This document shows positions 1-21,256 of a stretch of 21,256 nucleotides of DNA, piece by piece. The notes beneath the pieces were generated by a model. The model searched no databases, was not told where the DNA came from, and was given only the letters and a program-made list of their open reading frames with translations. The stretch's first letter is position 1. Every line of letters starts with the position of its first letter. Made by a program: the position numbers and the translations under genes. Source of the DNA: a virus. The DNA lies in IMG/VR virus record IMGVR_UViG_3300009786_000111, positions 1 through 21,256 of that record; one strand, written 5' to 3'.

Positions 1-1
1 C

Positions 2-397
2 ATTGGCAAAGCCTTCAGTTTCCTTGATGCGTGGCAAAAGGAAAAGGCTGCGGATAGTGAACATGGAAGAACACTTGAACTCCTTGAGCTACAGAATAAA
101 ATCGGCGCAGAGGAGAGCGAAAGAGAGATGGAAATCGCCCAAGCAAAGATTGATGCCGATTCTCGTGTGGCGTCCTACAGCCATGACTCTATGGGTGGTA
201 CAAGTTCTGGCTGGGTCACTGACTGTTTACGCTTGGTGCGTCCTGTGCTTACATTTTCTCTCATTGTTTTAGTAGGCATCTTGTATTTTAAGGCCATCCC
301 AGCCGGTAGAGCGACGATTGAGGCATCTGTCATTTATATGGCATCGTCAAGTGTACTATGGTGGTTTGGAGATCGTGCAATGAGGTCCAAGAAATAA
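2..397 (+). CDS. Holin-like membrane protein, truncated at its 5' end
   Basis: The reading frame is open from the window edge and ends in TAA at 395-397, so the start lies outside. The visible 131 residues begin with a charged, probably helical stretch (GKAFSFLDAWQKEK...), pass through a SYSHDSMGG segment, and reach two hydrophobic segments: one around VRPVLTFSLIVLVGIL and one around EASVIYMASSSVLWW, followed by FGDRAMRSKK. This order (long amphipathic N-terminus, a VRP-type first membrane segment, a final WWFG-R segment) matches a common phage family usually annotated as holin-like or as a small virion-associated membrane protein. A holin would form inner-membrane lesions to start lysis. The next genes are also a membrane peptide and a small possibly exported protein, which fits a lysis cluster, but no endolysin is visible. 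The internal ATG at 128 is probably not the start because the upstream codons continue a plausible protein. Confidence 0.6.
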   Translation: MGKAFSFLDAWQKEKAADSEHGRTLELLELQNKIGAEESEREMEIAQAKIDADSRVASYSHDSMGGTSSGWVTDCLRLVRPVLTFSLIVLVGILYFKAIPAGRATIEASVIYMASSSVLWWFGDRAMRSKK

Positions 398-405
398 AAG
401 GAAAT

Positions 406-432
406 CGTTTAAACAACATCATGCTGGAACAA
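406..432 (+). repeat. 27-bp near-exact copy of a DNA polymerase segment
   Basis: Positions 406-432 match 6144-6170 at 26 of 27 bases; the only difference is G versus T at position 21 of the repeat. Both copies begin with CGTTTAAAC followed by AACATCATGCT. At 6144-6170 the sequence encodes RLNNIMLEQ near the C-terminus of the DNA polymerase. At 406-432 it lies in the gap between two lysis-like genes, just before the ribosome binding site AAAGGAG at 431-437, and is not translated in either neighbour. Confidence 0.85.
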
Positions 433-443
433 AGGAGATTACT

Positions 444-563
444 ATGACCTGGAAAACACTAAAATCTAATGTTAAATTCGTTGTGAAATCAAAGCCTTTC
501 GCCGCTAGTTTTGTGCTGGGAACTGGCGTTCTTATAGGATGGGTTCTGGGTCAGATTTTTTGA
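444..563 (+). CDS. 39-residue single-pass membrane peptide
   Basis: ATG at 444 follows a strong ribosome binding site, AAAGGAG, six bases upstream; the stop TGA is at 561-563. The peptide has a basic N-terminus (MTWKTLKSNVKFVVKSKPF) and then one hydrophobic, glycine-rich segment (AASFVLGTGVLIGWVLGQIF), so one membrane span with a positively charged cytoplasmic end is expected. It lies between the holin-like gene and a small cysteine-containing protein, so a role in lysis (second holin or antiholin) is possible but not shown. I do not recognise a named family. The near-ideal ribosome binding site and the TTGA overlap with the next gene are the main reasons to call it real. Confidence 0.65.
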   Translation: MTWKTLKSNVKFVVKSKPFAASFVLGTGVLIGWVLGQIF

Positions 564-778
564 TCTACAAAGCATTCATTATCATGTGTGCGCTCGACGG
601 TCTGGAGTGCAAGACGTATTCTCAAGACAGAGATTACAACAACCTTAATGTCTGCATGGCGTCAGCGGTTAAGATGAGACAGGAATTAAATACCCAGACG
701 CCACCTCTAAAATTCGTCACTGGCTGTATGGATAATGCAGCGGAAATGGAAATCAGGACGGGGAACCCGCGACCTTAA
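560..778 (+). CDS. Small cysteine-containing protein, possibly exported
   Basis: The frame runs to TAA at 776-778. The preferred start is TTG at 560, which shares the TTGA stop/start overlap with the upstream peptide; an in-frame ATG at 539 would add seven residues that overlap that gene. The 72-residue product starts with a short hydrophobic stretch (IYKAFIIMCALDG) and then has spaced cysteines in ECKTYS, NVCMASAV and VTGCM. This layout resembles small host and phage proteins with a short signal-like N-terminus and disulfide-type cysteines. I cannot name a function. Its place after two membrane proteins suggests the cell envelope or lysis. The last residues (EMEIRTGNPRP) are low complexity and may not be conserved. 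The 59 bp between this gene and the convergent gene ending at 838 hold only short GC-rich inverted repeats and no clear U-tract terminator. Confidence 0.6.
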   Translation: MIYKAFIIMCALDGLECKTYSQDRDYNNLNVCMASAVKMRQELNTQTPPLKFVTGCMDNAAEMEIRTGNPRP

Positions 779-837
779 TAACGGGCGACCCGCCCTGCTC
801 CACTTCCCGGCTCACTCTGGGCAGAGGGTCTGCCGGG

Positions 838-1005
838 TCATCTCCATCCAACGAATACAGCCCACAAGGTACAGCCTAAAATTCCCCAAACACCAGCACA
901 AAGGATCGTATGGTAAACATTCCAACGGGTTTTATATTTCTGTTCGCTGTTGATAAAATGTCTCAACAGGTCGGCGCTCGTTACTATCGGTTCGTCTGGT
1001 TGCAT
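838..1005 (-). CDS. 55-residue single-pass membrane protein
   Basis: Read on the minus strand, ATG at 1005 follows an AGGGA ribosome binding site and the stop TGA is at 840-838. The product starts MQPDEPIVTSADLLRHF, has a basic stretch (EQKYKTRW), and ends in a hydrophobic segment (HTILCAGVWGILGCTLWAVF) closed by VGWR. This predicts one membrane span near the C-terminus. The start lies inside the end of the upstream gene (22-bp overlap), so the two are probably translationally coupled. It is the last gene of the leftward operon. I recognise no family. A regulator of lysis or a superinfection-exclusion peptide are speculative options. Confidence 0.6.
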   Translation of the reverse strand: MQPDEPIVTSADLLRHFINSEQKYKTRWNVYHTILCAGVWGILGCTLWAVFVGWR

Positions 1006-1313
1006 AACTTTTTCCCTAAATAATAGCCTTCAGACTGTCCGCTTGGTAGGTCTGTGCCGTGGTTTCTCACAAGTTCTCTGTTGGCGTCTAAAATTTCCTG
1101 ACACTGTCCCGTAGGCTTTTCAAAATGGTTGTTGGCCTGATAGAAGCCAATCGACGGGGCAACGCCTGTCGCGCTGAACAGCGCACGACCAGCATGATAG
1201 AGGCGATGGCTGGTGGGATAGTACGGAAAGCCACCTGGGAAGTTTTCATGATCGTGTTTAGCCTTCGCTTCACACCACTCACGAACGAGGTCAAACAGTT
1301 CGTCATCGGCCAT
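984..1313 (-). CDS. Hypothetical protein, 109 residues
   Basis: Minus-strand ATG at 1313 is preceded by TGAGGA at good spacing, which favours this start; the stop TAG is at 986-984. The protein begins MADDELFDLVREWCEAKAKHDHENFPGG, acidic and helical in character, and ends with SGQSEGYYLGKKLCNQTNR. No catalytic motif or membrane segment is visible and I recognise no family. It is the fifth gene of the leftward operon. The upstream frame (1088-1387) overlaps this gene for 226 bp in another frame. The ribosome binding site and residue composition make this the more convincing of the two frames over the shared region. Confidence 0.6.
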   Translation of the reverse strand: MADDELFDLVREWCEAKAKHDHENFPGGFPYYPTSHRLYHAGRALFSATGVAPSIGFYQANNHFEKPTGQCQEILDANRELVRNHGTDLPSGQSEGYYLGKKLCNQTNR

Positions 1314-1387
1314 GTGTATTCCTCAACTTTATCGTAATCTCTTGAGCCATCATCGTACAGCGTCCAAATGGCAACGGGTTTCTTCAT
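1088..1387 (-). CDS. Hypothetical protein, largely overlapping the next gene
   Basis: Minus-strand ATG at 1387 forms an ATGA overlap with the stop of the upstream gene, a strong sign that translation starts here. The first 30 or so residues (MKKPVAIWTLYDDGSRDYDKVEEYTWPM) read like a genuine protein. From about residue 31 the frame overlaps the gene at 984-1313 and its composition becomes basic and serine-rich, as expected of a non-selected frame. The real product may therefore be a short N-terminal domain with an unconstrained tail, a decayed gene, or part of a frameshifted product with the downstream gene. The function is unknown. Confidence 0.45.
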   Translation of the reverse strand: MKKPVAIWTLYDDGSRDYDKVEEYTWPMTNCLTSFVSGVKRRLNTIMKTSQVAFRTIPPAIASIMLVVRCSARQALPRRLASIRPTTILKSLRDSVRKF

Positions 1388-1680
1388 TGGCTTTCCCGGT
1401 AAGTCTGCCAAGCGTATTCTCCCATATCGTCAGTGACCTGTTTAAACTTCCCGTCTTGTATCCTAAAGAAAAGACCTTCAGGGCCGAACGGTAGGTCGGG
1501 GTTGTTGTCATTGCGGTCCTTGAGAAAGCAATCGGTGATTTCGATTTCAGGGTCTTCCTCTGGTTCGCCGGGAAAGTTTAAACTGGCTTGCAAGGCGGGT
1601 CTGCCAGGGGCGACATTTGCGTTCACTTCAATCATGTCACCGGACGGTAGTTCGTAGTCGAACTGTACTGGTTCACTCAT
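1384..1680 (-). CDS. Hypothetical acidic phage protein, 98 residues
   Basis: Minus-strand ATG at 1680 overlaps the stop of the upstream gene by 8 bp (ATGAGTGA), so the pair is coupled. The product is acidic, with segments such as VQFDYELPSGDMIEVNANVAPGR, GEPEEDPEIEITDC and GPEGLFFRIQDGKFKQV. The alternating hydrophobic pattern suggests a small beta-rich fold. I recall similar short acidic proteins in phage accessory operons but no named family. Two GTTTAAAC palindromes (1440 and 1576) fall inside it, read on the coding strand as KFKQ and SLNF. The function is unknown. Confidence 0.65.
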   Translation of the reverse strand: MSEPVQFDYELPSGDMIEVNANVAPGRPALQASLNFPGEPEEDPEIEITDCFLKDRNDNNPDLPFGPEGLFFRIQDGKFKQVTDDMGEYAWQTYRESQ

Positions 1681-1954
1681 ATTCTTTATCCCATACCATA
1701 GTTATAGTACGAGCATAGCCCGCTATGTCGATGACATTGTCAATGTTGGCGGGGGTAGGGTCTTGACAGAGCCGCACCAGCTTGACGCAAATCATTTCCA
1801 GAGCGTGTCGGACCCGTGGGTCTGGACACTCGACCACCATAACCTGAAGCACGGCTATCTGGTCGAAGGTTTCATGGGGATGCCCATACATTTTGCCACG
1901 CTCTTGAGTAATCGTCTCAAGCGCCGTGTCAAACTGGTCTGTGAATTTACTCAT
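1673..1954 (-). CDS. DUF6378-like phage protein
   Basis: Minus-strand ATG at 1954 overlaps the stop of the upstream 41-residue gene by 8 bp (ATGAGTAA). The 93-residue product contains TQERGKMYGHPHETFDQIA near residues 15-33, a central helix (HALEMICVKLVRLCQDP) and NIDNVIDIAGYARTITMVW near the end. The pattern R..YG.p..nf..iA ... m..vKl.Rl ... Ds..DiaGYa is that of the DUF6378 family, widespread in phages and thought to be helical, resembling MazG-like folds. A nucleotide-related role is only inference. The alignment is from memory. It belongs to the leftward accessory operon. Confidence 0.7.
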   Translation of the reverse strand: MSKFTDQFDTALETITQERGKMYGHPHETFDQIAVLQVMVVECPDPRVRHALEMICVKLVRLCQDPTPANIDNVIDIAGYARTITMVWDKEYE

Positions 1955-2072
1955 TGAGAGAAATCCAGGCTTTGACGGGGTTCATCCCGTGGTGCAGCAA
2001 CCACTCAAAGGCTTCTTGATATGTGGCCTCACCGCCAGCGATTCGCTCTTTCCAAATTTCAACGTAATTCAT
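1947..2072 (-). CDS. 41-residue hypothetical protein, first gene of leftward operon
   Basis: Minus-strand ATG at 2072 follows an AGGA element about eight bases upstream, and the stop TAA at 1949-1947 lies inside an ATGAGTAA overlap with the next gene. The peptide begins MNYVEIWKERIAGGEAT and continues YQEAFEWLLHHGMNPVKAW, an amphipathic, mostly helical sequence without a membrane segment. It is the promoter-proximal gene of the six-gene leftward unit and starts about 40 bp from the minus-strand TTGACA. I recognise no family. The coupled stop/start and good codon content support it as real. Confidence 0.6.
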   Translation of the reverse strand: MNYVEIWKERIAGGEATYQEAFEWLLHHGMNPVKAWISLNE

Positions 2073-2095
2073 TTCCAAATCCTGTTCCAATGTTA

Positions 2096-2124
2096 TTGAC
2101 AACGTGTTGGTTATATCATACATA
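2096..2124 (+). promoter_or_regulatory. Rightward early promoter
   Basis: A perfect TTGACA at 2096-2101 is followed after 17 bp by TACATA at 2119-2124, 26 bp ahead of the first gene of the replication operon. Together with the inverted TGTCAA at 2131-2136 this forms a compact divergent control region. Confidence 0.5.
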
Positions 2125-2136
2125 AAAGAATGTCAA
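2110..2136 (-). promoter_or_regulatory. Leftward sigma70-like promoter
   Basis: On the minus strand TTGACA (2136-2131) is followed after 15 bp by TATAAC (2115-2110). The spacer is shorter than ideal. It points at the leftward operon beginning at 2072 and overlaps the rightward promoter, so a regulator bound here could control both directions. Confidence 0.4.
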
Positions 2137-2149
2137 CAGGAGATGTAAT

Positions 2150-2368
2150 ATGAGTGCAAAAGGAGACGCTTACAGTGAGTTGGCGCGTGTCATAAAGGAG
2201 TTTGACCTTGCACCATCCACCGTAGGCCGTGAGATCGCGAGTGACCCAGGCTTTGTGAGTAGGTTGGCCGACCCTGAAATGGACATCCAAACTAAGACCC
2301 TTGACAATGTATGGCGGTTCATATTAAAGAAGAGGGGTCAATTGGATTTGGATTTGGAAAAGGATTAG
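2150..2368 (+). CDS. Small helix-turn-helix-type protein, 72 residues
   Basis: ATG at 2150 follows AGGAGA at ideal spacing. The sequence has a first helix (YSELARVIKEFDLA), then PSTVGREIASDPGFVSRLADP, then TKTLDNVWRFILKKRG. The order 'LAPSTVgr...d.gFv.RL......t..T.d.v..Fl' is typical of small lambda-repressor-like HTH proteins common in alphaproteobacteria and their phages. A role in binding the divergent promoter just upstream is plausible but is inference. It is the first gene of the rightward replication operon and is followed after three bases by the nuclease gene. Confidence 0.6.
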   Translation: MSAKGDAYSELARVIKEFDLAPSTVGREIASDPGFVSRLADPEMDIQTKTLDNVWRFILKKRGQLDLDLEKD

Positions 2369-2371
2369 GAA

Positions 2372-3496
2372 ATGAAACATCTACCTTATGGCGGGTCAGC
2401 CGAACACCGGACAATCGGGTGCAATGGTTGGCTCAAGAAATCAGAAAATCTCCCGCGAAGACCCCCCGGTAACGCCGCCATCGAAGGCTCCATGCACCAT
2501 GAGGTGCAAGAGCGTTGCCAGCGTGACGGGGTTGAGCCTGAACAGTGTGTCGGGTTCGTATATAAAGAGCCGGGTTACGAAGACACCATGACCCGTGAGT
2601 TCGCGGAAGACGATCTTGACCTGTCCCACATAGCCCTCAACGCGACGAACGTCTTGCTGGACCAACTGGACATTGACGAAATGGAGCTTGAGCCATTCGT
2701 TGAGTATGTGCCGGGTAGCCAAGGCGGGTCCATCGACCTTTTGGGTCTGTCGGTCAGCCGTGAGTGTCTCTTGATAGCCGACTACAAATTCGGAACCGTT
2801 AAAGTCTCCCCCGTGGAAAGCCCGAACTTGGGGTTGTACGGTATCAGCGCACGAAAAGACCCCAAGACCGCCGATATGTTCAAGAAGGTCAAGAAGGTGG
2901 TGTTCGCCATCATCCAACCAAGGGTCAAGGGTGTGGTCACAACGTGGGAGACGGACCTGGAGTGGCTGAACGCTTTCGAGAAGAAGCACCAAGCCGCTGT
3001 TAAAGGTACGGCCATCACCCCTGGTTCCTGGTGTAAGTACTGCCCAGCCGAACCGTTCTGCCCTGAGAAGCGTTTAAACATCGTCGCGGCGAACCTGTTA
3101 GGTGCGCGTGAACAGGACGAGTTGAACGCCGCCGCCGAAATGGTGGTCGAGGTCGAAAACTGGTGTAAATCCATCAAGGAAGAACTATTCCTTCAGATGG
3201 TGCGCGGTGTCCCTGTGCCGGGGTGGAAAATTGTCGAAAAGCGATGCACCCGCAAATGGGTGGACGAAGACAGCGCGGCGAAGGGTATCAAGTTACCCAA
3301 GAAGGATATGTTTAAGACCACCATGCTGACGCCAGCCGCTATGGAGAAGGTGGTCAAAAAGAAAAAGGTCAAGATTGACCTTGATGAGTTCATTATCTCC
3401 GTAAGCCCCGGCACTACGATAGCCACTGAGGATGACAGCCGCGAGGCTATTATCGCCAGCGACATCCAGGGTGAACTAAAGGAAATGATGAAGTAG
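2372..3496 (+). CDS. Cas4/RecB-like PD-(D/E)XK nuclease, DUF2800 family
   Basis: The 374-residue product has the features of the DUF2800 phage nuclease group: an N-terminal GNAAIEGSMHHEV segment (about residues 33-44), GGSIDLLG with Asp at about 122, and LLIADYKFG with the D-x-K pair at about 137 and 139, which together form a PD-(D/E)XK active site. A WCKYC...FC cluster (Cys 221, 224, 230) may bind iron-sulfur or zinc as in Cas4/AddB nucleases. Such genes usually precede an ssDNA-binding-like protein and a family A polymerase in phage replication cassettes, exactly as here. The expected role is DNA end processing in replication or recombination. ATG at 2372 is preceded by an AGGA-type site. 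Confidence 0.8.
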   Translation: MKHLPYGGSAEHRTIGCNGWLKKSENLPRRPPGNAAIEGSMHHEVQERCQRDGVEPEQCVGFVYKEPGYEDTMTREFAEDDLDLSHIALNATNVLLDQLDIDEMELEPFVEYVPGSQGGSIDLLGLSVSRECLLIADYKFGTVKVSPVESPNLGLYGISARKDPKTADMFKKVKKVVFAIIQPRVKGVVTTWETDLEWLNAFEKKHQAAVKGTAITPGSWCKYCPAEPFCPEKRLNIVAANLLGAREQDELNAAAEMVVEVENWCKSIKEELFLQMVRGVPVPGWKIVEKRCTRKWVDEDSAAKGIKLPKKDMFKTTMLTPAAMEKVVKKKKVKIDLDEFIISVSPGTTIATEDDSREAIIASDIQGELKEMMK

Positions 3497-3497
3497 T

Positions 3498-3515
3498 GCG
3501 GTATTAGGATACCGC
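3498..3515. promoter_or_regulatory. 18-bp inverted repeat, intergenic
   Basis: GCGGTATTAGGATACCGC lies two bases after the nuclease stop codon. The 7-bp arms GCGGTAT/ATACCGC flank TAGG. Sixteen of 18 positions match the perfect palindrome at 15467-15484. It could be an operator or an mRNA hairpin between the nuclease and the ssDNA-binding-like gene. Confidence 0.6.
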
Positions 3516-3548
3516 GAATTTTGGAAACTAGGATTGGAAAAACAGACA

Positions 3549-4208
3549 ATGACTACAAACTTCCCAACGGTAATGAACCCCACTGACCTTGCTTCTGCCC
3601 TTGCGGGTAGCCAAGTTCAAGAGACTACCGGGCTGGCGGGTTTCAGTTTTCTAAAGATTGACTTTGAGAGCGGCGAATGGCTCTTGGGCCAGGACGCAGA
3701 ACTTGTGACGGATGAACTCATCTTGGTGAATACGACAACCATACAGCACGGTTTCATACTTTGGAGCGGCGGGCGTCCTAATAAGTCGTTCGTTGGCTTT
3801 ACCCAACCACTTCCGCAACCGATGGAAGCTATCGGCGAGGATTACCCCAGCGAGGCGCGGTCCTTCCAGGGCGCGCTGGTTGACGATGGAGAACCTCTCG
3901 CCTTCGACACCAACTCCTACGGCGGTAGAAAGGGAATTGACGTGCTGCTTGGAAAAATCAAGGCACATTCGGCTGAAGGTTCCAAGCACCTGTTCCCCAA
4001 GGTCAAGCTGACCAGCGAAAGCTATGCCAATAAAAAGCGTGGCGGTAAGCTGACCTACAACCCGGTGTTTGAGATCGTCGCGTGGTGCGACAACGACGGC
4101 AACGAAGAAGGTGAAGCCCCGGCGCAAGTCGAGGATAAGTCTGAAACGGAAGCTGAAGCACCAGCGGAACCTAAAAAGCGGCAACGCCGCAAGCAAAGCG
4201 CAGCCTAG
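3549..4208 (+). CDS. Putative ssDNA-binding-like replication accessory protein
   Basis: The 219-residue product sits between the nuclease and the polymerase, where related cassettes carry a DUF2815-type or other ssDNA-binding-like protein. The core (FSFLKIDFESGEWLLGQD..., then VNTTTIQHGFILWSGGRP, later LTYNPVFEIVAWCD) is rich in alternating hydrophobic residues, consistent with a beta-barrel fold. It ends with a long acidic tail (DGNEEGEAPAQVEDKSETEAEA) and a basic end (PKKRQRRKQSAA). An acidic tail is common in single-strand binding proteins, where it contacts partners, but the basic terminus is unusual. I chose ATG at 3549; a TTG at 3534 would add five residues. The function is inferred from position and composition only. 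Confidence 0.6.
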   Translation: MTTNFPTVMNPTDLASALAGSQVQETTGLAGFSFLKIDFESGEWLLGQDAELVTDELILVNTTTIQHGFILWSGGRPNKSFVGFTQPLPQPMEAIGEDYPSEARSFQGALVDDGEPLAFDTNSYGGRKGIDVLLGKIKAHSAEGSKHLFPKVKLTSESYANKKRGGKLTYNPVFEIVAWCDNDGNEEGEAPAQVEDKSETEAEAPAEPKKRQRRKQSAA

Positions 4209-4227
4209 TCTCCATCCTAGCTGCGCC

Positions 4228-4265
4228 TGGGGCGCGGGTCTTATTTCCTTTCAGCCCGCGCCCCA
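4228..4265 (+). promoter_or_regulatory. Intercistronic stem-loop before DNA polymerase
   Basis: Arms TGGGGCGCGGG (4228-4238) and CCCGCGCCCCA (4255-4265) pair perfectly over 11 bp around a 16-nt pyrimidine-rich loop. No U-tract follows, so this is unlikely to be a simple terminator. It may protect or separate the mRNA segments, or tune polymerase translation; the polymerase ATG is 15 bp downstream. Confidence 0.55.
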
Positions 4266-4280
4266 TTTCCGGGGAATTCC

Positions 4281-6239
4281 ATGCTCTACTTAGACCTTGA
4301 AACCAGAAGTGACGTTGACCTGATCTTTCACGGGCTTCGCCGCTATGCGAAAGACCCCTCGACGGAGGTCATCTGCATGGCCTATGCGTTTGACGATGAG
4401 GACATCAAATTCTGGTGGGCTTCCGAAAATTTCCCGTCTCGCGTAAATGAACATTTCAAGAACGTCGGTTTGGTCACCGCGCACAACGCATCTTTTGAAA
4501 AGCATATTTTCGATTTAGTTATAAACCGAACGCACGATATTGAGTCGCCCGCTAACGAACAATGGCGCTGTAGCATGGCAATGGGCCTCACGAACGGTTT
4601 TGCGGGCGGTCTGGACGCCCTGGCTGTCGGCTTGGGGCTTACCTACCGAAAACACGCAGAGGGCGCACGGCTCATTAGAGAGTACTGCGCGTCGGGTCAC
4701 CTGAAGACGTTTAAACCCGGTGACGCGGAGAAAATGAAGCAATACAACATTGACGATGTCGAGGTCATGCGGGCGGCGGTCAAATGTTTACGCCCACTGA
4801 CTGATGAGGAATGGGAAGAGTACCACATCAACGCCATCATCAATGACCGTGGTCTACCCATCGACACGGCGTTCTGCAATGCGGCGCTGACCTACACCCG
4901 CGAGGTCGCGGACGATGCCAACGAACAGATCAGCATCCTGACCGGCGGTAAGATGACCAAGGCAACCCAGCGTAATGCGCGGGACGCTTGGTTGTTCCCC
5001 AAGCTGACGCCGCACCAGATGGGTTTGCTTGAGGTCTATAAAAAAGGTAAAAAGAAAATCAGTCTTGACCACGACCACAGGCACTATCTCTTACAATGTG
5101 AGGACTTAGACCATGACGCCAGAAGATTACTTGAATACATAGACAACGCGGGTTCTTCCGCTCTCAAAAAGTTCGCTGTTGCAGCGCACCAACACGTTGC
5201 CGGGAGGGTCCACAATACCTTCCTTTTCAATGGTGCAGGGCGTACCGGGCGGTTTTCTGGTAAAGGTCTTCAACCCCATAACATCCGCCGTGATGTCTTC
5301 GACAACGATCAGGCCGAAACCCTTATTGCTGACATCCTCGCCGGTTACGAAATAGACAAACCCGCCGACACGATGGCGCGTCTACTCCGCGCCATGATCT
5401 CGCATGAAACAGGGCTGTTTTGGGTGGATTGGAAAAGTGTGGAGGGGCGCATAGCCCCGTGGTTATCGAATCACCCGTGGGGTGAGGACAAGCTGGCGTT
5501 GTTTAAACAGGATAAGGACATCTATGTCGTAACCGCCGCCGATATGTTCAACGTCAACGAAAGTGATGTCGATAGTGACTTCCGGCAGAGCGGCAAGATC
5601 GCGGAACTATCCCTTCAATTTGGCGGGAGCCACAACGCTTTAATCGGCATGGCTAAGAATTTCGGCATCACCTTTGAGGAAAATGATGCCCGCGACATCG
5701 TAATCAAGTGGCGCAGAACTAACCCTTGGGCCGAACAGATATGGACCGAATACGATAAGGCTATCACCGCCGCCGTGCTGACGCCGGGTGTGGATTTTCC
5801 GGTGGGTCGGGTGGTCTACCACTCGGACGGTAAGAACTTCCTCTGGTGTAGGCTTCCGTCCGAACGTCTGTTGTCGTACCCCAAGCCAAAGTTTGAAGCC
5901 TACATGACACCGTGGGATGAAGAACGCGTTGGCGTCACGTTCCAGAGCCATTTCAAGCCCGCCGCTGGTGAGCCGCCTATCCGTATTCATGCGCGGGGCG
6001 CTCTACTGTTCCAGAACACGGTCCAGGCGGTTGCCGCCGACTGTCTACGGGAAGCCATCTGTCGGACCCATGATGAGGGACTCGACATCGTCGGCCATGT
6101 CCACGATGAGATCATTGGCCTTGGTCCGCGTGAAGACGGAGAGCGTTTAAACAACATCATGCTTGAACAACCCTGGTGGGCCGATGGTCTGCCTATTGCA
6201 ACAGGTGGCGTGAAAAGTGGAACCCGTTATGGCAAGTGA
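4281..6239 (+). CDS. Family A DNA polymerase with 3'-5' exonuclease
   Basis: The 652-residue protein begins with a DnaQ-like exonuclease: LDLETRS with Asp5 and Glu7, HNASFE at about 68-73, and YNIDDVEV with Tyr155 and Asp159. The polymerase half has RTGRFSGKGLQPHNIRR (about 321-337), motif A WVDWKSVEGR (Asp383, Glu388, Arg390), motif B FRQSGKIAELSLQFGG (Arg435, Lys439, Phe447) and motif C HVHDE (Asp609, Glu610). These match the roughly 650-residue phage polymerases found next to DUF2800 and VRR-NUC genes. It copies the phage genome. Motif B has Phe where many relatives have Tyr. The C-terminal RLNNIMLEQ is encoded by the 27-bp segment also found at 406-432. The gene overlaps the VRR-NUC gene by 11 bp. 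Confidence 0.93.
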   Translation: MLYLDLETRSDVDLIFHGLRRYAKDPSTEVICMAYAFDDEDIKFWWASENFPSRVNEHFKNVGLVTAHNASFEKHIFDLVINRTHDIESPANEQWRCSMAMGLTNGFAGGLDALAVGLGLTYRKHAEGARLIREYCASGHLKTFKPGDAEKMKQYNIDDVEVMRAAVKCLRPLTDEEWEEYHINAIINDRGLPIDTAFCNAALTYTREVADDANEQISILTGGKMTKATQRNARDAWLFPKLTPHQMGLLEVYKKGKKKISLDHDHRHYLLQCEDLDHDARRLLEYIDNAGSSALKKFAVAAHQHVAGRVHNTFLFNGAGRTGRFSGKGLQPHNIRRDVFDNDQAETLIADILAGYEIDKPADTMARLLRAMISHETGLFWVDWKSVEGRIAPWLSNHPWGEDKLALFKQDKDIYVVTAADMFNVNESDVDSDFRQSGKIAELSLQFGGSHNALIGMAKNFGITFEENDARDIVIKWRRTNPWAEQIWTEYDKAITAAVLTPGVDFPVGRVVYHSDGKNFLWCRLPSERLLSYPKPKFEAYMTPWDEERVGVTFQSHFKPAAGEPPIRIHARGALLFQNTVQAVAADCLREAICRTHDEGLDIVGHVHDEIIGLGPREDGERLNNIMLEQPWWADGLPIATGGVKSGTRYGK

Positions 6240-6516
6240 ACGAACACTCCAACGCTACCTGATAAACCTCGCCAGGTGCCACGACATCTACGCTCGCAAG
6301 GTCGCCGCCATAGGCCACACGGGCTTCCCCGATGTCTTCCTGGCCTGTAAGGGTCGCGTCATCATGGTGGAACTGAAGTCGCCAACGGGCAAGGGTCGCC
6401 TGTCCAGAAAACAAGAACGTGAAATTGAAAGGTTGCGAGATGAAAACATCAACGTCTACGTCATCGACAGCTACGACGAAGCCGACGAGGTCATCAAAAA
6501 CTTGGCCGACGCCTAA
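6229..6516 (+). CDS. VRR-NUC domain nuclease
   Basis: The 95-residue protein has the whole small phage VRR-NUC fold: an N-terminal helix (ERTLQRYLINLARCHDIYARKV), then GHTGFPDVFLACKGR with the G.PD motif, then VIMVELKSPTGKGRLS with the E-x-K motif, and a final helix (RKQEREIERLRDENINVYVI) ending in an Asp-rich tail. VRR-NUC proteins are PD-(D/E)XK nucleases that cut branched DNA such as Holliday junctions or flaps. Here it is coupled to the polymerase by an 11-bp overlap. I prefer ATG at 6229 to the GTG at 6217 because it shortens the overlap and has a GTGGA-like site. Confidence 0.88.
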   Translation: MASERTLQRYLINLARCHDIYARKVAAIGHTGFPDVFLACKGRVIMVELKSPTGKGRLSRKQEREIERLRDENINVYVIDSYDEADEVIKNLADA

Positions 6517-6520
6517 CAAA

Positions 6521-6871
6521 ATTTACCGTTATGAGGCTGAAATAAAAATCTCATGGGTGAGCGAGTGTAGTTCAGAACTAGAGGGTGTCGCGGTGGTACT
6601 CCGTGAGTATCCTGTTCGCCGGGTCACGCCCGCTGGTGTCTGGATATTTGACCCAAGAACCTATGAGGAAAAGTGGGTGTCGTTACAGACACGAAAAGCT
6701 TTTGCGTATGCGTCAAAAGAGGACGCGCTCAATTCTTTTAAAATACGCAACGCCCGACACATCCAATATCTAGAGCGTGATCTAGAACGAGCAAAACTGG
6801 CGCGCGAGGCTTTAATCACTCCTGACTTATACAAAGGTAAAGAATATGACCTCGCACTCATTAACTTCTGA
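6521..6871 (+). CDS. Hypothetical phage protein, start uncertain
   Basis: The frame is convincing from NKIYRYEAEIKISWV onward: it contains RRVTPAGVWIFDPRTYEEKWVS, then TRKAFAYASKEDALNSFKIR, then a C-terminal helix with QYLERDLERAKLAREAL. I recall similar small phage proteins with a 'TP.G.WI ... kwvs...rKafAy.tkedAl.sf..R' pattern, without known function. The start is unclear. Conserved-looking sequence begins at an ATT codon (6521); an in-frame ATG at 6440 would lie deep inside the VRR-NUC gene, and a GTG at 6557 would remove part of the first strand. It overlaps the helicase gene by 26 bp and so is part of the replication operon. Confidence 0.55.
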   Translation: MYRYEAEIKISWVSECSSELEGVAVVLREYPVRRVTPAGVWIFDPRTYEEKWVSLQTRKAFAYASKEDALNSFKIRNARHIQYLERDLERAKLAREALITPDLYKGKEYDLALINF

Positions 6872-8099
6872 ACAAGTCACAGCCGTTGACCGCCTGTTTG
6901 AGTATGACCACACCATCCTTGTCGCCGGGACGGGTGTCGGCAAGACGGTGATCGCCCTGACCGCCATCTGGGAGATGATAGAGGAAAAGTATCTTCACAA
7001 GGTCATCGTTGCCGCGCCCGCCAAGGTCATCGAAAAGATGATCTGGCTGGAAGAGATGTGTAAGTGGCATCACCTACGCGGCATGAAGGCCATCCAGCTT
7101 GAGGGCAACAGCCAGCAACGCATCAAGACGCTCATGGCGAACGAGGCCGACATCGTCCTGGTCAGCTTAAACAACCTTGATTGGCTGTTGAAACAAGACC
7201 ATGAGTGCGACGGCATCGTCATCGATGAACTCTCCAAGGCAGCGGGCAAATGGACGAAAGGTTTGAAGTCTAAAAAACTCTGTGACAGATTAATTTGGAG
7301 ATGCGGTATGACAGCCACGCCCGTGTCCCAGAGCTATGAGAAAATATTTTCGATGGCCCGCATCATAGATTGCGGCAAAAGTTTAGGCACGAATAGGCAA
7401 GCCTATATCAACACCTACTTCGACAGCGACTACATGGGTTACAATCTAACGCTGAAAGGCTTCGCGGACGCGCAAATCATGTCAAAAGTGGCCTCTCTCG
7501 TCCACCTCGTTGTCGATGACAAGGCCAAGGTACTGCCACCTCTGCGTGAGAGCGTCATAAAATTCGATATGCCAGCGGAAACGCGGGAAATCTACAACGA
7601 CATGAAAAAGCACATGGTGGTCGAGGACCGTGAGGCCGCGAACCAAGCGGTCAAGTCGGGCGTCCTACGCCAGATCGCGTCTGGCTTCTATTATGGTGAC
7701 GCTGGACCGCCAACCTCGCTCGACACGGCCAGAGCCGACGCCGCGCTCTATTGGGCCAAGGGTTTGAAGGGTGAGCCGGGGATTATCTTCTATGAATTTG
7801 TCGAACAGCTTGTTCAGCTTGAGGAGTTGCCCGACAACATCATGCGGGCGCAGATACAGTCGATGTCACATGGCATCGACGGCCTTCAAAATACATACAA
7901 TTCGGTGTGTTTTCTGCAACCACCGTGGTCGAGGGACCAGCAAGAGCAAAGTATCGGCAGGGTCTGGCGGCAGGGGCAAAAAAAGCCCGTCACCGTCACT
8001 ACCCTGGTCTGTACCGATACGCTGGATGAACTGGTCGTGGCGAGGGTGGAAGACCGTGGCAAGTGGATGAAACTTTTTCGTAAGCATTTAGAGAATTGA
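6846..8099 (+). CDS. SNF2-type superfamily 2 helicase
   Basis: The 417-residue protein carries Walker A AGTGVGKT (residues 27-34), motif II IVIDEL (Asp127, Glu128), motif III-like GMTATPV (about 154-160) and motif VI QSIGRVWRQGQ (about 368-378, Arg372 and Arg375). This is the two-RecA-domain pattern of SNF2/DEXD-box proteins and matches the SNF2 helicases in phage cassettes with DUF2800, family A polymerase and VRR-NUC. It probably unwinds or remodels DNA at the fork. ATG at 6846 has an AAAGG site. The domain II region is compact, so the protein is shorter than chromatin-type SNF2 enzymes but usual for phages. Confidence 0.88.
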   Translation: MTSHSLTSEQVTAVDRLFEYDHTILVAGTGVGKTVIALTAIWEMIEEKYLHKVIVAAPAKVIEKMIWLEEMCKWHHLRGMKAIQLEGNSQQRIKTLMANEADIVLVSLNNLDWLLKQDHECDGIVIDELSKAAGKWTKGLKSKKLCDRLIWRCGMTATPVSQSYEKIFSMARIIDCGKSLGTNRQAYINTYFDSDYMGYNLTLKGFADAQIMSKVASLVHLVVDDKAKVLPPLRESVIKFDMPAETREIYNDMKKHMVVEDREAANQAVKSGVLRQIASGFYYGDAGPPTSLDTARADAALYWAKGLKGEPGIIFYEFVEQLVQLEELPDNIMRAQIQSMSHGIDGLQNTYNSVCFLQPPWSRDQQEQSIGRVWRQGQKKPVTVTTLVCTDTLDELVVARVEDRGKWMKLFRKHLEN

Positions 8100-8104
8100 C
8101 GCAA

Positions 8105-8117
8105 CACATAGTATGTG
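8105..8117. promoter_or_regulatory. 13-bp palindrome upstream of ParB-like gene
   Basis: CACATA-G-TATGTG is a perfect inverted repeat around one base, in the 53-bp gap between the helicase and the ParB-like gene. It is a candidate binding site for autoregulation or for the ParB-like protein itself. Confidence 0.45.
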
Positions 8118-8152
8118 GCAAGTTGAGATGTCACAACATAGGAGTTGACAAC

Positions 8153-9148
8153 ATGACTAAACTGCAAAACGTCCCAATGGACGCTATCGACGCCAACCCG
8201 TTCAGGCGGCTTGGTGACTATCCTTACGTTGAGCGTAAACTCGACGCACTGAAACGCTCCATCGAAGACGTTGGTCTTTGGGAGGGCGTCATTGCCCGTA
8301 AGAAAGGCAACCGTTACGAAATCGCCTTCGGACATCACCGTATGGAAGCCGCAAGACAAACGGGTTTGAAAGAAGTCTCCGTTGTTGTCCGCAAGCTGGA
8401 CGATGAACAGATGCTTCAATTCATGGGCCGTGAGAACCTTGAAGATTATAATGCCGACTTTGCCACCATGCTTGAGACATGGGAAGCCGCACTTAATTTC
8501 CCGGGCGCGGCCCGGGGTGACCTCAGTGTTGCGAAGTTATTGGGTTGGACAAACACCCATGAGCGCGACGGTGAACAGATGAGCGACACCGCGAGGGCTT
8601 GCTCTGCCGTGAATAGCCTTATCGTCAATAACCATGTGAAGCGCGAAGACTTTCATAATCTCTCAGTGAAGACGGCTAAAATTATAAGTGAGCGGGCTAA
8701 AGCCAACATTACCCGTGTCGTAAAGACCGCTAAGAAGAACAAACGGCCTGTCGAGGAAGTCGAGGAAGCTAAGAAGCAAATCGGCAAGGCAGTCACCAAG
8801 ACGGCAAAAGAAAGCCGCCGGGGTGAAATCGCGCAGAAGGACTTGCGGGGTCAGGTCGATGTAAATGCTTATCGCTTTGCCAAGCAGAGTAAAAAGCAAT
8901 CCCCACTATTTAAACAGTTTGGCGATCAACTGAAGAACAGCATCACTAAAATGCTGAACGGTGACAGCACCTCGACGAAATTGGCGGAAGTTACCGCCGC
9001 TCTTGGGGACATCACGCTGGAAGAAGATCATGCGGTGGTCCGCGCCATCAAGTTTGAATTGGGTGAACTGTCTGGCCGCGCCGACAAATGGGTTATTACT
9101 ATGGACCCGAAGAAGGTGGTCAACTTGAAGGAGATTTCCAATGAGTAA
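8153..9148 (+). CDS. ParB-like nuclease/DNA-binding protein
   Basis: ATG at 8153 has a GGAG site eight bases upstream; a TTG at 8096 overlapping the helicase stop is less likely. The 331-residue protein has a ParB/Srx-type N-terminal domain: VPMDAIDANPFRRLGDYP, then LKRSIEDVGLWEGVIARKK, the signature FGHHRMEAARQTG (matching GxxR-x-x-A) and MGRENLEDYNADF. The C-terminal part is rich in Lys and Glu (VVKTAKKNKRPVEEVEEAKK) and likely helical. Phage ParB-like proteins act as nucleases, transcription regulators or DNA-clamping factors, and the exact role here is open. It overlaps the next gene by 8 bp (ATGAGTAA). Because the window has a highly repeated palindrome, a sequence-specific ParB relative is of interest as a possible reader. 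Confidence 0.8.
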   Translation: MTKLQNVPMDAIDANPFRRLGDYPYVERKLDALKRSIEDVGLWEGVIARKKGNRYEIAFGHHRMEAARQTGLKEVSVVVRKLDDEQMLQFMGRENLEDYNADFATMLETWEAALNFPGAARGDLSVAKLLGWTNTHERDGEQMSDTARACSAVNSLIVNNHVKREDFHNLSVKTAKIISERAKANITRVVKTAKKNKRPVEEVEEAKKQIGKAVTKTAKESRRGEIAQKDLRGQVDVNAYRFAKQSKKQSPLFKQFGDQLKNSITKMLNGDSTSTKLAEVTAALGDITLEEDHAVVRAIKFELGELSGRADKWVITMDPKKVVNLKEISNE

Positions 9149-9623
9149 GTTTGTACGCCGTGAGACGGTGCGTAAATGCGCCATCCATCAGAGCATAATG
9201 GAACGGGCGTCAGAAGACCTTGAACACGCCGGGGCGTTTAACAAAGAAGACATCCTTGAAACCCTCAGCCTCAAGGTAATGGAAGATAGCGTCCGGTGGG
9301 ACTACATCCGCGATTTTCTGCAAGATGACCAAGGGTGTGAGTTGGTCCCGGTTGCCGCCAGTTACTTCAAGCGTCATAAACGCGATGAAGAACTGACCAG
9401 CCCTGAACGCTTCATTGCGTCTGGTTACGGAAAAAAGACGGCGGGGTTTGTGTCTGTATCGCTTGAGAACGATCACCTTGTAGTGTGTCGGGTCAAGCAA
9501 CGTCAGAAGATGGCGAATGGTGCAGGTAAGAAGTTCCGCGAATACGCTGAAGCCGTACAAAGTCGGCGGGTTTCATTAGGTGCGCCTGAAACACCTCTGC
9601 AAGTCGTAGACGCAAACAAGTAA
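9141..9623 (+). CDS. Hypothetical protein coupled to the ParB-like gene
   Basis: ATG at 9141 sits in an ATGAGTAA overlap with the ParB-like gene, so the two are probably translated together. The 160-residue product is soluble and charged, starting MSKFVRRETVRKCAIHQSIM, with a mainly helical first half and a second half containing SGYGKKTAGFVSVSLENDHL and VCRVKQRQKMANGAGKKF. The first half (EDILETLSLKVMEDSVRWDYIRDFL) could bind a partner protein. I recognise no family. It is the last gene of the first rightward replication unit, since a terminator follows at once. Confidence 0.65.
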   Translation: MSKFVRRETVRKCAIHQSIMERASEDLEHAGAFNKEDILETLSLKVMEDSVRWDYIRDFLQDDQGCELVPVAASYFKRHKRDEELTSPERFIASGYGKKTAGFVSVSLENDHLVVCRVKQRQKMANGAGKKFREYAEAVQSRRVSLGAPETPLQVVDANK

Positions 9624-9628
9624 ACTAA

Positions 9629-9661
9629 AGCCCCGCGCCTTCTGGCGCAGGGGTTCTTTTT
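9629..9661 (+). terminator. Rho-independent terminator after replication operon
   Basis: A hairpin with arms CCCCGCGCC and GGCGCAGGGG around TTCT is followed by TTCTTTTT. It lies six bases after the stop at 9623 and ahead of the primase gene. Confidence 0.8.
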
Positions 9662-9672
9662 CGGGGGTTATA

Positions 9673-11961
9673 ATGCCAGTACACGCCAAAGAATTTCTCG
9701 ACACCATTTTCGATGACCTGAACGATGATGAATACGTCTGTGTGTCCCGTGCCATTGAAAAGAAGGATGGCACGGGCGTCTGGTTCAAGTCGTTTAAACG
9801 TGACGCCCGTCAGTTCCGAAAGTGGAACCCTGAAACCCAGGCCCAGGCGTGGTATTTTTGTGTTTCAACAGTCAGTGGAGAGTTAAATGAAAAAGCTACA
9901 ATGGTTGGTCGCGGGCGAAGACATCTCAGAAGATATTATTGTCTCGTCCTGGATGACATTGGAACAAAAGGAACTCCACCACCTGTTGAGCCGTCTTGGA
10001 AGATTGAGACTAGCCCTGGAAACTGGCAGTGGGGATATTTCCTTGACCCTGGCTCAGATTGGGGGCGCTATGAGGCGCTTGCCGAATTTTGCCATCGACA
10101 AGGATGGGGTGATGCGGGCGCAGGGGGAAGTTATCGCCTCATGCGTCTGCCAGGATCAGCCAACCTCAAGCCAGGACGGCAAGGTTTCCGTTCTGTGGTC
10201 AACCACTGGGAAAAAGATGTTTGGTCCCTGGATGAACTTGCTGACGCCCTAGGCTGTAATTTTTCAGAAATCGAGGTGAAGGATGTCGATGTTAAAGAAA
10301 AGACGGGCGGTGCAGCGGCGATGGACGGCATTGACCCTCTGCTGGATTGGCTCGTTGACGGCGGTCATGTGGTACGCGACACCGGGTTGGAGTGGGTTGA
10401 TGTTATTTGTCCTTGGGCTGACAGCCACACCACTGGTGAGAACATTGCTGGATACTCACCGCTAGGCCGTGGGGTAGGAAAATTCGTCCAGACCAGGGCG
10501 TTCAACTGTATGCACGAACATTGCGTTGACCGCAAGCTGACCAAGTTCCGCGAATGGGCGTCGAAGCTGGGCGCACCTACTGTGTCGGGCTATGACCCGT
10601 TGCCGTGGCTTCAAGATAAGTTCGTCTATGTGTCCACCGGGCAGATGGTCTATGACCTACACCAGCGCCCACTAGGCGGCGTCTGGAAGTGGTCGTTGGC
10701 AGACTTCACCAAGGACCACCCCGGCAAGATCACACCGCCGGGGCGTGACAACCCCGTCACCATTGCCACCGCCTTTGTCGAGCATGAGAAGACCCGCAAG
10801 GTCGTGGACACTTGCTATACGCCTGTGTCGCGTGAGGCTGACACCGGCATTGTCGAGCGCCTTGAGCAAAAGTTCGTCAACACCTATGTCCCGCCGAATT
10901 GGGATGAGACGGGTGAGACGCCGGAAGTTTTCATCGAACACATGGAGTATGTCATCCCCGACGAATTTGAACGGGAAACCTTCTACAACTGGCTGGCGCA
11001 TAAAATACAGAACCCCGACAAGCGTTCTTACGCCGTCATCATGATCGCGGAAGGCGCGTATGGTACGGGCCGGTCATGGATAGGTCGGCTCATTGACCAG
11101 ATGCTTCAGGGTCATTGTAACAGCGCCACGTTGTTGCAGTTAATCGGAAAGGGGACCAGCGCGGAGCAGAACTACAATTCGTGGATGGTCGAGTGCCAAT
11201 TTTTAATTTGCGAGGAAGCGAAAGACACGGCGTTGTCCCGCGAAGACTTCTGGCACGGCTACGACACGTTTAAACAGAACGTCGAGCCGGGTGATGCGGG
11301 CCGTCCTATCCGCATCAACGATAAATATGGCCGCATTTACCACGAGGTCGTCTATCACAACCCCCTGATCTTCACCAACCATGCCGATGCTATGGTCATT
11401 GAGGATGGTGACAGACGTATTTTCTGTGTCGAGAACCCGACAGAGCGCCGGGATTATCAATACTATGATCGTTTGACGGGTTCGCTCAAGACCCAGGAAC
11501 CTCGCCGGGTATACTGGTGGCTGATGCGCCGTGACCTGACCGGGTTTAAACACATCTACCCACCGATGACGCCGTCGAAGGCGCGGATGATTGAGGACAC
11601 CCGTGCGCCTAGTGACGCCATAGCCGAATGGATACGCGACAACCACGCGCCCGACATCGTCACCCGTGCCTCATTGAAGGTTGCCATCATCATGGCGGCG
11701 CGTGACCTGGACGATGAGAAAACAATGCGTGAGCCGGGTAATATCACCAAGATATTGTGGCGAAAATTGAAGTCTTTGAGGCCCGATGACACAAAAAACG
11801 GAGCGCGTTATATGGTCGATGGGAAGCAAACAGAGGTCCGCGCCATCCGAAATCAGACCAAGTGGGTCGATCAGGATGTTAGCCGCGACACCGAAATTGT
11901 TGTTAAGGAGTTGGGAAAGGCGATAATGCCGACGAATGTGGTGGATATTAGAGGAGCATAG
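9673..11961 (+). CDS. Primase-helicase (RepB-type primase plus DUF5906-like SF3 helicase)
   Basis: The 762-residue protein has an N-terminal primase-like region with VLDDIGTK (about 92-99), WKIETSPGNWQWGYFL (about 109-124) and SYRLMRLPGSANLK, the layout of RepB/AEP-type phage primases. A zinc-binding segment follows, with CPWADSH (Cys246, His252) and FNCMHEHC (Cys279, Cys284). The C-terminal half is an SF3-like helicase: Walker A EGAYGTGRSW (about 460-469), Walker B FLICEE (about 510-515), sensor LIFTNH and the arginine pair DRRIF (about 580-584). The usual Walker lysine is replaced by Arg467. Such proteins open the origin and prime synthesis. It has its own terminator upstream, and a repeat-rich AT-rich segment follows directly. 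ATG at 9673 has a GGGGG site. Confidence 0.88.
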   Translation: MPVHAKEFLDTIFDDLNDDEYVCVSRAIEKKDGTGVWFKSFKRDARQFRKWNPETQAQAWYFCVSTVSGELNEKATMVGRGRRHLRRYYCLVLDDIGTKGTPPPVEPSWKIETSPGNWQWGYFLDPGSDWGRYEALAEFCHRQGWGDAGAGGSYRLMRLPGSANLKPGRQGFRSVVNHWEKDVWSLDELADALGCNFSEIEVKDVDVKEKTGGAAAMDGIDPLLDWLVDGGHVVRDTGLEWVDVICPWADSHTTGENIAGYSPLGRGVGKFVQTRAFNCMHEHCVDRKLTKFREWASKLGAPTVSGYDPLPWLQDKFVYVSTGQMVYDLHQRPLGGVWKWSLADFTKDHPGKITPPGRDNPVTIATAFVEHEKTRKVVDTCYTPVSREADTGIVERLEQKFVNTYVPPNWDETGETPEVFIEHMEYVIPDEFERETFYNWLAHKIQNPDKRSYAVIMIAEGAYGTGRSWIGRLIDQMLQGHCNSATLLQLIGKGTSAEQNYNSWMVECQFLICEEAKDTALSREDFWHGYDTFKQNVEPGDAGRPIRINDKYGRIYHEVVYHNPLIFTNHADAMVIEDGDRRIFCVENPTERRDYQYYDRLTGSLKTQEPRRVYWWLMRRDLTGFKHIYPPMTPSKARMIEDTRAPSDAIAEWIRDNHAPDIVTRASLKVAIIMAARDLDDEKTMREPGNITKILWRKLKSLRPDDTKNGARYMVDGKQTEVRAIRNQTKWVDQDVSRDTEIVVKELGKAIMPTNVVDIRGA

Positions 11962-12148
11962 AGGAAAATTAGAGGAAAAGTTTTTTGTTTGCTCTAATCA
12001 AAAATCCCAGAAGTCTGCCGTTTTTATACTCTAATAGAGGAATAGAGGAAAATATCTATATAACTTTAGAATATAACAGTAAAATAGCGGTCCTTCTATT
12101 TAGACTCCTTAGGAAAACTCCTCTATTTGCTCTTTTTCCTCTATTTGC
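11949..12148. repeat. AT-rich region with TAGAGGA repeats, candidate origin
   Basis: TAGAGGA occurs at 11949, 11959, 11970, 12035 and 12043, and inverted as TCCTCTA at 12119 and 12137. The two inverted copies are part of an 11-bp direct repeat CCTCTATTTGC (12120 and 12138) spaced 18 bp. Between them the sequence is visibly AT-rich (for example TATCTATATAAC and TTTAGAATATAAC). The stretch 11962-12249 holds no convincing gene. Repeats plus an AT-rich stretch right after the primase-helicase gene, where gene direction reverses, are the usual marks of a replication origin. Confidence 0.55.
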
Positions 12149-12166
12149 GGCGCGGGCATAAAAACA

Positions 12167-12202
12167 CCCGACACAGCGTTTAAACTGTGTCGGGCTATTT
12201 TT
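12167..12202. terminator. Bidirectional terminator with GTTTAAAC loop
   Basis: Arms CCCGACACAG (12167-12176) and CTGTGTCGGG (12185-12194) form a perfect 10-bp stem. The 8-nt loop and first closing base contain GTTTAAAC. CTATTTTT follows on the plus strand and a T-run also follows on the minus strand, so it can end the primase transcript and the leftward HTH transcript. Confidence 0.8.
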
Positions 12203-12249
12203 ATGGTCGATCAGGATGGAAAAGTATTATTTTTTGCCGCGCCCGTCGA

Positions 12250-12438
12250 TCAGGATGGTATTTTCGGAATTTTTCTGTCGATCAGGATGTCGATCAGGAT
12301 GGCTAGCGCCAGCGGGACGGGCGTAAATCCGTTTTCGTATCTGATAATTTGGCGCGTGGAAATATCCAGAAAAGCGCCTATGGCATTTTGGGTTAGGCCA
12401 AGCGTCAAGCGCCGGGCTTTGAAGGTTTCCGGTGTCAT
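12250..12438 (-). CDS. Xre/Cro-type helix-turn-helix repressor-like protein
   Basis: Minus-strand ATG at 12438 is preceded by GATAGG. The 62-residue product is almost entirely an HTH_3-type domain: FKARRLTLGLTQNAIGAFLD, then ISTRQIIRYENGFTPVPLALA. The LTQ...A..L.IS.R.I.RYE.G pattern is that of Xre/Cro regulators. Its C-terminus (ILIDILIDRKIPKIPS) is encoded by the GTCGATCAGGATG repeats, so the protein tail and the repeat array share DNA. It could regulate the leftward block or bind the neighbouring repeats; both are inference. It lies downstream of the terminator at 12516-12551 and so probably has its own promoter in 12440-12515, where TATGTCA is repeated (12474 and 12492). Confidence 0.75.
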   Translation of the reverse strand: MTPETFKARRLTLGLTQNAIGAFLDISTRQIIRYENGFTPVPLALAILIDILIDRKIPKIPS

Positions 12439-12515
12439 TGCATTTACCTATCCATTTTTAAGGCCCGTCAAGGCTATGTCATTTTGTCCGGTATGTCACC
12501 CTATAAAAAGGGGAG

Positions 12516-12551
12516 AAGGCCCGCCAGGGGTTAACCTGGCGGGCCTATTTT
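12516..12551. terminator. Hairpin terminator between HTH gene and leftward small genes
   Basis: Arms GGCCCGCCAGG (12518-12528) and CCTGGCGGGCC (12535-12545) flank GGTTAA. TATTTT follows on the plus strand, and on the minus strand the hairpin is followed by TTCTCCCCTTTTTA. It lies just beyond the stop of the 82-residue leftward gene. Confidence 0.75.
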
Positions 12552-12584
12552 GGGGTTTATCGGGTTTATTCAAGGTTTGTCGCC

Positions 12585-12833
12585 TCAAAGTCGTTTGTTC
12601 TTCCATATAAAATCGAAATCAAGATGGTTGGCCAAAGCAATTTTTCCATTGACTTCTATAATCATATCATAACCGTCGAACCAATCTCCGCCGTCGTTGT
12701 TGTCCCGGCGTATTAGGAATTTTAGATTATCGTCAACGGTACAAACGTCTTGAACAGAATATTGGCAATATAGGACGCCCGCCACTCTGTCGTCTTCTGG
12801 CATTTCGTGAGATATTCTTATTATATTAGGCAT
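12585..12833 (-). CDS. Hypothetical protein, 82 residues
   Basis: The frame is open further upstream, but ATG at 12833 has a strong AAAGGAA site and removes overlap with the upstream gene. The product starts MPNIIRISHEMPEDDRVAGV and contains LYCQYSVQDVCTVDDNLKFLI, then RRDNNDGGDWFDGYDMIIEV and NGKIALANHLDFDFIW. It is acidic with alternating hydrophobic residues, suggesting a small beta-rich domain. I recognise no family. It is the last gene of a leftward unit and is followed by a terminator. Confidence 0.65.
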   Translation of the reverse strand: MPNIIRISHEMPEDDRVAGVLYCQYSVQDVCTVDDNLKFLIRRDNNDGGDWFDGYDMIIEVNGKIALANHLDFDFIWKNKRL

Positions 12834-12864
12834 TGGTTCGTTCCTTTTATGATGGGTTTTGGGT

Positions 12865-13095
12865 TTATTCGCCGATTTCCCCTTGTGAAAGTAATTTTTC
12901 GACGCCCGCGCCATGATGGCGGGTTTGGTAAACATGGAAACAATCTTTTCCTGTTTCCTCATTATACCAAACGTCAACGCGAACCGCGCCCGCCCATGAT
13001 GCCGCAACCGTTGTAAGGCCCGTTGATTTATGGGCGCGGGCCGTTGGGACTGTCTTGCGGGCGCTTGTCGGAATAGAACCGTAAAAATGTGACAT
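12865..13095 (-). CDS. Hypothetical protein, 76 residues
   Basis: Minus-strand ATG at 13095 has AAAGGAAAA upstream. The N-terminal third is Ser/Thr/Ala-rich and basic (MSHFYGSIPTSARKTVPTAR), and the rest reads VRVDVWYNEETGKDCFHVYQ, ending in a GVEKLLSQGEIGE tail. No membrane segment or catalytic motif is seen. It shares the repeated leader style of its neighbours (TTTC-CTTTCA on the plus strand) and the same orientation. The function is unknown. Confidence 0.6.
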   Translation of the reverse strand: MSHFYGSIPTSARKTVPTARAHKSTGLTTVAASWAGAVRVDVWYNEETGKDCFHVYQTRHHGAGVEKLLSQGEIGE

Positions 13096-13131
13096 AAGAT
13101 TTTCCTTTCATAAAAAACCTTTGGTTAATTT

Positions 13132-13344
13132 CTAAGTCGAGTGATAGCGTATTCCACCGTTGACCCCAGATTGTCTAGTTTCTGCAAAACCCTCTTTTAC
13201 GGCTCGGTCGAGCAAGTTAAACCGCTCGCGCTTTGCCTGCCACTGGTCGAGGTCTTGCGGCGCTAATCCCGCATTATCATGGTCTTGGTCGGACCATAAT
13301 TCACGCAGTATGCGATCAAAATTTGTTATCTGTAGAACAGACAT
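13132..13344 (-). CDS. Hypothetical protein, 70 residues
   Basis: Minus-strand ATG at 13344 overlaps the stop of the upstream 44-residue gene (TAATG) and follows AAGGG. The product is charged and mainly helical: MSVLQITNFDRILRELWSDQ, then QDLDQWQAKRERFNLLDRAVKE, then GFAETRQSGVNGGIRYHST. It could be a small nucleic-acid or protein-binding factor but I recognise no family. The overlap implies co-translation with the upstream gene. Confidence 0.6.
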   Translation of the reverse strand: MSVLQITNFDRILRELWSDQDHDNAGLAPQDLDQWQAKRERFNLLDRAVKEGFAETRQSGVNGGIRYHST

Positions 13345-13478
13345 TACTTTTTTCCCTTCATGGTTTTCTTGAGGGCTTTTTTCAAAGCGTCTTTTATATC
13401 CTTTTCAGACTTTGCCGCTGTAACGTCTTTTGTTATGTCGATAACTTTGTCGCCTACGACCATTTCAAAACTTGGCAT
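13344..13478 (-). CDS. 44-residue Lys-rich peptide gene
   Basis: Minus-strand ATG at 13478 follows GAAAGGGA, and the stop is shared with the next start as TAATG. The peptide reads MPSFEMVVGDKVIDITKDVT, then AAKSEKDIKDALKKALKKTM and KGKK. The second half is an amphipathic, strongly basic helix that could bind nucleic acid or an acidic protein. It is the first gene after the terminator at 13522-13554 and after a copy of the 20-bp TTGGGATAATYCCCGCAAAA element. Confidence 0.6.
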   Translation of the reverse strand: MPSFEMVVGDKVIDITKDVTAAKSEKDIKDALKKALKKTMKGKK

Positions 13479-13521
13479 TGTTTTTCCCTTTCAAAAGAAA
13501 AGCGTTTGGGATAATTCCCGC

Positions 13522-13554
13522 AAAAGGCAGAGCGCGTTTAAACGCTCTGCCCTT
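13522..13554 (-). terminator. Terminator of the clamp-like gene, GTTTAAAC loop
   Basis: Arms GGCAGAGCG (13526-13534) and CGCTCTGCC (13543-13551) form a perfect 9-bp stem whose loop is almost exactly GTTTAAAC (13536-13543). On the minus strand TTTTG follows. It lies nine bases beyond the clamp-like stop codon. Confidence 0.75.
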
Positions 13555-13562
13555 TAAGTGAA

Positions 13563-14126
13563 TTACACCCGGCGCGGCATTAGCACCGAATAGACGTTCT
13601 CAAGGTCGCCATATTTTACATAGTGCGGTGACGTTGCATCCTCTCCGCGCAATTGAACCGCAAGCGCCCCTGAACCGTTGCCGAGAATTTTCGCACCGTT
13701 GGCAACGGTGATTAATAGGTCAGCACCGAACGCGCCATGCGATACCTGGCTATCGTCTGTTGACGGCATAACCCGTTCCCAATCAGGAAACGTGCCGTCA
13801 ATTGCTTCTGACGGTTCCATATAAAGTTTATTGTCGAACTCATCCCATACCGTCAACGTGCCGTCTTTAAATTCAACATATTCCGCTTTTTTGCCTTTCA
13901 TGGCGGTGATTGCCTTTTTTGAAATCGGCATGATTGCTGGTGCGTCTGTAGGGTTGTCTTTTGCGCGTTCGCTATCGTCAACCGCAACCGTCATTAAGTG
14001 ACCGTCTGTCGCAACCGCCGTTATGCCGTTGAGCATTACACCGTTCAGGTAATAGCGGGTTTCCTCTGTCGAAATTGCAAGCGCAACGGCGGCGAGGGTT
14101 GAGGCGTTATATTTGATTGTGTTCAT
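13563..14126 (-). CDS. Short DnaN-like sliding clamp protein
   Basis: Minus-strand ATG at 14126 has a GAAAGGAA site. The 187-residue product carries beta-clamp hallmarks: STEETRYYLNGVMLN followed by VATDGHLMTVAV (about residues 19-48), FPDWERVMP in the second half, and the C-terminal VLMPRRV, which mirrors the clamp end VLMPMRL. Bacterial beta clamps are about 370 residues with three domains; this is half that size, so it represents roughly one and a half domains and may form a different oligomer or act as a clamp mimic. It may hold the phage polymerase on DNA or block host clamp use. It has its own terminator hairpins on both sides, so it is a single-gene unit lying apart from the other replication genes. 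Confidence 0.75.
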   Translation of the reverse strand: MNTIKYNASTLAAVALAISTEETRYYLNGVMLNGITAVATDGHLMTVAVDDSERAKDNPTDAPAIMPISKKAITAMKGKKAEYVEFKDGTLTVWDEFDNKLYMEPSEAIDGTFPDWERVMPSTDDSQVSHGAFGADLLITVANGAKILGNGSGALAVQLRGEDATSPHYVKYGDLENVYSVLMPRRV

Positions 14127-14164
14127 TTTGGTTCCTTTCAGAAAACCTTTGGGATAATCCCCGC

Positions 14165-14194
14165 AAAACGTCAGGGGCTAACCCCTGGCGTTTT
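14165..14194. terminator. Hairpin terminator, both directions possible
   Basis: AAAACGTCAGGGG and CCCCTGGCGTTTT pair over 13 bp with one wobble around CTAA. The A-tract and T-tract flanks give a U-run on either strand. It lies just past the stop of the leftward gene at 14202. Confidence 0.75.
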
Positions 14195-14201
14195 AAGTGA
14201 T

Positions 14202-14432
14202 TTATTCCGTTTTGACTTGTGAATAATCGCCCGCCCGGTTTTCTTTCCAAATCTTGATATTCGGATATGTAACCTTGGCATGGGCAATGGCCTCTTTTTG
14301 CGTCGCAAACCATTTACCCCTAAAACCCTCCCAAGGTTTGTTACACATTGCGACATTGAAACCCGGCTTTCCGAACGCACACCAGATAGAGACGCATTTC
14401 ATTCGGTTTGCGTGAAAACTATTCATATTCAT
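14202..14432 (-). CDS. Hypothetical protein, 76 residues
   Basis: Minus-strand ATG at 14432 has AGGGGAG five bases upstream; a GTG at 14438 would sit directly on that site and is less likely. The product reads MNMNSFHANRMKCVSIWCAFGK..., then FNVAMCNKPWEGFRGKWFA, then TQKEAIAHAKVTYPNIKIWK and ends in QVKTE. A compact alpha/beta domain seems likely, with a 'FaTqkEAiaHA' segment also seen in other small phage proteins. The function is unknown. Its start lies just after the stop of the 31-residue membrane peptide. Confidence 0.65.
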   Translation of the reverse strand: MNMNSFHANRMKCVSIWCAFGKPGFNVAMCNKPWEGFRGKWFATQKEAIAHAKVTYPNIKIWKENRAGDYSQVKTE

Positions 14433-14434
14433 TT

Positions 14435-14530
14435 TCACTCCCCTTTAAAAATAACTGCTAAGACTGCAATGCAAAGCATAACGGACAAACCGTTAACGGC
14501 TATCCAATCAAGAATATTGAGTGAGATCAT
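14435..14530 (-). CDS. 31-residue membrane peptide
   Basis: Minus-strand ATG at 14530 follows GAAAGGAAA and the stop TGA is at 14437-14435, directly before the next start. The peptide is MISLNILDWIAVNGLSVMLC followed by IAVLAVIFKGE, one continuous hydrophobic segment with an acidic residue near the start and a Lys/Glu end. It would span the membrane once. The clear ribosome binding site and stop/start proximity support translation. The role is unknown. Confidence 0.55.
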   Translation of the reverse strand: MISLNILDWIAVNGLSVMLCIAVLAVIFKGE

Positions 14531-14565
14531 TTTTAGGTTTCCTTTCAAAGTTTAACTACCACAAA

Positions 14566-14622
14566 GCCCCGGCGCTAGGCCCGCTTGTTATCGGGCTAGT
14601 GGCGATTTAAGCTCGCGCGGGG
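14566..14622 (-). ncRNA. Structured intergenic segment, possible terminator or RNA element
   Basis: An outer stem pairs GCCCC/GCGC (14566-14575) with GCGC/GGGG (14615-14622) and an inner stem pairs GCCCG (14579-14583) with CGGGC (14592-14596). It lies between two leftward genes. The U-tract on the minus strand is weak (CTTTGT), so it may be a terminator or a structured leader of the downstream membrane peptide. Confidence 0.35.
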
Positions 14623-14634
14623 GATTGTTGAGGG

Positions 14635-14862
14635 TTATAGGTCAGCGAATGTTTCTTCTGAATTGTAATTCGGGGAAGGATCATATTTAGTGAAGGCGCT
14701 TAAAGGCCCGCCGGTTTGTTGCGTCGTATTATGGCCAGTGGCGTTTATGTATAGCATTGTTCCGCTATAGACTGTAAAGATTGAGCGCACCCTGTAAATG
14801 TTTTTATCGGGGCCCCAATTGGGGGTTACTAAGTCGCCTTCGTTAATTCCATGTCTTGCCAT
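14635..14862 (-). CDS. Hypothetical KOW/SH3-like small protein, 75 residues
   Basis: Two starts are possible: ATG at 14868 lies only three bases from AAAGGAG, while ATG at 14862 has ideal spacing and is preferred. The product has MARHGINEGDLVTPNWGPDK, then NIYRVRSIFTVYSGTMLYIN, then a polar C-terminus (HNTTQQTGGPLSAFTKYDPS). The 'i.eGDlV.p' opening and alternating strands recall small KOW or SH3-like beta-barrels that bind nucleic acids or proteins; this is a resemblance only. It follows the 38-residue gene with a TAA-ATG junction. Confidence 0.6.
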   Translation of the reverse strand: MARHGINEGDLVTPNWGPDKNIYRVRSIFTVYSGTMLYINATGHNTTQQTGGPLSAFTKYDPSPNYNSEETFADL

Positions 14863-14868
14863 AATCAT

Positions 14869-14985
14869 TTACTCCTTTGTTGGTTTATCTATTGCCAAAG
14901 ACCCGCTTACGAGATTATCGGGCGCGTCATTAAAACTTTTAACCCGTAGTTTTCCGCTTTTTGCGATTACGATAAATTTTGCCAT
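14869..14985 (-). CDS. 38-residue peptide gene
   Basis: Minus-strand ATG at 14985 follows GAAAGGGAA and the stop TAA is at 14871-14869, directly before the next gene. The peptide reads MAKFIVIAKSGKLRVKSFND followed by APDNLVSGSLAIDKPTKE. It looks like a short beta-hairpin domain of the 'kfiViaksGKLrVks' type. The function is unknown. It is the first gene after a candidate promoter at 15014-15042. Confidence 0.6.
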   Translation of the reverse strand: MAKFIVIAKSGKLRVKSFNDAPDNLVSGSLAIDKPTKE

Positions 14986-15013
14986 TAGAATTCCCTTTCA
15001 AAAACGTATTCCT

Positions 15014-15042
15014 TACATACGCGCCATATTGTCACATTGCAA
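15014..15042 (-). promoter_or_regulatory. Leftward promoter candidate
   Basis: On the minus strand TTGCAA (15042-15037) is followed after exactly 17 bp by TATGTA (15019-15014), about 30 bp before the start of the 38-residue gene and just after the terminator at 15061-15092. Confidence 0.4.
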
Positions 15043-15060
15043 GAAAAAAGTTTAAACGCT

Positions 15061-15092
15061 TTCCCGTCCGAATAAAATCGGACGGGAATTTT
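15061..15092. terminator. Bidirectional hairpin terminator
   Basis: Arms TTCCCGTCCGA (15061-15071) and TCGGACGGGAA (15078-15088) pair perfectly over 11 bp around ATAAAA, followed by TTTTGTTT on the plus strand. A GTTTAAAC lies three bases before it (15050-15057). It ends the leftward unit that starts near 15450. Confidence 0.75.
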
Positions 15093-15094
15093 GT

Positions 15095-15160
15095 TTAAAG
15101 GTTTGCGTTCATCCCCCATATTAAAAGGCAAACGACTAACACTAAACCGGATTTAATCAT
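15095..15160 (-). CDS. Putative 21-residue hydrophobic peptide
   Basis: An ATGA overlap joins its ATG (15160) to the stop of the upstream gene, and its stop TAA (15097-15095) is followed at once by a terminator. The peptide is MIKSGLVLVVCLLIWGMNAN plus a final L, nearly all hydrophobic after the first four residues, so one membrane span is likely. Its tiny size makes it uncertain. The coupling, composition and position before the terminator are the support. Confidence 0.4.
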   Translation of the reverse strand: MIKSGLVLVVCLLIWGMNANL

Positions 15161-15450
15161 GGTGCGGTTTTCAGGTATTGAGATAAACCGAATAAACCTT
15201 TGGTGTCTAAAATCTCAATAGCCTCTTTTGACGCGATAAAAGTACAAACGGCATTTGTAAACTCTTTGCTATCACTCAAAAACCATTGCATTCCTTCTAA
15301 TGCGTTTGCTCTATCTTCTACCATTTTGGCTCTGATTTCCTGGCGGGCGGTTTTCGTTTCAGGTTTGCTATCGCAAACGAATAAACGATTATCCTTTTTT
15401 GTGTTCATACCAATTAGACGGAATAGGTTTGGAAATCTTACAGCGCCCAT
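15157..15450 (-). CDS. Hypothetical protein, about 97 residues
   Basis: The frame stays open upstream to 15621 but that would run under the opposing terminase gene. ATG at 15450 or 15408 are the realistic starts, neither with a clear ribosome binding site. The product reads MGAVRFPNLFRLIGMNTKKD, then NRLFVCDSKPETKTARQEIR, AKMVEDRANALEGMQWFLSD, and ends in FIASKEAIEILDTKGLFGLS. It is soluble, helical and charged, with no recognised motif. It is transcribed away from the terminase genes, across the divergent palindrome at 15467-15484. Confidence 0.6.
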   Translation of the reverse strand: MGAVRFPNLFRLIGMNTKKDNRLFVCDSKPETKTARQEIRAKMVEDRANALEGMQWFLSDSKEFTNAVCTFIASKEAIEILDTKGLFGLSQYLKTAP

Positions 15451-15479
15451 TGCAAAAAAACGGTTTGCGGTATTATAAT
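15450..15479 (+). promoter_or_regulatory. Rightward promoter of the packaging genes
   Basis: TTGCAA (15450-15455) is followed after 18 bp by a perfect TATAAT (15474-15479), 39 bp before the TTG start at 15518. The -10 lies inside the 18-bp palindrome, so a bound protein would block it. Confidence 0.6.
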
Positions 15480-15484
15480 ACCGC
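15467..15484. promoter_or_regulatory. Perfect 18-bp palindrome, operator candidate
   Basis: GCGGTATTATAATACCGC is identical to its reverse complement. It lies between the leftward gene at 15157-15450 and the rightward terminase genes and overlaps a TATAAT on each strand. A related sequence with two changed bases is at 3498-3515. Confidence 0.7.
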
Positions 15485-15517
15485 GCCAATGGGTTGGTTT
15501 TAGAAAAGGACAAAGCA

Positions 15518-15865
15518 TTGTCGCGTAAAAAAGGAACGCCTAACAAAATGACAGCGGCAATAAAGGACGCCGTTGAATTGTCATTCAGCAAGAAAAACAA
15601 GGGCGGTAAATATCTCGACAAGCTGGCTGACGATTTTCCCGCCGTCTATTGTGGTCTGATCGCAAAATGTATGCCGCAAGCGATTGCGGTTGACGTTCAA
15701 ATTCATGCCATAAACCTTGGCCTTGAAATGAAACGCGCCGCTGACACCCTAGCCCTGCTGACCCATCCACCCGACACACCGCCTCTCATAGATGTAACAC
15801 CCGACACAGTACAACCTGACACACCGTCACCTGTCACTGTGTCGGGTGATGCTGATGATGTTTAA
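15518..15865 (+). CDS. terS: Putative small terminase subunit-like protein
   Basis: TTG at 15518 has AAAAGGA seven bases upstream; an in-frame TTG at 15494 has no such site. The 115-residue protein begins MSRKKGTPNKMTAAIKDAVE, then LSFSKKNKGGKYLDKLADDF and PAVYCGLIAKCMPQAIAVDV. The '.rKKGtpNK.t..ik.a...' opening with 'yL..LA...Pa.y..LiaK.mP' is seen in small phage proteins encoded just before the large terminase and annotated as small terminase or TerS-like. TerS proteins recognise the packaging site and regulate TerL. The C-terminus has PDTP-type repeats (PPDTPPLIDVTPDTVQPDTP) encoded by the CACCCGACAC DNA repeats. The call rests on position and resemblance, not on a certain family match. 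Confidence 0.6.
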   Translation: MSRKKGTPNKMTAAIKDAVELSFSKKNKGGKYLDKLADDFPAVYCGLIAKCMPQAIAVDVQIHAINLGLEMKRAADTLALLTHPPDTPPLIDVTPDTVQPDTPSPVTVSGDADDV

Positions 15866-15973
15866 ACAACGCACCCGACACACCACATATTACAATAGGT
15901 TGCACACCCGGCATACCACAACTGTTAGTATTAAATCGGTTTTGAGATTATCGAAGGCGGGGTGTGCCGGGTG
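15768..15973. repeat. Cluster of seven CACCCGACACACC-type repeats, candidate pac/cos site
   Basis: Copies or variants start at 15768 (CACCCGACACACC), 15798 (CACCCGACACAGT), 15813 (AACCTGACACACC), 15872 (CACCCGACACACC) and 15905 (CACCCGGCATACC). Inverted copies are at 15836 (ACTGTGTCGGGTG) and 15961 (GGTGTGCCGGGTG). 15798-15810 and 15836-15848 are a perfect 13-bp inverted repeat with a 25-nt loop. The cluster covers the end of the TerS-like gene and the start of the 202-bp gap before the large terminase, a common place for the packaging initiation site. The stem of the terminator at 12167 uses the same sequence. Confidence 0.7.
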
Positions 15974-16067
15974 GTACCCCCGAAGTTTTGGCGGCAATAT
16001 ATTCTATAGTCCTCAAGCGGCCCGTCCGTATTAAAATTTTTTGAAAAATTAGTTAGGACAAATTGTC

Positions 16068-17600
16068 ATGCCTAAGCAACAAGCCCACCCTGACGAGCAA
16101 CAGCTTATTGCGAAAATCCTTACGTTCAGGGATGACCCACTAGGCTACGTCCTCTACGCCTTTCCGTGGGGGAAACCCGGCACACCCCTTGAAAACCACG
16201 TTGGACCCCGTCAGTGGCAGAGGGACGCGCTGACGAAAATGCGTGACCACATTGAAGACAACAAGAATAAACAGATGCAGGGGTTGGACCCTGAACTTAT
16301 GAAGCTGGCCCGTGCCAGTGGCCGGGGTATCGGCAAGTCCGCGTTTCTGGCATGGGTGGCCCTGTGGCTGTTCTCCTGTCTGCCGTCCTCTACCGTGGTG
16401 GTCAGCGCGAACACAGAGATGCAGTTGAAGTCCACGACCTTCCCTGAGATTAGGAAGTGGGCTACCATGTCCATCAATAGCAGATGGTTCGAGCATAACA
16501 TCATGAGCTTACAACCAGCCGAATGGCTGGTTCAGACGTTGAAGGAGACAACGGGATATGACGATGCGTATTGGTACATTCAGGCGAGGCTCTGGTCAGA
16601 GGAGGCACCGGACGCTTATGCCGGGGTCCATAGCCAAATGGCAATGGCGGTCCTGTTCGATGAGGCAAGCGGGATACCGGGGTGCATCTGGCCTGTGGCT
16701 CAGGGGTACTTCACGGACAAGACGCTACACAGGTTTTGGATTGCCATATCCAACCCGCGTAATCCGTCAGGCGAGTTCTTTGAGTGTTTTCACGGCAATC
16801 GTGACCAATGGGACCATGAGACGATTGACGGCAGATCAGTCGATGAGAACGACAAGTCGCTCTACGACAACATCATCAATCAGTATGGGCAAGACAGCGA
16901 CCAAGCTAGGGTCGAGGTCTACGGACAGTTCCCCCGGCAGGGTGACGAGAACTTCATGTCGAGGGGCGCGGTAGAGGAGGCGGTGGCGCGTGAGGTGGTC
17001 GAGGACTTGGGTGCGCCGCTGTTGATGGGGGTGGACCCGGCACGGATGGGTCGGGACAAGGCGGTGATACGTTTCAGGCAGGGCCGTGATGCGGCCAGCA
17101 TAGCCCCGTTGGTGTATGCCAAGTGCGACACGGACGAGATGGCGACACACTGTGCCACCGCGATAGAGCGGTACAAGCCCGACCATGTGTTCATTGAGGG
17201 TGATGGTATCGGCGGGCCAGTGATCGAGCTATTGAAGAAAGCCGGGTACAACATAACGGAGGTGCTGGTCAGTAAGACAGCGCAAGACCCGACAACGTAT
17301 TATCTTCACAGGACGGAGTTGTGGGGTCGGATGCGCGATTGGTTGAACACGGGCGTACTGCCGAAGGAAGACGGGTTGATTTCCGACCTGTGTGTGATGC
17401 GCTACTCCATCAACCTCAAGGGACAGGTGGCGCTCTGGCCTAAAGAGAAAATGCGGAAGGAAGGTTTCGCCAGCCCTGACTATGCGGACGCCTTGGCGAT
17501 GACGTTCTCAAGGAATGTCAGTAGGCTCGACGGACGGACAGCCCGGCGCGGAAGACGGAAAAGGGTTGCGCGGGATGTCGATTATGAGCTATTTGGTTAG
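16068..17600 (+). CDS. terL: Terminase large subunit (ATPase and nuclease)
   Basis: ATG at 16068 follows a TAGGA site. The 510-residue protein has a Walker A variant ASGRGIGKSAF (about 83-93), Walker B AVLFDEAS (Asp198, Glu199) and a coupling-type segment AISNPRNPSGEFF (about 226-238). The RNase H-like nuclease half has MGVDPARMGRDKAVI (Asp323), FIEGDGIGG (Glu377, Asp379) and SPDYADALAMTF (Asp471, Asp474). It pumps DNA into the procapsid and cuts the concatemer. The C-terminus is very basic (RTARRGRRKRVARDVDYELF). About 100 bp and a terminator separate it from the head genes, so it may be transcribed with the small terminase alone. Confidence 0.92.
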   Translation: MPKQQAHPDEQQLIAKILTFRDDPLGYVLYAFPWGKPGTPLENHVGPRQWQRDALTKMRDHIEDNKNKQMQGLDPELMKLARASGRGIGKSAFLAWVALWLFSCLPSSTVVVSANTEMQLKSTTFPEIRKWATMSINSRWFEHNIMSLQPAEWLVQTLKETTGYDDAYWYIQARLWSEEAPDAYAGVHSQMAMAVLFDEASGIPGCIWPVAQGYFTDKTLHRFWIAISNPRNPSGEFFECFHGNRDQWDHETIDGRSVDENDKSLYDNIINQYGQDSDQARVEVYGQFPRQGDENFMSRGAVEEAVAREVVEDLGAPLLMGVDPARMGRDKAVIRFRQGRDAASIAPLVYAKCDTDEMATHCATAIERYKPDHVFIEGDGIGGPVIELLKKAGYNITEVLVSKTAQDPTTYYLHRTELWGRMRDWLNTGVLPKEDGLISDLCVMRYSINLKGQVALWPKEKMRKEGFASPDYADALAMTFSRNVSRLDGRTARRGRRKRVARDVDYELFG

Positions 17601-17640
17601 TGGTCCTCTCCCCGGACAAAACGGTCCTATACCGTTTAAA

Positions 17641-17669
17641 CTCCCCAGCCTTGCGCTGGGGAGTTTTTT
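17641..17669 (+). terminator. Rho-independent terminator after large terminase
   Basis: CTCCCCAGC and GCTGGGGAG pair over 9 bp around CTTGC, followed by TTTTTTC. GTTTAAAC (17634-17641) abuts the stem, and a second small hairpin (AAACGGT/ACCGTTT) lies just before it. Confidence 0.85.
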
Positions 17670-17713
17670 CATGTTAGCTTAGAGCGTTGCAACACATGGT
17701 AGGAGACTTCAGC

Positions 17714-17917
17714 ATGGGTGGCTTATTTGGGGGCAGTTCAGCCCCTACACCAATCGCACCTCCCGCACCCCCGACACGGTCAGACGCAGAAATTCAGGCG
17801 GCGGCGCTTGAAGCGCGTCAGCGTAGAGCCGGGGCGACGGGCCGAACAGAAACCGTCTTGTCCACAGGGGCCGACGAAGAAAACAAAACAGCTAAGAAGC
17901 TGTTGGGTACGGCGTAA
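17714..17917 (+). CDS. Small podophage protein of the MGG...KKLLG type
   Basis: ATG at 17714 has TAGGAGA at good spacing; a TTG at 17687 is less likely. The 67-residue product is MGGLFGGSSAPTPIAPPAPP, then TRSDAEIQAAALEARQRRAG, then ATGRTETVLSTGADEENKT and AKKLLGTA. This matches a familiar small protein encoded ahead of podovirus portal genes, with a Gly/Pro-rich start, an Arg-rich helix with 'rRa..GR.sTiLt' and a 'KtLLG' end. Its role is unproven; association with the portal or DNA ejection is sometimes suggested. It shares its start and end motifs with the next two genes. Confidence 0.75.
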   Translation: MGGLFGGSSAPTPIAPPAPPTRSDAEIQAAALEARQRRAGATGRTETVLSTGADEENKTAKKLLGTA

Positions 17918-18072
17918 TGGGCGGTGGTAAACCTTCAGTGTCAGCGCCCCCGCCACCCCCTCCAGAACCGGAACCAGAGCCAGCGTCGGCGGCAGTAGCG
18001 CGTAAGCGTATCGCGGATGCCAGGGCCGACAGCGACACCACCGGAGCAACCAAGAAACTATTGGGACAGTAG
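17917..18072 (+). CDS. 51-residue paralogue-like protein, MGG...KKLLG
   Basis: ATG at 17917 overlaps the stop of the previous gene (TAATG) and the stop TAG is at 18070-18072. The product reads MGGGKPSVSAPPPPPPEPEP, then EPASAAVARKRIADARADSD and TTGATKKLLGQ. It keeps the layout of the previous protein: MGG start, proline-rich linker, Arg/Ala helix, Asp/Thr/Gly stretch and KKLLG end. It was probably made by duplication followed by loss of the middle. A role next to the portal is inferred from position only. Confidence 0.7.
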   Translation: MGGGKPSVSAPPPPPPEPEPEPASAAVARKRIADARADSDTTGATKKLLGQ

Positions 18073-18073
18073 T

Positions 18074-18319
18074 ATGGGCGGTCAAATTCGTACACCGCAA
18101 GTGCGCCCAGGTGAGAAGGGCGGCACCGGCACACCTAAGAAGGACAAGCCTGACCTATCCGTCGCGGAGGGGCCGACCACTGGCCCCAAGGGTGACTTTG
18201 GCCTGACCAACCTGGGTGAAAGCAAACCTCAAACAGACGAGGGTATCGTTACGACTGTCGGGTCCACACCCGTCCGTAAGAAGAAACCGACGATCACACT
18301 GTTAGGTGAGAAACCATGA
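18074..18319 (+). CDS. 81-residue basic protein, third MGG...LLG gene
   Basis: ATG at 18074 starts one base after the stop of the previous gene; an upstream in-frame ATG at 18017 lies fully within that gene and is unlikely. The product is MGGQIRTPQVRPGEKGGTGT, then PKKDKPDLSVAEGPTTGPKG, ..., and ends VRKKKPTITLLGEKP. It has low complexity, is rich in Gly, Pro and Lys, and is probably disordered. It shares the MGG start and LLG near the end with its two neighbours. Its stop overlaps the portal start (ATGA). Confidence 0.65.
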   Translation: MGGQIRTPQVRPGEKGGTGTPKKDKPDLSVAEGPTTGPKGDFGLTNLGESKPQTDEGIVTTVGSTPVRKKKPTITLLGEKP

Positions 18320-19932
18320 GTACCAAAGCCGCTGACATCATCAAACGCTATGAACAGTTGGAAAGCGAACGGGGAACGTGGGAAACACACTGGACGGAGA
18401 TAGCGGACAGGATTTTACCACGGTACTCTGATACCTTTTTCAAACCTACGTCTGAACAGACGAAGGGTGAGAAGCGCACCGAAAAGATGATCGACAGCAC
18501 GGGCGGCTTGGCCCTTGAGAGGTTTGCCGCCGCGATGGAGAGTATGTTGACACCGCGTACTCAGAAGTGGCACAGGCTGACGCCCGACCATGACGAGTTG
18601 GGGAAAGAGCGGGACGTTAAGTTGTGGTTTGAGCAAGCGACCAACGTCCTGTTTAAACAACGCTACGCATCGAAAGCCAACTACGCCAGCCAGCAACATG
18701 AAAGCTATATGGGCTTGGGCGCGTTCGGTACGTCCGTCATGTTCGTGGACAAGCACGACAAGGGCGGCTTGCGGTATGCCTCGACCAACATCAAAGAGAT
18801 TTTGTTTGAGTTGAACCACCAAGGTTTGCTCGACACCACCTATCGGAAATACTCACTGACCGCACGGCAGATGATGCAACGGGTCGAGTTGAAGCGGTGG
18901 GAAAGCGTACCTGACGAAGTCACGAAGGCGAACGAGAAGACGCCCGACAAACGCTTTGACATCATCCACTGTATTCGTCCACGCAAAGAAGTCGAACCAA
19001 ACCGGGTGGACGCCAGAGGCAAGGAGTTTGCGTCTTTCTATATCGCCGTCAACGGCCAGCACGTTTTGAGCGAAGGCGGCTACGACACGATGCCGTATCA
19101 GATTTCACGGTACGTCACTGGACCGGGTGAAAAATACGGGCGCTCTCCCGCCATGTTTGTTTTACCGTCCATAAAAGTTTTAAACGAGCAGAAGAAAACA
19201 ATGCTCACGCAGGGACACAGAGCGGTTGCGCCCGTTCTGTTATCGCATGATGACGGTATCCTTGATACCTTCAGCATGGCCCCCGGCAGTATGAACCCCG
19301 GCGGTGTTACCGCCGAAGGCCGCGCCCTTGTCCACGCCCTCCCCGTGGGCAACCTCGCGGCTGGGCAAGAGTTGATGGACATGGAGCGTCAAGTAATTAA
19401 CGATGGATTTTTAGTTAGCCTTTTTCAAATCCTCGTAGAGACGCCTCAGATGACGGCGACAGAAGTGTTGGAACGCGCCCGTGAGAAGGGTGCGTTGTTG
19501 TCTCCCACGATGGGACGCCAACAGTCTGAAAGCCTTGGCCCGATGATCGAACGTGAAGTTGACGTTCTTATGAAACAAAATATCTTACCCCCGATGCCCG
19601 AAGTCATGGTTGAGGCACAGGCCGAGTTTGAGATTGTCTATGACAGCCCCCTGTCCCGGTCCCAACGGGCAGAGGAAGCAAGCGGCTGGCTCCGCACGTT
19701 GGAAGCCGCCATTGCCTACGCGAACACCACGCAAGACCTGTCGGTCCTCGACCAGTTCGACAGCGATGTCATCTACCAGCAACTAGCGGAGATCAACGCG
19801 GTCCCGGCGTCTTGGATGCGTGATCCCGCCGCGATTCAACAACTACGCGAAGCCCGCGCACAACAACAACAAATGCAACAGATGGTCGATGCCGCGCCCG
19901 CCGCCGCTGGTGTAATGAAGGCGCTGAACTAA
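18316..19932 (+). CDS. Head-tail connector / portal protein, T7-like
   Basis: The 538-residue protein begins MSTKAADIIKRYEQLESERG, then TWETHWTEIADRILPRYSDTFF, the opening typical of podovirus head-tail connector proteins (Head-tail_con family), and is near the usual 520-560 length. Other family-like segments are RTEKMIDSTGGLALERFAAA (about residues 56-75), the GEKYGRSPAMFVLPSIKVLN stretch (about 270-290) and TPQMTATEVLERAREKGALL (about 380-400). The C-terminal part is rich in Gln (QLREARAQQQQMQQMVD). It forms the dodecameric ring at the capsid vertex through which DNA is packaged and ejected. ATG at 18316 overlaps the previous stop as ATGA, and the next gene starts as TAATG. Confidence 0.9.
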   Translation: MSTKAADIIKRYEQLESERGTWETHWTEIADRILPRYSDTFFKPTSEQTKGEKRTEKMIDSTGGLALERFAAAMESMLTPRTQKWHRLTPDHDELGKERDVKLWFEQATNVLFKQRYASKANYASQQHESYMGLGAFGTSVMFVDKHDKGGLRYASTNIKEILFELNHQGLLDTTYRKYSLTARQMMQRVELKRWESVPDEVTKANEKTPDKRFDIIHCIRPRKEVEPNRVDARGKEFASFYIAVNGQHVLSEGGYDTMPYQISRYVTGPGEKYGRSPAMFVLPSIKVLNEQKKTMLTQGHRAVAPVLLSHDDGILDTFSMAPGSMNPGGVTAEGRALVHALPVGNLAAGQELMDMERQVINDGFLVSLFQILVETPQMTATEVLERAREKGALLSPTMGRQQSESLGPMIEREVDVLMKQNILPPMPEVMVEAQAEFEIVYDSPLSRSQRAEEASGWLRTLEAAIAYANTTQDLSVLDQFDSDVIYQQLAEINAVPASWMRDPAAIQQLREARAQQQQMQQMVDAAPAAAGVMKALN

Positions 19933-20198
19933 TGGCGGTTATACAATTAGCGGAACAGGTGAAAAACTTTCTTGTCACCCGTGGACAAGCCTACCGTCAG
20001 ACGTTCAACGGAATTTATGGTGAGCGGGTCTTGATTGATCTGGCGCGGTTCTGTCGGGCGAATGAGAGTACGTTCGTACCTGATTCCCGCGCTGAAGGAA
20101 TTTTACAAGGACGCCGTGAGGTGTGGCTCCGTATCTCAAAACACCTCAACCTGTCTGAAGATCAGCTTCAGACGTACTTCAACCCACAAGGAGAGTAG
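19932..20198 (+). CDS. Bbp19-like phage protein
   Basis: The 88-residue product starts at ATG 19932, overlapping the portal stop (TAATG). It has RGQAYRQTFNGIYGERVLIDLA, then RFCRANESTFVPDSRAEGIL, then QGRREVWLRISKHLNLSEDQ. The 'Y...F...g..vl.DL.rFC.a..stf.pd.r..g...GrRevwLrI...l.l' pattern is that of the Bbp19 family of phage structural-region proteins. The function is not established; location between portal and scaffold points to head assembly. The family assignment is from memory. Confidence 0.7.
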   Translation: MAVIQLAEQVKNFLVTRGQAYRQTFNGIYGERVLIDLARFCRANESTFVPDSRAEGILQGRREVWLRISKHLNLSEDQLQTYFNPQGE

Positions 20199-20203
20199 AG
20201 ACA

Positions 20204-21097
20204 ATGGCCGAAGAAGCTGGGTCCGTGGAAGCGGGCAACCCAGGGGAAGCAAACGCGCCCTCTGGCGAGACAAGCGCAGACGTAAACGCGGTAGCGGGTT
20301 CGCCCCTAGCTACTGAAACAACGACAGGTTGGATTGAAGGGGTACAAGACCCCACGACGAAGGCTTGGGCTGAAGCAAAAGGATTACAAAACGGAAGTTT
20401 TGAAAATGTCCTTGGGAGTTACCACAACCTCGAAAAGATGGTCGGCGCAGACCGCGCCGGGCGCACGATTACTATGCTGGGTGATGATGCCACACCGGAA
20501 GAAAAAGCTGAGTTCTACACAAAGCTGGGGCGTCCGAAGGAAGCGGGGCAATACTCTGTCGCGTTGCCTGAAGGCGTCACCGATACCACACGCATTGATA
20601 TGATGCGTAACAAAGCGCACGAACTTGGTATCACGGATGCCCAGCTATCGGGTTTGGCTGAAGCCGACCAAGCGTACTTTGAAGCCGCTACGCAAGGGGC
20701 AGTAGATGACAAAGCCGTCTCTGCCGCTGATGCGGAGAAACAGTTGCGTACCGAATGGGGCGCGGCGTTCGACTTGAAGGTTGCGGGTATTGACGTTGCC
20801 GCTCACAAGTTAGGTATGTCGGACGAACAGTTGACGGGCTTGCGCGAAAGCATGGGTCCGGTGGAAGCCATGAAATTCGTGGACGGTTTAAACACTAAGA
20901 TTGGAGATCACAATTTCGAAGATGGCATCCCCGTCACACCGGGCCACAAGACGCCTGAACAAGCTAAAGCAGAATTAGCGGACCTGTCCATGAATAAGGA
21001 ATTTCAGGACGCTTGGCTCAATAAACAACACCCCGGTCACACGGCGGCGGTTGAGAAGAAAGCCGCCTTGGCTCGTCTCATGGCGGGTGTGGTGTAA
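20204..21097 (+). CDS. Capsid scaffold-like protein
   Basis: ATG at 20204 follows AAGGAGAG. The 297-residue protein has an acidic, Ala/Gly/Thr-rich N-terminus (MAEEAGSVEAGNPGEANAPS), then VQDPTTKAWAEAKGLQNGSF, then YHNLEKMVGADRAGRTITML with DDATPEEKAEFYTKLGRPKE, where the 'LGRP....Y' segment follows, and a long helical C-terminal half ending in AAVEKKAALARLMAGVV. This order matches podovirus scaffolding proteins that guide capsid assembly and are then released. It lies after the portal as expected, so the major capsid protein should follow beyond the window. Confidence 0.8.
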   Translation: MAEEAGSVEAGNPGEANAPSGETSADVNAVAGSPLATETTTGWIEGVQDPTTKAWAEAKGLQNGSFENVLGSYHNLEKMVGADRAGRTITMLGDDATPEEKAEFYTKLGRPKEAGQYSVALPEGVTDTTRIDMMRNKAHELGITDAQLSGLAEADQAYFEAATQGAVDDKAVSAADAEKQLRTEWGAAFDLKVAGIDVAAHKLGMSDEQLTGLRESMGPVEAMKFVDGLNTKIGDHNFEDGIPVTPGHKTPEQAKAELADLSMNKEFQDAWLNKQHPGHTAAVEKKAALARLMAGVV

Positions 21098-21256
21098 TGA
21101 AACAGGTTCGCTTAGAGGCCCTCAAGCTGGCAAGCCAGCTTGAGGGTGTGACCTCTGACAATGTATTGGCTGTCGCTGAAATCTTGGCGCAGTATATTGA
21201 AGAAGGTCCGAAGGTTGTTGAGTTGACTACACCACCCCGACAAACCCGAAAGAAAC
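21097..21256 (+). CDS. Hypothetical protein, truncated at the window end
   Basis: ATG at 21097 overlaps the scaffold stop (TAATG) and the frame is still open at the last base. The visible part reads MKQVRLEALKLASQLEGVTS, then DNVLAVAEILAQYIEEGPKV, then VELTTPPRQTRKK. It is a helical, soluble start without a signal or membrane segment. The 'aLkLAsqlegvts..vl..Ae.i..yi' pattern is seen in small phage proteins between scaffold and capsid genes; the function is unknown. It carries a strong inverted repeat at 21114-21156. Confidence 0.6.
   Translation, partial: MKQVRLEALKLASQLEGVTSDNVLAVAEILAQYIEEGPKVVELTTPPRQTRKK
21114..21156 (+). promoter_or_regulatory. Strong intragenic inverted repeat
   Basis: CCCTCAAGCTGGC (21119-21131) and GCCAGCTTGAGGG (21134-21146) are perfect 13-bp arms two bases apart, and AGAGG (21114-21118) pairs with CCTCT (21152-21156) outside them. 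In mRNA this would form a very stable hairpin a few codons into the gene between scaffold and, presumably, capsid. No U-tract follows. Confidence 0.7.

Follow-up and report, generated by a model that had tools for sequence, protein, structure and literature searches.

A dispersed octamer in phage genomes and its candidate reader, a family of SprT-like proteins

Introduction

Dispersed sites for a single phage protein are a known idea, described for the repressor-stoperator systems of Cluster A mycobacteriophages (L5, TipsytheTRex; PMC9283540) and of Streptomyces R4-type phages (PMC10276819). The octamer GTTTAAAC resembles stoperators in that a phage protein goes together with many short sites across the phage genome, some of them at promoters; there are 17 copies in the stretch of 21,256 nt analyzed here (the window), and 4–40 copies of one site in each of 18 named phages. 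Stoperators are 13-bp asymmetric sites whose orientation is tied to transcription and that lie in short intergenic gaps, and their reader is a monomeric repressor with two HTH-like domains, whereas the sites here are an 8-bp palindrome or near-palindrome found in either orientation, many of them lie in coding DNA, and the candidate reader is a SprT-like protein with a zinc-ribbon-like tail. Moreover, unlike in the repressor-stoperator systems, the dispersed octamers also occur in a phage described as lytic. We rejected an asymmetric, transcription-oriented site of the stoperator type, since GTTTAAAC is a perfect palindrome and its variant GTTTACAC is present in phage Intolerant 19 times in one orientation and 21 times in the other. 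An HTH immunity repressor as the reader was likewise rejected, since the protein that covaries with the motif is SprT-like.

Repeated motifs have also been reported, without a known role, in Microbacterium phages (PMC7302621). These motifs are dispersed and lie near starts, as here, and an 18-bp motif of Cluster EC resembles a −10 box followed by GTGTAAgC; a term search of its text for GTTTAC, TGTAAAC and SprT found none of the three. We could not find the reader family, the octamer or the residue-to-base code in the literature searched, in keeping with an earlier note on this DNA, which knew of no described word with this sequence.

Results

The earlier note had singled out the 17 copies of GTTTAAAC as a selected, genome-wide palindromic signal, which was borne out by shuffles, by an order-3 Markov model and by motif-rich relatives. 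Approximately 0.5 copies are expected in the window: 100 dinucleotide shuffles yielded 0.49 copies on average and never more than 3, and the order-3 model predicted 0.66. Each of the other 8-base palindromes occurs at most twice. TTTAAA occurs 23 times, 17 times within the octamer and 6 times outside it, as had been estimated by eye. A maximum-order Markov model, named in the earlier note as a refuting test, predicted 14.9 copies, which by itself would refute the signal, but this test is without power here, because the 7-mers on which it relies (18 and 19 copies) are almost confined to the octamer. The copies, to which no strand is assigned, are as follows (hairpins identified by eye).

407..414, intergenic, within a 26–33 bp stretch that recurs at ~6138-6170
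1440..1447, inside ORF 1384-1680(-)
1576..1583, inside ORF 1384-1680(-)
3072..3079, DUF2800/PD-(D/E)XK gene; not retained in relatives G002, L420, L421, L422, L424 and L425
4709..4716, DNA polymerase A gene
5501..5508, DNA polymerase A gene
6145..6152, DNA polymerase A gene
9792..9799, DUF5906 gene
11268..11275, DUF5906 gene
11544..11551, DUF5906 gene
12178..12185, intergenic, in a hairpin loop (CCCGACACA..TGTGTCGGG); stretch matched in L274
13536..13543, intergenic, in a hairpin loop (GGCAGAGC..GCTCTGCC)
15050..15057, intergenic, adjoining a hairpin (TCCCGTCCG..CGGACGGGA)
15860..15867, spans the end of ORF 15494-15865 and runs past its stop, hence counted as intergenic
17634..17641, intergenic, immediately before a hairpin and T run (CTCCCCAGC..GCTGGGGAG)
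18651..18658, head-tail adaptor (portal) gene
20886..20893, inside ORF 20204-21097

With genes chosen by us from the ORF list, 6 of the 17 sites fall between genes, where 2.4 would be expected, and the other 11 are in coding DNA.

Relatives of the window displayed conservation with turnover. Among 18 motif-rich relatives, 34 of 66 aligned GTTTAAAC sites were kept (7.1 expected, taking identity to the eighth power), and 14 sites appeared at new positions. In nine motif-poor relatives, none of 11 aligned sites was kept (0.6 expected). Some rows in this comparison are near-duplicates. The second refuting condition of the earlier note, relatives whose copies are neither conserved nor abundant, thus had a split outcome, the motif-rich group speaking for the signal and the motif-poor one against it.

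A SprT-like (Spartan-like) metalloprotease that ends in a K-x-Q-x-T-R/zinc-ribbon-like tail is common to unrelated contigs in which the motif is dense. When ORFs from relatives of the window and from motif-picked loci were clustered, this was the most widespread family (39 loci, two of which, L006 and L023, are one record); the next family reached 38 loci, all of them within the motif-picked set. We found that 109 of 133 deduplicated loci picked by the protein were motif-enriched (73 for GTTTAAAC and 37 for GTTTACAC, with one locus counted under both), compared to 0 of 60 random contigs, while five control words showed no enrichment in the same protein-picked contigs. In the reverse test, the SprT-like profile matched 29 of 50 motif-picked records and none of 50 random records. 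Because related loci are not independent of one another, P values make these associations look stronger than they are. Among 26 named phages, all 18 with a KxQxTR-type tail carry one motif at the copy numbers given above, ep3 and Persinger having only four copies each, while none of the eight whose tail lacks KxQxTR is enriched. Computationally, then, the motif co-occurs with the protein and is absent upon loss of the tail. Seven printed members have no HExxH (L029, L031, L088, L091, L098, L099 and L105) and four frames of ~100 residues hold little but the tail (L035, L061, L090 and L104), yet their contigs, which come from loci picked for dense motifs, have 1.6–4.6 sites/kb. Thus, it is the tail and not the protease that tracks the motif.

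The identity of the motif changes with one loop residue of the tail. Of 139 loci with a loop Arg, 122 have a motif with an outer G (GTTTAAAC, GTTTACAC or GTGTACAC), none has an outer C and 17 have no enriched motif. All four loci with a loop Tyr, which represent about three lineages, have an outer C (CTTTAAAG or CTTTACAG). L210 and L477 encode proteins that are 73% identical, but the loop residue and the motif switch together, from KKQKTYLLK with 15 CTTTAAAG and no GTTTAAAC in L210 to KKQTTRLLK with 9 GTTTAAAC and no CTTTAAAG in L477. L477 and L478 were taken in after the Arg/Tyr rule had been noted, and both obey it. In the proposed code, the loop KTQTTRY would correspond to GTGTACAC. L210 and L477 are a natural pair in which to study how specificity switches and how sites are rewritten across a genome.

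From the covariation of protein and motif, we consider it probable (roughly 0.8) that GTTTAAAC is recognized by a phage-encoded family of proteins, usually SprT/Spartan-like metalloproteases, with a K-x-Q-x-T-[R/Y]-[M/L] loop and a zinc-ribbon-like module; a phage-encoded DNA-binding protein had been among the options listed in the earlier note, and it is the one that best fits. The C-terminal module would bind the eight-base palindrome as two GTTT-like half-sites, presumably as a dimer, with the loop Arg (or Tyr) setting the base pair at the outer end as G (or C). In each lineage, that of the window presumably included, copies of the octamer recognized by the phage's own protein would be maintained throughout the genome.

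Among six members of the SprT-like family, PF10263 was found in four, with two hits exceeding the gathering score, and phrog_6361 in all six. The HExxH residues H86, E87 and H90 are invariant in 48 aligned members, although absent from L029-type members and tail-only frames. In an AF2 model (pLDDT 92), the best structural match of the protease part is Spartan 6mdw (Z 8.4, rmsd 3.8 over 101 residues), consistent with an HExxH metalloprotease fold of the SprT/Spartan type (SPRTN, PF10263). C18 and C43 of the tail, candidate zinc ligands, are invariant in 44 tails; the tail was modeled as strand-strand-helix-strand (pLDDT 85.7), and its fold matches were weak (Z under 4). SPRTN is DNA-dependent and is not known to be sequence-specific, whereas here sequence-specific sites track the tail, in some members with no HExxH or with little else. 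The recognition proposed here would thus link the fold of a DNA-protein-crosslink protease to sequence-specific DNA recognition.

In a subset of phages, sites are placed at promoters. In ep3, Bas97, MQ-4 and Mica, the octamer is found 15–19 nt ahead of sprT, where it directly follows what by eye is a −10-like box, and GTTTACAC occupies that position in Crewmate and Emotion; a site also precedes sprT in KA2-1, Persinger, MaGuCo, JuneStar and SuMoo. Of 98 loci in all, 28 carry a site ≤120 nt upstream of sprT (7.2 expected), 22 of them being GTTTACAC loci, while the other 70 have no such site. GardenState, phage 4A and Zeta1847 have none within 120–160 nt upstream, and in R26L and R5C the nearest site is 285–381 nt from sprT. 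Where a site does lie at the sprT promoter, sprT is probably autoregulated, and some sites would act as operators at −10/+1 positions, those of sprT in this subset included. The remaining sites, spread through coding DNA, where in several genomes they are more even than chance, are probably docking or road-block points.

One functional version of the recognition-site reading is stoperator-like silencing, in which the SprT-like repressor would keep transcription from starting at promoters and from proceeding past dispersed sites, its protease domain inactivating or tuning the repressor. We regard this as plausible, if somewhat short of an even chance. Apart from the sites at sprT, several overlap promoter-like boxes in Emotion and Zeta1847, and some window sites adjoin or sit inside terminator-like hairpins. 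Against it, the majority of window sites are in coding DNA, and a site is either palindromic or present in both orientations, nearly equally in Intolerant, although unequally in Crewmate (14/7), JuneStar (14/6) and Zeta1847 (16/6). In addition, R5C is described as lytic in the abstract of PMC5454422, and lysogeny is therefore not a common theme.

A rival explanation, which we hold to be rather doubtful, is that evenly spaced sites keep a DNA-bound protease, or a catalytically dead architectural form, near all phage DNA, so that host DNA-bound proteins would be cleared or excluded, or the genome folded. Spacing was more even than random in seven of eight chosen sequences (P < 0.05; P below 0.0002 for R26L and Intolerant) but not in Zeta1847 (P 0.16), and 13 of 14 GTTTACAC contigs were more even than the random median; for GTTTAAAC contigs, evenness was weak (17 of 28). 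SPRTN digests proteins crosslinked to DNA (PMC5127644), and one homologue is annotated "antirestriction protein." On the other hand, members with no HExxH occur in contigs with dense sites, and the signal therefore seems not to depend on proteolysis.

As a tentative and on balance unlikely proposal, we can entertain a new class of phage genome-marking systems. In these, an octamer spread over the phage's own genome would be read by a simple residue-to-base code, the reader being a SprT-like protease, a pseudo-protease or a mini zinc-ribbon that stands alone. Phages would rewrite dozens of sites across the genome when the specificity of the reader changes, so that the sites would define "self" DNA, and the docked protease or architectural protein would protect, silence or organize the viral genome so marked.

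We looked for the reader of the window phage itself. No sprT was found in the window, in L423, which covers 5.7 kb to its left (97.4% identical over 3,365 bases), or in an overlapping record to its right, ~35 kb of lineage sequence in all; the ~6 kb outside this would, judging from synteny with G002, hold tail genes. Where two relatives carry sprT, the window has different genes:

12440..15490, strand -, position of the sprT-like gene in L274 and G002, on the strand opposite to terminase

In the clade of the window, 7 of 31 records contain sprT, and all seven are motif-rich; most motif-rich records, which are fragments, show no sprT. The window phage may have lost sprT, may carry it elsewhere or may use another reader. 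The earlier note had proposed the ParB-like protein at 8153-9148, which does have a ParB_N domain, as a candidate. It is very improbable that this protein reads GTTTAAAC, and as a general reader it is contradicted, since homologues (E < 1e-4) were found in 0 of 109 motif-rich loci, many of them fragments up to 20 kb, and 0 of 27 named phages.

Selection of the octamer by restriction-modification, a methyltransferase or composition, with no dedicated binding protein, is highly improbable even though GTTTAAAC is also the PmeI restriction site, since restriction-modification pressure usually depletes its sites, the motif changes with the SprT-like tail and the protein-picked contigs show no enrichment of five control words.

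The octamer is a phage signal, common to many unrelated phages. Dense GTTTAAAC clusters occur in 104 viral stretches, and a narrower pattern, found in 11 of these, had only three matches, one of them a tandem repeat, in 84,980 bacterial and archaeal genomes (genome_contigs), the hosts covered being those present among these species. HIP1 of cyanobacteria, a highly iterated host chromosomal word, is likewise an 8-base palindrome found throughout a genome, but GTTTAAAC belongs to viruses and changes along with a viral protein. A HIP1-, DUS- or Chi-like host signal copied by the phage, for which there is nothing but analogy, is thus most improbable, and the over-representation in host chromosomes that the HIP1-like or uptake-like signal of the earlier note implied was not seen; phages with the motif are recorded from seven genera (Escherichia, Serratia, Klebsiella, Burkholderia, Pseudomonas, Dinoroseobacter and Pseudanabaena). 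The SprT-like family, which has matches in 167 of 50,697 phage records, E. coli phages included, gains a candidate target and a candidate DNA code. Its members in those records are annotated variously as "SprT-like protease," "transcription elongation protein," "antirestriction protein" or "hypothetical protein."

The octamer is over-represented and, in motif-rich relatives, retained

The window, an entire virus record of 21,256 bases, comes from a podovirus-like phage (with DNA polymerase A, an SNF2-type helicase, a ParB_N protein, a DUF5906 protein, a terminase and a head-tail adaptor), and we confirmed that it carries the 17 exact copies of the palindromic octamer GTTTAAAC counted in the earlier note. 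Dinucleotide shuffles predict 0.49 copies, and an order-3 Markov model 0.66. Every other 8-base palindrome occurs at most twice. The maximum-order Markov expectation is 14.9, but that model cannot separate the cases, because its component 7-mers occur almost solely within the octamer. Coding DNA holds 11 of the 17 copies.

GTTTAAAC is dense in 12 of 20 contigs with a close terminase and absent or single in the other 8; two additional terminase relatives, DSL-LC05 and MW202898, have 0 and 3 copies. The earlier claim that the full octamer is selected held for one part of this kindred and not for the other: in counts that are not a formal test (the aligned relatives are kin, with some near-identical rows), 18 motif-rich relatives retain 34 of 66 covered window sites, compared to 7.1 expected from identity, with 14 sites at new positions, and 9 motif-poor relatives retain 0 of 11. 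We conclude that the octamer has the pattern of a dispersed signal, selected for its presence and wholly missing from some lineages.

Some copies in the window have distinctive settings:

407-431 and 6138-6170: a common stretch of 26-33 bp with GTTTAAAC, at an intergenic site and in the DNA polymerase gene
12160-12205 and 13525-13555: intergenic hairpins, both with GTTTAAAC in the loop
15050 and 17634: copies of GTTTAAAC that directly adjoin hairpins

The common stretch, also found in comparisons with three viral contigs (L420, L422 and L423), looks like the outcome of a transfer of one copy. The hairpin stem word, CCGACACA/CCCGACAC, is itself among the top 8-mers of the window.

The signal is viral, and its distribution does not follow the ParB-like protein

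Viral contigs matched a pattern of three spaced octamers in 104 stretches, a search that by design picks dense motifs. GTTTAAAC was the commonest 8-base palindrome in 79 of the 80 used for density and ORF-family analyses, at up to 4.6 copies per kb. The comparison to host signals such as HIP1 or uptake sequences fared poorly: a narrower pattern matched 3 places in 84,980 bacterial and archaeal species, compared to 11 of all 104 viral stretches, and thus a host chromosome is not a likely source. One bacterial match, in a Scalindua MAG (L133), is a GTTTAAAC-rich tandem repeat; another, in an Omnitrophota MAG (L134), is possibly a viral contig, with 11 copies over 8 kb. Among 109 motif-rich loci (many of them fragments) and 27 named phages, no homologue of the ParB-like protein, proposed as a reader of the sites, was found at E<1e-4, and each of the other window genes matched at most 14 of the 109.

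A SprT-like protein accompanies the octamer

We clustered the ORFs of the 80 motif-picked loci together with those of the window and its relatives. The most widespread family, in 39 loci (two being one record), was a SprT-like protein of about 200 residues (PF10263, phrog_6361), which spans relatives of the window and unrelated contigs of 32-57% G+C, and has a C-terminal K-x-Q-x-T-R-[M/L]-x-K followed by cysteines. The next family was in 38 loci, all within the motif-picked set.

When loci were fetched by SprT homology alone, 109 of 133 (deduplicated) were enriched, 73 in GTTTAAAC, 37 in the variant GTTTACAC and one in both, a count favouring intact tails because scan A2 included the tail KKQ[STG]TRM among its patterns; 16 of the 133, which had no simple ORF match, were omitted from one analysis. 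None of 60 contigs chosen by random 14-mer was enriched in either octamer, and five control words were enriched in neither set. The reverse test searched 50 of the 80 motif-picked records, 29 of which matched the SprT-like profile, and 50 of the 68 random ones, none of which did; matches of this profile in other sets serve as positive control. In 8 of the 29 the match was confined to the C-terminal part.

Five contigs (L196, L486, L494, L499 and L511) are enriched in both GTTTAAAC and GTTTACAC, and such contigs are possibly intermediates of a motif switch.

The tail, rather than the protease, goes with the octamer

Plain SprT presence was rejected as the cause of GTTTAAAC, since the actinophages Emotion and Zeta1847 have none. 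The conflict was resolved when the operator position proved to hold GTTTACAC, and whole-genome counts, done after GTTTACAC was first spotted at the sprT promoter, agreed. We then compared 26 named SprT phages, picked for diversity and non-randomly from the 167-193 with a match. A KxQxTR-type tail was present in all 18 that carry 4-40 copies of either octamer.

Copies of the octamers in named phages with a KxQxTR-type tail
GTTTAAAC: R26L 20, R5C 17, Pan1 16, Mica 7, KA2-1 7, Bas97 6, MQ-4 6, ep3 4, Persinger 4
GTTTACAC: Intolerant 40, Zeta1847 22, Crewmate 21, JuneStar 20, Emotion 17, SuMoo 16, GardenState 16, MaGuCo 15, phage 4A 13

The remaining 8 have a SprT-like protein with KSRSGKS/KSRSGRS (Eden, Kieran, Bachaco, Armstrong and Gack) or another tail (CN1, PSA20 and Epa5); they lack GTTTAAAC, and also GTTTACAC except for one copy in CN1 (0.49 expected), with Kieran, Bachaco and Gack counted over their first 40,000 bases. 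Gack has one copy of the variant GTGTACAC.

Seven SprT-like members without HExxH (several further rows of this kind are fragments or pattern misses) and four frames of little beyond the tail (L035 and L090 among them are possibly near-duplicates) lie on contigs, from the 80 picked for dense motifs, with 1.6-4.6 sites/kb. Judged from sequence, the protease seems dispensable for the octamer signal. A model of the SprT-like protein of L274, a relative of the window, is confident (mean pLDDT of 92). For the protease part of the model, the closest structure is Spartan 6mdw (Z 8.4, rmsd 3.8, 101 residues); this Z is near the tool's warning level for common arrangements, but the match agrees with PF10263. 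The tail is predicted to form a small module, ordered strand-strand-helix-strand, whose cysteines are conserved and whose fold matches are all weak. In Foldseek, neither the full-length protein nor the isolated tail matched a PDB entry at E<=0.001.

We consider it highly probable (roughly 90%) that tail and octamer are strongly linked, in both directions. Among the literature matches listed, none described GTTTAAAC as a phage-genome motif, and none, with most subscription papers outside the scope, tied the GTTTACAC variants or the octamer to a SprT-like protein.

Other repeated words occur in these phages. A rival palindrome in Zeta1847, CGAGCTCG, was set aside because half of its 81 copies come from composition (42 expected). 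In the Nanhaivirus phages R5C, R26L and Pan1, the words ATAAGCGA, ATAACTCG and GAGTTATA are over-represented as well and may represent a phage promoter, and Arthrobacter phage Emotion (L136) has another repeated element (CACGTGAA, 14 copies; CGTGAAAC, 20; palindrome TCACGTGA, 7, compared to 0.5 expected).

A residue of the tail loop corresponds to the outer base pair

Loci with neither motif yielded further variants: GTGTACAC goes with KTQTTRY (L209, L211 and L219), CTTTAAAG with TYLLK (L210, L216 and L281) and CTTTACAG with KTYMLK (L338). By an anchored loop pattern, 139 of 161 deduplicated loci have a loop Arg, 122 with an outer-G octamer, 0 with outer-C and 17 with no motif; all 4 with a loop Tyr, representing about three lineages, have outer-C (L216 also fits, but was excluded as a duplicate). 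The single loop Trp (L342) goes with none of the motifs. No loop was called in 9 loci, comprising five that have lost it and have none of the motifs (L284, L322, L502, L509 and L510), two truncated (L276 and L479) and two misread (L305 and L511); the other 8 had no ORF. In a scan run after the Arg/Tyr rule was noted, L477, 73% identical to L210 but with TTR, had 9 copies of GTTTAAAC and 0 of CTTTAAAG, and L478 (TY) had 25 of CTTTAAAG and 0 of GTTTAAAC.

Two other tails accompany words of their own, possibly further entries of the code: KQTTRN in L197 (11,016 b) with GTCCACAC (8 copies, 0.2 expected), and KQPWKASV in L284 (20,567 b) with ACCCGGTC (9 copies) and AGACCGGG (8 copies), 0.4-0.5 being expected for these two.

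sprT in the lineage of the window

L274 and the window share 82% nucleotide identity across an 883-base part of the terminase region. In L274 and the related record G002, sprT lies between primase-side genes and the terminase, on the strand opposite to the terminase; in L017 it is upstream of the terminase. The window has other genes at this place. Neither sprT nor a tail-like ORF was found in about 35 kb comprising the window, 5.7 kb leftward (L423) and a right-reaching record (G001), with ~6 kb of the lineage lying beyond, judged by comparison with G002. Thus, it is the lineage that explains the window sites, rather than an sprT gene located in this phage.

Some sites lie at promoter-like boxes, and spacing is often even

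In ep3, Bas97, MQ-4 and Mica, an octamer starts right after a -10-like box, 15-19 nt ahead of the sprT start. With boxes read by eye, several sites follow TAGACT-like boxes in Emotion, and several fall between TTGCG and TATGAT-like boxes in Zeta1847. Overall, a site falls in the 120 nt preceding sprT in 28 of 98 loci, compared to 7.2 expected; 22 of these 28 are GTTTACAC loci.

Spacing was more even than random (P < 0.05) in 7 of 8 chosen sequences, the exception being Zeta1847; the window gave P = 0.047, and R26L and Intolerant P below 0.0002. Among contigs, GTTTACAC sites were clearly more even than the random median, in 13 of 14, and GTTTAAAC sites weakly so, in 17 of 28; control palindromes exceeded that median in 120 of 255. 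The sites may serve in autorepression plus stoperator-like silencing, in a guard or organiser role, or in both.

An 18-bp motif reported without explanation from Microbacterium cluster EC phages, TAGaCTATaGGTgTaAgC (PMC7302621), resembles a -10 box with a GTGTAAAC-like octamer after it.

Follow-up and report, generated by a model that had tools for sequence, protein, structure and literature searches.

Short sites repeated in many copies have been described for several kinds of genomes. The stoperators of cluster A mycobacteriophages are many dispersed, short and asymmetric sites which are bound by a helix-turn-helix repressor and belong to one phage group. HIP1, the highly iterated palindrome GCGATCGC of cyanobacteria, is a feature of the host genome, and the KorB/ParB operators of plasmids are dispersed palindromic operators on the element's own DNA. 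In Spartan/SprT-like proteases (PF10263), a zinc ribbon follows the HExxH zincin domain, and the described members are not known to require a sequence motif for their action on DNA-protein crosslinks. The antirestriction protein ArdC of plasmid R388 combines a DNA-binding domain with a Spartan/SprT-like metalloprotease domain, does not need its protease activity for antirestriction and binds single-stranded DNA non-specifically via its N-terminal domain (PMC7213743).

In the present study, the palindrome GTTTAAAC was analysed in a marine phage, represented by the entire IMG/VR record IMGVR_UViG_3300009786_000111 (positions 1-21,256; 21,256 bases, referred to as the window), and in further phages and plasmids. 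Like a stoperator, GTTTAAAC is one short site in many dispersed genome copies, but it is palindromic and common to unrelated phages and plasmids, and 11 of its 17 copies in the window are located within genes, whereas stoperator-like sites would be located mainly outside genes or at their ends. With HIP1 it shares the form of an 8-bp palindrome repeated through genomes, genes included; however, the sequence is a different one, and GTTTAAAC is a feature of the elements, alphaproteobacterial genomes being unenriched. As with the KorB/ParB operators, a palindrome is dispersed over the element's own DNA, but again the sequence differs and no gene of the ParB/KorB type tracks GTTTAAAC.

The SprT-like protein which is described below as travelling with GTTTAAAC shows the Spartan/SprT order of an HExxH zincin domain and a zinc ribbon, and its phage/plasmid branch differs from the known proteases by a KKQ[ST]TR arm and by the association with the palindrome. 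The protein resembles ArdC in being encoded by the element, and the dispensable protease of ArdC is paralleled by phages of this study without the protease part. It differs in that the putative DNA-binding part is the C-terminal zinc ribbon, which is tied to a specific double-strand palindrome; an N-terminal domain for single-stranded DNA binding, as in ArdC, was not found in the SprT-like protein, the zincin domain of which starts near the N-terminus. Searches of the openly licensed PMC literature found no earlier report on GTTTAAAC with phage, SprT with palindromes or HIP with phage, and the sole phage literature match to GTTTAAAC is an incidental promoter sequence. The use of the palindrome by this phage and by unrelated phages and plasmids with the SprT-like protein points to a DNA-marking system of mobile elements that has not been described so far; its novelty as a system is based on its anatomy and on its failure to fit the known systems, the function being putative.

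Palindrome copies and codon choice in the window

The window is a podovirus-like genome fragment with genes for a head-tail connector (PF12236), a family A DNA polymerase, a primase, a helicase and an exonuclease. It contains 17 copies of GTTTAAAC, whereas 100 dinucleotide-preserving shuffles gave 0.49 copies on average and at most 3. Restriction-site avoidance was rejected as an explanation for the distribution of the palindrome, since GTTTAAAC is about 35-fold over-represented.

Two of the copies within genes are located in the gene at 1384-1680 on the minus strand, one encoding KFKQ (1440-1447; conserved in L420, L422 and L423) and one in an SLN frame (1576-1583). A poorly conserved copy lies in the RLN frame of the exonuclease-like (DUF2800) gene (3072-3079). 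The DNA polymerase gene carries three, in TFKP (4709-4716; conserved to G003, G005 and G009), in LFKQ (5501-5508) and in an RLN frame (6145-6152), and the primase gene likewise three, in SFKR (9792-9799; conserved in L426 and G005), TFKQ (11268-11275; conserved in G009 and G010) and GFKH (11544-11551). The copy in LFKQ of the connector gene (18651-18658) is conserved in most aligned relatives including G009, and the following gene has a copy in a GLN frame (20886-20893).

Six of the 17 copies are located outside confident genes. Two of these lie in the loops of terminator-like hairpins, CCCGACACAG..CTGTGTCGGG at 12178-12185 and GGCAGAGCG..CGCTCTGCC at 13536-13543. The others are an intergenic copy directly after the first gene (407-414), the copy at 15050-15057, a copy in which the internal TAA is the stop codon of the gene at 15494-15865 (15860-15867), and a copy 3′ of the terminase gene which overlaps a terminator-like stem (17634-17641) and is conserved in L008, L011-L013, L015, G005 and G006. 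At 14443 in G009 the palindrome was likewise observed within a hairpin loop of this kind (CGTTTAAA or TGTTTAAA in these hairpins), and such loops are apparently a permissive place for a GTTTAAAC site.

An earlier note on this DNA had claimed that codon choice in the primase peptide WFKSFKR, with TTC AAG for the first Phe-Lys and TTT AAA for the second, is bent to create the palindrome at 9792-9799. This was borne out by the sequence, and the further sites which it named at 4709, 5501, 11268, 11544 and 18651 are all correct. The tabulation of codon choice against flanking bases, proposed in the same note, revealed the expected dependence: in the window Phe-Lys is encoded by TTT AAA in 8 of 8 cases where the neighbours permit a G before and a C after it and in 1 of 10 cases elsewhere, and Leu-Asn is encoded by TTA AAC in 5 of 5 cases after Arg, Ser, Cys or Gly as opposed to 1 of 14 elsewhere. 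Of the 8 Phe-Lys pairs with permissive neighbours, the one at 8909 (CTA TTT AAA CAG) is without the leading G and therefore yields no palindrome. When synonymous codons were shuffled within genes 1000 times, 0.82 coding copies of GTTTAAAC (maximum 4) were obtained on average, compared to the 11 observed. The same excess was found in G002, G005, G009 and four unrelated phages, and the related phages G007 and G015 gave no GTTTAAAC bias in the same codon and shuffle test. Hence, the phage is under DNA-level selection for GTTTAAAC, which is paid for in free codon choice. The suggestion of selection on DNA rather than protein is thus supported by codon context, synonymous shuffling, the conservation described below and the bias-free relatives, and the six copies outside confident genes and the conserved flanks show that it understated the case. 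The 18-bp form of the site, its sharing by unrelated phages and plasmids and its co-travel with an SprT-like gene are points beyond that note.

Site form, conservation and distribution

The flanks of the sites in the window show a purine at position -5 in 33 of 34 half-sites and a pyrimidine at position -1 in 25 of 34, so that the full site is an 18-bp palindrome, RNNNYGTTTAAACRNNNY. Outside of this motif the information content of the flanks is almost nil. Versions of GTTTAAAC with a single mismatch showed no enrichment, by which a degenerate binding site was ruled out; the 8-bp core is all-or-none. Across the genomes two forms of the site were distinguished: class II, to which the window belongs, has the purine at -5, and class I (YGTTTAAACR) lacks it. 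The nucleotide-level comparison with homologues, also suggested by the earlier note, showed that 43 of 76 aligned sites are intact in relatives, where 14.1 would be expected from other 8-mers; in G009, which is 67% identical, 5 of 6 sites are kept (0.3 expected).

Relatives of the window were gathered by similarity of the connector protein. The clade of the window is rich in GTTTAAAC, and so is G009 with 27 copies in 37.2 kb; G010 has few sites, and G007, G015 and G016 have none or nearly none. Among more distant relatives in bacterial genome assemblies GTTTAAAC was the top palindrome in 0 of 80. Other over-represented palindromes were observed in the relatives L068 and L054 (CCTCGAGG, 9 copies vs 0.5 expected; CGGCGCCG, 8 vs 1.1). 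When IMG/VR was scanned for pairs of extended sites separated by about 100 bases, most of the contigs retrieved were rich in GTTTAAAC, with up to 39 copies in 9.3 kb; as such a scan selects for sites, these densities are biased upward. Unrelated phages and plasmids also carry selected GTTTAAAC, as is seen in isolated elements: Dinoroseobacter phage R5C (49.9 kb read) and Pseudanabaena phage Pan1 each have an sprT-like gene and 10 copies (0.11 and 0.08 expected, respectively), and a plasmid of Magnetospira QH-2 has the gene and 18 copies (0.55 expected). The gene is also present in the Sphingobium plasmid pUT1 with 5 copies (0.06 expected), and counts for Sphingobium/Sphingomonas plasmids with the gene are 5 vs 0.06 and 3 vs 0.04 expected. 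In these Sphingobium/Sphingomonas plasmids the SprT-like gene (2174-2806 in L430, 3894-4535 in L432 and 35593-36222 in L433) adjoins genes for a ParA-type ATPase (parA) and a ribbon-helix-helix protein. Arthrobacter phage Reedo, Microbacterium phage Dismas, Bordetella phage FP1 and Pseudomonas phage Epa5 have the gene and no sites in the stretches read; the arm or the ribbon at the C-terminus is altered in FP1, Epa5 and Dismas.

Association of the palindrome with an SprT-like protein family

All proteins of 34 records were clustered in order to find families common to GTTTAAAC-rich phages, and the SprT-like protein proved to be the family with the widest occurrence, being present in 21 of the 34 records, including G005, G009 and 19 records chosen for their sites. 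It has a length of about 200 amino acids and consists of an HExxH domain, the basic arm KKQ[ST]TR and a C-terminal zinc ribbon. The family matches phrog_6361 and PF10263; with the latter, the members of L092 and L318 pass the cut-off of 25.6 bits (31.6 and 27.8 bits, respectively) and another member is just under it (23.8 bits). A confident AlphaFold model (pLDDT 92) comprises a zincin domain, a flexible arm and the ribbon, and a fold search of the PDB gave no match at E≤0.001.

For the reverse test, 79 loci were fetched by similarity to the SprT-like protein alone. GTTTAAAC ranked first of the 256 8-bp palindromes in 61 of these loci, with p<1e-3 in 58, and after merging of loci by shared nucleotide sequence it was on top in 17 of 26 groups compared to 0 of 80 control loci. 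The protein is rare among sequenced phages (169 of 50,697 records). In the connector set, L007, L017, L032, L042 and L043 carry sprT and all have sites; sprT was not detected in the site-poor G010. Several GC-rich phages with an sprT-like gene are free of sites, some despite a normal-looking arm. The site density is higher within 3 kb of sprT than farther away (1.75 vs 0.48 per kb). Overall, GTTTAAAC is strongly associated with the phrog_6361 protein family.

With regard to the part of the protein that may read the site, several class I phages, the most site-dense ones, have kept no more than the C-terminal ~70 residues of the protein, or have a protease domain that lacks HExxH. Stand-alone proteins of ~70-90 amino acids which represent only the SprT-like C-terminal zinc ribbon (phrog_34373-like) are encoded by very site-dense phages (G412, 5271-5495; G417, 20151-20366; G432, 1198-1470; G429, near 5782). 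Since some phages retain only the zinc-ribbon end, this end probably reads GTTTAAAC, and the loss of the protease domain in some phages speaks against an essential role of proteolysis. Furthermore, a purine at -5 was found in 85% of half-sites when K/R-K/R precedes Q in the arm and in 52% of the others. This correlation of arm and flank, with p=9e-8 at first, fell to 0.79 vs 0.61 with p=0.05 once similar proteins were merged and was therefore treated as suggestive; R5C and Pan1 do not follow it. Judged from these sequences, direct reading of the palindrome by the C-terminal part of the SprT-like protein is suggested.

With regard to the window genome itself, the explanation is weakest in that no sprT was found despite many sites. 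The window, its right extension G002 and L423 yielded no homologue of sprT or of the zinc ribbon; L423 matches the left end of the window with 97% identity and continues for another 5.7 kb to the left. The search left ~4-5 kb of the window phage uncovered, mostly virion genes as estimated from the gene order of G005. In sister phages sprT lies in the stretch from primase to terminase, and in L007/G005 and L017 it is located near the terminase gene. For the window phage, three possibilities are considered, namely a gene in the uncovered ~4-5 kb, a recent loss of the gene or its provision by another element.

Possible roles of the sites

In the reading that we consider probable, GTTTAAAC would be the core of a putative docking site, many copies of which are kept by mobile elements on their own DNA. 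The predicted docking partner is the element-encoded SprT-like zinc protein (phrog_6361), whose basic arm KKQ[ST]TR and C-terminal zinc ribbon would contact the palindrome, probably in dimeric form. The least certain part is the action of the protein once it is bound. By analogy to ArdC and Spartan, it may protect the incoming element DNA or clear it of host DNA-bound proteins such as restriction enzymes and silencers, a role that is proposed tentatively; its main rival, the regulation of genes across the element, is almost equally likely. Because ArdC is the closest functional precedent, protection or clearing is favoured, with regulation close behind. It is possible, if rather unlikely, that the entire chain holds, i.e. 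that the SprT-like protein, or in some phages only its zinc ribbon, is loaded on self-DNA via GTTTAAAC throughout the genomes and thereby removes or blocks bound host proteins.

In the case of regulation, the sites would serve as operators for a transcription regulator of the phage, either the SprT-like protein itself or a helix-turn-helix protein, similar to the mycobacteriophage stoperators, and this likewise has to be taken as a tentative reading. It is consistent with the ~3-8 fold over-representation of sites in intergenic regions of most genomes, with a small site peak 60-120 bp upstream of sprT, with sites just upstream of several small genes in G424 and with a site of E. coli phage ep3 that lies 20 bp upstream of its sprT-like gene. 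On the other hand, the majority of the copies in most other genomes, as in the window, lie inside genes, including late structural ones, where they are accommodated through synonymous choice, and the sites of R5C and Pan1 are spaced more evenly than random. Regular spacing was rejected as a general property, most other genomes showing clustered or random-looking sites. The even spacing in R5C and Pan1 and the wide spread of sites on the Magnetospira plasmid fit a genome-wide role, and the promoter-proximal sites fit regulation. Homologues of the helix-turn-helix protein of the window also occur in the site-free G007 and the site-poor G016, which speaks against such a protein as the regulator.

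A host property, such as a HIP1-like host-wide palindrome, a host methyltransferase or a host DNA-binding protein, would explain why sites are kept in the window phage without a visible sprT. The strong depletion of GANTC in the window (9 vs 81 expected) and in G015 (5 vs 138) suggests that the host has CcrM-type methylation and is probably an alphaproteobacterium. However, none of 386 alphaproteobacterial genomes had sites at phage-like density (maximum 12 copies of the extended motif per genome). In four genomes counted for the bare 8-mer GTTTAAAC at most 94 copies were found in ~2 Mb. As the same motif is moreover found across phages of very different GC content, including the Dinoroseobacter and Pseudanabaena isolates, a host origin is improbable. 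Still less probable is a centromere-like array bound by the ParB-like protein (PF02195) that the window encodes at 8096-9148 on the plus strand. The neighbourhood of plasmid sprT genes to parA and a ribbon-helix-helix gene would agree with it, but the ParB-like gene is absent from the site-bearing G003, G005 and G009 and is not among the families most widely common to site-rich phages; tested as a candidate reader, ParB was rejected as the common cause, which is largely refuted. Among the related records compared, this gene and the next one (9141-9623) occur only in the overlapping and identical G002. Unselected remnants of small mobile sequences or a mutation bias have the least probability of all. 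The ~20 bases downstream of the sites at 407-432 and 6145-6170, one intergenic and one in the polymerase gene, are nearly alike (AACATCATGCT-GAACAA), as such remnants would be, and may go back to a duplication. Against this stand the almost information-free flanks outside the 18-bp motif, the unenriched one-mismatch versions and the conservation of sites above background, which refutes this explanation for most sites.

The co-occurrence of a selected palindrome with one protein family opens a testable role for a widespread SprT-like gene whose family, phrog_6361, is without an assigned function, and suggests that mobile elements label their own DNA through its sequence. Should the mark be used for counter-defence, this would be a new kind of counter-defence; if it serves regulation, the regulator would have an unusually dense, genome-wide array of sites. 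In current annotations the gene appears as 'transcription elongation protein SprT' or 'SprT-like protease'.

Two further proteins of the window were rejected as readers of the palindrome. Homologues of the small protein encoded at 2150-2368 are also present in relatives without the motif. The same applies to the helix-turn-helix protein encoded at 12250-12438, the recognition helix of which does not track the motif. At the end of this small helix-turn-helix gene region, a 13-mer, GTCGATCAGGATG, is repeated about five times between 12205 and 12330.

Follow-up and report, generated by a model that had tools for sequence, protein, structure and literature searches.

Organization of the terminase locus

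The window, that is, the whole stretch of DNA analysed here, is a 21,256-base IMG/VR virus record, in which genes for a family-A DNA polymerase, an SNF2-type helicase and a DUF5906 primase-like protein occupy 4.3-12 kb and are followed by leftward genes, a small gene, the gene of the large terminase subunit (terL) and a head-tail connector gene (Table 1). Its relatives have genomes of 37-40 kb. The TerL protein is 44-45% identical (tblastn) to the annotated TerLs of MW202898, MW202483 and DSL-LC05, and about 35% identical to those of epsilon15-type phages. The small gene, referred to below as the terS-position gene, is kept upstream of terL in relatives; in the window a gap of 202 nt separates the two, and a consensus scan from the terS stop codon to terL listed no promoter-like or terminator-like site. 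A gene at 8096-9148 of the window encodes a ParB N-terminal domain (Pfam, E 6e-13). ParB-type partition sites were considered and rejected, as the ParB_N gene occurs in the window only, with no tblastn match in the genomes G001 and G007.

Table 1. Features of the terminase locus, in coordinates of the window
Feature	Position	Strand	Basis
Sigma-70-like promoter (TTGCAA-18-TATAAT) upstream of the terS-position gene	15450..15479	+	consensus scan only, 10/12 matches
terS-position gene, KKGTPNK family, PHROG 11043, 115-123 aa	15494/15518..15865	+	ORF; PHROG 11043, E 2e-8
Repeat copy 1, CACCCGACACACC	15768..15780	+	
Repeat copy 2, CACCCGACACAGT, left arm of perfect 13-bp inverted repeat	15798..15810	+	
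Repeat copy 3, AACCTGACACACC	15813..15825	+	
Repeat copy 4, CACCCGACACAGT, right arm of perfect 13-bp inverted repeat	15836..15848	-	
Repeat copy 5, CACCCGACACACC, immediately 3' of the terS-position stop codon	15872..15884	+	
Repeat copy 6, CACCCGGCATACC, inverted partner of copy 7	15905..15917	+	
Conserved core, candidate packaging-initiation site, ~110 bp	15951..16060	+	nhmmer profile matches
Core G-run and GGTACC-centred GC dyad; GGGGGTACCCCCG in relatives, partly decayed in the window	15959..15982	.	alignment
Repeat copy 7, CACCCGGCACACC, within the conserved core	15961..15973	-	
Second conserved core block, CTATAGTCCTCAAGCGGCCCGTCCG; in relatives CTATGGWCCTGACnnnGACACTCCG	16004..16028	+	alignment
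Core A/T tract TTAAAATTTTTTGAAAAATT, position conserved	16031..16050	.	alignment
terL, large terminase subunit, 510 aa	16068..17600	+	PHROG 2, E 8e-34; tblastn to annotated TerL
Repeat copy 8, AACCCGGCACACC, in terL, Pro-Gly-Thr-Pro codons	16174..16186	+	

A conserved core upstream of terL

The gap upstream of terL is mostly unalignable among relatives, with the exception of a core of about 110 bp. This core is matched in the window at E 1.5e-15 by an nhmmer profile that was built without the window, and at E 6e-15 by a profile built from relatives with less than 80% TerL identity only. Its architecture comprises a G-run, a GGGGTACCCC-type dyad, a spacer of about 25 nt, a block of the form CTATGGWCCTGACnnnGACACTCCG, and an A/T tract, and the GC dyad is among the parts that are best conserved in the alignment. 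Near-complete contigs carry one strong profile match each, always on the terL strand, and in the window's clade the core starts 102-342 nt upstream of terL. The original prediction had placed a packaging site here on the strength of seven repeats; it appears to have chosen the right region, although it missed the conserved core, which only the seventh of those repeats overlaps.

A second, larger clade, with TerLs that are 44-49% identical, has an analogous element upstream of terS, composed of a G-run, GGGCC, a spacer and GCAAACAATTTTTTATTTTTT. This element was also recognized by eye in DSL-LC05 and MW202483, as well as in MW202898, where it lies approx. 1.6 kb upstream of terL. Further core profile matches (E <= 0.002) occur on TerL-bearing contigs of bacterial assemblies; among named phages, blastn with the core returned chance matches only. 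One contig with a 70% identical TerL (L261), which starts inside the core, is binned in a Candidatus Uhrbacteria metagenome-assembled genome and is probably a misbinned phage contig. Four contigs (L017, L178, L205 and L377) have unusually long G runs at the position of the core G-run, mostly near contig starts, and these are likely a sequencing or assembly artefact.

Repeats around the core

The seven 13-mer repeats predicted at 15768-15973 are indeed present, in both orientations and with no more than two mismatches to CACCCGACACACC (those at 15768 and 15872 are exact, and the other five carry one or two mismatches), as is the perfect 13-bp inverted repeat formed by copies 2 and 4. An eighth copy begins 106 nt into terL, a position (+106) that is common to many relatives, and pairs with the seventh in a perfect inverted repeat of 14 bp. 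Synonymous conservation at the terL copy is in modest excess, which ranks it among the top windows only and is not outstanding. The sequence CACCCGRCAYACC, with up to two mismatches, has 15 matches in the window compared with 1.71 in dinucleotide shuffles, and 15 matches were reached in 0 of 100 shuffles; the motif CCCGRCACAC, with one mismatch allowed, has 7 copies in the 450 nt upstream of terL compared with 0.05 in shuffles.

Among relatives, the full array is confined to the window's own species (L008-L010), and some others have 1-5 copies. Copies of CCCGACACAC are concentrated around the core also in L011, L024, L045 and L046, occur singly in a few other relatives, and are absent from the vicinity of the core in several. 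The repeats appear to have pointed to the right place, but the deep conservation resides in the core and not in the array. Within the terS-position gene, the motif reads P-D-T in the window, L011, L019 and L024, and P-T-H in L045 and L046. Since the same motif is read in two different protein frames, the constraint is on the DNA rather than on the peptide, and the CCCGACACAC copies, as a satellite specific to this lineage, surround the core and act at the DNA level. They also shape a PDTP-type C-terminal tail, as had been proposed; this tail is of low complexity and is unconserved in relatives. The repeats exemplify how a DNA signal can overwrite the end of a protein.

It should be noted that looser copies are enriched throughout the window (12 in coding sequence compared with 2.95 after codon shuffling), which weakens the claim that the motif is specific for the array. 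It is possible, but rather unlikely, that the core is a packaging site while the repeats have merely expanded neutrally or are copies of a genome-wide motif that serves some other purpose, particularly because the motif also forms the stem of a terminator and its copy number varies greatly between relatives. However, repeat density near the core is approx. 18 times that in the rest of the window (7 vs. 0.39 per 450 nt), four relatives likewise concentrate their copies around the core, and the core itself includes a similar sequence. Outside the array, 9 of 11 CCCGRCACAC-like sites to the left of 12.1 kb are on the minus strand, and all five to the right of the terL start are on the plus strand; the sites are few, and the polarity of the motif around the region was dropped as an argument for this reason. 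One such position seems to be common to the window and G001, via a conserved gene.

A second repeated sequence, the palindrome GTTTAAAC, occurs 17 times in the window compared with 0.65 expected (for example at 407, 3072, 9792, 12178, 15860 and 17634). It is also over-represented in G001 (12 vs. 0.36 expected) and G007 (5 vs. 0.70 expected), and is absent from G008, G012, G017, G018 and G019. Several of its copies are located within or next to terminator hairpins. At 12166-12195, between converging genes, a two-way terminator-like hairpin has the repeat sequence as its stem (CCCGACACAG/CTGTGTCGGG) and GTTTAAAC in its loop.

Headful or cohesive-end packaging

Information on the packaging mode comes from the ends of related contigs. 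Four of these (G012, G017, G018 and G019) represent permutations of a single circular map: within G012, the two ends of G018 overlap, the ends of G012 are nearly adjacent in G018, and G019 ends in the middle of the G012 genome, with an exact terminal overlap of 123 nt. The ends differ among the four, as they would not in a phage with direct terminal repeats. The position of the element or of terL varies freely along some two dozen contigs of 30-40 kb, all 23 contigs that carry the left flank of one lineage continue through the element, and no near-complete contig begins or ends at it, although the contigs may stem from cellular DNA. Circular maps with scattered ends, none of them at the element, favour headful (pac) over cos packaging, and the former is considered more likely. 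Nonetheless, contigs derived from cellular DNA would look circular for a cos phage too, and the permutation argument is therefore not proof. As in pac phages, the site lies at or beside the terminase genes in both clades, and there is one site per genome.

For a cos phage, the GC-rich dyad would correspond to a cosN-like nick, the A/T tract to an I2-like bend and the repeats to cosB R1-R3-like sites, and the virion DNA would have fixed cohesive ends. The order of parts, i.e., a GC-rich dyad, then a poly-dA/dT bend and then repeats, does resemble that of lambda cos (PMC4856287), the dyad belongs to the best-conserved parts, and the starts of some short contigs fall at the element or within it. 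An excess of short contigs (7 of 55 compared with 1.5 expected) begins no more than 200 nt upstream of the element, which could reflect either a true terminus or breakage at the G-run or in the variable upstream region. The starts fall at different bases beside this variable region, some with artefact-like poly-G runs, and the excess, which is mild, probably arose during assembly, through the G-run or the variable sequence. The pile-up of contig ends was rejected as a test for cos; a sequence that looked like a full-length contig with its start at the element (L362) was also rejected, being a truncated stretch of a contig in which the site is at 25.5 kb. Considering also that near-complete contigs extend across the element and terminate at other places, that the TerS of several relatives is of the type found in Sf6, a headful phage (PMC9611059), and that the related Enterobacter phage Tyrion (37% TerL identity to the relative L087) is circularly permuted, as confirmed by PCR (PMC5754475), a cos site is unlikely.

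Comparison with known packaging sites

The locus can be compared with several characterized systems. In the Bacillus phage SPP1, which is a headful phage, pacL-pacC-pacR resembles the present arrangement in that the first cut, next to the terminase genes, is flanked on both sides by repeats and TerS-bound segments (PMC6316719, PMC4737164, PMC4856287). However, SPP1 pac overlaps the terS promoter and start, whereas the core in the window follows the terS-position gene and precedes terL, and the repeats of the window, unlike those of SPP1, run through the 3' end of that gene. In lambda cos (cosN-I2-cosB), which is likened here by the order of its parts, a GC-rich dyad, an A/T-rich bend and repeated TerS sites are likewise close together (PMC4856287). 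Lambda differs from the window's group, in which there is no evidence of fixed ends and contigs run through the site. The pac site of P22, also a headful phage (PMC9611059), is located at the terminase genes too; nonetheless, it is a single asymmetric sequence of 22 bp inside the TerS gene, compared with a core of about 110 bp and many repeats in the window. Uetakevirus-type phages (epsilon15, phiV10 and Tyrion) have a homologous TerL (35-38% identity), and no such element could be seen by eye at the record ends or at the terS starts of epsilon15, phiV10, phage AF and Tyrion.

Transcriptional and replicative functions

Control of transcription of terL and the head genes, by a late operator, promoter or terminator, is a much less attractive explanation and appears improbable. 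The site does lie in the 202-nt gap just upstream of terL, its inverted copies can form strong RNA hairpins (single hairpins in the region fold well), and the terminator at 12166-12195 has the same stem sequence. Against this, no sigma-70-like promoter or terminator was listed in the gap, the core has no RNA covariation and no Rfam match, and the element of the second clade lies upstream of a sigma-70-like terS promoter (by eye), so that the transcript does not always include it. A structured RNA element was also rejected, as none of four predicted pairs was changed on both sides and Rfam gave no match. A replication origin with iterons, as the repeats in both orientations beside an A/T tract might suggest, is very improbable, given that there is no initiator gene nearby, that the replication genes are at 4.3-12 kb and the linkage is to the terminase genes, and that GC skew does not switch at the element in G001.

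The protein at the terS position

The original prediction described the small gene as TerS-like. It is indeed located directly upstream of terL, although no relation to known small subunits in sequence or fold could be found. The protein has no Pfam match, and its sole family is PHROG 11043, of unknown function; neither a PDB sequence nor a Foldseek match was obtained, with an AlphaFold model that is itself weak (pTM 0.29), and comparison with the Sf6-type TerS of relatives by hhalign detected no relation (E 0.27-0.43). The 115-residue protein is thus a TerS by position only.

Sf6-type TerS (PHROG 1482, PF20901) is encoded by L059, L265 (just under the Pfam cut-off) and DSL-LC05. In the window's clade, the PHROG 11043 protein is present and Sf6-type TerS is undetected, and in G008 the reverse is true. 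G012 and G010 have neither, and their small upstream protein is missed by PF20901. The two families were not found together in any of the genomes searched. The occurrence of the same type of core beside small proteins with no detectable relation to each other suggests that small subunits have been exchanged around a fixed site. The idea that one packaging core is kept next to TerL while the adjoining recognition protein is exchanged comes from few genomes and is tentative, indeed rather doubtful. If it is true, the core might be read by TerL or by a host factor, or unrelated small subunits might have converged on one site, and the clade-specific repeats would be the tunable part, read by each small subunit. 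Within this context, it should be remembered that TerS is often a weak and unspecific binder in pac phages and that pac repeats need not be TerS sites (PMC4737164, PMC9611059). For example, pac repeats have little effect on binding by the DNA-binding domain of SF6 TerS (PMC4737164), which is a warning for any assumption that TerS binds the repeats described here.

A candidate packaging-initiation region

Taken as a whole, 15768-16060 is probably the packaging-initiation region of a podovirus (we would put the probability at about 0.6), with pac more likely than cos. We infer that packaging starts at this site: at the core, the terminase would assemble on replicated DNA and introduce the initial cut, and DNA would then presumably be drawn in toward terL. 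Copies of CCCGACACAC may be accessory binding sites for the recognition subunit that have been expanded in this lineage, in a layout like that of the lambda cosB R sites or of the SPP1 pac repeats around the cleavage site. Counting against this reading are the restriction of the array to one species, the occurrence of the motif elsewhere in the window and the fact that mapped genome ends were found for no member of the group. No description of a published packaging site for this mostly uncultured phage group was found either.

Packaging sites are known for few phages. A candidate that is defined by its sequence across diverged clades makes the packaging mode testable from the ends of virome reads, and such a site would also let annotators place genome starts. 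Moreover, the locus offers a case of a DNA site that has apparently outlasted the replacement of the small terminase.
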